Shown: one piece after another, positions 1 through 64,000 of the stretch
Layout: each line of letters begins with the position of its first letter
Numbering within the stretch: position 1 is the stretch's first letter
Assembly (NCBI RefSeq): GCF_025118155.1
Contig: NW_026251387.1
Span: 1,581,501-1,645,500, forward strand
Length of the DNA: 64,000 nt
Source: Cokeromyces recurvatus
Lineage: Eukaryota; Mucoromycota; Mucoromycetes; Mucorales; Mucoraceae
Direction of reading: 5' to 3'
Notes under the pieces: model-generated
Told to the model about the DNA's origin: nothing
What the model saw: only the letters and a program-made list of their open reading frames with translations
Databases searched by the model: none
Position numbers and translations under genes: made by a program

Positions 1-1
1 T

Positions 2-340
2 AAAGGAAAGAAGAGGATGACGAATAGTGTTAAGACAGAGTCAGTAGCGGATGGATTGTTAACGAATTTAGGTGACATTGCTTATCATGAAGTATTGAAA
101 CATGTTGATGATGTCTTTACAGTATCAGAAAAGGAGATTATTCAAGCAATGGAATTGATTTGGGAACGTATGAAACTTTGTATTGAACCCAGTGCTGCTG
201 TAGGTTGTGCTGTTGCTCTTTATAATCAAGATTTCCATGAAAAGATCAAGCAAGAAGGGATTAAACGAATTGGTATTATTCTTTGTGGTGGCAATGTAGA
301 TATTATAAAAGCTACAGAATTATTTCAAAAATACAAATAA
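2..340 (+). CDS. Serine racemase / threonine dehydratase-like PLP enzyme, C-terminal part (5' end outside window)
   Basis: The reading frame is open to the left window edge, so only the C-terminal end is present (about 113 residues). The stretch SVADGLLTNLGD, followed by VDDVFTVSEKEI, WERMKLCIEPSAAVG and a final IILCGGNVDI, matches the C-terminal part of fold-type II PLP enzymes of the serine racemase/threonine dehydratase family. In that family the CGGN segment lies near the cofactor phosphate and the IEPSAAV helix packs in the large domain. The catalytic lysine and most of the PLP pocket lie upstream of the window. An ATG at 17 is internal and not the true start, because the preceding codons remain open and homologous enzymes continue N-terminally. 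Racemase and dehydratase cannot be told apart from this fragment. Confidence 0.8.
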   Translation, partial: KGKKRMTNSVKTESVADGLLTNLGDIAYHEVLKHVDDVFTVSEKEIIQAMELIWERMKLCIEPSAAVGCAVALYNQDFHEKIKQEGIKRIGIILCGGNVDIIKATELFQKYK

Positions 341-657
341 TAATACAAGCCATCTTTTTTTTTTTTTCTAACATCTTAGTACATGTGTATATGAATATAA
401 AAAGACGGGAGAGCGGGGCAGGTGATACTATGTTTTCATTCCTAGTGTATTCCAATATATAGTTTACAAATCTTTCTGCTCCAAATAGAGTGTTCAATAT
501 GACAAAAGAAGGCTAAATATAAAGTAATTCACAAGAGTCTCAATTTACCAGCTCAAATTGCCCTCATATATTATTAAGCATAGCTTTATTTATAAATGAG
601 TGAGTGAGCTACTACTTTAAAGATGCGTTTCCTAAACGTGAAATGAACTCAGATTTA

Positions 658-694
<37 letters not shown>

Positions 695-750
695 TGTTTT
701 TAATATTTTTTTTTTCTAAAGTTAATAAAGTTATATAAAAAAAATTACAG
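341..750. other. Intergenic, serine racemase-like gene to ARL2
   Basis: No coding signal seen. It holds the 3' flank of the upstream gene and the promoter of ARL2. A pure T tract of 33 bases (661-693) lies about 60 bases upstream of the ARL2 start, with further T-rich runs after it. Such poly(dA:dT) tracts commonly exclude nucleosomes at fungal promoters; that role here is inferred. Confidence 0.6.
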
Positions 751-1456
751 ATGGGCTTATTAACTATTTTAAAAAAGAATCGGCAAAATGAAAAAGAAAT
801 GAGAATTTTAATGTTGTAGGTAGTATACTTTGAAATAAATACGTTTTTTTTTAAAAAAAATATTTTTTAATTTAATTAGTTTATAAAAGAGGATTAGATA
901 ATGCTGGTAAAACAACCATTTTGAAACGGATTAATGGTGAATCTATCGACACTATTTCACCAACGCTTGGTTTCAACATTAAAACATTAGATCACGACAA
1001 GTAAGAAAAATAAAATAAATGATTTCAATGTATATACATGAAAAAATTAAAATTAAATTTCCAAATATAATCAATAGTTACAAGTTAAATATTTGGGATG
1101 TAGGAGGTCAGAAATCGATTCGTTCTTATTGGAGAAATTATTTTGAACAAACAGATGGATTAGTCTGGGTTGTAGATTCAGCTGATCGACTTCGTTTGAA
1201 TGACTGTAAACGTGAACTTGAACAACTTTTACAAGAAGAACGTTTAGCAGGTGCAACATTATTAGTATTTGCTAATAAACAAGACATTGCAGGTGCTATG
1301 ACGGAAGAAGAGATAAAAGATGCGCTTGAGTTAGATGCTATCAAAAGTCATCATTGGGCTATATTTGCTTGTAGTGCAGTTTCAGGAAATAATTTATTAA
1401 AAGGCATGGACTGGATTGTTAATGACATTGCATCAAGAATATACATGTTGGATTAA
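751..1456 (+). CDS. ARL2: ADP-ribosylation factor-like GTPase 2 (Arl2/Alp41/Cin4)
   Basis: Three exons reconstruct a full Arl2: 751-815, 890-1000 and 1078-1456. The first encodes MGLLTILKK..., typical of Arl2 N-termini. The first splice joins ATGTT to AGGATTAG, giving the P-loop GLDNAGKT. Exon 2 supplies the switch I region ([12 protein letters not shown]). Exon 3 supplies WDVGGQKS (switch II), NKQD (guanine specificity) and a C-terminal helix, for a total of about 184 residues, the usual family length. Arl2 regulates tubulin-folding cofactors and so microtubule assembly. The gene converges with the Psr1-like phosphatase downstream. Splice sites were chosen because they are GT-AG and restore the conserved frame. 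Confidence 0.93.
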
Positions 1457-1630
1457 AATAAACCTTTATTAAAAAAAAAAGAAAGAAAGAAAGAAAGAAA
1501 GAAAGAAAAGCAAATCTTGTATGTAACGTAGACAATAAAAGCAAGCAGGGAAACCATATAATAGTGTGTATGTATGTGTGTGTGTGTGTGTATATACAAA
1601 TATTATATACATATACATATATTTATATAC

Positions 1631-1661
<31 letters not shown>

Positions 1662-1733
1662 GAAAAGTAAAGTGATATATAAATGAATGTGTACAATTGT
1701 TTACATGTATATATATTTATATACATATATATA
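1457..1733. repeat. Microsatellite-rich spacer between converging genes
   Basis: This short spacer between the ARL2 and Psr1-like stop codons holds a GAAA run (about 1480-1506), a TG run (about 1575-1590), TA runs (about 1590-1645 and 1705-1733) and a second TG run (about 1645-1660). An apparent 85-codon ORF on the minus strand here is low-complexity translation of these repeats. Confidence 0.7.
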
Positions 1734-3087
1734 TTAAAGGGATATATTTAATACTTCAACTACATCATCTACTTTTGAAAGATCTTCAAGGAAAGGAATT
1801 AAATCTATCAATTCTGAATCATGTTGATCATTAAACCAAGTGGAAACAGGAACAGCATTTGAAGGATGAAAGCTATAACTTGCAGGTGTATTATCAAGTA
1901 TAATGACATGCTTTAAATCACGTCCTAACCTTGATAAATCCTAAATAGGAGGATTGTTAATGCCCTTTCATAATATACATATCTATTATATGAATTTACT
2001 TTAATATAAGTTCCTTTATATGGATGGCATGCCTCTCTAAATAATCGATGGTGAATAACTTTATGCAAGTCAAATTTATCCAATACAGGGTCAGCATACT
2101 TGATAGAAAAAAGAAATGAATAAAGAATTTCTATTATTATATCATTTTGTTTACCTTTGAAAGACTAGCAGTAAATATAACAATTTCATATAATTCACCC
2201 ATACGTTTCATAAAAGTATCTACCCCAGGTCTTTTTAGTACAAATACATTATGGTAATAACCATCAATTTCAACTGGTACTACAAAATCTGCTTCTGCAA
2301 CTGACTATGGCAACAAATAAATACATCATTATTTATTAATAGGCGATTGAATAGTTACTAACCTTGAATGAACTATGTATAAGTGTCTCATCGAGGTCTA
2401 ACACAAGACATTTCCTACCACGATGTTCTTCTTCAATTGGGTCTAATAAATAAGTAAACTATATATTAAAAGGAAAAGAAAAAGTTAGAAAGAAAGGTAA
2501 TATAGACAAGTATATATAAACTAAACTATACATTAAAATCATAATCATCAATCGTTTTTTCTTCTTCTTCAATTTCTTCCTCTTCAGATAATACGACTTC
2601 TTTATTGCCCATTTCTTCTTCTGTTAATTGACTCTTTATACTATTTTCATATTCTTCTTTTTGTGGTAGTTGTACATTCTGTTCTAAAGTCGTATGTTGT
2701 AATTCAATTTGACTGTCATGGTCATTTATGGCTTGTTGTTTCTTTTCTTCATTTATTATAATGCTTTCTTTTCTGTCTTCTTCTTCCTTTCTAATCTTGT
2801 CTTCTTTTTTCTCTGTTGATATTATGATGGATGGTGTCTCCTTTTTATTTTTATTTTTATTGGTTTTCTTGAATGTAAAGCATAAAAGAAAAGAAAAGAA
2901 TCCCTTTTTAGGTTTTTTAGTCCATTCCAGTTTATCACCTAAAATAAAAGAAGGTAAACAATTATAATTAATTAAAAATATAGACATGTATATATGCATT
3001 ACTTTTGCGGCCAAGTAGTGAGGAAGGTTTTGAGGTAGTTGCAGAAGACTGAATAATTAGGGTAGATCCTCTATTTGGTTGGCTCAT
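1734..3087 (-). CDS. PSR1: Psr1/Psr2-type plasma-membrane phosphatase (SCP/FCP1-like, HAD superfamily)
   Basis: Six minus-strand exons join in frame: 3087-3003, 2938-2533, 2458-2363, 2304-2155, 2098-2000 and 1940-1734. The C-terminal half is a NIF/SCP phosphatase domain. [18 protein letters not shown] carries the HAD nucleophile motif DxDxT/V. It is followed by [24 protein letters not shown], the [14 protein letters not shown] block, HHRLFREAC and the [16 protein letters not shown] block that holds the second acidic motif. This order closely matches yeast Psr1/Psr2, which act in the sodium stress and general stress response at the plasma membrane. The N-terminal half is a lysine/glutamate-rich linker. 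The start ATG at 3087 is the first in frame. A CTD small phosphatase with another substrate cannot be excluded, so the symbol is by similarity. Confidence 0.87.
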
Positions 3088-3176
3088 TTCAAATAAATAT
3101 ATAAATGTATATAAAAAAAAAAGGAGAAAAGAAATATGTAATAAAGAGATTAAATTTTATTTTGTTATTTGCTGTA

Positions 3177-3227
<51 letters not shown>

Positions 3228-3346
3228 AAAGTTACTGCTTTTTGAAGAAAATTAAAAGGTGTCTTTAGGGTAATGAAAATTCTATTTTCTTCAGGTACAC
3301 ACAAACAGAAAAGAAGGAATTTGGTCCGACCTATTGTTGTTGTTGC

Positions 3347-3385
<39 letters not shown>

Positions 3386-3497
3386 GAGTGAAAGAAAAGG
3401 TTTTAAAAGAGACAGATACGTTTCATTTTTTTTTATACAACTTCTTCTTTTCTTTAACAATATCTATTACTTTTTTCTTTTTTGTAAAAAAAAAAAA
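3088..3497. promoter_or_regulatory. Divergent promoter region, PSR1-like / VCX1, with two long T tracts
   Basis: The two genes diverge from this 410-base interval. It contains a T tract of about 40 bases near 3182-3221 and another near 3350-3382, both much longer than expected by chance. ORFs called across them are poly-F or poly-K artefacts. No specific binding site could be recognised. Confidence 0.5.
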
Positions 3498-4925
3498 ATG
3501 AACAACGAGAATCAGCCTTTGTTGGGAAATCATCGACAAGAAGCAATCACTTTTTGGTCTTCCTTAAAAGTAACGTTATTATCATCTTATATCAATTACT
3601 TTTTGATCTTTGTTCCTATTGCTATTGTGTATTCTATCATGGAGTCATCTCCTACTGTTGTATTTACTTTAAATTTTATTGCAATCATTCCTTTAGCTAG
3701 ACTATTGGGCTTTGGTAAGAATACTGTATATTGATAGAAAATAAAATAAAATGAATGCTTCATTAATATCCTTTATACAGCAACTGAAGAAATTGCTTTG
3801 AGGTCTGGTTCTACTATTGGTGCCTTACTTAATGCTACATTTGGTAACGCGGTTGAATTAATCTTGGGCGTTATTGCTTTAAAAGAAGGCTTGATTCGTG
3901 TCGTTCAAGGTATATAAATAAGAGAATAAAACAAAAATAAAATGAATCACATCTTACGTTTGTATATAGCATCTGTATTAGGCTCTATTTTATCTAATCT
4001 TTTATTGGTAACATGAAAAAAAAATTATTTATACAGTATAAAGCTGATTTTTTTTATATATCATCTATTATATAGGTTCTCGGTTGCTGCTTCTTTTTGG
4101 GTGGCATTACCAGAACAGAACAAAAGTTCAATGTTACAGGTAAGGGGTAGTAGTAGTAGATGAAGAATAAAAACAAAACAAATAAAGTAAAATTAATTTT
4201 ATCTATTATGCTATTACAAATAAAATCAAAACATCGGTTTAAAAGCTGCCCAAACTTCTTGCTCACTTCTTGCATTAACTACATTATCATTGTTAATACC
4301 TGCTGCTTTTATTGCATCCACACCAGATGATGACACAGCTGAAAGTATTCTGGAACTGAGTCGCGGTGTTTCGATCGTTTTGTTGATTGTTTATATTTTA
4401 TATTTATTATTTCAAGTAAGAAATACCATGTTAGACTTGTTTTTAAATAGGATTTAACCTTTCTATTTTATATAGTTAAAGACACATACTTTTCTGGTAA
4501 ATATATATATATGTTTATACATAAAAGATACGAAAAAAAAAACCTCTCATAAAATGATGCTTTTTAGTACGAAGATGAAGAAGATGAAACAGAATTACCT
4601 TCCACATCTCTGTCATTCTCTATTGCAAGGTAACATATAAAGATACATGTTTCAAATTGTTTTATTTTATTATACTCATTTATATTTATAGTTTACTTGT
4701 TATTGCAATTATTGTTTCTGTTCATGCAGAATATCTTGTTGGAGCGTAAATATTCATATTACACATTATGAAGGATCTATTTTATATATTTATCATTTGT
4801 TATAGTATTGAAGGTGTCGTGCAAAAGTGGGGTATAAATGAAACCTTCGTTGGCCTTATTTTACTACCAATTGTCGGAAAGTAAGATAACTTTATATTCA
4901 TATTATCTGTAACACATAACTAATT

Positions 4926-4968
<43 letters not shown>

Positions 4969-5363
4969 TTTTTGGTTATGTATATATTACTAGTGCGGCA
5001 GAACATGTTAGTGCAGTAACATTTGCTATGAAGGACAAAATGAACTTATGTATAGGGATTGCTGTATCCTCTTCTCTTCAAATTGGGTTATTAGTTACGC
5101 CCACTTTAGTCTTGGCTGGTTGGGCTATTAAGCAACCCATGTCTTTATTCTTTGAAGATTTTGAAACTGTCATTCTGTTCGCTAGTGTACTCATAGTAAA
5201 CTATTTAATTGGAGATGGTAGATCAAATTGGCTAGAAGGTGTTTTATTATTGGTAAATATTCTTTATTTTTTTTAAAATAAGTAATGCATATTTATCATT
5301 TCTTTTTCTTTTTTATAGTCATCTTATGTAATTATTAGTATGGCTCTTTATTTGTATCCATAA
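3498..5363 (+). CDS. VCX1: Vacuolar Ca2+/H+ exchanger (CAX family)
   Basis: Eleven exons can be traced: 3498-3714, 3781-3909, 3970-4007, 4076-4139, 4246-about 4413, 4476-4496, 4568-4629, 4692-4745, 4806-4880, 4994-5252 and 5319-5363. They encode a multi-pass membrane protein. Both CAX signature repeats are present: [13 protein letters not shown] in the N-terminal half and [13 protein letters not shown] in the C-terminal half. These supply the metal-binding glutamates. An acidic loop ([10 protein letters not shown]) separates the halves, as in Vcx1. The family uses the vacuolar proton gradient to store Ca2+ (or Mn2+) in the vacuole. Exon 6 is only 21 bases (LKTHTFL). Introns are 40-130 bases, and one of them (4881-4993) holds a TTTA microsatellite. 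The ATG directly follows an A tract. Confidence 0.92.
4924..4972. repeat. TTTA tetranucleotide microsatellite inside a VCX1 intron
   Basis: About twelve TTTA units run through the VCX1 intron between exons 9 and 10. It is a simple length-variable repeat. Confidence 0.85.
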
Positions 5364-7557
5364 TCATATTAGGAGGGAGAGGATATTTGCACATTCAATA
5401 TAAGATTCTCATTGAGATAATTATATTTATTTAGCATATACTTCGATGTAATAAATGATCAATAGTTGTTTAAAAAAAAATACATCTGAAGAGCTGCTTC
5501 AGTTTTATTATTATCAGAGATAGCAAGTTCTTTATTTATACTTCTTTTTCCGCTTTCATATTTAAGAATTTCTTTACTTTTGTTTACAAATGTGAACAGT
5601 ATCCTGTCATGTATAACTAGTAATTATAAGTACTCTTCACTTGATTTTTTGAAAAAAAAAAGTGTATTATATGTTCAAAATTAAGCACTGGTGACTTACA
5701 GTGTTTTGTATTGAAAATCCAAATAAAAATCAACTATAGCATTTATATTGATAATAAAAACTAATATTTATGTTCTGTTCATATTGAGACATTTAGGGGG
5801 GAAGGGGTTTTATTTTTTTTTTAAAAAAAAAGAGTAATGGGGGGCCCAGTATCCGCTGTAAGTGTTACAGCTGTTTGATCAATATGATCAGCTATAATTT
5901 CGTTCTTTGTTAAATGCTTTTTTTTTCTTTTCGCAAATCGCGTTCTTTGTAAAATGGACAAGGATGTACTTGAGTCTTACATATAGATATTTATATACGG
6001 TTTTAAAGTAACGGTATATTAAGAGTGAGTGTGATTTCAGTCTATCCTTGTAATATTTAACATGGTACTCTTAATAAGTTTATAGACGGATTTACATTAT
6101 AAGACTGATCCCCCCTTTTTTTTTTCTCTTTCAAAAGAATACTACTATGGAATGGGAGAGTAGTGACTATATCAGAAGAAAATAGCAACTTTATAGAGTA
6201 AATACTTACATTAATGGAATACAGAAGCCTATTTTTTTTTTTGGAATAGCGTCCAAAACGAAGAATTTGAAACAAATCCTGCTGATGACTCTTCTGTTCC
6301 TGATTTTGTTTCATTAAGTCGTAACAAGAGAGAAATCTATAATGTTAGTGTTTTTCCCGTATATTATCCACAAGTATATGAATAAACGAAAATCTCATTA
6401 TTTGGTTTCAAAAAAAGAAATAACCGACTATATCAAGCACCAATAATTTACTTTATATTTCTGTTACTTGAGATTGATTATCAATCAGGGCATAAATGAA
6501 TATCAAACATTATATGCTTAATTATTTATATATGAATAGGAAACAATCTTCTTTCAACATCTATTCATTCTACTTGTGTTGCCAAGTTTTACCCATTCTT
6601 CCAAAAGATATAAAATAAGGAACCACTGTGTATTCATTTCAAGAAGGAATATGATTTCTTGAAATAAATTTTTTGTACTCGAACTAATCAGCAATCGTTT
6701 ACTACATACTTGGATCGAAGGTCAAAACCTAATGCTATTAAGGCAGCAATTCTGTAGTCAACCAACATCATATAATATATACATGTATATATATATACTA
6801 GGGAACTAGTATTATAAACTGTTTCCTTAGTAAAAAAAAAAAATCAACTATAGAAATTGTAACTCAGTATAGAAGATTATCTCTCACTCTCTTCTAACCA
6901 CAAGTTTACAACCTCTGGTTTTATTGTATTACCATTGTCGTCTAATAAACCCAACTCATTAGAGCTTAGGTGAAGTCAACGGGCATTAGGAAAAACATAC
7001 GACACAAAGATATAGCTGTTAAATCCAGGAAATGCATTCAGTGTGCAGCATAACGTCATATTCAATATCACATCAAGCACTTTCTTACCTTTCCCAATAA
7101 GGATTCCGCTCATACTTTTATTGAAACGATTCATCGACTTTTTTTTTTGTGATACTATATACATTTCTCTTGCTCAAGCATGTGGAATAAAAATACTAAA
7201 TTCTTAATAATATCCATCTAAAATGTATTCTGGATTGCTGTAACATCCTCAGCTCTTTAACCTCAAGAAGAGGATTATTACAGAAAATGAGTTAAATTGT
7301 TTCAAATATTAGCTACTTTATCAAGAAAAAAAAATTATGGAGATTAGCACTTTAATGGCGTCGTGAAACATGGGAGACTGTTCTATGATAAAATGACCCA
7401 AGGTGAATATATGAAAGCTGTTGCAAAATCAGGTCGTATATGACAAAAAAGAAAAAAAAAGCTGAATATATTAAAACCCATCTTTTCTATAATTAAATGA
7501 CCATAACACATATATCCAATATCATGATGGGTCATAATATAATAAATCTATTCAGGA
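5364..7557. other. Long gene-poor interval
   Basis: No gene recognised. Short ORFs on both strands lack family motifs, are interrupted by A/T runs and have no convincing splice structure. It holds the 3' flank of VCX1, short poly(A)/poly(T) runs and a small TA-rich patch near 6775-6800. It merges into the decayed LINE fragment that follows, so it may itself be old transposon-derived sequence; that is inference. Confidence 0.5.
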
Positions 7558-7560
7558 TAG

Positions 7561-8545
7561 CTTCTACCTGAACAACTACTATATTTAGAACCTTACAGTA
7601 CTAATACTCCAATAGACAACGATCACCTTTCTCTCACCATCAGTGATTGCCCAATTATACTAGATAATGTCCAATTTGTCATACAACACCTACTAACAAA
7701 AGTTGCATCTGGAATTGATCGCATTTAATATGAAATAATCTCTCCTATAGTTGACCTTCTTGCTCCTACTCTTTTATTCCTATTTACACCTCTATTAGCA
7801 ATGATTTTACATCCTATTATTATGGAACGTGGCTCTCCAAATTATCTAAGTTCATCTAACAATAGTATTTAAGAACTTGGGTTTTATTCTGTACTTACAG
7901 AGAACTGAGAGTTCATCACTTGATATGACCCAAGATAGTTTTCATGAAACTTGAAGTACGCTTGACCCAACTTTTTTTTTTTTATAAGATCCAACTCGAA
8001 ATACTTTTGAATAATAATAGTAATGATAATACAATACTTCACCATAGAGTTTTCTCCCGGACTAGTAAACTCTAAGGTTTGACCCCTTTTGCATGCTACA
8101 TGTATATTAACCATAATTCCAACTATTTTACGCTCATCATTAATTACTATAACAACAATTGACATAAGAAAAAAAAAGAAGAAGAAGAAAGGCTCTGGAT
8201 TCTTTTTATATCATATGCTAGTCATGTTGTTATAGTTGCTGCATCTGATAAACTGGACTCTTTGTTGGCATCCTATGAAATCCTTAGACTGTTGATAGAA
8301 ACCGAGTAAATATGTTATCCTTGATCCCTCAGAGAACAATAAGGACATATCTATTTTATAGAGTAACTCTGTTTCCCAACAATAACATTGGTTTTCATAC
8401 TTGAGTGTTCCTATTAAACTGGTAGAAGCCTTGTTGGTCACTTTACAACTTGTACAAAATAATGTCAACAAAGTGCTACGAATAATGAATCAATTTTTAT
8501 CTACTTGTATCAATCTCTAAAGTTTTAATCGTCCACTACATCCTG
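7561..8545 (+). pseudogene. Decayed LINE (non-LTR retrotransposon) reverse transcriptase remnant
   Basis: Conceptual translation at 7561-7872 reads through one stop. It gives a segment ending in KVASGIDRI-stop-YEIISPIVDLL, then a hydrophobic LLFLFTPLL. This resembles the reverse-transcriptase block written K(x)PGxDGIPYE in LINE elements. Further on, at about 8190-8290, SHVVIVAASDKLDSLLASYEI resembles the region around the catalytic YADD box. The aspartates are lost (YASHVV), which would abolish catalysis. Between these, about 7920-8160 gives weak similarity to the central palm region. Several stops and frameshifts separate the pieces. No 5' end, endonuclease domain or target-site duplication was found. 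Confidence is moderate because each piece is short. Confidence 0.42.
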
Positions 8546-9385
8546 AATAGCAGCTATTGGGAGGGGAGGGGGGAGTTAGTATCGAAAAAAAAGAAAAAGA
8601 AAAAGCTAATAAAATGATGCTTTTCATGACTGTCATTTAATCTGCTAATAGGTCTGTTTAGGATATGAATTATAATTTTTGTTTCGAAAGGGATTTCCAT
8701 ATTATAATTCTACTTCCTTTTGCGTGCAGTATCGTTGTTAACATGTGTGACTTTAGTGACATCCTTTAGTATCATAGTTTTTCTTGCAAAAAGAGAAAAA
8801 AAAAGCCTTTGACAATGTCTATGTTGTATTCTCTACTAGGCCTTTTTTATATACTTTTTAAATTGGTTTGAACATAAAATACTCATGCTCAATTTTGGAA
8901 GTAGAAATAAAATCAATCACAAAATCCAATATCAAAAATGTTAATCTTCGTTCACAGCTTTAAGAACCGCAAAAAAAAAAAAAAAAGAAAAAGAAAGAGT
9001 TAGGTCGCATGTTAAGAAGAAAACAAATAAGCAGAAAAATATTTTATTATTCGCAAGTCAAAAATAGTTGGATAATGAATCCAAGTCAAATTTGAAAATT
9101 TAAAAATATCATCAGTTAATGCGGTGCCCGCATAGCACAAGTTGACTCCCATAAATTTCTCACGTAATAGATACATTAACCCATTTTCAATCAAGAAATA
9201 AACTGTAGATCACGCATCATTCAGAATTTGGACATGTTACACATTAACAAAATAAGAAAAAAGGAACTAAAAAAAAAAAAAAAAGTCTGATGCTTCTTTC
9301 CTTTTTTTTTAACTTGTCTTTTTTCCTTTTTTTTTTTTCTAATAACAAAAAAATAAACCCCCCCTCTTTTGTGTATAATATAAAT
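8546..9385. other. Intergenic, upstream of the unrecognised six-exon gene
   Basis: No coding signal. It contains several A/T runs (about 8970-8985 and 9270-9284) and a T-rich stretch ending at the ATG at 9386. It probably includes the promoter of the downstream gene. Confidence 0.45.
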
Positions 9386-10550
9386 ATGACATTGAAAACT
9401 CAACATACTAGAAAGAATCATCGAGTCTACAGATCACCTTCAAAGAATGATCCAGATAATGTCAGTTCTTATGCAAAAAGGTCATCTAATGTTATAGTGA
9501 ATAAAGAAAAAGAAAATTCAAAAGTAGAAGATGATTCTACTGGGACGATGATGATGATAGATGCTGAAGATAAAGAAGCAAGTACTATATTAATGGCTTT
9601 AGCAGAACATGCACATAGACTTCGAAACAGTTACAATTATCATCAGTCAGATGCTATCAATGATAATCATAAAGAGAATGTTTGTATATATATATATATA
9701 TAATTCTAGTATATATATGTGTGTGTGTTATTGGGGGGTTTTTTTATATATATTTATAAACAGTTGTGTTATAGTTAAAGAGAAAAGATCATTCAATGTC
9801 TATTAAAACTCTATTAGGTAAGCACAAATAAACAAACAAACATGAAAATGCAATACATGCATATGATATGTTGAACTTAACAATATACATGTATGACATA
9901 TACAGATAATGGAACCACTAGTCAATATAAAGCACATGTAAGATACATACATACATACATACACACATACATACATTTATACATATTTATTATTTTCATA
10001 TATATATCAAGTGTAGTAGTTTACTTTCATTAACAGGTGGTATATCGAAAATATCTTATTTTGAATCAAAAAGAAAAGGATATCAGAGTAAATACTACAT
10101 AACCGTGTATTATATGAATAAAAAAAAAAATACTAAATTTCTATATTATGTAATAGTTTGTCTTACACAAAGAAACTCATCAAATAAGCCGATTTATCGT
10201 AATATAAAAAATGAAGATAACAAAAAATCCATATTTCAATATCCAGCAACAATAAATACATTAATCACGGATTATAGTGTATTACAGCCAAAAAGGAATA
10301 CAATGCATATTCGTATTAGTTACCATATTCATGCTCATAAATGCTCATTATTGTTATCACATTCAACTGCTCCACCAGTAAGTCATAAATCTATTACTTT
10401 TATTTACAGTCTTATTTATATATATTTTACTCTTAGTATAATTATAGTCAATATGAAGCATCAGAGACAAAACAGCATCCCTATCCTAGTGCATTTCGAT
10501 TAATTCATGCACCTTATGATAATACGAATGATAAACCATCAATGGAATAA
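9386..10550 (+). CDS. Unrecognised 238-residue protein, six exons
   Basis: I do not recognise the family. Six exons can be joined in one frame: 9386-9679, 9781-9817, 9906-9937, 10037-10087, 10189-10377 and 10437-10550, all with GT-AG borders. The N-terminal part is polar and basic (THRKNHRVYRSPSKND), then an acidic stretch with DAEDKEASTILMALAEHAHRLR, a likely amphipathic helix. A short MSIKTLL segment follows. The C-terminal half (about residues 139-238) has conserved-looking ordered sequence such as YSVLQPKRNTMHIRISYHIHAHK and ends SAFRLIHAPYDNTNDKPSME. No membrane segment or signal peptide is seen. The consistent phase across five introns is the main evidence that it is real. A nuclear or regulatory role is only a guess from composition. 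Confidence 0.6.
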
Positions 10551-10693
10551 TAATAAGAATAATCAAAAGGCCAACAAGAGGCTTTGAAATGAATTTTATA
10601 TATGCTTATTTAGGTTTATTAATGTACGCTATACGTAATGTTTTAAAATAAAGCAAGGATATTATTTATCTGACATGTGTATAAAAGAAGTAC

Positions 10694-11219
10694 ATGCATC
10701 CCTTTTTATTTATTTATTTATTTATTTATCATTGTATGCTGTGTTTATTGATAATCGTGTTTTTATCTCTCTTTATAATGACTGGTTCTTTATTCCCTTT
10801 GCATAAACATTTATATCAAGTTCAATCACCTGTTAATGAATCTGAAATACTAACCTCATTCACATCAAGCAACAATAATAATTCAGATACAATATGTGGT
10901 GAGGCTTCCTTATCATGCATTGCCTTTGTCTCTTATGATTCATCTATTCCTGTAAGATGTGGTGTTTTAACTGAGGCGCCTTTATGTATACGATTTGATT
11001 CAAAGACACAGAAATTAAAATGTGATACTTTTTGTGATACGGATGGGTAAAATAAATATTTACATACATGTTAGTATTCTTTTTACTCACTTATACTTTA
11101 ATAGCAGCGGAAGAATATGTATGAAGGCATTTAAATCTTGTTGCTCAAATAGTTTACATGGCTGTGTATCATCAAAACCTAGAAATATTAAACTGTATAA
11201 AAATTCTCCTTGGAAATAA
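10694..11219 (+). CDS. Small cysteine-rich, probably secreted protein
   Basis: Two exons, 10694-11046 and 11105-11219, join in frame (GAT GG + C AGC). The product begins with a long hydrophobic segment that includes LCLLIIVFLSLFI and can act as a signal peptide or signal anchor. A second ATG at 10736 gives a more typical length; the first ATG reads through a TTTA microsatellite. The remainder has about ten cysteines: single cysteines spaced as CGEASLSC, RCG...LC, CDTFC, then IC and a CC pair with a final C. It carries no tryptophan-rich or enzymatic motif. Such a layout suits disulfide-bonded secreted or wall-associated proteins. No family is recognised. The gene stands alone between non-coding intervals. 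Confidence 0.55.
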
Positions 11220-12896
11220 AAACAATCTATTACATGTCTTCTTCGAGTAATACATACATACATACATATATATTTATTAAAGTTTATAGAGCGTACAAGA
11301 CTAAGAAAGAGGATACAAGTATATAACTGTAATACATATTCGATATATTGAAAAGAAACTTCCCCTATTTTAAAAAGTATAAAACTAACATGTGTAAACA
11401 GGCTTATTCAATATTGTATTAAAATATGACAGATTTACACATTTTACTATTAAATTTTTTAAGAAACATTATTCAAAAAAAAAAAAAAAATCAAAAGTTG
11501 ATATAATAGTTCTTTAGTATCTTATTATTATCGACTTGTTATACTATATTAGTCCATAAGAAAATCCTTTTGATTATTTTCCTTATAGAACTTTATGCAA
11601 TGTTAACTGACTCTTATAGCAATTACCTACTTGCCTCACTGACATTATTTTGTTTAGCTATAAGCGAATCTTTTATCCAAGTGGCGATAGATAATATATT
11701 AACTGTACCTAACGTAGCAGCTTACGACATGCCTTTTGTCTATGGTGGAAACATAATTACAAATAAGATTATAGTCATTATAACTCTTTTTTTTTTAGAT
11801 ACCTCATAAGTGATGAAATATGTTAATATCTAGCTCTAATTAGTTATTTAAAGCTATTGAATTATTTCCTGATCACTACTAACACTATTTTAGGGCAATA
11901 ATTTTATGCAAACTTATATATTGATATTATTTAACCCTTTATTGAATTGGGGCAAAAGAATACTATATATAGTTTTTACAGTTAAAATAAGTGAAACAAA
12001 AGAAGAAGATAAAATGCCAAGACTTAATCTGTATATTGCGAATGAAAAAAACTTCAAAATCTTTGGCTATCAGCGTATCCTATTGAATATAATAAAAATT
12101 AAAACAATCGTATCCTTAAAATTTACATTTGTAAATTAAAATGAGCTGATGAAAGCTTATACTGCCTAGCACCTCTGTATATAACTCTGTTAACATATGC
12201 TAATGAATATTGGCCGACTCTTATATTACTTTTATCGAATATATTTCCAAAAAACTACTAGTTAAACAAATTGTCCAAATAATTACCCTATTGGGAACTT
12301 CATTAAATATTTCTTCACTAACAAGATTAATGAGACAGAGTATTCTGTATATTTCTTATCCTCGGCCATATTTGGTTTTTGCATTCTTGCATTAATTTAT
12401 TCGCTCCAATAGTAAACAGAATCGCTCAGTTCTTCTTCTTCTCTTTTTTTTTTTTTTTTTTATATATATATTCCATATACTTTCTATTGAAGCATCAAAG
12501 TTTTTATTTCTTTTAAACAAAAAAAAAAAAAAAAAAAAAAAAAAGTTACTTTAAACAAGTTTAGGAAAATCAAGTATTTAAAATACTTGCATTTAATTAA
12601 ATTTAATAAATTAAAAAGGACAAACTCGAATTTAAGAAATCCACAACATTATGTGTTTATAGTTTAGTACATTTTTTCCTTCTTGATAATATAGCATTTA
12701 GTATTTTTAGAATATTGTCTGATTTCGCGTTTTTACCAAAATCCATGGGAAAATAATTTTAATACAACAATAGTATCCAATTCAAATGGCGGTCATTACA
12801 CGAAAATAATATCCTTTAATTGTATGTAGTTTTTTCTTTTCTTTTATATTTATCTTTTGAACATTTATAAAGAATAGAATAACATCTATATAAACA
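11220..12896. other. Intergenic region upstream of the ChAP gene
   Basis: No gene recognised. ORFs at 11570-11809, 11906-12139 and 12210-12395 are hydrophobic or low in complexity, lack motifs and cannot be linked by plausible introns. Long T (about 12448-12462) and A (12519-12544) runs lie upstream of the ChAP gene. The interval may hold old repeat-derived sequence, but none could be identified. Confidence 0.45.
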
Positions 12897-15800
12897 ATGG
12901 CAGACACTCTCAAAGATGTTCCAGAATTCTTTGAGTCTGAACTTGGTGAATCTATTACCGCTCGTACAGAAGCTTTAGGTACATACTTCTTAGTTGTTAT
13001 TGGGGAAGGAGGGGGGGGTTTCAGTTTACTCCATTCCTTTGCTTTTTTTTTATTGTTATCTTTAACATCTGTATATATGAATTAGTCTTTGTCAAATTAC
13101 TAATACATTATTTGTTCATGTATTGTTAGGTACATTTCGTGAATTAGGTCCTCCAGATTTATGTCATATTATTAAAGCTCATTCAAAGCCTGGTATGAAA
13201 GAGGTACTTATAAAGAAATGGATAAGGCAGAGGACTTAATTAGTGTTTTACTATTTTAAATTTATTTTATATACTAAACATACACACACACACACAATTG
13301 GATCTTATTTAGCTTGGTAGTTACCATTATGTTTCTGGTGTTGATGCTTCTTCATCTGCTACATTGGCGGCATATTTAAATTCTTTAACATATTCTATCG
13401 TAAGTGAACACTATTTACTTATACAGTAAGCTTTTTATTTTTATTATTATTTTTTCTATTTTTATTTATTAACCTGTTTATACCTTTTATTAGGATGAAA
13501 CACAATCTTGGTTTTCAAAATCAAATGCATGGAGAATTCGATCAGGAATTTATTGGTATAAAAGAAATAAAAAAAGCAAAAGTAATTTAAAAGACAAAGC
13601 TCAATACTAATTCCTATAATAGCTGCTTTAATGCATTCTCTCGTGTAGATGTCCGTGTTGAAGTAAAGATTCCCGGTGGTGTAGAAAGTTATTTTGTAGA
13701 TATTAGAGGAGAAAGGTAAACGCAAATATGGAGAGCAAATAGTATATATATATTAAATCGTTATTACTTAGACATGAAGCAACAGCTGCTATTTGGCAAG
13801 AAACATATCTTTCAGCTGTTCTTCGTGCTATTCTTTATTCAGATGATAGCTACTATAGATTAGCAGGTTATCGTAAAATGGATCCTATCACAAATTTAGT
13901 AGGAGAGCAGCGATTTTTAGAGGCTGTAGAAGCTCTCTTTTGGCGAGGCTGGCAATTGGGTAGTAATCCAGAAATTCAAACAGCAACAACAGTTCATAAT
14001 CATTTAACTTCAGGTGTTATGAAGTACTTTGGTGATAGTTTTCGTTACGGTCCAGCAATTGAGCTTTATACTAAATTACGTAAAAGAGATCCTGAAGTAG
14101 GAGCCTTACTAGCTCAGTCATTTATTGGTCAAAATGAAGAAATTAAAGCGGTTAAAGTATTAAATGCTGATCTAAAACGTATGCCCATGAGCTATTCATT
14201 GTTACATGTTCAAGTTGATTTCCTTCGTAGCAAGGTAAAAAAAGATACATCGATTAGAAATCTGTTTATAAAGCATATTTATTTTATATTGTGATTTAGG
14301 GCGAATACCATATGGCCTTAAAGTTGGCTAAATTTGCTGTAAATACTACTCCCTCTGAATTCCTAACATGGGCCAAACTAACTGAAGGTAAAAAAAAAAA
14401 AAAAAAAAAAAAAAAATGAATACAAATACACATATAAATTAATATTTTTGTATATAGTTTATATTGATCTCGGTGATTACAAAAACGTAAATATATATAT
14501 GCATATACACATACATATATTAATATTTTTAAGCTGACTCATTCATATATTACTCAGGCACTTTTGACTTTAAATTCATGTCCTATGTTTACCTATAGTG
14601 AACGTGATATGCATCGAATGCCTGCACCTGTTAAAACTCATTTACCTATTAAAGTTGATATTTTAAATTCGGGTGTCATGGAGGAAGATGCGGCAGGAAG
14701 AGAAAATGAGGCAGATCCCAACTTGTCTCGTCTCCCTGCTCCTGCTTTACATGGTACATTTGCTAAAGCTTATACTCTTTTAACTCGTCTGGTAAGTAAA
14801 ATTGGATGGGATGATTTGCTAAAATGTCGATCAGAAGTATTCGTTATGGAAGAAGAATATCGTGCTCAGAAAGCCAAAGAGGACATTCAGAAATCGAGTT
14901 CATCTTCAAATGATGAATTGAAGGATGACTTGAATCTTGACCATAAACCACCTGTACCTCCAAAGGATCCACCCCAAACCCAAGAAAAACAAACAGTGGT
15001 AGAGGCAAAGGCAAAAGCAGAGGCAGAGGCAGAGGTAAAGGCAGACGCAGAGGTAAAGGCAGAGGCAGAGACAGAGGCAGAGCCATCAAATCATGAAGAA
15101 AATGAACAAGAAAATGAACAAGAAGAAAGTACTGAGGTCAACAAAAAGGAAGAAGAGGAATCTAATGAAGTTAATGAAGCATTAGCAGAACAAATGGATA
15201 CAATTGATTTAAATGATGAACAACAGGAAGAAAACAATAATAAATCTGTTGAAGTACATCATACACCACCTCTCCGTCCTACACAAGCGGCTGATGACCA
15301 ATTCAAGGTATATATATATGAAAGAAAACAAAAATAATATATTACATCTATTCTCATATATAAATAATTTTTGTATAGGCCGATGATATTAATACTAACA
15401 CAGCCATTAACAACAATAGTAATCTTAATGAAAATAATCTTCCTTCACCTCATCCTAGTGATGGAGTGAGCTTCTCTTTTAGTAATAAACGACTTTGTGA
15501 ACGATGGTTAGATAATCTTTTTATGGTTTTATATGAGGATTTACGAATCTACACCTTCTGGAGAACAGAAGCAGCTCATTATCGTGCACAACAAATGCCA
15601 TACCGTAAAACAGGGACAGAATGGGAATTACTAGGTGACCTTGCTCTTCGTTTATGGCATGAACAAGAAGCTAAAGAAGCATATGAGCAATGTCTAGATC
15701 ATAAATTCTCTGCAAAGGCATGGATGAAATTATTAGAAATTTATGTAAATGAATCAAATGTTCAAAGAGCTCTTTTAGCAGCAGTTAAATTAACAGTTTA

Positions 15801-16057
15801 TCATGAACGTTGGTATCATGAAATTGTGGTAAAGTATATCGTATCAATAGCCAAAATATCTTTAATTAACTTGATATTTCAAATTTTAGTATCCAAGCGA
15901 AATTGCACGTAATTTAAGTATTTTAATCAGAAGAGAAGGCCTTTCAAAAATACAAAATATGTTAACTTCTATGAATTTACCTCGTCCTGTTCAACAACTG
16001 ATGACACAATATTTTGATTATGCCGAGCTTTTTAAAATTGAAGGTTATGAATTTTAA
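12897..16057 (+). CDS. ChAP family protein (Chs5-Arf1-binding; Bch1/Bud7/Chs6-like), exomer subunit
   Basis: Eleven exons can be traced (12897-12978, 13130-13203, 13313-13399, 13494-13555, 13623-13715, 13772-14234, 14300-14397, 14458-14486, 14558-15307, 15379-15828, 15890-16057). The product matches the ChAPs family. Diagnostic stretches include CFNAFSRVDVRVEVKIPGGVESY, a TPR-like helical repeat array (RKRDPEVGALLAQSFIGQNEE... and MALKLAKFAVNTTPSEFLTWAKL), and a C-terminal FWRTEAAHYRAQQMPYRKTGTEWELLGDLA block. In yeast, ChAPs bind Chs5 and Arf1 at the trans-Golgi and sort cargo such as chitin synthase Chs3 to the surface. The middle of exon 9 (about 14990-15090) encodes an alanine/glutamate repeat from GAGGCA-like units and a long acidic linker that family members often vary. 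The start ATG gives MADTLKDVPEF, a plausible N-terminus. Which paralogue it represents is not resolvable. Confidence 0.9.
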
Positions 16058-16634
16058 CAAAAAAAAAAAAAAAAAAAAAAGTAATATAATGTAAGAATAA
16101 AACATAAATATAATTATATGCTCACAAAAAAAAAAGTTATAATACATGATTGCTACAAAGATAAAATAAATGTTTACCAATGTCTCTGATTAGCACAGCT
16201 TATCATAAGGACTTCTATTGCAAATATACCAATAATAGTAGTATAAACGTGTAACCATGTGTGTATATTTGTAGAAACAAATGAGACACTATACTTTAAT
16301 GAAGAGTCTTTTGTATATACAGTTATATTTGTATATGAATGTATATATCAAAGTATAACATTTAATCAAGTAAACTGTGTTTATAGGGCGTTTACAGTAT
16401 CAATTGGCAAGTTTCAGTACGAGTCAAAAGACATGATCTCATATAAAAAAAAAAACTAAATGAGTCCTACTCACTTTATAGAAATTATTATTGTATATCA
16501 CCAAGTACACCTACTACATTTTGTTATGGTATATATTTATTTGTTATATACATGTATATGAGCATATATGTATATATATTATGTACATCCATTCATTCAT
16601 GTAGCCATATTTAAAGAAAAAACTTTTGTCACAG
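16058..16634. other. Spacer between converging ChAP and DBR1 genes
   Basis: Contains the 3' flanks of both genes, A runs at about 16060-16080 and 16127-16135, and TA-rich sequence. A 66-codon ORF at 16259 has no family features and is judged spurious. Confidence 0.5.
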
Positions 16635-18411
16635 TTATAGGAATTCATCTTCATCAATAATAATTTCTGAATGAGCTTCTATTTTTGCACGTTTGACGGG
16701 CTGATCATTTATAGTCGTTGTATTATCAATATTAGCCTCTGTTTTTGGCATCATTTGTTCAGGAATACAATCCACATTTATCTTGTTTTCAATATCAATT
16801 TCTTTACAGAATTGTAATGTTTGTGGATTCAAGTAGACATGTTCTTTTATATATAAAAGTTAGTTTAAATTATGGTGAATTGTAATATATTTACCGTTAT
16901 TGGACTTGTTATTAGAATTGTAAGCAGGTGCAGTAGGTTCAAAGTTATGAGGGATTTTTAAATCAAGTGCGCCTGATGCTCGTTTTTCTTCTAAATAAAT
17001 ACGCTCTTTCTCAATTAATATCTTTAGCTCTTCATCAGAAGGAATTGGTTTTTGTTGATATTCACTACTAAAGTAAGGATGCATTGCTCTTGTAATCGAC
17101 AGCCATTCCATGTCATAATAGAAATCATAGCCTTTTTCTGAAGAATCTTCTTCAGAAGGAATATCAACGATTTGTAAAAATGATCTACGAGGTAAACATT
17201 TATCTAAGCTTAAAAATCTTGTAATCTTTCTTTTTTTTTGGTTATCATCGTTTGTCTTGTCTTTTTTGTTTAATACGTTCCCTTCATTTGTTTGTATTTT
17301 ACTTTCATTCAAATTATTGCTTGAATCATGGGTGGCTGTATTTATTACAGTGGAATCATTTTCGATTTCTTCATCTAACGCTATTTCAATTTCATCAGGG
17401 TTATTTCCTAAATCATTGCTTATTTCACTAAAGCTACTTCTTGATTGAAGACCATAATTATGTGCTTTATCTTTTAGAACTTCCTGTGTTTTAAGTGGAT
17501 ACTCATTCTTTTCCCACATTTCATGATCAACAATTGCTGCATAATGTACGTGTAAATGGGCTGCAAACCAATAGTCTGGTTTTAGTTTTGTCAAGAGCAA
17601 TTTATTAGCTTGACTTCCAAGTGTATTTGTCAGGATCTATTTAAATTTAAATAATAATTAATATAGCTTTTATGCATCTGTGCATTAATGTTTACTTGAT
17701 CAATAAAATATTGCTTTATTTTCATCAAATGTTCAATGTCGCCGAATTTTTCGACGTTCTTTGGCCAATCATGTGATAAAAAGATATCTAAATGTTCTTG
17801 AATTTGTAATAACTTTTTCACATCATACTCTCGTACATGATAAATACTTCTAACATCATTTGAATTATAAGGCATTCTCTCGTAATGGCCCTTTTTATAA
17901 TGATGCAGCTTTTCAATACCGGATAAACCGCCAATCCTTAGGCCACCAAAATTAATAACACCGGCATTGCCAAGATAATATATGTTTTCACACACCCAAC
18001 CTCCATGATAGAGTTCCCACAAATAATTGCTAGCTTCGTGATTACCTCCAATAAAGATAGTAGGGTAGGGCGCTCGTGTTCTCCCTGAATAATATTTCCA
18101 AAAGGTGCCCAGTTCTTTATATTTTTCTGGGACAGCCATACTTTTCAGATCTGCCTCATTACGGATAGACTAGTTAGTAAAGTTGAAATTGATTAAAAGG
18201 TTTGTTATTTGTTAATTAAATACAAAATTACTTGAAAATCACCACAGATCAACACAAGATCTATTTTACAGTTTTCTCGTTGTTCTATAAGACGAATTGA
18301 TCCATAAATATCATCAAGACGACCATGACAGCAACCTTCAATTGCTATCTACCGAAAATAATGTTAGTATGTAAATAATAGGCCATCTTTTTTTATTTTT
18401 TCTACCTTCAT
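16635..18411 (-). CDS. DBR1: RNA lariat debranching enzyme
   Basis: The minus-strand gene encodes a complete Dbr1. The first exon is only six bases (ATGAAG, 18411-18406). It is spliced to [18 protein letters not shown], giving the metallophosphoesterase start [11 protein letters not shown]. Exon 2 ends LVLICGDFQ, and the next exon supplies [19 protein letters not shown], a canonical GNHE metal-binding motif. FLSHDWP and, after another intron, FAAHLHVHY complete the active site. The C-terminal region contains [16 protein letters not shown] and YDMEWLSI, typical of the Dbr1 C-terminal domain, then an acidic tail. Dbr1 hydrolyses the 2'-5' bond of excised intron lariats in the nucleus. The gene diverges from the BORCS5-like gene. 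Confidence 0.95.
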
Positions 18412-18488
18412 TGTTAAAATTGCTTAAATCTTTTCGTGAGGAAAACTATTTTTTTTTCTTTTTTCCTTAAATTAGCTCAGTTGCTGTA

Positions 18489-18531
<43 letters not shown>

Positions 18532-18751
18532 GAGTTGATTGGCCTACAAGTAAAATTATGTAAGAAACACATAAACAACAATATGAAAACAAAATGTTAT
18601 GCACATACTTAAATTCCTTTATATTTTATAATTAAAGAGATGGTATAGCACATTAATGATTTAATTTCAAGAAGGAGCTCTTCATTTATTTATTTCTATT
18701 TTTTTTTTCAAGGGACAAGAGCATTCAAGCAATCGTAAATTATCGTCCAGA
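18412..18751. promoter_or_regulatory. Divergent promoter region, DBR1 / BORCS5-like
   Basis: The interval between divergent start codons contains a pure A tract of about 44 bases (18494-18537), one of the longest in the window, and T-rich patches on both sides. No specific binding site recognised. Confidence 0.5.
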
Positions 18752-19936
18752 ATGTCTTATATATCTACATTAAATAGAAATAAGGACAACAATGCTGAAA
18801 GTGGTAATGTAAATACTAAATCATAGAGCATATATTGTAATGTAGTAAATTTTTTTTTGAAAAAATTAGTTCCAGTCATCAAATACAATAGATCTTGAAG
18901 AGCATCATGGTCATCAGCAGCAAGAGGAAGAAAGTACAAAAATTAACAAAGTAAAACCAATCAACTACAATAATATTTATATATACACAGATAACATACT
19001 TACATAAATACTTGTTTTGAAAAGGGTGTCATAGAAGTCGTGAAAGGTTCTGATGAGCAAGATGAAGAGGAACTTATTATGTTGAAGTCTATACAGAAAT
19101 TTGAACCTTTCATTGATAAAAACCAAGACAAAGGCTTTTTTCTAGATCGATTGTTAGGATTAAAGATATCAAATGAAGAACCAATAAACAAAGCAACATT
19201 TAAAGAAGAAGGTATGCTACAGATAATTAATTAGCGTATATATGATTCATCTTTTACATATAGAAAATTCATTGTTATCGGATGTCTTTCTTAATTTACA
19301 GACACATATTAAGGAACAAATGTTACATTTGAATATGGAACAAAAAGTTCTTTTAAAGCGTATTGCCTATGTAGATGAACTAAGCTTAACAAATTTTCAA
19401 AAAATGGTAGCTTCATTACAGCAAGCCAGATTAGTAGCCGATAAGATACCAGAAGGTAATAACAACTTTGATGTTCTTTTTTGTAGAACGAATTGTTCAT
19501 CTCTATTATAGCTTTAATAATAAAAAAACAAGCAGAAAAAGCTAAAAGTCAGGCTATTAAGATTTTCAAGTCCTTATCAGTTATTGAGGAATATATTGAG
19601 CCGGAAGATAGAATTCTCTTAAAAAACAAGACAAAATGGCCAGAGTTAAGTGAACTGCGAGAACAAGCTATAAAACAAACACAACAGCCCCCATTTGAAA
19701 GATATATTAGTAATACAAATGATGTGACAATATCAACTACTGCCGTAACCACTTCCCCTTTATTAGAGACCGTGATAGCAGAAACTGGAGAATCAACAGT
19801 AAATTGGAAACATACAGCTACTGAAGAGGAAGATAAAAACTTGATGTCAAAAAAGTTAAATACAGCACCTTCATTAGCATTAAATCATTTACGAGAATTA
19901 TCATCAAGAACATCAACTTCTAACATTGTTCAATAA
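18752..19936 (+). CDS. BORCS5: BORC complex subunit 5-like protein
   Basis: Exons can be joined in phase from MSYISTLNRNKD (18752-18808) through a glutamine/glutamate-rich exon. The next begins GVIEVVKGSDEQDEEE and contains LIMLKSIQKFEPFIDKN. Later exons encode a coiled coil (LNMEQKVLLKRIAYVDELS, then LQQARLVADKIPE and AEKAKSQAIKIFKSLSVIEEYI). The order of a short hydrophobic FxPxI-like segment, a long coiled coil and a segment before LLKNKTKWPELSEL resembles BORCS5 (myrlysin). That protein helps BORC link Arl8 and kinesin to lysosomes. The metazoan N-terminal myristoylation glycine is absent: this start reads MS. The C-terminal 80 residues are low-complexity serine/threonine. Similarity is weak, so another BLOC-1/BORC-like coiled-coil subunit is possible. 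Confidence 0.55.
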
Positions 19937-20690
19937 AGAATATCTTATTTGCATAGCCTCTATAGTTTTTTATACTTTGAGTTTAGGCATTATTAGTTCT
20001 TTTTTTTTTCCTAAATAAATCAAAAATAAAAAAAATAGATACTATGTTTACCTTGTATTGGATGATGTGAATTGACAATGTAAACTGTTATAGTAGACAT
20101 AGATGATAAAGTTTGTTACCAAGTTACTTAATTAAACAAAACTTTGTAGCCTTTTTTTCTTAAAAAAAAAAGACTATGTATCTCTTTTTCCCTTTATTTA
20201 TTCAAAGAATAAATTGTCCACTGAGAAAAGATAATCTGACATCACAGCTTACAGCAAATAACTATAATAACTCAAGAGATAAATGAATACTTTTTTTATT
20301 TCAGACACTACTGTAGATAAAAAAAAGGTGTACATTTATACAAGCTACACTCAGATATTTCTACATAGTATTACTTGTTAATGCCCTTTTATATACTCAA
20401 AGAATAGAGTCAACTATACTGAAGTCTATAAATAGACAAAATTTATATAAGCAGCAACAGAGGGGGAAAAAGCTCCGTTTAAATAAATAAATAAATAAAT
20501 AAAGGAGAAGCTGTAATACATTCAATATGTATGATAATCTAAACAGAGTCATATTCTCTAATAGAAAACAATAAGCCACAATAAAGCACTGTGCCTATTA
20601 GAAGCCTTTTGTTTATGTGAAAAAAAAATATATAAATAGGGGAAGAAAAAATTTATTTTTGCTTTTCTTTTTCTTTTCTTTCTTTATGAA

Positions 20691-20808
20691 AGTGATATTC
20701 TGAGGATATTGGTCACTATAAACAATAAATCGTCAGTGATATTCTCCGGATAATGGTCACTCTAAATAATAAATCCCCCAGTGAAGTTATTTGGATGTAT
20801 TGGTCACT
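20691..20808. repeat. Array of three AGTGA...TCACT inverted-repeat units (left copy)
   Basis: Three units start at 20691, 20735 and 20780, spaced 44-45 bases. Each opens with AGTGA and closes with GGTCACT after 27-29 bases, so AGTGA and TCACT are complementary arms around a loop. The spacers are also similar (TAAACAATAAATC, TAAATAATAAATC). A fourth, decayed unit may follow (AGTATC... to TTTTCACG, about 20825-20850). The array lies about 400-540 bases upstream of the GNAT gene. It could bind a dimeric factor repeatedly or form short hairpins; function unknown. Confidence 0.75.
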
Positions 20809-21234
20809 TAAAATATTCAATCCCGAGAGTATCTTTCATTTGGAGTTTTCACGTCTCTCGTTAAATATGACTGTGAAAGGAAGCACATAATGATCAACCT
20901 CCACGATTGGTTGCTTCTGGAAACAGTAGTCTTTTTTATTATATAGAGAAGCTACTGGCTAATTGGATCATTACCCCTTTTTTATTATTAATTATAAATG
21001 AAAAAAAAAAAAAAGAAAGAAAGAATCAAGATCAGATAAATGAGAGTACTAAAACAATTACTGACATAAATTTGAAGAGATATGAACATCTCATTCAATA
21101 GAAAGACATTTGTAATATTCTCGAGTATAGAAAGCAAATTATAAAATTTTGGAGGCGCGAATTCGAAAAAATTCAATAAGCGAATTGAAAACAAACCAAG
21201 ATCCTTTTCTACTGTAACTTTATATTTTTTAACC

Positions 21235-21741
21235 ATGGGGCTTATAGAAATAAAACCAGCTACGATTAAAGATATCCCTGTTATTTTAGATTTTATTAAG
21301 AGACTTGCAGAATATGAAAAGCTTTCACATGAAGTTATTGCAACCGAAGATGTTCTTCGGGAGACCTTATTTGGTGAACATCGTTATGCTGAAGTCATAA
21401 TCGCCTATGGTAAACAAAACGATGAGGGGAATACACCTATTGAACCAGCAGGAATGGCTCTTTTCTTTCATAATTTCTCTACCTTTGTAGGACGCCCTGG
21501 ACTTTATTTAGAAGATTTATTTGTGAAGCCTGAATTTAGAGGAATGGGCATTGGTAAATGTCTCTTGATTCAATTAGCAGTAATCGCAAAAGAAAGAAAT
21601 TGCGCACGTTTTGAATGGGTTTGCTTAGATTGGAATAAACCTTCAAGAGAGTTTTATGAAGCACTTGGTGCTAAACCTTTAAGTGAATGGATTATTCATC
21701 GTATAGATGGCAAATCACTAGATGATCTTGCTGCTTTATAA
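21235..21741 (+). CDS. GNAT acetyltransferase, SAT1/SAT2 (diamine/thialysine) type, left copy
   Basis: Single-exon 168-residue protein, the normal size for the family. It has an N-terminal IKPATIKDIPVILDFIKRLAEYE, the acetyl-CoA-binding motif A (DLFVKPEFRGMGIGKCLL, containing RGMGIG) and the C-terminal FEWVCLDWNKPSREFYEALGAKPLSEW. This is the diagnostic ending of spermidine/spermine and thialysine N-acetyltransferases. Predicted to transfer acetyl from acetyl-CoA to a small amine or amino acid; the exact substrate cannot be read from sequence. It converges with FMT1, with only a 128-base spacer holding a long A tract. Identical to the right-hand copy at 53865-54371. Confidence 0.9.
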   Translation: MGLIEIKPATIKDIPVILDFIKRLAEYEKLSHEVIATEDVLRETLFGEHRYAEVIIAYGKQNDEGNTPIEPAGMALFFHNFSTFVGRPGLYLEDLFVKPEFRGMGIGKCLLIQLAVIAKERNCARFEWVCLDWNKPSREFYEALGAKPLSEWIIHRIDGKSLDDLAAL

Positions 21742-21765
21742 TTAATTATAAAACAAAATAAAAAA

Positions 21766-21767
<2 letters not shown>

Positions 21768-21813
<46 letters not shown>
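21768..21813. repeat. 46-base A tract between GNAT and FMT1 (left copy)
   Basis: Uninterrupted run of 46 A, the longest homopolymer in the window. It lies between the two convergent stop codons. The counterpart in the right copy is 43 T (53796-53838). Confidence 0.9.
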
Positions 21814-21814
<1 letters not shown>

Positions 21815-21869
21815 GTGCGCATGTATTTTTTATATATTTATTTTGAGATTGCTAAAGACAAATTTTATT

Positions 21870-23305
21870 TTATGTTTTATTCAATTCCCTATCATCGAAA
21901 CGACGCATTTTTGATCTTTTCTTTATATTATTTTTAATAATGGTATCGTCTTGCATTAATGGAGACTCAGTACCAAATTGACCTTTAGCTTGATATCCAT
22001 TTGCAAAATCAGTTGCAGATATAATGCCTTTATTTTCTACTTTTAATTTAGAACAAGCAATAACACTGCCATCACCGAAAGCTATATGTAAGGATTTACT
22101 AGCTTCATCCCATCTAAAACTTCCAGGTTCACTCTGCTGTAATGATATAGTTTCCTTCTTATTAAATGATAACAGATGAAGATCTAATAGTTGCACAATC
22201 AGATTCTTCTTCTTTTTATGGTACGTGGTACGTAAAGGAAATTGATCTCCAATAGCACGATTTAATTGTTCAGCTTGCCAGGCTGACATATTTTTAAAGT
22301 CTAATTCAGACCATTCCTTCTTCACTTTAGGTGCTTTCGTTGCTTGGGAAATATCTTGTTTTTGAGCATTCTGTTTACGTTCATAAAGATTGCAGACAGT
22401 ATCAATTAAGAGTCGAGAACCTATCTCAGCTAAGGTTTCTTTCAATTTTGAATAAACTGGGTAATCATGATTCATTGATAATAAACTAATTCTTTCTTGT
22501 GCTAAAATACGGCCTGCATCAAATTCTTTATCATCTAATTCTTGAATGGTCACACCTGCTTCTGAATCTCCATAAAGGATAGTATGTTGGATAGGTGCAG
22601 CTCCTCTATATTTTGGTAGTAAAGAAGGATGAACGTTAATAGCGCCTTGATTAAGTGATGAAATAATATGAGGTGGAATAAAATAGCCAAATGAAACTAC
22701 AATGCCTAAATCATATACTTTATTGTTTGGTAGTGTCCAATCATTTAATGTTTTTATGCCTGCTGGTGTATGATAGATTTCAATATTATTTCTTTCTGCT
22801 ATTTCTTTTGTTTCACCTATATATGTATATATAAATGTATATAAATATATATAAATATATGTGTATGCATATTAACAATAGTAATAATCTGGGGTATGTC
22901 GAAATAAATTTACTAGGAGTTATTTTTTCGAGTTTTCTACCCGTTCGTCTATCAGGAGGACAAACAAGATCAATAGTAGCAATGCAGCTACCTTGACGTT
23001 CTAGAAAGAAAAGAAAAGAAAACAGGTCAATTACCGGGTATAATGGCAATTCTGAATTCCATAATTACCCTTTTCTTTAATGAGAGCCCTTAAATGAGTA
23101 GACGCAAAACTGTCAGTTCCAAAAAATAAAATACGGAGTTTTTGGTTATTAGTCAAAGTTGTATAGTAGTGTTGATATTTAAAAGATGAGCTCTATATAT
23201 ATATATATATCTTTCTTTTTTTTAAAAGAGGCTGTATATTTTGTTTTGCTTTACTTTTTTATTTACGTTTATTTTAAAAGAGGTTCTAGATATCAATTTG
23301 AACAT
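21870..23305 (-). CDS. FMT1: Mitochondrial methionyl-tRNA formyltransferase, left copy
   Basis: Four exons (23305-23267, 23192-23069, 23000-22914, 22816-21870) give 398 residues. Exon 1 encodes MFKLISRTSFKIN, a basic, hydroxylated presequence typical of mitochondrial import. Exon 2 has KLRILFFGTDSFASTHLRAL, the start of the formyltransferase domain. Exon 4 holds VSFGYFIPPHIISSLNQGAINVHPSLLP and YRGAAPIQHTILYGDSEAGVTIQ, covering the catalytic Asn-His (NVHPSLLP) and folate site, followed by the C-terminal OB-like domain. It uses 10-formyl-tetrahydrofolate to make fMet-tRNA for mitochondrial initiation. Without exon 1 no in-frame ATG exists, which is why this start was chosen. Identical to the right copy. 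Confidence 0.93.
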
Positions 23306-23375
23306 TTTATATAGGTAAAACAATATTAAAAAGAAACGAAAAGGGTCCCTTTTTTTTTAATTCATTATTATGTGA

Positions 23376-24965
23376 CTACTTTTTTTTGGCAGATTTGGCA
23401 GATTTGGCAGATTTGGCAGGAATTTCAGCTCTAAAGACATAAACTAATTGTTGACTTTGCGTAGCAACATTATCAAGACAGCCTAAATTATACAGATCTG
23501 ATTTCATATTGGAAACCATGCTTTTCATTTGATATAAATCATGGTTAAAGATATCAATACTTTCTAAAATACATAAATTAAAGATCAATTGTTGCTTTGC
23601 GAACTTCTCTAGATATAGAATAAATGTTTTCTTTCTTTTTATATGAAATAGGATAGCCTTCAATGTTTGATGAATTGCAAAAAACATATGATGATAAGTA
23701 CTTAGGTCGCATTTCATTATCTTAATTTCATCTAAACCCTGAAGTATCTTCAATGTAAGATCTAATGCTTCTAATAAAAGGTTAATTGTAACCTGATAAT
23801 TATCTTGTTGTAATAGGGAAAATAAAACCACAAGATGCATTGAATAATAACATAATTTGAGATGTAAACTTGGATTCAATTGATTATCCCACCATCTTTT
23901 GACTTCTGCCGTTAATGAATCATATGTTGAAGATAATGTATAAGACTGAATTGCTCTATTGTATTTACGCATGTACTGAGAAAAATAAGCAAATTGAAGA
24001 TAGGAATCTTGTGACGTACAGCAATGATTATGCTGTCTAGTTGGTTCCTGCTGTGCTACATGATGAGGCGTTGTGAAGTGATTGAAGTTAGGGAAAGTAG
24101 TATCATAATGATAATTCTGATTTATGCCAGCAGATATTTCTTTAATTTTGAAGGGGATTTTATCTGGTAGTAAACATTCTTGATTTAATGAAATTGCTAA
24201 CCAAGCATCTATATAATACCAGCGATACCAGCAATTCCTTAAAATAGGCGAACTATCAGCATATTTGACTTTATTCTTTAAAAGAACACTAGCGAAATAA
24301 TGCCATGTATGTTGTTCTCCAGTGACACGTAAAAGGGTTGCAGTATAACTAAGACAAAAATAACACTGGATAGCTATGATGGATAATTGCAAATCTTCTT
24401 CTTCGTTATCTGGGAAAATAAATTCTTCTAAATAATGACAAGCCCTCTTATAAAAATAATAGGCACTATCTCTTTTGAAATCTTCTGTTGCTTTATTATT
24501 GACAGTGTTATTATTAGGTTGTTGACGACCATTGCTTATCATTGTTGGTTGCTGCTCGTTAATGGTAATCATACTGATAGCAGCCACACAATAGAGTATT
24601 GTCCTTGGAGTATTCTTCTTTTGTAATAAACTTAATTCAATCGGTGCAACCTTAAAACTTATGCAACACCAGTGTTGTATAGCTCGGAATATAAGACCTT
24701 CAGTGAGCCGAGTACTTGCTGAATGATATCGAATTGGCTTTGGTAAAGAGGGCCTTTTTTCATATGTGCTGCGAGCCTTACTCACAAGATATTTTGTAGA
24801 TTGTACACTTTGCTGTATTAGAGAATGAGGATGAGATGGTAACAAATTGTTAATTTCTAATAATTCACATAGGTCACTAAAGTTATGAATCAAATAAGAT
24901 ACTTTGCTAAAATTAAAAGGATTAGTATTAGATTTATAACAGTAATAATAAGCGATATCTGTCAT
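23376..24965 (-). CDS. Fungal-specific transcription factor domain protein without zinc cluster, left copy
   Basis: Single-exon 529-residue protein. The central part resembles the middle homology region of Gal4-type regulators (Fungal_trans). It has FYKRACHYLEEFIFP, a hydrophobic helix with IIAIQCYFCLSYTATLLR, then RNCWYRWYYIDAWLAISLNQECLLPD, which follows the W-Y-x-D-x-x-x-x-x-x-x-R/Q pattern of that domain. No Zn2Cys6 cluster is present. There is little room for one, because a divergent ORF begins only 154 bases upstream. The C-terminus ends in four AKS repeats made by a nine-base tandem repeat (GCCAAATCT). It may act through a partner or be a regulatory relic. Identical in both copies. Family assignment is by pattern only. 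Confidence 0.65.
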   Translation of the reverse strand: MTDIAYYYCYKSNTNPFNFSKVSYLIHNFSDLCELLEINNLLPSHPHSLIQQSVQSTKYLVSKARSTYEKRPSLPKPIRYHSASTRLTEGLIFRAIQHWCCISFKVAPIELSLLQKKNTPRTILYCVAAISMITINEQQPTMISNGRQQPNNNTVNNKATEDFKRDSAYYFYKRACHYLEEFIFPDNEEEDLQLSIIAIQCYFCLSYTATLLRVTGEQHTWHYFASVLLKNKVKYADSSPILRNCWYRWYYIDAWLAISLNQECLLPDKIPFKIKEISAGINQNYHYDTTFPNFNHFTTPHHVAQQEPTRQHNHCCTSQDSYLQFAYFSQYMRKYNRAIQSYTLSSTYDSLTAEVKRWWDNQLNPSLHLKLCYYSMHLVVLFSLLQQDNYQVTINLLLEALDLTLKILQGLDEIKIMKCDLSTYHHMFFAIHQTLKAILFHIKRKKTFILYLEKFAKQQLIFNLCILESIDIFNHDLYQMKSMVSNMKSDLYNLGCLDNVATQSQQLVYVFRAEIPAKSAKSAKSAKKK

Positions 24966-25118
24966 TTATTTTTTTAAAGTGTAATAATGCATTTAAAAGA
25001 AGAAAAAGAAAAAGAAGAATAGTCTTTATTTTTTTTATTTTTTATTTTTTATTTTTTTATTTTTACTCCTGAAAAAATAAACATATTGTAGTTCTCAGAG
25101 AAAACTTATCCAAGTTAA

Positions 25119-25301
25119 ATGAAGAAATTTAAAAGTCAAAATCGAGAAAATACAATTACGCAATCTGAGAAAGTGCAATTGATAAATCGAGGACGGCTCA
25201 GTCAAATACTAACTGAGAGAAAAAAGAGAATAATGTATATAAAGTGCCTACTATTTATACTTTTTGGTATGATTGTCTTATTAATGCTTTATCCATCCTA
25301 A
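25119..25301 (+). CDS. 60-residue putative tail-anchored membrane protein, left copy
   Basis: A short ORF begins MKKFKSQNREN, continues with a basic, polar stretch (GRLSQILTERKKRIM) and ends in one hydrophobic segment (IKCLLFILFGMIVLLMLY) followed by PS. That is the layout of a C-terminal tail-anchored protein. It diverges from the transcription-factor-like gene with 154 bases between start codons. No known family recognised. The same ORF in the other copy gives no independent support, because the whole block is duplicated. Confidence 0.4.
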   Translation: MKKFKSQNRENTITQSEKVQLINRGRLSQILTERKKRIMYIKCLLFILFGMIVLLMLYPS

Positions 25302-25557
25302 ACTGTATATTATTATCCTTTTACGCTATATTAGTTTATAAAATTGTGTTATATATTATTGAGTGATCAATCTAATGTATGCAATAATTGTAATGGATAA
25401 ATACTTATTCCTGTTATTTACTATGCCTCATCTTGATGTATTATATACGGTAATATATTTTCTACTAAGTTTAGCTTATATGTATCGACAATCATTTATA
25501 TTTGATTTGATAGCTAAATTATAATTATGATTAGTGGTAACTTGGTTTCAGCTCTAA

Positions 25558-26767
25558 AATTGTTTATTATTGTATATGTATCTTGTCTGTAACTTCAATT
25601 ATATTATACAAATATTGACTTCTCTTATAATTAACCATTAAGGTACAATATATAATGCCTTTTATATATGTATATTCTAAATCATTCGTGTTATAAATAC
25701 TGAGCTTTCTTTTTCTTTGTTATTGATTCCTGATTTATTTACCTCCTTTAAGAACGTTTTTATTTTCAATGTTAGCATCATTGTTATACTTTAATGGAGG
25801 ATAAGAGTCTACAGCAAAAAAAAAAAGGAAATATGGATTTACATCAAATTTTTATATATTCATGTGCATGTATTTTTGCATAACTACTTTTCAGTATTTG
25901 AGCCCTTCACCTCCTTATATTTCCTTAATAAGTGCATAATTCTGCTGATCACAATAAACTGTATTTTCGATTCTTATGTTTACCCATTTATTTCAAAATT
26001 CTGGAATATGCTTCAAATAGATTATATTTGTATATGACGTTGACAAAATAAGTAATACAAGATACTTTAACTATTTTAGTATTTATAGCTTCATGTACAA
26101 TAGATATTTATTTGTCAAGAAAATTTACTCAACATGATAAGTGAACTCTCCTCCCAAGCATAAAGCCCGACCCTTATGCTAGACATTTTGTTTCGCAACT
26201 ATTGGGTTTACTGTAGATATCAGGCGCCCGTTTATGCATCCTATAATAAGGGAAGCAAGGTACTGCTCAGGATAGACTTATTATAGAAAAAGAAGTATCA
26301 AAGCTAGTTATTCCAAGACTGATAACCATGATTATTTCACTTTAAATCATTCTCCAAAGATAGGTTATATATTATAAAAAAAAAAAAATAAGTTATTCTC
26401 AAGGAATGCATTTACCATTAATGACAAACTCAAACTTTTATAATAAGAACATGTGAATTAAAATACTAATTTGGCAAGCACTTAGTATTTATAAAGTCTA
26501 TCTGCATCATATATATCCTATAATACAACAGATTGGAATTACTTTATATTTTTAAACAATGTTTGACGAAATAATGAACTGATTATTTATAAACCTAAGT
26601 GAATTTGTAGAAATCATGCTGAATCATATATCCCCATCTTTTTACGGATTAACTATTAACAAAATATCTTTTCTATTCCTTTTTTTTATTGACAATTTTT
26701 TCTTTAAAAATAAAAGAAAGAAGGAAAAAAAGACGATTAAAAAAAAAGGAAACTAATTCGTTTGTAT
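25558..26767. other. Intergenic, between left repeat and RPL37
   Basis: Nothing coding is recognised. The inner end of the inverted repeat lies at 25557. AT-rich DNA with an A run at about 26375-26387 follows, leading to the RPL37 3' flank. Confidence 0.45.
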
Positions 26768-27551
26768 TTAAGCAGAAGTTTGCTTCTTGGCTTGAGTACC
26801 TATAACAAAGTTTAAGCCTATTTTTTTTTTTTAGAAATAAAAAATATTTTCTGCAATGCTTACCTTCACGGAAACCGTTCTTGAAACGACGTTGAACCAA
26901 CTTCAAGTGTCTCATACGGCCAGTACCAGTGGTCTTTCTACGCTTACCCTTTTCGGACCAGTTGTCTATACACATATAAACATAAGTATGTTGATCCTTA
27001 CAGTTATAAATATATTTATATGTATATAAAATGAAAACTTACAAGATCTGGTCTTAGCAGCGGGATAACCACATTGAGCGCAAGTCTTCTTTTGCTTGTG
27101 GAAAGAACGGTTACCACAACGACGACACAAAGTGTGTGTCTTGGTATGGCGCTTACCGAAAGAGCTAGTACCCTTAGTCTATCATTGTTTAAATAAGAGA
27201 GAAAAAAAAAATACAAAAGTCATTAGCTTCTTATTATGCAAACTTGTGCCTTTTCTCTTTCTCTCTTATTTTCTCGAACATCCATTATATTCCAATAAAA
27301 TTGAATGTTGTATTTATCAATTAACGGTTATTTAAATATATAAGCTATTTTGTTGAATTAAAATGCACATAAAATGTAGAGTCTAAGACAATTGATTAAA
27401 TTGTATAAATTCATTGTTATTTTTTTTTCGCATGGCTGAATCACATTTGTTATTCTTCTCCAAAAAAAAAAGGTTCAACTTATTGATAAATGGATGGATG
27501 GATGTTCTCGAATATGAAATAGAGATGAGATGATTTAAATGTATTTACCAT
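26768..27551 (-). CDS. RPL37: Large ribosomal subunit protein eL37
   Basis: Four exons encode the canonical protein. The first contains only the ATG (27551-27549), followed by a 370-base intron. The second exon starts at 27178 with [13 protein letters not shown]. The zinc-binding pairs are in [23 protein letters not shown]. Then come [35 protein letters not shown] and the C-terminal TQAKKQTSA. Length is about 92 residues. Such near-universal sequence allows all splice sites to be placed. eL37 is a basic, zinc-binding component of the 60S subunit that contacts 5.8S/25S rRNA near the exit tunnel. A first exon limited to the start codon is common in ribosomal protein genes of intron-rich fungi and is compatible with intron-dependent expression. 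Confidence 0.97.
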
Positions 27552-28317
27552 CTTCTAATAAGACTATTAATGAAAGGAGGTATTAACGGGTTATTAACAC
27601 TCATGACAGTTTTAAATTTCACCACCACTCTCCTCTGTCACTTTCTGAATAATGCCATAATACACACACCTTCCGCTAGAAGTATTAAGAAAAATAGGGA
27701 TAAAAAAAGCAAAAATTCCGGTCCGGAGTTAAAAAAAAGAAATAATTTATCGGGCCACCCTCTACTATCCTCATCATATGAATCAAATCCAGGTACAAAC
27801 AACATGGAAGAAAAATAGAATAAAAAAGAAGATGTCTGCCAATAACTGCAGTTGAAATTGGAATATCATTTTATTTATATATATCATGAGTTATACTTAC
27901 AAATATATACTCGAATTAATTGATATCTGAGTTCATTTTATTTACGAATATCATCTTTGTGTATCTCTTCACCATAAAGTATGTATTTCTATTTTTAAAA
28001 TTAACGTGTTTTTTTTTTATTATAACAGCAGCAGCAGCAGCAGCAGCAACATATCTTTTGTAACATTTTAAACATAAGCAAATCTTCTTTTTTTTTTCTT
28101 TATGAATAAAAATAGCATTATTAGTATATTGATATCATGTATGTATTTGCTTATACTGCAAGCATACACACACCTAAAGTAAAAAAATAAAAAATAAAAA
28201 TGAAAAAAAAAAGTTACACAACATATGATGAATGTAGATAAATAATACTTTATATCTTTTTTTTTTTTTTGTTTTTTACTCTTTTTCTTTTTTACTATTA
28301 TTCTCTTGAAAATAAAG
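27552..28317. promoter_or_regulatory. Divergent promoter region, RPL37 / MAPKK
   Basis: Two divergent genes share this 766-base interval. It contains an 83-codon ORF at 27570 without protein features, judged spurious, and a CAG trinucleotide run (about 28025-28048) roughly 270 bases before the MAPKK start. T-rich runs lie directly upstream of the MAPKK ATG. No ribosomal-protein regulatory box could be assigned. Confidence 0.45.
28025..28048 (+). repeat. CAG trinucleotide repeat upstream of MAPKK
   Basis: About eight consecutive CAG units in non-coding DNA between RPL37 and the MAPKK. It is GC-richer than its surroundings. In no frame does it belong to a plausible ORF. Confidence 0.8.
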
Positions 28318-29692
28318 ATGGCAAAAATAGGCAATAACGTTAAACCCAAGATTAAATCCGCTGGATTAAAAATACAACTTGTAACTCCTTCATATCCATC
28401 AGAAGATTTAATTTCTACTGACAGTTCTTCATTCTCTTTTGTTCAGACAAAAAAGTCTTCAACCAATAAAAGTTGGCGCGAGGATATCGTTCGCATTGTA
28501 CATGGAAAACATCATGAACACTATAATACAGATAGAACATTGATTGCATGTGAAATGAAATCAGATGATTTTGAAAATATTCGAAAATTAGGTGAAGGTA
28601 CAGCTGGTACTGTTTGGCAAGTCACACATAAACCGACTAAATTAATCATGGCAAAAAAGGTAGTATATCATATACAGAGAGAATAAATTAAATAATAAAA
28701 ACTTTTTATATCATAGACAATTACTGTAGATCCAGATCCACAGTTACAAAGACAGATATTAAGAGAGTTATCATTTTTAAAGACATGTGAATCTCCTCAT
28801 ATTGTATCATTTTATGGTGCGTTTTTAGATGATGGAGAAGCCACTATTTCAATTTGTATGGAATATTGTGAAGGTGGAAGTTTAGAGAATATTTATAAAA
28901 GAGCGAACCAAATTCATGGTGTGATAGGTGAGACGATTTTAGCAAATATTGCAGATTCAGTTAAGTAAACAAATATACAAGTCATATAAAGAAAGTAGTA
29001 GTCATATGCGAAACTATGTGCGTGTATGGGTGCGTGAAGAAAAGGAGATAAAAAAAAAGCACATTACTATATGCATATACAATGCAATAAAAATAAAAAA
29101 TAAAAACTTATAATCATTTATTGTATAGGTTTGTAAGGGTTTAATTTATCTGCACACTCAACATGTTATTCATAGAGATATTAAACCATCAAATATTTTA
29201 ATGACAAAGAAAGGACAAATTAAATTATGTGATCTAGGTGTTTCTGGTGAGCTTATCGATTCGATAGCACAAACATTTACAGGAACACAATATTATATGG
29301 CAGTAAGTAAATTAACCATTGAGTGTTACATGAGTTAACAATTGTTTTGTTAGCCTGAACGTATCAAGGGTGCAACCTACTCTGTAAGTTCCGATATATG
29401 GTCTTTGGGATTGACAATCATTGAAGTAGCACAAAATAGGCCTGCACTACCACCACCGGGATATCCTCATTTAAGTATTTTTGAGCTTTTGGACTTTATT
29501 GTACATCAACCAATGCCAACTGTAGGTCAAGATCGTTCTCCTGAATGTCAACACTTTGTTGAAACTTGTTTAATTAAAGAGCCTGAAAAAAGACCAACTC
29601 CTGAACAAATGTTATTACATGACTTTATTAAATTAAGAGCAAATCCAGATTGTGATTTAGAAGGTTGGTTGAAAGAATTATGGGGTTGGTGA
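28318..29692 (+). CDS. MKK1: MAP kinase kinase, Mkk1/Mkk2/Pek1 type (cell-wall integrity)
   Basis: The ATG at 28318 starts [11 protein letters not shown]. Exons assemble a complete kinase. The glycine loop is GEGTAGTV. A lysine in IMAKK precedes the first intron. The catalytic loop is HRDIKPSN, and the metal site is DLG rather than DFG (KLCDLGVSG). The activation loop [23 protein letters not shown] has the S-x3-T spacing of MAPKKs. The late segment [14 protein letters not shown] is nearly diagnostic for Mkk1/2 and Pek1, which phosphorylate the Slt2/Pmk1 MAPK in cell-wall stress. The N-terminus is a short, basic linker that could hold a docking site. Several short introns interrupt it. Confidence 0.92.
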
Positions 29693-30068
29693 TAAAAAAG
29701 AAAAAAAAAGAATTTATTTACATAAGCATTCATTCTGTACATGTGCATTTTTTTTTTTTTTTTTTTTTTTGAATTATTCTACGAATATAAACTTGGACAT
29801 AATAAAGAAAATCTATAAGTGTGTAATAGACTCAAAAACCCTATTCAATTAAAATGTAATAGTATAAGCATTTTATATATACACAAGTAATTCAAGAAGA
29901 AATGATGTATTTACTATGTAAAACAAACTATATATATTACAAAGAATTATATACCAAAAAAAGACAATTTTTGTTAAAAGGGGGAATAATGACAAATCTG
30001 AATAGGTTATCCCAATTAAACATAAAAGGAGGATTGAATATATATATTTTGTTTACATCAGTTTCTTT
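29693..30068. other. Spacer between converging MAPKK and HSF-type genes
   Basis: Includes a T run of about 22 bases (about 29749-29770) and the 3' flanks of both genes. A 65-codon ORF at 29902 overlaps the HSF-like stop region on the other strand and is judged spurious. Confidence 0.45.
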
Positions 30069-30720
30069 TTATCCAGTACGTCTTCTTTTAAAGGTTTGAC
30101 GATTATCATCTTTAATGCAGCACAATAAAAAATTAGAACAAATATATTATGAAAATAGATGCAAGTTTACCTTCTTGTCTTGATGGTGGATCTATATTAT
30201 CATGAACAGATTTATAATCGTTATTAGATTCTTGTTCTGGGTTTAATAAATGCGATTCTTTTCCAAAGCCTAATCGTTTATTTGTTGATACTATAAATCA
30301 AAGAAAATAAAAAAAAAATCATTTGAATTATAAACAAAATAAAATAAAACAAAACAAATAACTTTACCATTTTTGTCTCGGAGAGTATTTTGCTGTAATG
30401 ATGTAAATTGTTCAAACGATCGAGTACTACTGCTACTACTAATATTACCACTACTACTACTACTTTTAATACTGCTATTGCTACTATTATTATTACTATT
30501 ACTACTACTCCTACTACTACTCCTACTACTATTACTATTACTCCTACTACTACTATTATTATTGGTGGCGTTACTACCGCTATTATTATTATTATCATTA
30601 TCATCATTATGATAGCTTTGTTGTTGAAGTAGTACGGAAGCTTTAATTTCTGGTATAGTTAATGATTGTAATTTATTTATTTTTTCAATAAAAACTTCTA
30701 TAGTTTGATTTAAATATATT

Positions 30721-30756
<36 letters not shown>

Positions 30757-31834
30757 CAAATGAATTACCTTTTTTAGATCCGTCGATTCCATTATTTACT
30801 ATTGACAAATGTTCTAGTTACTGAGAATGTATAACAAACAAATAAATCAATACTTACTTCCTTCTTCAAACAGATCAGACAATAGCTTAGTAAACTCACT
30901 AAATGTCTACAAGAATTTCTGTAAGTGAAAAAAAAAAGGTATATTCATATTATTCATAAGCTTAAACATACTTTTTGTTGTTGAAGTACTAATTCTCGTA
31001 AAGAATTTGTTTCATTATTTAAAATTTCATAAGATCGAGTGATTCTTTGAAGACGATCTTCAATATGTAGTATATGCTTGTAAAAGGAACCATAAATATC
31101 TTCATCGATTTCAAATTTCGCTCGAAAATTATCATTATGACTTTCATAACTATTAATACTGCTACTGCCACTATTACTACAATTGCCATTATTTAATAAA
31201 CGTTTCTGCGCATTGGAAAAGGCCGTCTTTGCACTTTTTCTTTTAATATTTTGTAAACCTTCAATATTTCCCTTTTTGAAATGAGGGTGCTTAAATTCCC
31301 ATGTTTGATTGTCGGATGTCAAGTTGGAATGAATCATGTCATTTACTTTATGAAAGCCATACACTATATATACATATACATATATATATATAATTTAGCT
31401 ACTGTAATAGGTATTCATTTATAAACCTACTATTCAATTGTCTAACAAAACTTTGCCAATTATTATGTTTAAAATATTGAGGTAAGACTACTTTTGAAAA
31501 GACGGTAGGATTAGAGACACTAAAGAGATCACCTTTATCAGACCAAGTTATCAAATGTTGAATAGATTTATCCTCTAACATTCTGTGTATATTATTACGA
31601 TGATGATAATTACTAGATGTAAACTATAAACTAAATAATATAAAATTACTTGTATAATTTATTGACAAATGCAGCTTGTGTTCGAACAATGGTGGATGAT
31701 GCACCTGTAGTTACTATATCATTTTGCTGATTATATTGTGTTTGAGATAAGGTCTCACTATTATTATCTACTTGAATATAAATAACGTATGTTTATAAAT
31801 TAATTCATCCTATTCAAATACCTTTTTCTGTCAT
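30069..31834 (-). CDS. Heat shock factor-type DNA-binding transcription factor
   Basis: Starting at ATG 31834 (MTEK), exons assemble a complete HSF DNA-binding domain: AAFVNKLYKMLEDKSIQHLITW, then [37 protein letters not shown]. The last part contains the recognition helix and the conserved intron at LN/MYG. A basic linker follows, then a predicted coiled coil (FYKHILHIEDRLQRITRSYEILNNETNSLRELVLQQQK) that can form oligomers. The next region (30424-30610) is a long Ser/Asn tract from trinucleotide repeats. The protein ends with a basic FKRRRTG at 30069. Orthologues include Hsf1 and Sfl1/Mga1-like factors; I cannot separate these. It sits between a MAPKK and a deubiquitinase with no functional link visible. 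Confidence 0.88.
30424..30610. repeat. Trinucleotide repeat tract encoding poly-Ser/Asn in the HSF-type gene
   Basis: An imperfect run of ACT/ATT/CTA-like triplets on the plus strand. On the coding minus strand it reads AGT/AAT, giving serine and asparagine. Opposite-strand ORFs of poly-Leu, poly-Thr or poly-Val here are artefacts of the repeat. Confidence 0.8.
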
Positions 31835-32148
31835 ATTTATTTTAGAGAAAAGGAAAAGTTGATATGTATTAATTATTTACAAATAAAAAAAGAAAAACAA
31901 TAGAAAAAGAAAAGAAGCAGAAAAGAATAATTTTTTCTTTTCTTTTTTTTTTTTTGGGGGGTGGGGATTTTTTTTTTTATTTTTTTAGTAAAAATTAATT
32001 CCGATGAATAAAATAGTCTAGAATCATCTACTGATATTCTTTTTATAAAAAGTAACTTGATAGAAATGCATCAAGAACAAAGTAAAAGAATTTATATAGT
32101 CTGTGTAACAATTCTTCCAAGTACTTCGCTTCAAATCATATTTGGTAC

Positions 32149-33751
32149 TTAACAGATTACACAGTTATTCCTTTTTAATGATGACTTTTTCATCCGCACT
32201 GTTGTACCTGATTTTTCTGGTTGCTGTCTATTATTACCATGACTACTGTTGCTATTATAATTCAATTCCTGCTGTTGTTGTTGTCGTTGTTGTCGTGACT
32301 CACTCTCTTGTAAAGAGACAGCAATAGCGTAACTAAGCAATAAATATAATTCATGTCAATCCTTATTTTCATTATATCATCTATTTCGTATATTTACTCT
32401 AAATCTGTATTTACAGTATCTTGATATTCTTCTATTACACTAGGAGATAGAATTGTGTTGGGTTTATTGAAAAAACCATCCAGAAACTCTGATGACCCTT
32501 GATCAATATCACTTAGACTCTCCCAGACAATTGAACGCTCTAAAACCAAGCCAGAATCTGTAATAAGCATATATAATCCTAAATCTGGATGTTTATACAC
32601 AGTGGAAAACTTTTTTTTTTTTTTTGAGTAAAAAAAATAAATATTACATTATATATACATATATGTATATGGATGTATGGATGTATACTAACATGATTGT
32701 TTCTAAATAGGACACATAAAGAATCTTCAGGAATTGAATCTAATAAAAGCTCAAGACCATAATAGGTTAATTGAGTTGCTGTATCTTTTAGAAACTCTTT
32801 AATAATAAAGCCCTCATGTAGTTTTTCTTCTTCAGCAGTCGTTAACATTAATCCTTCATCATCATAATTTATGTTTGATTTTTTTGTTTGTTCTAAATTG
32901 CCATCTAGTTGAACAATAAATTCTACTGCTTTATTATATGTTTTCCCATATTTTTGAATTATATCATATGTTTCTCTATCTTGAGGGTCTATAATCCAAC
33001 CATGTACAAGATCAACATTAAAAATATCAAACATAGACAATTCTGCTGTTGGTTCAAATCCTCGTATTGAATCGAATATGACATTTACATCTAAACCGCT
33101 CTTTAAGTTTGGTAATATTGTCAAGGCAGAATCTAAATGATGTTGATAGTTTAAAACAGATTCAAGCGTGTTTTGGCCTTCAGGCTCTCCTCCTTTAGCT
33201 TCTGTCTGTGTTTCAAATGGATATAAAACAAAACAATTAAAAGAGGTATTCTATTAGGATGCATAAAAATCAGAAATATTATATAATTACCACTGCCGCT
33301 GTAGAAAAAGCAGTAGTAACTTCAGATATAGTAGTTTCATTATTAGGTGCATGATTTAATAAATAATCACCTAATCTATCCACTAAATATTCAAATGTTA
33401 CTAGTTCTCTATCAGGAGGCTGAATTTCTAAATCACCACGTAAAAATAGTACATTGCAAATGGCCACTAACGGACATGGTCCATTTTCTATTATCAAATA
33501 GATAAGCTCCCTCCTATTTTAATCCTCCTCCTTCTTTTTTTTTTATAATAAAAATTCGAACTAACCATTTTGTGTTATAATTCGCACTTTTTTATTTTTC
33601 CAATCAATCGTCTTTACTAAATATTCATCTTTCTCACATTGTGGGATTAGTGTAGTAGGTATAATAAATGATGAAGTATCGTTGTATTCTACTGGGGAAT
33701 GAGTACTTGTTTCATTTTTTGAGCATCATCATTTACTTTTAGATGTGTCAT
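32149..33751 (-). CDS. MINDY family K48-linkage-specific deubiquitinase, possible 5' frameshift
   Basis: Core exons encode RIITQNENGPCPLVAICNVLFL, with the MINDY catalytic cysteine in NGPCPL and its preceding glutamine. Next come VTFEYLVDRLGDYLL, LDVNVIFDSIRGFEPTAELSMFDIFNVDLVHGW and, across an intron, LFRNNHFSTVYKHP, carrying the catalytic histidine (NNHFST). Later exons end in a glutamine-rich tail and the C-terminal tetrapeptide CVIC, a CaaX-type prenylation motif. The family trims K48-linked ubiquitin chains. At the 5' end, the ATG at 33751 opens a frame that stops after about 20 codons. The frame leading into the conserved domain lies one base away, and one extra T in the six-T run at 33715-33720 would join them. 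This may be a sequencing error, an unseen intron or a real lesion. Confidence 0.85.
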
Positions 33752-35258
33752 TTCCTTAAAAAGGAGACTAAAAAAATAAGAATAAGAATAATAAAATGAA
33801 AAAAAAATCTATTCAACCATAGAAATATTTTATGTCTACTATCATTTCTATGAATGCTTACCAACAATGTTCGGTAATTTAAAAAAAAAAAAATCTATTC
33901 CTAGACTTCAAATGAAAATATGCATCCGTGCAAATCAATGTCGAAAAGATACAGTGACTCACAATGTTTTTGATTTTTATGATTTTTCAACTTTTATTAC
34001 TTAAGGTTGTCTTTACTATTTTTTTTTTGTTATTATTTGAATAACCAGAGGGTTAGGCCTCAACTCCATACAATTTGTCAATTAAAGCAAATATTCCAAT
34101 TATCCATTCCGTTATTTGAGAATTTGCATTGCATAATTGAGTCAATTGAAATGGGCTTTTTATGTAATAGTTTTTATTTGATTTTTTTTTCTAATAAATT
34201 GATTTATTTTTTTGTTTGCATCAGATCACAACTCTTTAAAGCCATTCACAACATCTTTTCATTTAAAATCTTTAACGTAGATGAAACCTCTTTCTATCAG
34301 GTGCTTACAGTCCAGGAACATAAAACTTCCTATCTCTATCGATCTTTACAATAACGTTAAAAACTTCAAAAGTTTTAGAGTAAAAGATTCAATTTATTTA
34401 AAATAGTAAACAGTGCCTATAAGCAAATTATTTGAACATCTCTTCACTAAAAATCAATGGAGTTAACTTTAGCTAAAGAAGCAGACATATTAAAGCCGTA
34501 TATTTATCCTAATTATTACATCCATTTGTTTAAGCCAACCATTACCTTCAAAAAAGGCTATCATCTTATAAATGTCCTATACGCCATTTCCAGAAACAGA
34601 TTGCACAAATACAGAATATCTTAATTACACTGTCATGCAATCCTCACTTTTTTTTATGTGTGTAAAGTGAGCTCAGTTAGTATGCAATCTGATTTTTTTT
34701 TTATGCGTGTAAGGATTTCCTGTGTTTGTGCAATCTATTTCAGAAAAAGGTGTATATTCGTCATATTTAGCACTATAATTTGATCTCAATTCCTCAATAT
34801 CTGGAATTAAGTGTTTAAGTACAGCTAGCTAGGTATAGTAGCTGGAGGTGAATAGTATATCATATTTTTCTTTTTTCAGAAAAGAGTACTTGACAAAAGA
34901 TGTATAACAATTATAGGGAAGATGGCGAATAACAATACACATGCCTTGGGAAGAGAGAAAAAGAACAGGTGTCGGTAGATTCCTGGTCAGTATTCTCATA
35001 ATACTTGAAATTTACAACTCATGTAAAGCCTATTGTTTTAGATGTGAATAACTAAAGTCTAAAATTTAACTTTAATTGATTTAAAAAAAGAGGTTCAAAT
35101 TTTGCGTTATCCTTGAGCGGCACCTTAATTAAATAGAAAGATTTTCACTTGCAAACTATCATAATGCGATAATTTATTTATTTATTTTTTTTTACTTTTT
35201 TTTTTTTTATTTTTTTTTTTTTCTATTTCAATATATACACATTCATATTTATTTAAAA
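33752..35258. other. Intergenic, divergent MINDY and ZC3H3-like genes
   Basis: No gene recognised. An ORF at 34007-34354 has no family motif. Non-coding AT-rich DNA with short T runs at about 35186-35222 precedes the ZC3H3-like start codon. The interval is long enough to hide a small gene or ncRNA, but nothing supports one. Confidence 0.4.
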
Positions 35259-37198
35259 ATGGCGTCAAATCAAGAAATGCTAGATAGAATTGCAAAACTA
35301 AGTAATGCAATTGAACAACAAAAAATGTTGACAAACAGTATAAGAGGGAAAAGAGGAAGTTATGTTTCTCGTAGTCGTGGTAGAGGAAGCTTCATTCCAC
35401 CTTATAGCAATCTTCGTGGCAGAGGCGGCATTCCTATTCAAAAATCAATGTCACCTATCCGACAGAATATTTATTATCCTTCTAATAAATATGTTAATCC
35501 TTCAATTTCATTACCTTCTTCACCTAATCGTACTTTAATTTTAACAAATAATAATAATGTGGCTCAGCCCTCAACTCCATTAATAAATCAACCAATTCCA
35601 GAAAGTAAAAGTCATCATAGAAAGCTGATTATTAATCATAAAGGCACTAATACAACAACAAACAGTACAATGGTTAAATCAATCGATCCCTTGTCCGGAA
35701 GGAAACAAGTTACTATTAACGGAGCTGATTTTGTAGTAAAAGGAAAGAAATTAATTAGAAAGGATTTACTTGATTCCAATAATAACCCAGTTCAATCTAA
35801 TCACTTGATCACAGCTCCAAAAGTATTAATTAGAAGATCCATAAAAAGGTAAGTAAATCATTCTTTTAAAAAAGAAAAAAGAAAATATACATTTATATTT
35901 ATATACATATACATATATACATACACACACATATATATATATATATGTATATATATGTATATATATTCATTCTATATGTATTTAGTTTAAAGAAAAGAGA
36001 TAAAAATAAAAATATGGTCTTAGGAAAAATAGTTCCTAAACAAATACGTCGTCATGGTAGTAGTACAAGTATTCATCGTCATAAAAAGGGTAATATGGTC
36101 TTTAAGCGTGGTCCTGAAGGTTATGTACGTCAAGGTCGAACTGGTAAATCGCTCGTCTTGAATTCACGCACCACTACAATAAAAAAACCTCGATATTGTG
36201 GATTTTATACAAGATATGGTAAATGTCCTAATGGCTCTCGATGTCCATTTTTACATGACCCTAATAGGCGTGCTATATGCCCTCGGTTTCTACAGAATAG
36301 ATGCAAAAAGACGGCTAGTACCTGTCGATTATCACATACCCCTAGTCCTCATATTATGCCTCATTGTGTACATTTTCAAAAGGGACATTGTACAAATGAC
36401 CCTTGTATCTACATGCATGTAAAAGTGAGTTCCGATGCTCCTGTGTGTCGAGCATTTGCTATGGAAGGCTATTGTCCTAAGGGTCTTGAGTGTGATGAAA
36501 AACATATTCATGTTTGTCCAGAATTTGCAGAAACAGGTAAATGCTCAAATGCAAACTGCCGGTTACCTCATGTCGCTAGACGTACAGCAACAACATCAAC
36601 AGCAACTAATAATAAAGATGGCAAGAAACAAAGCGGTATTGTTCGTCTTAGTAGCTGGATGAGCCCTTCTTATTTCTATGCCCAGAAAACAGCTAAGGCT
36701 GAAAAGAAAAAGGTGATTGAAGAGGCAGCTGCTTCTAAAGTTTGGACACATCCTGATTTAAAATCAATGCAAGGAAATAAACCTATAACAAGTAAAGATG
36801 AAATCCGAGAAAAGGAAGAAGCAGAAGGCTTTATTCGTTTATTTGACGAGAGTGATGATGATGATGGTTGGTCACAATATGAGATTGGAAGCGATGTTGG
36901 TGATTCTGAGTCTTTACGTTTCAAAGAAGAGGAAGAAGGATCAGATGAAGAATTAGAAGATGAGTTAGAGGAAGGGGAAATAAATGAAGATACAGAAAAT
37001 TTAAATATAATAGATCAAAAAGAAGATGAAGGAATGAAGGAAACAGATGAGGAGAGTGAAGATGAATTTCAGGATGCATTAGAGGAATTAATAGATGAAG
37101 AAGATACAGACAATGAGGACAATAGTGACAGTGATATTGAAGAAATTTACGAAGAAGTTTCTGACATAGAAATGACAGATGATGATAATGACCAATAA
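35259..37198 (+). CDS. ZC3H3/Red5-like protein with five CCCH zinc fingers
   Basis: Two exons, 35259-35848 and 35986-37198, join through a 137-base intron. The N-terminal 200 residues are basic and RGR/RGRG-rich with Ser/Pro/Asn linkers. The centre carries five consecutive CCCH fingers beginning CGFYTRYGKCPNGSRCPFLH, then CPRFLQNRCKK..CRLSH, CVHFQKGHCTNDPCIYMH, CRAFAMEGYCPKGLECDEKH and CPEFAETGKCSNANCRLPH. This count, spacing and order match ZC3H3 and fission yeast Red5, which act in polyadenylated nuclear RNA export or decay (PAXT/MTREC). The C-terminal third is strongly acidic (Glu/Asp runs). Orthology is inferred from the five-finger architecture. Confidence 0.87.
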
Positions 37199-37692
37199 AA
37201 AAATACATATTCACGTATACTGCTACAGATCCAACTTAACACAACTATAGCACAGTAAGTGTATTATATATATGTTATCCTTTTTTTTTTTACAAGAAAA
37301 TATAAGAAAAAAAAAAAGAAGAAAAAGAAAATAATGTATATATTCTACCTTAAAATAATAAAGTCATTAAATGAAATATATTTTTACGATAAATAATGTT
37401 TTTATTTCTTAATGATTGTTTTTTTTTTCCTATTAAAAATAGTAGCCATTAAACATATTATCCTCTTACACTAGAACTATTGGTTGAAATAATACAGTCT
37501 TTTATATTCATAGATTATGTGATAATTAAACATCAAAATCCTCTATAATTTTTCTAAATATCCAATCATTTTCAAATTTTTAAGCTGTGACCTCTTAAAC
37601 GCGAAAAAATAATAATAATAATGCAGAGCGCCGCGCTTATATTTTTCTTTTCACTTTTTATTTTATCAAATATTTTTATATAGTCGATCAAT
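37199..37692. promoter_or_regulatory. Promoter region of RFC1
   Basis: Between the ZC3H3-like stop and the RFC1 start. It contains the MBF/E2F-like sequence described separately and T/A runs. No ORF seen. Confidence 0.5.
37597..37636. promoter_or_regulatory. MBF/E2F-like site upstream of RFC1
   Basis: AAACGCGAAAA (37597-37607) contains the ACGCGA core of MluI cell-cycle box/E2F-like sites. A GC-rich near-palindrome AGCGCCGCGCT follows at about 37626-37636. Both lie about 60-100 bases before the RFC1 ATG in otherwise AT-rich DNA. DNA replication genes are classical MBF/E2F targets in fungi. Inferred from sequence and context only. Confidence 0.45.
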
Positions 37693-40600
37693 ATGGGAAT
37701 CGAAAAATATTTCAGTCCATCACAAATAAAGAAAAAGGTAAAAAAAAAAAGGAAACTATACTTTATAAAAACCATGTCAAAGTACACAAATATATGAAAG
37801 GACATGTCAACTAATTTTTAATCGATTCAACTTGAAAAAAAGGAATCTACTAATGATCTCAAAAGAATAGCAAAAGGTATTATTATAAAACTCAATACTT
37901 GTTTTTAAACATATCTGCTATCAACTAATTACTAATTTTATATCAATATTTTGGAACCTTAGAAGAAGCTAATGAAGACGATGAATTGTAATATTATTAT
38001 TGTTATCGTTATTATTATTATTTTTTTTTTTTTTTTTTCATGAGTACATTATTGACATATATTTTGCTCTATTTGAATTTAGTCAAGCACCCATTTTAAA
38101 GTCAAGACATTTTACCTCAAAGAACACAGAGTAAATAAGAAAAAAAATAGCAAACTTTTAATTTATCTTAATTGAATAGATATATTAAATGCATTATTAT
38201 TATTATAATTATTATTATTTTTTTTTAGACAAATCAATCCTAAAGATTTTTTTGAGTCTAAATCAAAAACTTCGACAAAGCCTGTATCCAAGACGACAAA
38301 AGTAAAGGCAACTGAGAAAGTAATAGTACCAAAGAAAGAAGAGACTAGTTCTAGAAAGCATAAAATTATTAGTAAAGATGATGATGATTATAAAGAAGAT
38401 AATGAGGATAATAATAGCGATAATGATTATAAAGAAGACAGTGACGAAGCAAAACCCATTTCTCGTCCACAAAAGAAGATTAAGCCTAATTCTCCTAAAA
38501 AAGAAACTGAAGAGAAACCAAAACCTGCAGGCAAAAAAAACTATTTCGCCATGTTGAAAAACCAAGAACCACCTAAGGCATTAGGTACTAGACCTGAGCC
38601 TGTAGGAGCTCCTAATTGTTTAGGTGGTCTTACTTTTGTTATCTCTGGTCAATATGAAACATTAACAAGAGATCAAACTAAAGACATCGTTATGCGTTAT
38701 GGAGGGTAAGAGAGAGAGAGAGAATTATGTATTTTATATCATTAATTTTTTGTTTATGATAGTCGTGTAACTACTGCTGTAAGTGGAAAGACCAATTATT
38801 TGTTACTAGGTAGAGATGCAGGTGAAAGTAAGATAGCAAAAGCTAAATCATTAGGTACAAAAATCCTTGATGAAGATGCATTTTATAAATTTGTTGAATC
38901 TTCTGCTCCTAAAAAGGAAGCACCTATTCCTGCTATACCTGCACAGGATAAGGGGAAAGATAAAGTAACTATAAAGGAAAGTCCAGCTAATGGAACGTAA
39001 GTTATACACTTGATAAAAGAATAGTTACATTTTTATTAATCAAATTCATCTTTAGTAAAAAGACCGAAACAAATAGCCAACAATTATGGACAGAAAAATA
39101 TAAACCAAAAGAACTTAAAGAGATTATTGGTAATAAAGAATTAGTTCGTCGTATCTCAGAATGGTTAGGAAATTGGCAAAAAAATTATTCTGAAGGATTT
39201 AAAGGAAATGGAGATGAAATGAATCAGTTTCGTGCTATTCTTATCAGCGGACCACCTGGCATCGGTAAAACTACTACTGCTAATGTTGTTGCTGCTGTTA
39301 ATGGATATGAAGCACTTGAGTTCAATGCAAGTGATGCTCGTAGTAAAAAAGTTCTAGAGGAGAATATAACTGAAATGATAGATAATCGTACTATGACTGA
39401 ATTCCTTAAATCTAATAGAGAGAAAAAGGTTTGTTCAGTATTTTTATTTTGTCGTTAGTATTTTGTCAATTTTACAAACAACTACTATTTAGACTGAAAC
39501 TAAATTTACTAATGGAAAGAAAGTTGTATTAATTATGGATGAAGTTGATGGTATGACAGCAGGCGATCGTGGTGGATCAGCAGAATTAGCCATGTTAATT
39601 CGAAAAACAAAAATACCTGTTATTTGTATATGTAATGACCCAAGATCAACCAAAGTAGCACCTTTATTGAGAGTTTGCTTTGAAGCTAAATTTAAGAGGT
39701 AATGGTATAGATATTATATAACTATCATATCATCTTTTTTTCCTAAAAAGAGGGTTATATTCCTTGTAGAACACCAGCTGCTCAAATTCGCTCTAGAATT
39801 CTTTCTATAGCATTCAAGTAAGTTATTTACTGTATAAAGAATCCATGCAGATATTAAATTATCAAATCTATTAGGGAAGGCCTTAAAATTCAGCCAAATG
39901 CTGTTGATGAGCTTGTATCTTTAACACAGAATGATATTCGACAAATTATTAATATCCTGTCTACATATCGTCTAAAAGAATCTGATATGACTTATGATCA
40001 AGCAAAGGCAGTGTAAGTTTGTTAAAAAATAAAATAAAATAAAAACTACTGCTAACTATTTTTTTTTGTTATATGTATATTATACACATTAGTGGTAAAA
40101 ATAACCAGAAATATTCTATTCTCAACTTATTTGATATTCCTATCGAACTTTTGTCAAGCAGCAATTGGAGATCAAAGTCTTTAAATGAGAAATATGATAT
40201 TTATTTCCATGAATATAGTCTTTCTCATTTAATGATGTTTGTAGGTTTCTTTTTTTTTTATCTGAAATAACTATATTTTATTTTCTAAAATATATTGTGG
40301 CTATTAGGAAAATTATTTAAAATGTGTACCTGAAAAAGCAGCTTCTCGAACTGGTAATGCTACTGAGACAGACTGTAATCATATGGATTTAATAGCAAAG
40401 GCGGCTAATGCTATGGCAGATGGTGACCTTGTAGATACAATGATTCATGGGTAGATATTAATATTATTAATAATAATAATAATATATAAATATTCTAATT
40501 ACTTTTTTTCAGTACTGTTCAACATTATTCATTAATGCCAGTTCATTCTATATTTTCTTGTGTAAGACCTGCAAATTATATGGAAGGTAGTCTTCGAACT

Positions 40601-41352
40601 AGAATGAATTTCCCTGGGTAAGTTATTGTTTATATATAACCTGTAGTTTTATATGGTTTCTTATATTTTATCTTAGATGGCTTGGTCAAAATTCAAAGGC
40701 AGGAAAATATGCTAGAGCATTAAGTGATGTTCAAACACGTATGCGCTTAAGAGCCTCTGGTGATAAATATGAAATTAGACAGAATTATATTCCAACATTA
40801 AATGAACGTATATTTGGTGATCTAGAAAAGGTAAGATAATAATAATAAAGGATTATATAATTGTTAGTGTAACGATGGCTATTTTTAGGAAAATTTTGAA
40901 GGAGCAATGGAGATTATGGATACATATTATCTTGACAGAGAAAATTTAGATACATTAAATGAATTAGTTTTTACTGAATCAGGAAAATTACCACTTGTAC
41001 AAATCCCTACTAAGGTTAAAACTGCTTTTACAAGAGAGTAAGCATATACCTTAAATTATGATATAAGATTCTGACGTTTTAAATTAGGTACAACTCTAAA
41101 AATCATCCTATCCTATTCCAAGTTGGTGGAGTACCAATTAAAAAAATTGTGTCTGGACCTAAAGAAGATGCGGAAGGAACAATTATTGAAGAAGATGAAC
41201 CTATTGGCGATGACAGTCCTGTTGAAGAAGAATCAGTAAATGAAGAAGATGCTATGGATTCAAAATACATTAAAGAAGCGTCATCGAAGAAAAGAAAGAC
41301 TACAGGAACTGGAAGTAGTTCAAATTCAAGAAAGTTGAAATCTAAAAAATAA
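37693..41352 (+). CDS. RFC1: Replication factor C subunit 1, large clamp-loader subunit
   Basis: The ATG at 37693 opens MGIEKYFSPSQ. Many short exons follow. In order: a charged N-terminal linker; a PCNA-binding-like QINPKDFF; a BRCT domain from CLGGLTFVISGQYE through GRVTTAVSGKTNYLLLG to ILDEDAFYKF; the AAA+ core WTEKYKPKELKEIIGN, GPPGIGKTTTAN (Walker A), VVLIMDEVDGM (Walker B), ICNDPRSTKV (sensor 1) and LTQNDIRQIINILS; and the collar/RFC C-terminal domain (SIFSCVRPANYMEG, FPGWLGQNSKAGKYARALSDVQ). The end is a lysine-rich tail. RFC1 with RFC2-5 loads PCNA onto primer-template junctions. Length and domain order are typical. Confidence 0.96.
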
Positions 41353-41479
41353 ATACATTAATAAATAAAATCTTTAAGCAAGGCAAATCAATTATTTAAT
41401 AAGAGGATGATAAATCCTCCGGATCTACAATCTTTTATTATAGCAGCTATTGTTGTAACCCCTACAATTTCGTTTCCTA

Positions 41480-41518
<39 letters not shown>

Positions 41519-41636
41519 AACTGTGTCTCCTCCTTTTAATAATAATTTTATTTTAAACTTTATTGAGTTAAACAGAACAGTTTTTTTCCTTTCTTTTCTT
41601 CTTTTTTTTTTTTATTATTCTTTGAATAATATCATA
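41353..41636. other. Intergenic, with 34-base A tract
   Basis: Short spacer between RFC1 and the transporter. It holds a pure A tract at 41481-41514, then a T-rich stretch just upstream of the transporter start. Confidence 0.6.
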
Positions 41637-42986
41637 ATGAAATTCGAAACATTTTCAAATAAACTAGAAAGCTTTGATACGCCTATGATTTGGCTTGTAC
41701 TTTACTTTTTTTTTAATTTATCTTTAACGCTTTATAATAAAATCATTTTGGCACTTTATGATTTCCCATTTCCTTGGACACTTACAGCAATACATACACT
41801 ATGTGGTGCAATTGGGTCCTATGCTTTTTGGAAAGCAGATTTATTTACACCTGCCTTACTTGGAGAAAGGGAAAATATAGTTATGTTGGCCTTTTCTGTG
41901 CTGTACACAATCAATATTGCTATCAGTAACGTTTCATTGTATGTATAATAACTTTTTTTTTTGGTGTAATTATAAGTTCGATTTATATTTATATGCCCTG
42001 TTATTATTATTATTATTATTATAGAAATTTGGTTACTGTGCCAGTAAGTGTATTTTAATTATTGTTATTATTATTATTTTAAACAAGTGAATACATATTT
42101 AAAAATTGATAGTAAGAATATATACAACATGTATTTTGTTTTACATAGTTTCATCAAGTAGTTCGTGCAATGACTCCTGTTTTCACAGTGATGATCTCTA
42201 TCATTTTTTTCAAAAAGTCTTTTTCTACTATGATATACATTTCATTATTACCCGTAAGTAAATATATATATAGCAATTCGACAGAAAATGAGCTGATTTG
42301 ATATATGGTATGGTATTAGGTAGTTTTAGGTGTTGCTTTTGCTACATTTGGAGATTATAATTATACAATGCTAGGATTCGTATTAACAGTATTAGGCACA
42401 CTTTTGGCAGCAATTAAAACAATTGTAACAAATAGAGTTCAAGTAGGACGTTTGAAGCTTCATCCTTTAGACCTTTTATTACGTATGTCTCCTTTGGCGT
42501 TTATTCAGACTCTGATATATGCTTATATTACAGGAGAAATGACTGCAGTGATTAGTTTTGCACATTCAAAACTTACACTCTCTCTTTGCTTTGCTTTATT
42601 AATGAATGGAGTGATTGCCTTTTTCTTAAATGTTATTAGCTTTACAGCGAATAAGAAGACAAGCGCCTTAACCATGACAGTGGCAGGGAATGTAAAACAA
42701 GTGCTTTCAATTGTATTGGCAGTGATAATTTTTAATTTGAATATTACTTTTATGAATTTAATCGGTATTGTGTTGACATTGCTTGGTGGTGCTTGGTATA
42801 GGTAAACATAACAAGCTCTATTTTTTTTTTCTTTTTTTTTTAGAGAAAGAAAAAACGTATTTATATCATCTATATATATGTATGTATGTATATAGTAACG
42901 TTAGCCAACAAGAAAAGATGAAGTCAAAGAAAGCAACAGATTTACCTATTGTAAAAGAAGGTTTTGACAGTAAAATGATTAGATAA
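41637..42986 (+). CDS. Triose-phosphate transporter family (TPT/DUF250) membrane transporter
   Basis: Start ATG at 41637 (MKFETFSNKLESF). Five exons or so encode about ten hydrophobic segments. Family features include FNLSLTLYNKIIL in the first membrane segment, HTLCGAIGSYAF, INIAISNVSLNLVTVPFHQVVRAMTPVFTVMIS (a hallmark of TPT/nucleotide-sugar transporters), LKLHPLDLLLRMSPLAFIQT and a late TANKKTSALTMTVAGNVKQVLSIVL. The last exon adds a short lysine-rich cytoplasmic tail (MKSKKATDLPIVKE). Fungal members of this family move nucleotide-sugars or other phosphorylated substrates across Golgi or ER membranes. The substrate cannot be deduced. Exon joins at S-L-N-L and V-P-F-H were chosen to restore these motifs. 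Confidence 0.88.
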
Positions 42987-43786
42987 TAATTCATTCTATT
43001 TTATGAATACAGAGTTAAAAAAAATTAGATTTAATATAGAATAATATATCATATTTTTTATTTTTATTTTATATTTATAATGTTTTTTTTGAAGTTATTT
43101 TTCTCTTTAAATAGTAGAAAAAAATGTTTTTTATGCGCTTCAATGTTGTTAAATCCATTAGCTTTAATTAATTCAGTTGAATACAAGTATTTTAAACACT
43201 AAATCTGCTCGGACCAATTCAAAATGTATTTTATATACAGGAAAAATCATTATGAGTAGAAGGAGAATAAAGGGATCGAAAGGAGTGCATGTTAGTATGA
43301 AGACAAACGAAGCCAATTTAAGAATAGAGATCCTTGATTAGGAGAGATAGTCGTGCACTCATTATGCAAAATCATATTTATTTGTTTCGGTCGTTGCTGA
43401 AAGATTATTTAGTTTAATCTCTATTAGATTTGTTGATCAGTCTGTTTAGATAATAGTCTGGGAAGCCTGTTTTAAAGAAATAATATGAAATCAACTAAAT
43501 TCATTAATATACATGGAAGAAAATTGATACGAAGGTATTAGGTAATATAAGTTTTTATCAGTTTTTTTTTTTTTTGTAAGCTAAAAGCACAAGGTTTGTA
43601 TATACTGTTCTATAATCATTAAAAAAAAAAGAAACGGCTCCTACAAGTCCTAAATATGATTGAAAAGAGGCTTTTAATATATAGCATAAAGTGCATATAT
43701 ATGCACAAGATTTGCAATAATATAACATAAATTTCGTTTTATATGAAAAAAGTATGAATAGTTTCTTTTAATTCTAGTTGTATAAA
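42987..43786. other. Spacer between converging TPT and SKT5 genes
   Basis: No coding evidence. AT-rich sequence with short T runs (about 43562-43574). Contains the 3' flanks of both genes. Confidence 0.5.
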
Positions 43787-46700
43787 TTATTGAACATTAC
43801 AAATATTATTTTTTGTACTATTTAAATTAATTTTTTTAGATGATTTTTTACATTTATCATCTCGATTTGTGAATAGTTGGTCCACATTTGCATTTTCTTT
43901 AGCTATGATACTTTTTTTTTCAGTGGCCTGTGGTTCTTTTCTTGAAGATCCATTTGTAAGCGGCCGATTTAGTTTCTCAGCAGCGGGTTGGTAACCCTTA
44001 GAAGCAGCCCTACCATAATATTCCAAAGCGCGAGGAAAATTTGCATTAACACCTATGCCATTTTCATAGTACTTTCTATTATAATAATTGTATTATTATT
44101 TGCTTTGTCATTCATTTGTCATATATATATATACATACTTACCCTAGTACATATTCAGCTTGATCAAATCCAAGGTCTGCAGCCTTTGAACACCATTTGA
44201 ATGCAATTTCTTTTTGTGCAGCCAGTAATCCTGGAATACCCTGAGAGTAAATTCGTGAAAGATCTAACATAGCACCTACATGATCCGCATCAGCTGCTTT
44301 GACATAATACTGATAAGCTTGCCATGAATCACTAAGCTGTCCTAATTTGCCTGTTTCCAATATTTGACCCATAAAATACAATGCATCTGGATAACCTTTT
44401 TGACATGATTTTTTTAAATAAGTTAGCGCTAAGGGATAATTAACTTTTTCATAAGATTTTTCCATTTGAGTTGCTGAATCTAAAGCAAGTTGTTTCGATA
44501 TACTTTCAGCATATCTTAAAATTAAGTTAATGACATATTTTATAATAATATAAATATATATTTATATATGAAAGGGTACCTTTGAATACCAATACAATCA
44601 AATTCATGCGCGTAGATACATCCCAAAACAAATGCTGGTTCTGCTGAAGCAAAATCATTCATATCAGCTGCTTGTTTCAAATAAGCCATTCCTCGGGGAA
44701 TATCTACTTTATGTTTCAACTGTCCACGTAATAATATTTTGGCCATTTTCTATATTATATTATATATTATAAGAATATATATTTATATATATATATAATA
44801 AAATAAAAAATTCATGTAAAAATATTTCTGATACATACATAAATAGATAGTGTATGATTTTCCTTTGCACCCTTCTCATAATACTGTATAGCTTTTGCAA
44901 ATTTACCACGAATCTTCCATAACTGAGCAAGCTCGTAGTGTGCTTCTGTCCAACCTCCTTTTGAAGCACTTAAAAAACATTTGAAAGCTTTATTTTCTTG
45001 AGTTTTTTCATAACCTCGTATGACACATTCTTCTGCTTCTGGGCCCAATAAGCACCAACGTCCTTTAATGAATAACGCTTCTGGTTTTTTAGCTTTAGCC
45101 AGTCGCACAATCCAATAAGCTGCTTCTGAAAGTAAACGATGTCTTGTCTGCTCAGGAGTTTCTAATTGTTGATAAGTATGCCCCTTTTTCGTACCATGTA
45201 TGCCTTTCTTTATAGTGTTGCGGCCATTTCGATTTCCAAAACCTGTATTCAAATAAATATTATTATGACTATTATTATTTATTTTATTTTTTTGATAGGT
45301 GGGGTTATAGGTTTGCTTTTTTTGGAATGAATATACTACCTTGCTTGTTATAAAGCTTAGCAATTTGTAGTAAATATTTGGCATAAGTCATTTGTATATC
45401 CTCATTTTGAGTCTTAAGTGCCATTCGACGGTAGAGTTTGATATTTGATTGAATTTGAATTAAGCTACAGGATGCAATACTCAATGAAGCTTCATTATAA
45501 TTAGTAATTGTATCATTGTTCGTTTCCTGATTCACATGTATGTTAATAAAATTTCGTTCTGCTTTACTTGTATTTTCATTTGAAAGCGTCTCTTTCTGAC
45601 TTTTATTTTTTTCCATTGTAGTAGTAGTAGTAGTAGTAGTGTTGGTGGTGGTAGTAGTAGTTTCAGTAGATGAATTAATATGCGAAACTTCATCCGGAAC
45701 TTGAGCTGTATGATGAACAGAGGAAATAGGAATAGAAACTGTAGATATACGGCCCATTGATTGTTGCTGTCTCTCTGATGCACTACCCCAAGGGGAAGGT
45801 ATTCTTGAAGCAGTAGCTGAAATTGGTGAAGCACTATCAGGCTGTTGGAAGTATTTTTCAGAAGCAAAAAAGGAATTACATGGAGCTTCCTCCTGTTCAA
45901 CTGATGGTGGTATAGTTAAACGAGGCATTAAACTTGAATGATTTTGTGTAGTTCTTTGTTTGTTAAAATGATCTTGATCAGGTAATTTTGTATAGACAAA
46001 AGTAGATGGTAGTGGTACTAATTGATAATCAACGGAGGACACAAAGGATGGTATAGATGAACTACTACCATCATTTAGTGTACCACTACTATTGGCATTG
46101 TGTAATTCGGAAGATAAAAATAGAGTAGTAATATTAGCGCTAGCTGTTGCAAGATCAATATCTTCAGTTGAATCTGATGAGCAGTTCAACCTTTGTAAAC
46201 ATGATACCGATTTTGAAGCTTCAGACATATTAGAGATCTCCTCCTTGGACAGCTTTCGTTGTAATAATAGAGTATGATGTTGAACCTCATTTATATAATC
46301 TGGCTTATTTATTTCTGTATTCGTTATTTTCTTGGTAGATGGCTCAAAGGGCTTTTCATAATGCATCGTATCTTTAAATAGTTGAGGCCCCTGATTTAAG
46401 TGTGTTACTTGGTCTTTTGTTTCTGTTTTTGAATTCTCGGATCTACAAAGGGTTGATTCCATAGTTCTGAAAGTTGATATTTTCCATTCTTGGTTAGTAT
46501 CGAAAGCTACATTATCATTTAGTGCGAATGGCCTATGATTAGTCGAGTCAATACTAATATTAATTGATTCGCAGGATGATGAGTGATGACTATTAACCGA
46601 AGAATAAGTGGTTTGATTATCATAATAGCCATTTGAATATGGAGCAGAGTTGAAATAATGTACTTGTTGTTGAAACAATTCGTCAGACAAAGGATTATGT

Positions 46701-47270
46701 AACAATTCTTGATCGGATTTTATATTTCTATTGTTGTTGTGTTCATTATAAACAATGTATTGAGATTCATTATTATCTTTAATTTCCACAGTTGTATTAA
46801 AATTTTTTTGAGGTAAATTAAAATTAACTTCTCTATTTTCTAGTTGAATAACGTTATCTCTGTCAATCATAGGCATAGGTGTTGTAACTGTCCAAGAAGG
46901 TCCTGTCACGACACCTCCTTGCCGTGTTGCGTGATTAATAAAAGGATAATGAACAGTGGTAGAATTGTTATAATTTGGAATTATTTCAGAGGTCGTATTC
47001 CTTTTTGGTGGGATTTGTGGTAAAGGCTTTTTTTTATGTATTGTGTTTGTTGAAGAATCAGAACAAGAAAGAGGAGTTGTATTACAACTACGATCATTAA
47101 TTTTAGAAAGGTCTTTTATAATATAAATAAATGAATGAATAAAAATGAATAGATAAACATTAAGATAAGATATGAACTATGATAATACCTTGTAAATGAT
47201 TAGTGCAAAGTCGTTCTTGATTATGTATATCTTCTGTAAAGAATGTAATTTTAGAAGGTAATCCATTCAT
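43787..47270 (-). CDS. SKT5: Skt5/Chs4-like chitin synthase III activator with Sel1 repeats
   Basis: ATG at 47270 starts MNGLPSKITFFTED. A long, disordered N-terminal half (Ser/Thr/Asn-rich) follows. The C-terminal half is an array of Sel1-like repeats. Examples are EALFIKGRWCLLGPEAEECV, KAFKCFLSASKGGWTEAHYELAQLW, KAIQYYEKGAKENHTL, GMAYLKQAADMNDFASAEPAFVLGCIYAH, ALTYLKKSCQKGYPDALYFMGQIL, YQYYVKAADADHVGAMLDLSRIY and ALEYYGRAASKGYQPAAEKL. This array is the mark of Skt5/Chs4 proteins, which bind and activate chitin synthase Chs3 at the bud neck or growing tip. The protein ends with CNVQ, a CaaX-type motif; yeast Skt5 is also prenylated at its C-terminus. A C-terminal serine/lysine-rich tail precedes it. 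Introns include one before the QRY segment and others in the repeats. Confidence 0.91.
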
Positions 47271-50050
47271 CCTTAGCTTCTAGTACACAGTTAAAATAAA
47301 ATAAAACAAATCAAAATAAAATAAAATAAAACACATTAGCAAATAGTTTAAATAAGCTTATTATTATATATATTTGTTAATAACAATGCAAAATATTGTC
47401 TAAATTTGGACATTCATGTTTTGAAGTTTTGAATTTGGAAAGGTTGCAACTCCAAAAAGACGGTTTTCTAAATTGAGTGGTGGGAACTAAAATCACAATA
47501 AGTATTCTTTTAAGGCCTAAATCATTTTTTTTTAAAAAAAAAATAGACTCACACCTCAAATATGTGTCAAGTGCTATACAACTGCTTCAATAAGACAAAA
47601 AAGAATAGTATTATAAGCTTTTAATACTTCAGTCCTTACTGTTTACAAAATTAGAGCTTCACTTAACCCTGTTTTCAGCTATTGATTCTAAACTGCGAGT
47701 AGGTAGACAATTAATGTATTTATGCCTTATTTCTACTATTTTATTATTTATTTTGTTAGTAGAAAAAAAGAAAAGAAAAAAAAAAAGAAAAGAAAAATTA
47801 TTTCTTCGAAATGGTCTCTTTCGCTTAAGAATTTATAAATAGCTTACGGGTAATGATTTATAATAATGTGCTTACTCAAGTTAGATAGGGATTTTATTTT
47901 ACATTTATCAAAATTGATCTTATTTGCAAGCCATTAAATACGATTGATTCTACTATATACTAAGTGTTCATCATCTCTAAGATCGTCTACGATAATATAG
48001 TCCTAGTATTAGGCGTAGTGATAATAGCTGAAATGCCGTTGATTAGCCATCCTCTGAAAAATGTTATATTAATATCAGGGCCTACTTCATCTATGAAATT
48101 ATGGTTTTCAAACATATTCATCATATTAATATTTTCTCACTTTTCACTCAGTAATGTGTCTTACTATTATCCAAGGAAAACTAAATATATTTACTGGAGT
48201 TCATATTTGTTAGATAACATATATGGACATGAAAACTAGATAACATAAATATATAAATAATACATTTTGCTGTAATTAAAACCAGTACAATAGCTAAAAT
48301 ATAACATAAGTAGGTTATTGCATCAAACAGATGATTCTAATAACTTTCGAAATGTTTCCCTATAATAAATTTTTTAAGACTACTAGTAGCTCTGTACTTA
48401 GTAATGGATATACATATATTATTTTCGATATGTTCGTAATGAAAGGAAAAGGTTATATTACTGATTTTTTCATACCTTTGGCGCCCTTAGAGGTTTAAAC
48501 AGCACTCTTTAGCCTTATAATTAGTAGCCTTCAATTACATATAATTCATAGAGTTGGACAAGCGCTTTTTTTTTTTTGGAAAATTTTCAAATAAAATGCG
48601 GTTTTGTCATTACAAAGGTGCACCATGTAATTGGCTTTTTTATTTAATAGCTGGAAAAGAAATTTGCTCAAGTATATTTCAGTTACATCCATTGACTTAC
48701 GCTGAATCAGCAAACAAATATGATGAAAACAAAACAAAGTACACAAAAGGACGGATTTAATTTATTTAAAGGAATTGAACAGAAACACATGTAACGTAAA
48801 GATATGGATTGAGTATAAAAACACACAGGTACAAGTACGGCTGAAGAAAATAAATTTGTACAGACAAGATATAAAAAAGTTTGTAAATGTAAGAACATAT
48901 AACATACGGAGACGCATGAATTATGGTATGAATGAGTGTTGTGATTTACAAATAAGTGAAGAATAAAAAATAAAAGAAAAGACGTAAAGAAGTAGATTAA
49001 GACTTGTTAATAAGTTTGAATTAAAAGTATGTTCTAAGTTTATTCTTAAATAATAGCGAGATATTTATACTTTTTGTGAATAAAGATGATGAGTAATGAT
49101 AAGATACATAAATGTAACAAATTGTATTTGATGATATAATCATAGAAGAGAATATTATAATATCAAGAAGCATTATAAAAATATCCATATCTTTTGTATA
49201 TTCATTTTCTTTTAAAAGTAGCTCATGTACTTTTAAGCGAGATCGATTATTACTTGTATACTAATTATTCTTATATTCTCTACTTGATTAAAAAAAGTCA
49301 TTTTTTATACACTTATAATTAGTAAAACAATGATAAAAGATGTATTTTTAGATGCAAGACTTGTATTCATTATTTTCCATACAAAGACTAATATACTTTA
49401 TATGTACATAGACAGAATTATTATGGAAACACACTAAATACTTTTATCTAACCAAATCAAGTTATAAATCTTACAACCATGACAGTTCTTAATTATCAAG
49501 GCCAAACTATATCAATCTAACTATCTACTGGATATATCTTTGGCCCTCTAATATTTTCCAAAAAGCTTTACCCATCTCCAAAGGATATAAATAAAGCTCC
49601 AATTTAGTATATCTTTTCTATTTATCGAATTTTTTAAATAAAAAGAATTTATACAACGTTTTCGTAGACTTTTTGGTTTTATTTTGCTTTACCTTTTTTT
49701 ATTATTATTGTTTCCCTTTCCTAAACAATACTATACAACATAGTTATCGGTAATTACCACTAACAGCTATTAAAAGGGTTATAAATGAGCTCTTTCTAAC
49801 TAATAACAAAAAAACTACATTAATAATATTGTGAAATAATGTAAAGCCGTTTTACATCATCTTAAGCTGTAAAGTCACGAAGTATTTTCAAATAAACATA
49901 CATTTACTTTAGTGATGGTATGGATTAAATTTTAACGAAAACAAAAGAAAGGTATAATTTTATACTGTTCATTGATTGCTTGTCGTATTTGTAGATAACA
50001 TAATAATAAAATAAGCTTAATAACCTCATATACAAAAATAAAGTTAAAAG
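47271..50050. other. Long intergenic region between SKT5 and the right repeat
   Basis: No gene recognised. ORFs at 47964-48239, 48554-48760 and 48775-48966 have no motif or splice support and are low-complexity. AT-rich, with A/T runs. The inner edge of the right inverted-repeat copy begins at 50051. Confidence 0.45.
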
Positions 50051-50306
50051 TTAGAGCTGAAACCAAGTTACCACTAATCATAATTATAATTTAGCTATCA
50101 AATCAAATATAAATGATTGTCGATACATATAAGCTAAACTTAGTAGAAAATATATTACCGTATATAATACATCAAGATGAGGCATAGTAAATAACAGGAA
50201 TAAGTATTTATCCATTACAATTATTGCATACATTAGATTGATCACTCAATAATATATAACACAATTTTATAAACTAATATAGCGTAAAAGGATAATAATA
50301 TACAGT

Positions 50307-50489
50307 TTAGGATGGATAAAGCATTAATAAGACAATCATACCAAAAAGTATAAATAGTAGGCACTTTATATACATTATTCTCTTTTTTCTCTCAGTTAGT
50401 ATTTGACTGAGCCGTCCTCGATTTATCAATTGCACTTTCTCAGATTGCGTAATTGTATTTTCTCGATTTTGACTTTTAAATTTCTTCAT
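50307..50489 (-). CDS. 60-residue putative tail-anchored membrane protein, right copy
   Basis: Identical to the ORF at 25119-25301: basic N-terminal part and one C-terminal hydrophobic segment ending LLMLYPS. It diverges from the neighbouring 529-residue protein. No family recognised. Confidence 0.4.
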   Translation of the reverse strand: MKKFKSQNRENTITQSEKVQLINRGRLSQILTERKKRIMYIKCLLFILFGMIVLLMLYPS

Positions 50490-50642
50490 TTAACTTGGAT
50501 AAGTTTTCTCTGAGAACTACAATATGTTTATTTTTTCAGGAGTAAAAATAAAAAAATAAAAAATAAAAAATAAAAAAAATAAAGACTATTCTTCTTTTTC
50601 TTTTTCTTCTTTTAAATGCATTATTACACTTTAAAAAAATAA

Positions 50643-52232
50643 ATGACAGATATCGCTTATTATTACTGTTATAAATCTAATACTAATCCTTTTAATTTTA
50701 GCAAAGTATCTTATTTGATTCATAACTTTAGTGACCTATGTGAATTATTAGAAATTAACAATTTGTTACCATCTCATCCTCATTCTCTAATACAGCAAAG
50801 TGTACAATCTACAAAATATCTTGTGAGTAAGGCTCGCAGCACATATGAAAAAAGGCCCTCTTTACCAAAGCCAATTCGATATCATTCAGCAAGTACTCGG
50901 CTCACTGAAGGTCTTATATTCCGAGCTATACAACACTGGTGTTGCATAAGTTTTAAGGTTGCACCGATTGAATTAAGTTTATTACAAAAGAAGAATACTC
51001 CAAGGACAATACTCTATTGTGTGGCTGCTATCAGTATGATTACCATTAACGAGCAGCAACCAACAATGATAAGCAATGGTCGTCAACAACCTAATAATAA
51101 CACTGTCAATAATAAAGCAACAGAAGATTTCAAAAGAGATAGTGCCTATTATTTTTATAAGAGGGCTTGTCATTATTTAGAAGAATTTATTTTCCCAGAT
51201 AACGAAGAAGAAGATTTGCAATTATCCATCATAGCTATCCAGTGTTATTTTTGTCTTAGTTATACTGCAACCCTTTTACGTGTCACTGGAGAACAACATA
51301 CATGGCATTATTTCGCTAGTGTTCTTTTAAAGAATAAAGTCAAATATGCTGATAGTTCGCCTATTTTAAGGAATTGCTGGTATCGCTGGTATTATATAGA
51401 TGCTTGGTTAGCAATTTCATTAAATCAAGAATGTTTACTACCAGATAAAATCCCCTTCAAAATTAAAGAAATATCTGCTGGCATAAATCAGAATTATCAT
51501 TATGATACTACTTTCCCTAACTTCAATCACTTCACAACGCCTCATCATGTAGCACAGCAGGAACCAACTAGACAGCATAATCATTGCTGTACGTCACAAG
51601 ATTCCTATCTTCAATTTGCTTATTTTTCTCAGTACATGCGTAAATACAATAGAGCAATTCAGTCTTATACATTATCTTCAACATATGATTCATTAACGGC
51701 AGAAGTCAAAAGATGGTGGGATAATCAATTGAATCCAAGTTTACATCTCAAATTATGTTATTATTCAATGCATCTTGTGGTTTTATTTTCCCTATTACAA
51801 CAAGATAATTATCAGGTTACAATTAACCTTTTATTAGAAGCATTAGATCTTACATTGAAGATACTTCAGGGTTTAGATGAAATTAAGATAATGAAATGCG
51901 ACCTAAGTACTTATCATCATATGTTTTTTGCAATTCATCAAACATTGAAGGCTATCCTATTTCATATAAAAAGAAAGAAAACATTTATTCTATATCTAGA
52001 GAAGTTCGCAAAGCAACAATTGATCTTTAATTTATGTATTTTAGAAAGTATTGATATCTTTAACCATGATTTATATCAAATGAAAAGCATGGTTTCCAAT
52101 ATGAAATCAGATCTGTATAATTTAGGCTGTCTTGATAATGTTGCTACGCAAAGTCAACAATTAGTTTATGTCTTTAGAGCTGAAATTCCTGCCAAATCTG
52201 CCAAATCTGCCAAATCTGCCAAAAAAAAGTAG
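50643..52232 (+). CDS. Fungal-specific transcription factor domain protein without zinc cluster, right copy
   Basis: Identical 529-residue product to 23376-24965, including FYKRACHYLEEFIFP and RNCWYRWYYIDAWLA and the C-terminal AKS repeats. No Cys6 cluster is encoded upstream before the divergent 60-codon ORF. It is followed by FMT1 in the same orientation, 71 bases downstream of the stop. Confidence 0.65.
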   Translation: MTDIAYYYCYKSNTNPFNFSKVSYLIHNFSDLCELLEINNLLPSHPHSLIQQSVQSTKYLVSKARSTYEKRPSLPKPIRYHSASTRLTEGLIFRAIQHWCCISFKVAPIELSLLQKKNTPRTILYCVAAISMITINEQQPTMISNGRQQPNNNTVNNKATEDFKRDSAYYFYKRACHYLEEFIFPDNEEEDLQLSIIAIQCYFCLSYTATLLRVTGEQHTWHYFASVLLKNKVKYADSSPILRNCWYRWYYIDAWLAISLNQECLLPDKIPFKIKEISAGINQNYHYDTTFPNFNHFTTPHHVAQQEPTRQHNHCCTSQDSYLQFAYFSQYMRKYNRAIQSYTLSSTYDSLTAEVKRWWDNQLNPSLHLKLCYYSMHLVVLFSLLQQDNYQVTINLLLEALDLTLKILQGLDEIKIMKCDLSTYHHMFFAIHQTLKAILFHIKRKKTFILYLEKFAKQQLIFNLCILESIDIFNHDLYQMKSMVSNMKSDLYNLGCLDNVATQSQQLVYVFRAEIPAKSAKSAKSAKKK

Positions 52233-52303
52233 TCACATAATAATGAATTAAAAAAAAAAGGGACCCTTTTCGTTTCTTTTTAATATTGTTTTACCTATAT
52301 AAA

Positions 52304-53739
52304 ATGTTCAAATTGATATCTAGAACCTCTTTTAAAATAAACGTAAATAAAAAAGTAAAGCAAAACAAAATATACAGCCTCTTTTAAAAAAAAGAAAGAT
52401 ATATATATATATATAGAGCTCATCTTTTAAATATCAACACTACTATACAACTTTGACTAATAACCAAAAACTCCGTATTTTATTTTTTGGAACTGACAGT
52501 TTTGCGTCTACTCATTTAAGGGCTCTCATTAAAGAAAAGGGTAATTATGGAATTCAGAATTGCCATTATACCCGGTAATTGACCTGTTTTCTTTTCTTTT
52601 CTTTCTAGAACGTCAAGGTAGCTGCATTGCTACTATTGATCTTGTTTGTCCTCCTGATAGACGAACGGGTAGAAAACTCGAAAAAATAACTCCTAGTAAA
52701 TTTATTTCGACATACCCCAGATTATTACTATTGTTAATATGCATACACATATATTTATATATATTTATATACATTTATATATACATATATAGGTGAAACA
52801 AAAGAAATAGCAGAAAGAAATAATATTGAAATCTATCATACACCAGCAGGCATAAAAACATTAAATGATTGGACACTACCAAACAATAAAGTATATGATT
52901 TAGGCATTGTAGTTTCATTTGGCTATTTTATTCCACCTCATATTATTTCATCACTTAATCAAGGCGCTATTAACGTTCATCCTTCTTTACTACCAAAATA
53001 TAGAGGAGCTGCACCTATCCAACATACTATCCTTTATGGAGATTCAGAAGCAGGTGTGACCATTCAAGAATTAGATGATAAAGAATTTGATGCAGGCCGT
53101 ATTTTAGCACAAGAAAGAATTAGTTTATTATCAATGAATCATGATTACCCAGTTTATTCAAAATTGAAAGAAACCTTAGCTGAGATAGGTTCTCGACTCT
53201 TAATTGATACTGTCTGCAATCTTTATGAACGTAAACAGAATGCTCAAAAACAAGATATTTCCCAAGCAACGAAAGCACCTAAAGTGAAGAAGGAATGGTC
53301 TGAATTAGACTTTAAAAATATGTCAGCCTGGCAAGCTGAACAATTAAATCGTGCTATTGGAGATCAATTTCCTTTACGTACCACGTACCATAAAAAGAAG
53401 AAGAATCTGATTGTGCAACTATTAGATCTTCATCTGTTATCATTTAATAAGAAGGAAACTATATCATTACAGCAGAGTGAACCTGGAAGTTTTAGATGGG
53501 ATGAAGCTAGTAAATCCTTACATATAGCTTTCGGTGATGGCAGTGTTATTGCTTGTTCTAAATTAAAAGTAGAAAATAAAGGCATTATATCTGCAACTGA
53601 TTTTGCAAATGGATATCAAGCTAAAGGTCAATTTGGTACTGAGTCTCCATTAATGCAAGACGATACCATTATTAAAAATAATATAAAGAAAAGATCAAAA
53701 ATGCGTCGTTTCGATGATAGGGAATTGAATAAAACATAA
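52304..53739 (+). CDS. FMT1: Mitochondrial methionyl-tRNA formyltransferase, right copy
   Basis: Exons 52304-52342, 52417-52540, 52609-52695 and 52793-53739 give the same 398-residue protein as the left copy. It has the presequence MFKLISRTSFKIN, the FFGTDSFASTHL start and the NVHPSLLPKYRGAAPIQ catalytic region. Only 71 bases separate the upstream stop from this ATG, so its promoter must be short or overlap the preceding gene's 3' end. It is striking that a single-copy type housekeeping gene appears twice. Confidence 0.93.
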
Positions 53740-53794
53740 AATAAAATTTGTCTTTAGCAATCTCAAAATAAATATATAAAAAATACATGCGCAC

Positions 53795-53795
<1 letters not shown>

Positions 53796-53838
<43 letters not shown>
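53796..53838. repeat. 43-base T tract between FMT1 and GNAT (right copy)
   Basis: Counterpart of the 46-base A tract at 21768-21813, three bases shorter. Lies between two convergent stop codons. Confidence 0.9.
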
Positions 53839-53840
<2 letters not shown>

Positions 53841-53864
53841 TTTTTTATTTTGTTTTATAATTAA

Positions 53865-54371
53865 TTATAAAGCAGCAAGATCATCTAGTGATTTGCCATC
53901 TATACGATGAATAATCCATTCACTTAAAGGTTTAGCACCAAGTGCTTCATAAAACTCTCTTGAAGGTTTATTCCAATCTAAGCAAACCCATTCAAAACGT
54001 GCGCAATTTCTTTCTTTTGCGATTACTGCTAATTGAATCAAGAGACATTTACCAATGCCCATTCCTCTAAATTCAGGCTTCACAAATAAATCTTCTAAAT
54101 AAAGTCCAGGGCGTCCTACAAAGGTAGAGAAATTATGAAAGAAAAGAGCCATTCCTGCTGGTTCAATAGGTGTATTCCCCTCATCGTTTTGTTTACCATA
54201 GGCGATTATGACTTCAGCATAACGATGTTCACCAAATAAGGTCTCCCGAAGAACATCTTCGGTTGCAATAACTTCATGTGAAAGCTTTTCATATTCTGCA
54301 AGTCTCTTAATAAAATCTAAAATAACAGGGATATCTTTAATCGTAGCTGGTTTTATTTCTATAAGCCCCAT
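53865..54371 (-). CDS. GNAT acetyltransferase, SAT1/SAT2 type, right copy
   Basis: 168 residues identical to the left copy, with the acetyl-CoA-binding RGMGIG motif and the FEWVCLDWNKPSREFYEALGA ending of the spermidine/spermine-thialysine acetyltransferase group. Converges with FMT1 across the long T tract. The upstream region carries the hairpin-like array at 54799-54916. Confidence 0.9.
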   Translation of the reverse strand: MGLIEIKPATIKDIPVILDFIKRLAEYEKLSHEVIATEDVLRETLFGEHRYAEVIIAYGKQNDEGNTPIEPAGMALFFHNFSTFVGRPGLYLEDLFVKPEFRGMGIGKCLLIQLAVIAKERNCARFEWVCLDWNKPSREFYEALGAKPLSEWIIHRIDGKSLDDLAAL

Positions 54372-54798
54372 GGTTAAAAAATATAAAGTTACAGTAGAAA
54401 AGGATCTTGGTTTGTTTTCAATTCGCTTATTGAATTTTTTCGAATTCGCGCCTCCAAAATTTTATAATTTGCTTTCTATACTCGAGAATATTACAAATGT
54501 CTTTCTATTGAATGAGATGTTCATATCTCTTCAAATTTATGTCAGTAATTGTTTTAGTACTCTCATTTATCTGATCTTGATTCTTTCTTTCTTTTTTTTT
54601 TTTTTTCATTTATAATTAATAATAAAAAAGGGGTAATGATCCAATTAGCCAGTAGCTTCTCTATATAATAAAAAAGACTACTGTTTCCAGAAGCAACCAA
54701 TCGTGGAGGTTGATCATTATGTGCTTCCTTTCACAGTCATATTTAACGAGAGACGTGAAAACTCCAAATGAAAGATACTCTCGGGATTGAATATTTTA

Positions 54799-54916
54799 AG
54801 TGACCAATACATCCAAATAACTTCACTGGGGGATTTATTATTTAGAGTGACCATTATCCGGAGAATATCACTGACGATTTATTGTTTATAGTGACCAATA
54901 TCCTCAGAATATCACT
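54799..54916. repeat. Array of three AGTGA...TCACT inverted-repeat units (right copy)
   Basis: Same array as at 20691-20808 in opposite orientation. Unit edges AGTGACC...TATCACT repeat three times at 44-45 base intervals. No difference from the left copy was noticed here. Confidence 0.75.
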
Positions 54917-55417
54917 TTCATAAAGAAAGAAAAGAAAAAGAAAAGCAAAAATAAATTTTTTCTTCCCCTATTTATATATTTTTTTTTCACATAAACAAAA
55001 GGCTTCTAATAGGCACAGTGCTTTATTGTGGCTTATTGTTTTCTATTAGAGAATATGACTCTGTTTAGATCATCATACATATTGAATGTATTACAGCTTC
55101 TCCTTTATTTATTTATTTATTTATTTAAACGGAGCTTTTTCCCCCTCTGTTGCTGCTTATATAAATTTTGTCTATTTATAGACTTCAGTATAGTTGACTC
55201 TATTCTTTGAGTATATAAAAGGGCATTAACAAGTAATACTATGTAGAAATATCTGAGTGTAGCTTGTATAAATGTACACCTTTTTTTTATCTACAGTAGT
55301 GTCTGAAATAAAAAAAGTATTCATTTATCTCTTGAGTTATTATAGTTATTTGCTGTAAGCTGTGATGTCAGATTATCTTTTCTCAGTGGACAATTTATTC
55401 TTTGAATAAATAAAGGG

Positions 55418-56481
55418 GAATGAAACAATAGAATAAATACTAATTGTAGTCAATGGAGATATATACCATTGAGTATATAGATATACATATTCTTTGTACT
55501 ATTTCGTATCGTACAGAAAAATCTAGAGCTCTCTTTATTTGGAGGTGTAGAAAATGCATATCTAATAGAAAAGTATATAAGAAAATGCGTGTCACAAGCT
55601 GATGTTTCTTAGTTAAATAAGTAGATCATCATAAAATTATTACTCGAGAGATTCAAACTAGATTCTCTTAAAACTTTTCTAATCTACTTACTTCATCGAA
55701 TAATATCAAAACATATAAGAATTCGTTATTTATAACACATTTTATTCGGTCGTTCACTAACACTTTTACTTTTCGGTTTCACGTCCTATTGCAGACTACT
55801 TCCTTCTGTAACAATTCTTATAAATATTCGTCAATTTAATAAAAGTCATAAATAAAAACAATTTGACTTTTAAGACTATTGTTCGATCCTCTCATTGACT
55901 TTATTAGTCTTTTTATAATTTTTATATTCTGATATTTTAGTAAAGATATTACAGATGTACTGAAATTTCCCTTCACTCATTAAATGAATTTATATTTAGA
56001 TTCTGCACCTAAAATTCTTTCCTCTTCATTCTAATAAAAGTTCCATTGAGTCTTTTTCATTTCTTTGATAAAAAAAAACCCCTTATTATAACACATGCTC
56101 TGTGTACTTCTATCTTTTGTTGCTTCAACGTATGTTGATGGACACACATAATAAATACCCAAGCAGATCTCTTATGCCACATTATATACTTTTATCTTTT
56201 GGTTTTTATTTATTCCTTTTAACTGTGTTAAAGTTAACTTACATTACTTCATTCTTAAAACAGTTATTTACTTTAATGTATTCTCGTTATTGCATAAATT
56301 GTACACTTGTCACAAACTGGTTATTATTTCCTAGTAGCTGTAAAGTTAGCGTCAATGGACAAAAGATTATATTTAAAAGGCTGAAAAGAAAAGGTATGAG
56401 AATATAAAATAAAACTATTTTTGATTTATGTATAATTTATTCTAAATGGTATTGTAGAAGTATAAACATGTATGATTTAAT
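55418..56481. other. Intergenic, right repeat to nucleoside diphosphate kinase gene
   Basis: No gene recognised. A 101-codon ORF near 56102-56407 is hydrophobic in its first half and lysine-rich at the end. It has no motif and overlaps the 3' flank of the kinase gene, so I do not call it. Confidence 0.4.
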
Positions 56482-57047
56482 TTAGTTTTCGTAGATCAAA
56501 GAATGAATAGAATGATTACGAGCAACAGTCTTAACACCACGAGGAAACCATAAAGCAATTTCCTTTTCAGCATTTTCAACAGAATCAGAACCATGGCAAA
56601 TGTTACGACCAACTTCAATACAGAAGTCACCACGAATAGTACCAGGGGAAGAAGCCAAAGGGTTAGTTTCACCCAACATTTTACGACCTGTCTTAACAGC
56701 ATCCTTACCAGTCCAAACCATACCAACAACAGGGCCGGATGTCATATATTCAAGCAATGAAGGGAAGAAAGGCTTAGACTTCAAATCACAATACTACACA
56801 TTATAGATAGTTTTTTTTGTTATTACTTATTTATTTATATTTTACACATCATACTCTAGACTCTTTGTTATTATTATTATTTCAGGTAATCTTGTATACT
56901 TACATGTTCTTCGAGGAGCTCACGAGTAGGATGGATAAGCTCAAGGGCAGTCAATTGATAACCACGTTGTTCGAAACGTTTGATAATCTCACCAACAAGA
57001 CCACGTTCAACACCATCAGGCTTAATCATAATATAAGTACGCTCCAT
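56482..57047 (-). CDS. YNK1: Nucleoside diphosphate kinase
   Basis: Two exons around an intron at about 56795-56903. Start ATG at 57047 ([16 protein letters not shown]). The body contains [15 protein letters not shown] and [36 protein letters not shown]. The active-site histidine lies in NICHGSDS. It ends YEN after about 150 residues, the family length. The enzyme transfers phosphate from ATP to nucleoside diphosphates through a phospho-histidine intermediate. The gene is followed by a mitochondrial carrier on the same strand upstream, with a 365-base gap. Confidence 0.97.
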
Positions 57048-57412
57048 CTTGAATATATTGAAAACTAATAATAATAAAAAAGAAATGGAAATAGTAAAAA
57101 AAAATTTTTTTTATTTATTTATTTTGAACTAAATCTTTACAATAGCCCCCCCCCTCCCCGATTTTACTATTTGTGTAACAATCTACGCTACTGCTATATT
57201 TAAAAATCATTTACATTATTCAATATCAAAGTTTTTAATACAGTTAACATTTAAATATGTATTTTCTGGCAAGAGTATTCTCTATTTAAAAGTTTATGTG
57301 TATAGAATGTTTCAACTTTATTCAGCAGAATCATATGTCTACGTTTCAATAACCATGTGAAGGTAAATATTTACTTTTCTTTTTCCTGAATATTAATATG
57401 ACTTATGAAGTT
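57048..57412. other. Spacer upstream of nucleoside diphosphate kinase
   Basis: Promoter region of the kinase gene and 3' flank of the carrier gene. Contains a C run (about 57147-57158) in an otherwise AT-rich sequence. No ORF of interest. Confidence 0.5.
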
Positions 57413-58782
57413 CTATGATAAAACACGCATGGCCATTTCAAATCTATAATAAAATATGTCTGAGTACCAGAAAATAGAATAGCTTTTTTTTTTTTTTAAT
57501 ACATATTGCATTCATTATCTTTCTTACCCCATAAATGTTACAGCATTAACAGGAGCAGCACGAAGTAAGCATGGGCCGATACCTCTGAAAAATCCAGGTA
57601 CACCTTCTTTAGCAAATGTTTTACGAGCACAATCAAGAGTAGAAGAATATTGTCTTGTGTGAGTATCAAAACCATCGGTCTGAATTTTAGACTTAATAGC
57701 ATCCATGGGATAAATAGTAAACCACATAGCATAGCCTGCTGCAGCTCCAAAAGCACATACTTTCCAGGTAGGTAATTCAGAGCGTTTTTTTAAATTATTT
57801 TCCTTCATAGCCCTTTGAACGAGGTATTCATACGCTAAAAAATATGCACCATAGCCTTGAAATTCACGTGCCATTGTAATAACTTGACCTTTATAGATAC
57901 CAGAAATACCATAAGATTGATAGATTTTACGGATACAATCAAAAGGCCCATTAAAGCCCGTACCTATCTGTACTTGAAGTCTTGTACGTATATGTTCCAC
58001 AGGCCCTGACACAAACGAGTTAGCTAAACCACTAATTGCGCCGGAGAAATAAAGTTGCCCATTGCTTAAAAATTCACCATCTTGTAATTTTTTATGATTC
58101 ATTCTAGTAAAATAACGTTTCATGGCTTCAAGTACAACAAACTGAATGGATACACAAGCGCCAATACCAATTAAAGGTGTCATAGTACCCTATATTTATT
58201 TTATTTGAATTTTTTTTTCCCAACAAACAAGTATTAAAAATTTCCATTTAAAATTTTATACCTTATAAAAACCTTTAAAGCCTTCATTAGAATGTGTTTT
58301 TCTAACACAATCCATCATGCCTGTATATAACGGTGATGTAGTTGATTGTGTTTGAAGACGCTAATATTTTTTTTAAAAAAAATAATAATGTTAGAACCTT
58401 TGATCTAATATTACGGCATCATTAGAACTATTTTTTTTTTGTACTCACAACTTTCACCGTGTCAAAAGGCTTAAATAAAGTATATTTGTGTATTATTATG
58501 ATTATTATTTTAAAAATAAACGAAAACAGAAAAAGTTTTATATACACGTATTTGTAGTTGAATAAAAATGACTTACTTGGCCAACAAGAACCTGGGCAAT
58601 ACCTCCTACAGTACCACTTATGCAATCCTTAACAGCTTGCGACATACTTTTTTAAAGAAAAAAAATAAGCGGGGATTTTAAATAAAAATGATGATAGATC
58701 AAACAGTTTAAATCAGTGAATATGTTTTTTACCCAGGTTTGATTTCTGTAATTTCAATAGTCTCTACAGTAAGTGATGACAT
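57413..58782 (-). CDS. YMC1: Mitochondrial carrier, Ymc1/Ymc2 (glycine/glutamate) type
   Basis: ATG at 58782 opens [17 protein letters not shown]. Exons join through [24 protein letters not shown] to PFDTVKV and [21 protein letters not shown]. Then follow [60 protein letters not shown] and a final short exon ending FEMAMRVLS (57443-57413). The three carrier repeats each have PX(D/E)XX(K/R): PFDTVK, PVEHIR, PMDAIK. The sequence around the first repeat and TLTPLIG-like segment is closest to yeast Ymc1/Ymc2. A basic-amino-acid or acylcarnitine carrier is possible, as related carriers share these motifs. Localised to the inner mitochondrial membrane. Confidence 0.9.
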
Positions 58783-60472
58783 ATTCAAGTCTTATATAAT
58801 ATATTTATATATTTGTGTATATATTATATAAATTAAAAAACAAAGTAACGTTAATAAAAGAAAAAGAAAAGGAATAATTAAACTTAAAAAAAAAAAAATG
58901 GCCTATGTACTATGCATCTCCGATTGTGGGGAAAAAGAAAATTGAATTTTCTGGGGAAAATTATTTTGAATCTATGTGGGTGCTTATAGCTAGTCACTGT
59001 CCGCCAATCCGCTTCAATAGCCTTATTTGCCTAATGAGCAACACAAATACAAAAAAAAAATCATGGATTACAGCTTACAAAACTCAAATGATAAAGGCTA
59101 ATTAACATAATTAAATTGTATATTGAAATAAATTATTTACATGTTTCCACAAGAGAAAAAAACAGCAAGTCTTCCAGATAAAACTCTATTTGTTAATTGA
59201 CATGTTTCTTGTGGCCATAGTACACTAAATCTTTGAATAAATTTATTTTTAATACTATGATACAAAAGCTTAATTACACCCATTACTAGTTAATTCATTT
59301 TATCCAAGAAACTCAGAAAAAATTATTAGTTATATCATCATGCGTTCTCTACTACGCTATATACTGTTTTTTTTCTTTTATTTATTCAGAAAAGTATGTT
59401 TATCATTCACTTTTCATATGTAAACTTCAAAAGTTGACTATACTTTTTTTTTCTCACAGGTTAATTTTTGATTATTTGCTTACACATACCAAAATAAATA
59501 GGATATTTCTCCAGCTAATATAATAGATATGTCTAATATATAATGAATATCTTCGAATCTTTTGTATCTTGTAATGATATTTTGTCCGTCAGATATTCAA
59601 TTAATAATACTTGTTGGTAGAAATACATATGTTAACAAACTCTGAATCTACCATTTCTAACGGTTAACATCACTATCATACATACTTACATCTTCTCTAG
59701 ATTTAACTTTTTGAATAAGCTTCAAAATGATGCAGACTTTGATTTTATTTCATTCATTAACAAGAATATATTTTTCTATGAAATTTGGCATTCATTTACA
59801 AGTCACCGAAGAAGTAGAATGAAGGCTGTTATTACTATTCACTATAGTAGATTAATCGATCGTCATAAAGTGGGTAAGCTGAACATTGCCAGCTGCCCCC
59901 CTTTTTTTTATCAAAAATGGTCAATTATTTGCCTATATAGAGGGTTAGAAAGGTATTCACTACATTATTCAGTAAAGTTTATATAAGTTCCAAAAGCCAT
60001 TTATGATATACTAGCAATGTTTTATTCTATATTTGACGAAGAAAAATAGGCCTTTGACTAGGACTATCGGTAATATTTGACGTATGAATCAAGAAATAAT
60101 AATTTTTCTAAGATCTTGTATTAACATTAAATATAATTATCATTATTTACATATAAAAAATCTGTACAATCAGATTGCAAAGATTTATTCCTTATCCGCT
60201 CAACAATACTTTTTCATTATCTCCAAGTAGCCATACACTAGAACAAAGCAAAAGAGGAGTTTTCTACTTGAATTACAATATATTTTATCTATTCGCTTAA
60301 ATAGATTATCCGATTCACTTATTCCCTGTTCGCAATGACCTTAAACTTTAACCATATTTGTACTCTATAAAAAAAAACCCCCATTACGACATGATGTGCC
60401 TTTATTTTATTTCTTTTTTTTATTTTATTTTATTTTTTTTAAAAAATATATATACATATTTATATACATATT
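58783..60472. other. Long intergenic region before the nuclease-helicase gene
   Basis: Divergent promoter area for the carrier gene and the nuclease-helicase. ORFs at 58905-59105 and 59711-59986 have no motif and are judged spurious. A T-rich run sits at about 60410-60440. No RNA gene recognised. Confidence 0.45.
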
Positions 60473-63400
60473 ATGGAAGAGAATCTGAAATCGAATGTAA
60501 ATAATAACTACTCTGTTCACATATAGTTTTATTTGTTAAAATGTTTTTTTAGACAATTACAAAGCCTTTAGTCAAGTATTCAGTCTCAACATTAGCCAAC
60601 AGTTTTTATTATGATTGTGAGAAACATTTTTATCTTCTTGCTAATCTGAAAAATTTAGAAAAAGAAAATAAAAAAGTAAATCTTCACACGCTTGCTCATT
60701 TCAATCGAGGAAATGATTTTGAACAAGAACTTTTTGAACGTCATCGATTACAAATGGTTGATCACTCTAAAACAAAAGATTTTATGAAGGTGCTTCAAGA
60801 AGCAGAACCTGGCAAATATCTCTATCAACTTAGATGTTCGTTACCAGAATCATTTTACTCGGATATCATTCATAATACCACGTCATATCGTATTAAAGAT
60901 TTTATACCTGATTTTTTATATATTCACAGAGATAAAGATAGTAAAATAAGGAAAGTTTTTATCATTGATGCTAAATCTTCTAGTAAAATCTCTGGAACGC
61001 ATCAATTTCAGGTTACTTCTTATGCCCTTTTCCTATCTTACCTTATCAAGGATATTCGTGATTTAGAAATTGATAATTGGGGAGGCGTCTGGCTCCCAAA
61101 TGACCTTGACAAGCCTGAAAAATTTCATATTGATTTTGCATTGAGTAAAATAAAGTATATATATATGGAAATGCTAGTAAATATATCAACGATATCTGAA
61201 CCTACTTGGGTCTTGAGTAAGAAATGTGAAGGCTGTCCTTTCTTGAGTCGTTGTGAATCAGAGGCTAAAGGAACTATACGATCTATACCCTATTTAAATA
61301 AAGAGATGATAACTGATAAGCCAACAGACATAGAAGATCTCGGAAAATTAATGGGTAACCTTAAGATTGACAATACAGGAACAACATCGAAAATGCAAAA
61401 GAGTCAATACGAAGAATATATGAATGCTTATCAAGATGAAAGGCCTAGATTTTTAGGGTATCCTAGTGTCCTTATTGCTAAAGACTTAGATCACTCTATT
61501 TATATCTATATGCAGAATGATTTATACTTACAAAAGCCCTTTGTATATGGCATTGAAGTCCTTGATTCCTCTGGTAAAACGGTTACTAATGCTTATTTTT
61601 CAGTTGGTCATAGCGATTATTTTAAGGATAGCATAATGGCTATCAGTCAACTTTCTACCCATTTTGTGTCTAATTTAACACGTATATTGGATTATATGGA
61701 TGAAAACAAATCAAGATGTCTATTTTACGTCTATAGTGAAAAGGAAAAAGTAATAATAAAGTCTTTCCTTCATGACTTGGTAAAATCACAAGGAAAAGAT
61801 CTTGTTCATTTGAACGAAGAAGAAAGGAACCAAATCGTACATAATGCTACACGATGTTTAATTACACTCTTTCGAGATATACAATTATTGAAGTTATCTG
61901 ATATGGTTCATTTTCCAGAATTAGACGATCTTTTAACTACTTCTTATGTCCCTAGATTTGTTAGTATTGAATCACTTTTGCAGCAAAATATTGCTTTGGG
62001 AATCTCAAACTATTATCGATTATCAGATGTTACTAAATGGATGTATGATATTAGTAGTATATTTTCAGAAAAATCTAATTACGATAACGTTAGCTCTTTC
62101 TTGGGAGCTGACCCAAAATACATTTACTATGAATGGAAAAGAGAACATAAGCCTTGTAGGGTTAAAAAGATGGTTAAACTTCGTTTTGTAATGCTACTAG
62201 GGGTTATGAACACCTTCTGGAGTTTAGCAAATGAATACATGTCTGACACTCATACAAATTTATTCCCACTGCCTTGTAAACCATTTAGCTGGCCAACAGT
62301 ACAAACCTATAATAATCCTATTTTCGCAAAATTAGCCTTTTTTAAGCAATTAGAATGCATGAAGGACTGTGACCAAATTAGAATGGATCGTATTAGAGAC
62401 TTATCCACCTTGAAATATGATCAACATCCTAATAACAGTCGTAATTTGGGAGGTTTAGTTCTTGAGTTTCGTAGTCAACACCCCATTGATCAATACAAAT
62501 CGAATCTTATATTTTCTATTACTGAGCTTTTAAATGGGCCTCAAACTCAACAAAAGCTCGATTGTTTAATTAAAGATAACTTTTGTCAATATATACTTGT
62601 TCCAGACACACGAGAGGTAAAAAGGTTTAAATATTTTATACGACTATGCATCTATTTACTAATTAATTTTATATGTATATATTTATATATGTATGTATAT
62701 ATAAAGGGTATTATACAAGCTATAAATTTTTCTGATATGCTCTATATGGGCGCTAATCTTCCGTATTGTAGAGTACCTGTTAAAGTTGTTAATATTAGAG
62801 AAGTTACAAACGATACAATTACTCTTTGTGGAAAATCAATCAGGGATGGAATAATACGATGGAGGCTTTATAGGCGCTACGTTAACTATACAACTATTCA
62901 AACAATAAACAATTTAAAACGAATGGATAATAGTGAAATAGAAAATATTACTGTAAGACTTTTTTTTTCTTTTATTGAGTTTGCTCAACTAATAATTCAT
63001 ATATTGAATTAGGGTTTGATCAATAATCCAAATAGCTGGGCAGTAAAAAATGTACAAGACGAAATTGATTTTAGCAATAACAAGTTAGCAAGTAATCTTC
63101 TAAATGAATTTTGTATGTCAACTTCTCAAAAGGATATTTCAATTAGTGCTTTAAAGAAAAGGTTGCAAATTGTCTGGGGCCCACCTGTAAGCAATTACCA
63201 CCTGGAATATTTAGAAACTTTTCATTTTTTTTTTTTTTTGTTTCAACAAATTGACTTCTTCTTGTTTTGTATAGGGATCTGGTAAAACTGAGTTTTTGGC
63301 ATTATTTACTAACTGGTATATAAAATGTCTTACTGAAGAGAATAAGGACAGGAGTCTAATGATTGGAGTAACGGCATTTACTAATGATGCTATTCTAAAT

Positions 63401-64000
63401 CTGCTAAAAAGAATAGAGAAGATACAAAAACGGCATGAACTTCAGGATCTATTCTCTATTATTTGTGTTAATTCGTCAAAAATTACAGATTTGAGCTCTA
63501 AAATAATATATACGGCTTGGAAGGATTCAATTACGGTCAAAAACAAGTTACAGAAAACAACTCCAATAAAAGTATATATTATTGGAGCTACTGTTTGGGG
63601 ATGGGGGAAGATAAGGGATAAATGGAAAAGATTTGAAAAACTCGATATGCTGATTATAGATGAAAGTTCGCAAGTAATATCTATATCTATATGTCTATAT
63701 GTCGTATTAATAGTTATTTTTTTTAAGCTACTTGTGTCCGATGCATTATTAGCAATCTCCTGTCTGAAACAACCTAGTGGTAAACTTATTATAGCAGGCG
63801 ATCATTTAGTAAGATACATATGTTTGTAAAAAAAAAAAAATAAAATAAAAAAATAGAAAAAAATATTACATAATATGAACACATAAACAAATATATATCC
63901 TTTCGTAGCAACTTGGTCCCATCGTGAAAAATAACTATTCCGAGGTTGATACATGTTTACAGGAACCGTTATTATATGGATCGATTCAGCAATGCCTTAT
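60473..64000 (+). CDS. TM0106-like RecB-family nuclease fused to UPF1-like SF1 helicase, 5' part (3' end outside window)
   Basis: Exon 1 (60473-60496) encodes MEENLKSN; exon 2 begins at 60553. The N-terminal domain starts LANSFYYDCEKHFYL and continues FIPDFLYI...FIIDAKSSSK...FQVTSYAL. This matches the PD-(D/E)XK RecB/Cas4/TM0106 nuclease fold with metal-binding residues near 128 and 147-149. Cysteines near 30 (YYDC) and 233, 236 and 242 (CEGCPFLSRC) form the Fe-S cluster pattern. After about 550 residues, the helicase domain has GPPGSGKTEF (Walker A), DESSQ (motif II) and, after an intron, AGDHLQLGP (motif III), as in UPF1-type SF1 helicases. The 62617-62706 intron is in frame and could be read through. 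The gene stops at the window edge. Bacterial homologues are common, so transfer is possible. Confidence 0.85.

What the first reader, a model, noticed from the sequence alone, without database searches (positions are those of the whole stretch)
20190..55417. 5.37 kb near-identical inverted duplication 24.5 kb apart
Two inverted copies (20190-25557 and 50051-55417) share a GNAT enzyme, FMT1, a transcription-factor-domain protein and a 60-codon ORF. By eye they differ by one base and three homopolymer lengths. Flanks do not match and no transposase or LTR is seen. A recent segmental duplication, strong gene conversion or an assembly artefact are all possible. Two copies of FMT1 would be unusual.
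Basis: seen in the sequence. Interest (0 to 1): 0.78.

Follow-up and report, generated by a model that had tools for sequence, protein, structure and literature searches.

The report
Inverted gene-block duplication between dispersed repeats
A fungus chromosome carries two nearly identical, oppositely oriented 5.4-kb copies of a small gene block whose ends fall inside repeated sequences found elsewhere in the genome; it looks like a real, ordinary repeat-driven duplication that could let the 24.5 kb between the copies flip.

Summary
Blocks 20190-25557 (+) and 50051-55417 (-) differ by one substitution and three homopolymer lengths, and the whole block is found only there in the 28-Mb genome. 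The organism is Cokeromyces recurvatus, Mucorales. Each copy holds an intact GNAT gene, an intact four-exon FMT1 and an intact conserved 529-aa gene. Retained introns exclude retroposition.

New here: both block ends lie inside two dispersed repeat families, and in both copies the repeat continues past the block edge. At the left edge A continues as one subtype, with a 33-nt gap, and B as another. At the right edge A keeps 25 nt of repeat that B lacks; B has lost about 60 nt and then continues in the repeat. Best reading: a segmental duplication seeded by recombination between dispersed repeats, probably with B as donor, and either young or kept identical by gene conversion. An assembly artefact is unlikely but cannot be excluded without reads. 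The layout closely resembles the yeast chromosome XIV flip/flop inverted repeat (4.2-kb arms, 24 kb apart). A sex-locus reading was tested and dropped. New member of a known kind.

The parts
20190..25557 (+). Arm A of the inverted duplication (5368 bp)
50051..55417 (-). Arm B of the inverted duplication (5367 bp), 1 substitution and 3 homopolymer differences from A
25558..50050 (.). 24.5-kb segment between the arms (kinase, MINDY deubiquitinase, CCCH zinc-finger, RFC1-like (name recalled), TPT-family transporter, Sel1-repeat genes, and a dispersed repeat at 48937-49484); would invert on crossover between the arms
   Evidence: genes; edges searched:
20190..21010 (+). Left dispersed repeat core inside arm A (ten other copies compared, 86-91% by BLAST)
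19079..20189 (+). Left repeat continuing outside arm A as the C62 subtype (86-88% to three C62 copies, the longest match from 19079), with a 33-nt gap directly left of the block
55418..55877 (-). Left repeat continuing outside arm B as the C34/C1/C13 subtype (87-91%), no gap at the edge
25198..25582 (+). Right dispersed repeat at arm A; runs 25 nt past the block edge, then DNA without a match for about 1.2 kb
49971..50410 (-). Right dispersed repeat at arm B; about 60 nt missing at 50050/50051 (59 against the closest copy, L053), then repeat tail of about 80 nt
21235..21741 (+). GNAT acetyltransferase gene, arm A (168 aa, intact)
53865..54371 (-). GNAT acetyltransferase gene, arm B (coordinates carried over from arm A)
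21870..23305 (-). FMT1, methionyl-tRNA formyltransferase, arm A: 4 exons, 398 aa (hand-made gene model)
   Evidence: TIGR00460, 232.5 bits, cut-off 201.5
52304..53739 (+). FMT1, arm B: same protein
23376..24965 (-). 529-aa protein, some relatives named 'transcription factor domain-containing', arm A
50643..52232 (+). The same 529-aa protein, arm B
20536..20536 (.). The only substitution: A in arm A; G in arm B (55071); 10 of 10 other aligned repeat copies carry G

Best explanation
A real segmental duplication of a three-gene block, seeded by non-allelic recombination between dispersed repeats. A break in or near the left repeat at site A was repaired using the related left repeat at site B (inverted, about 35 kb away) as template. 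Synthesis copied 5.4 kb through GNAT, FMT1 and the 529-aa gene into the right repeat, and the new copy was joined at A. Shown: the identity, repeat sequence at all four edges, intact intron-bearing genes. Inferred: direction B to A, replication-type repair, youth or homogenisation as the reason for one substitution in 5.36 kb, and the capacity to invert the 24.5 kb between the arms.
For: Edges of both arms lie in the same two dispersed repeat families and all four flanks continue in repeat sequence, at A-right for 25 nt only. At A the left junction is in register with a C62 copy over 2,067 alignment columns at 88%, apart from a 33-nt gap. The first 110 nt of the block are closer to C34 and C1, which share B's long flank (93-98% in the two bins), than to the three C62 copies (74-92%); 2 of 2 sites that separate these groups agree with B's type. 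The copy closest to the core, C45 (96.6-96.8%), has B-type flank for about 160 nt. FMT1 keeps its introns. No other contig repeats any of the four flanks as a whole; best partial match 97% over about 480 nt.
Against: Direction rests on little: only 2 sites in 811 separate the groups; the core tree puts the arms next to a clade of C45, C62a and C22, not with C34/C1; C13 and C22, also B-type next to the edge, are no closer than C62 in the first 50 nt (80% and 92%); and C45 carries A-type flank sequence too, downstream of its core. A has 25 nt of right repeat that B lacks, so A is not a plain copy of present-day B; B must have lost about 60 nt separately, right at the edge. One assembly, no reads. 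Linkage to the carrier gene beside B does not tell A from B: it shares a contig length with a block gene in Benjaminiella, Mucor hiemalis and Pilobolus (0.78-4.35 Mb), but not in several others, for example Mucor saturninus, Mycotypha and Radiomyces.
Confidence: 0.5

Rival explanations
1. Older duplication kept identical by gene conversion between the arms, with crossovers flipping the 24.5 kb between them, as proposed for the Saccharomyces flip/flop region.
For: The two larger indels sit just outside the two block ends (33 nt missing in A at left, about 60 nt missing in B at right), where conversion has too little outer homology to erase them; identity stops at those points. One scar on each arm at opposite ends is what gap repair with a crossover, or a later inversion, would leave. 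Geometry like PMC9731477 (passages read).
Against: No detectable homology between A and B flanks beyond the edges (2 kb each side, best E 0.012). No second strain or species to show long-term homogenisation or both orientations.
Confidence: 0.33
2. Assembly artefact: one arm was placed twice, or a chimeric join.
For: No reads available. The assembly holds at least one other very large near-identical pair, contig C27 (316 kb) against C18, so it is not free of redundancy. Three of the four differences between the arms are homopolymer lengths, a typical sequencing error.
Against: Both arms lie inside one 2.30-Mb contig with different flanks on all four sides. Two edges carry repeat-internal gaps that a misjoin would not be expected to make.
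Confidence: 0.14
3. A mobile element carrying three genes.
For: Block ends coincide with repeat families.
Against: No transposase domain in the block ORFs that were scanned (GNAT, FMT1, 529-aa and 60-codon ORFs; not a six-frame scan); the only transposase-like match was below cut-off (E 0.027) in a gene outside the block. Full block found only twice, and left and right repeats do not occur close together elsewhere among the listed matches; introns retained. Target-site duplications were not tested systematically.
Confidence: 0.03

Closest known systems
Saccharomyces cerevisiae chromosome XIV flip/flop inverted repeats (PMC9731477; passages read)
   Same: Two near-identical gene-bearing arms (4.2 kb there, 5.37 kb here) in opposite orientation, 24 kb (24.5 kb here) apart, in a fungal nuclear genome.
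   Different: [quoted passage not shown] Here one genome, one orientation, different genes, and ends in dispersed repeats.
Repeat-mediated segmental duplications of yeast (PMC2518615; passages read)
   Same: About half of the junctions in dispersed repeats; explained there by Rad52- and Pol32-dependent break-induced replication.
   Different: [quoted passage not shown] this one is inverted, 5.4 kb, with the copies 24.5 kb apart.
Inverted-repeat recombination at stalled forks in yeast (PMC8748988; abstract and outline read)
   Same: Recombination between linked inverted repeats; half of the replication-associated recombinants carry an inversion of the sequence between the repeats.
   Different: An engineered barrier near inverted repeats, not a natural duplication.
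Mating-type switching by inversion (Hansenula polymorpha, PMC4238957; search listing with start of abstract only)
   Same: Inversion of a chromosomal region, with a phenotype.
   Different: No HMG-box gene was found in this window.

Membership tests
Segmental duplication | Two copies of a low-copy segment over 1 kb and over 90% identical | tested here: met
   5.37 kb, one substitution, two copies
Segmental duplication | Present in the organism, not only in the assembly | not testable with these tools
   no reads
Repeat-mediated segmental duplication | Junctions lie in homologous dispersed repeats | tested here: met
   all four flanks continue in the repeat families, A-right for 25 nt only; not perfectly in register (gaps of 33 and about 60 nt)
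Flip/flop inversion system | Near-identical inverted arms around a segment present once | tested here: met
   segment edges searched, its middle not
Flip/flop inversion system | Both orientations found among strains or species | not testable with these tools
   one genome, no relatives offered
Flip/flop inversion system | Arms homogenised over long time | tested here: inconclusive
   edge scars fit, but no second species
Transposon or gene-capturing mobile element | More than two whole copies; transposase | tested here: not met
   two whole copies only; no transposase domain in the block ORFs scanned
Transposon or gene-capturing mobile element | Target-site duplication | not tested
   edges lie inside older repeats
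Retroposed gene copy | Loss of introns | tested here: not met
   three introns kept in FMT1 in both arms
Mucorales sex locus (tptA-HMG-rnhA; recalled) | HMG-box gene between the TPT and helicase genes | tested here: not met
   0 of 29 HMG-box matches in the genome fall in the window; nearest on the contig C1:1697193, 52 kb beyond its end

The most novel reading that the evidence does not exclude
The arms are an active inversion switch in a Mucoromycota fungus: the 24.5-kb segment exists in both orientations, the arms are kept identical by conversion, and the two edge scars (A-left, B-right) record a gap repair resolved with a crossover between two pairs of dispersed repeats.
Probability: 0.22. 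Interest if true: 0.6.

Novelty: new member of a known kind. Interest (0 to 1): 0.36.

Why it matters
If real, it doubles the dose of the only fmt gene found in this genome and of two other genes, and places a 5.4-kb inverted repeat around 24.5 kb of genes. If the arms are homogenised, it would be an early-diverging-fungus counterpart of the yeast flip/flop region, useful for asking whether such geometry arises repeatedly and why the arms stay identical.

Tried and rejected
Sex locus: the TPT-family gene and a large helicase-like gene suggested the tptA-HMG-rnhA locus of Mucorales (recalled); the HMG search found none in the window and the TPT gene is not the genome's best match to that family, so it was dropped.

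Simple direction call from flanks: at first B looked like the only copy with repeat continuing past its left edge; the local comparison showed that A continues too, in another subtype. The core tree did not give the clean B-type grouping I expected; only the first 110 nt lean that way, on 2 sites. The G/A substitution shows a mutation on A (10 of 10 other aligned copies have G), which says nothing about direction.

Identifying the left repeat as a named transposon: the ORF lists of two other copies show no frame of 90 aa or more over the repeat (the 115- and 138-aa ORFs of L032 lie beyond it); no protein scan of the repeats was made. No Rfam match in the window at gathering threshold. Which site is ancestral: the carrier gene beside B was used for linkage without a decisive result; identical duplicates cannot be seen in the protein lists, since even this genome's two GNAT copies are listed as one member. 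A first FMT1 splice model was wrong and was corrected.

Literature (listings only unless said otherwise): 'Cokeromyces recurvatus, genome' gave 15 papers (passages of one, PMC9540331); 'Cokeromyces, duplication, inverted' gave 1, on a transposon; 'Mucorales, segmental duplication, inverted repeat' gave 550 with two of three terms, 12 listed; further listings. None of the listed titles and abstract starts reports this duplication; subscription papers are not covered. The abstract of a paper on bacterial inversions (PMC5372343) was read and not used.

Full report
What is there. The two arms are exactly as described: 20190-25557 (+) and 50051-55417 (-), 5368 and 5367 bp, one substitution (20536 A / 55071 G) and three homopolymer length differences. 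A search of the whole genome (28.05 Mb, 64 contigs; window = C1:1581501-1645500) lists 69 matches, with 40 of 114 candidates scored: 2 are the whole arms; the other 67 cover parts of the block, and apart from short low-complexity pieces they fall in its first ~836 or last ~360 bases. The genome is Cokeromyces recurvatus: the carrier gene at 57527-58189 (221 aa searched) is 100% identical to a named C. recurvatus protein on a contig of the same length as ours, 2,298,495 bp (taxonomy).

Genes. Each arm carries an intact GNAT acetyltransferase (168 aa; best relative 85% in Benjaminiella poitrasii), an intact FMT1 (398 aa, four exons, hand-made model, same protein in both arms; TIGR00460 fmt at 232.5 bits against a cut-off of 201.5), and an intact 529-aa gene with 36 matches in the protein search including itself; the named ones are Mucorales (classification recalled) and several are called 'transcription factor domain-containing' by a source, though no Pfam (E<=1) or NCBIfam model hits it. 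Formyl_trans_N gives three places in the genome: the two arms and C20:131524; the latter was not studied. Four pairs of GNAT and 529-aa relatives share a contig length (4,348,764; 436,650; 3,039,767 and 9,635 bp), which suggests that the cluster is older than this genome; in at least five named genera (Pilobolus, Syncephalastrum, Choanephora, Spinellus, Helicostylum) the two are on different contigs. Equal contig length is my inference for a shared contig. About 3.3 kb of the block is coding (without the 60-codon ORF) and none of the four differences falls in it.

Edges. The first ~820 bases of the block are the core of a dispersed repeat. Ten other copies were compared (nine over the whole core, C9 over part), 86-91% by BLAST. 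At the left edge the repeat continues outside both arms: outside B as the type found at C34, C1:2018k and C13 (1,328-1,368 alignment columns at 87-91%, core included), outside A as the type of three C62 copies (2,067 columns at 88%, 1,773 at 87%, 1,479 at 86%, core included). A lacks 33 nt of the repeat directly left of the block, which B and the nine other copies in that alignment keep. The last 360 bases are a second, more diverged repeat (8 other copies, 68-77%). There A keeps 25 further nt of the family (18-22 of 25 matching in register in 6 of 8 copies; the other two, L056 and L057, give 12 and 13; of 20,000 random places in the window 13 reached 18, and 5 reached 22 or more, the query's own place among them) and then enters DNA without a match for about 1.2 kb. 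B lacks about 60 nt at that point (59 against L053, 64-71 against some others) and then continues in the family for about 80 nt (86% over 80 nt to L053, 76% over 85 to L051, 73% over 81 to L054; the other five match over 22-51 nt). The flanks of A and B have no detectable similarity to each other beyond these pieces (best E 0.012).

Reading. All four flanks therefore belong to the repeats, with two scars: A-left and B-right. The simplest account is that B is the native site and A received a copy through repeat-seeded repair. In favour: the block's first 110 nt are closer to C34 and C1, which share B's flank, than to C62, and the nearest relative of the core, C45, has B-type flank for about 160 nt. 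Against: only 2 sites separate the groups, C13 and C22 do not follow the pattern in the first 50 nt, the tree of the whole core does not group the arms with C34/C1, C45 holds A-type flank sequence downstream, and B's loss of about 60 nt must be a separate event that happened to fall on the edge. If such a loss were random over the block, I estimate roughly 1-2% for such a position, which is why I keep the rival seriously: old arms, homogenised by conversion up to the heterologies, or gap repair with a crossover that inverted the 24.5 kb. The second version puts both scars on the new copy's junctions and explains why they now sit on different arms; it needs a truncated right repeat at A-right from before. 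Orientation in a relative would decide; none was available.

Age. One substitution in about 5,363 aligned sites corresponds to roughly 1e5 to 1e6 generations for assumed rates of 1e-9 to 1e-10 per site and generation (recalled rates; arithmetic), if no conversion took place; with the Poisson range for one event the span is about 2e3 to 5e6. The substitution is on A: 10 of 10 other aligned repeat copies carry B's base.

Artefact. Neither depth nor reads can be seen. Both arms are inside one 2.30-Mb contig; no other contig repeats any of the four flanks as a whole, the best partial match being 97% over about 480 nt at C62 (in only 40 of 190 and 40 of 150 candidates were scored); and gaps inside repeats at two edges are not what I would expect of a misjoin. 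Still, the assembly contains a 316-kb near-identical pair (C18/C27), so redundancy exists elsewhere.

Known kinds. The best analogue is the yeast chromosome XIV flip/flop region, two almost identical 4.2-kb sequences 24 kb apart in opposite orientation, where conversion is proposed to homogenise the arms and occasional crossovers to invert the middle (PMC9731477, passages). Repeat-mediated segmental duplication by break-induced replication is described in yeast (PMC2518615, passages). This case looks like these; membership in the flip/flop kind needs both orientations, which could not be tested.

Noticed in passing
G000 contigs C18 (about 82,900-398,987) and C27 (1-316,107); loci L018, L019, L074-L085: C27 looks like a second copy of the last 316 kb of C18: six sampled places (five of about 1 kb, one of 8 kb) match in the expected order, five of six at 100% and one at 98.5% with 14 gap positions; C27's first base meets C18's last. 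It may be a haplotig, an aneuploid segment or a true duplication.
   Followed up: partly
window 20690-21000 and the same part of other copies: Within the left repeat, positions 501-811 are 95-100% identical to the ten aligned copies in each bin while positions 1-400 are 74-99% where covered: an unusually conserved half, with no Rfam match in the window.
   Followed up: no
window 48937-49484: A further dispersed repeat (about 550 bp, about 70% identity, 36 matches of some length in the scored list), several of them within a few kb of a contig start.
   Followed up: no
window 60553-63826: A large gene with a Cas4/DUF83-like domain (22.9 bits, cut-off 22.7) and helicase-like AAA matches below cut-off, close to the window end.
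   Followed up: no
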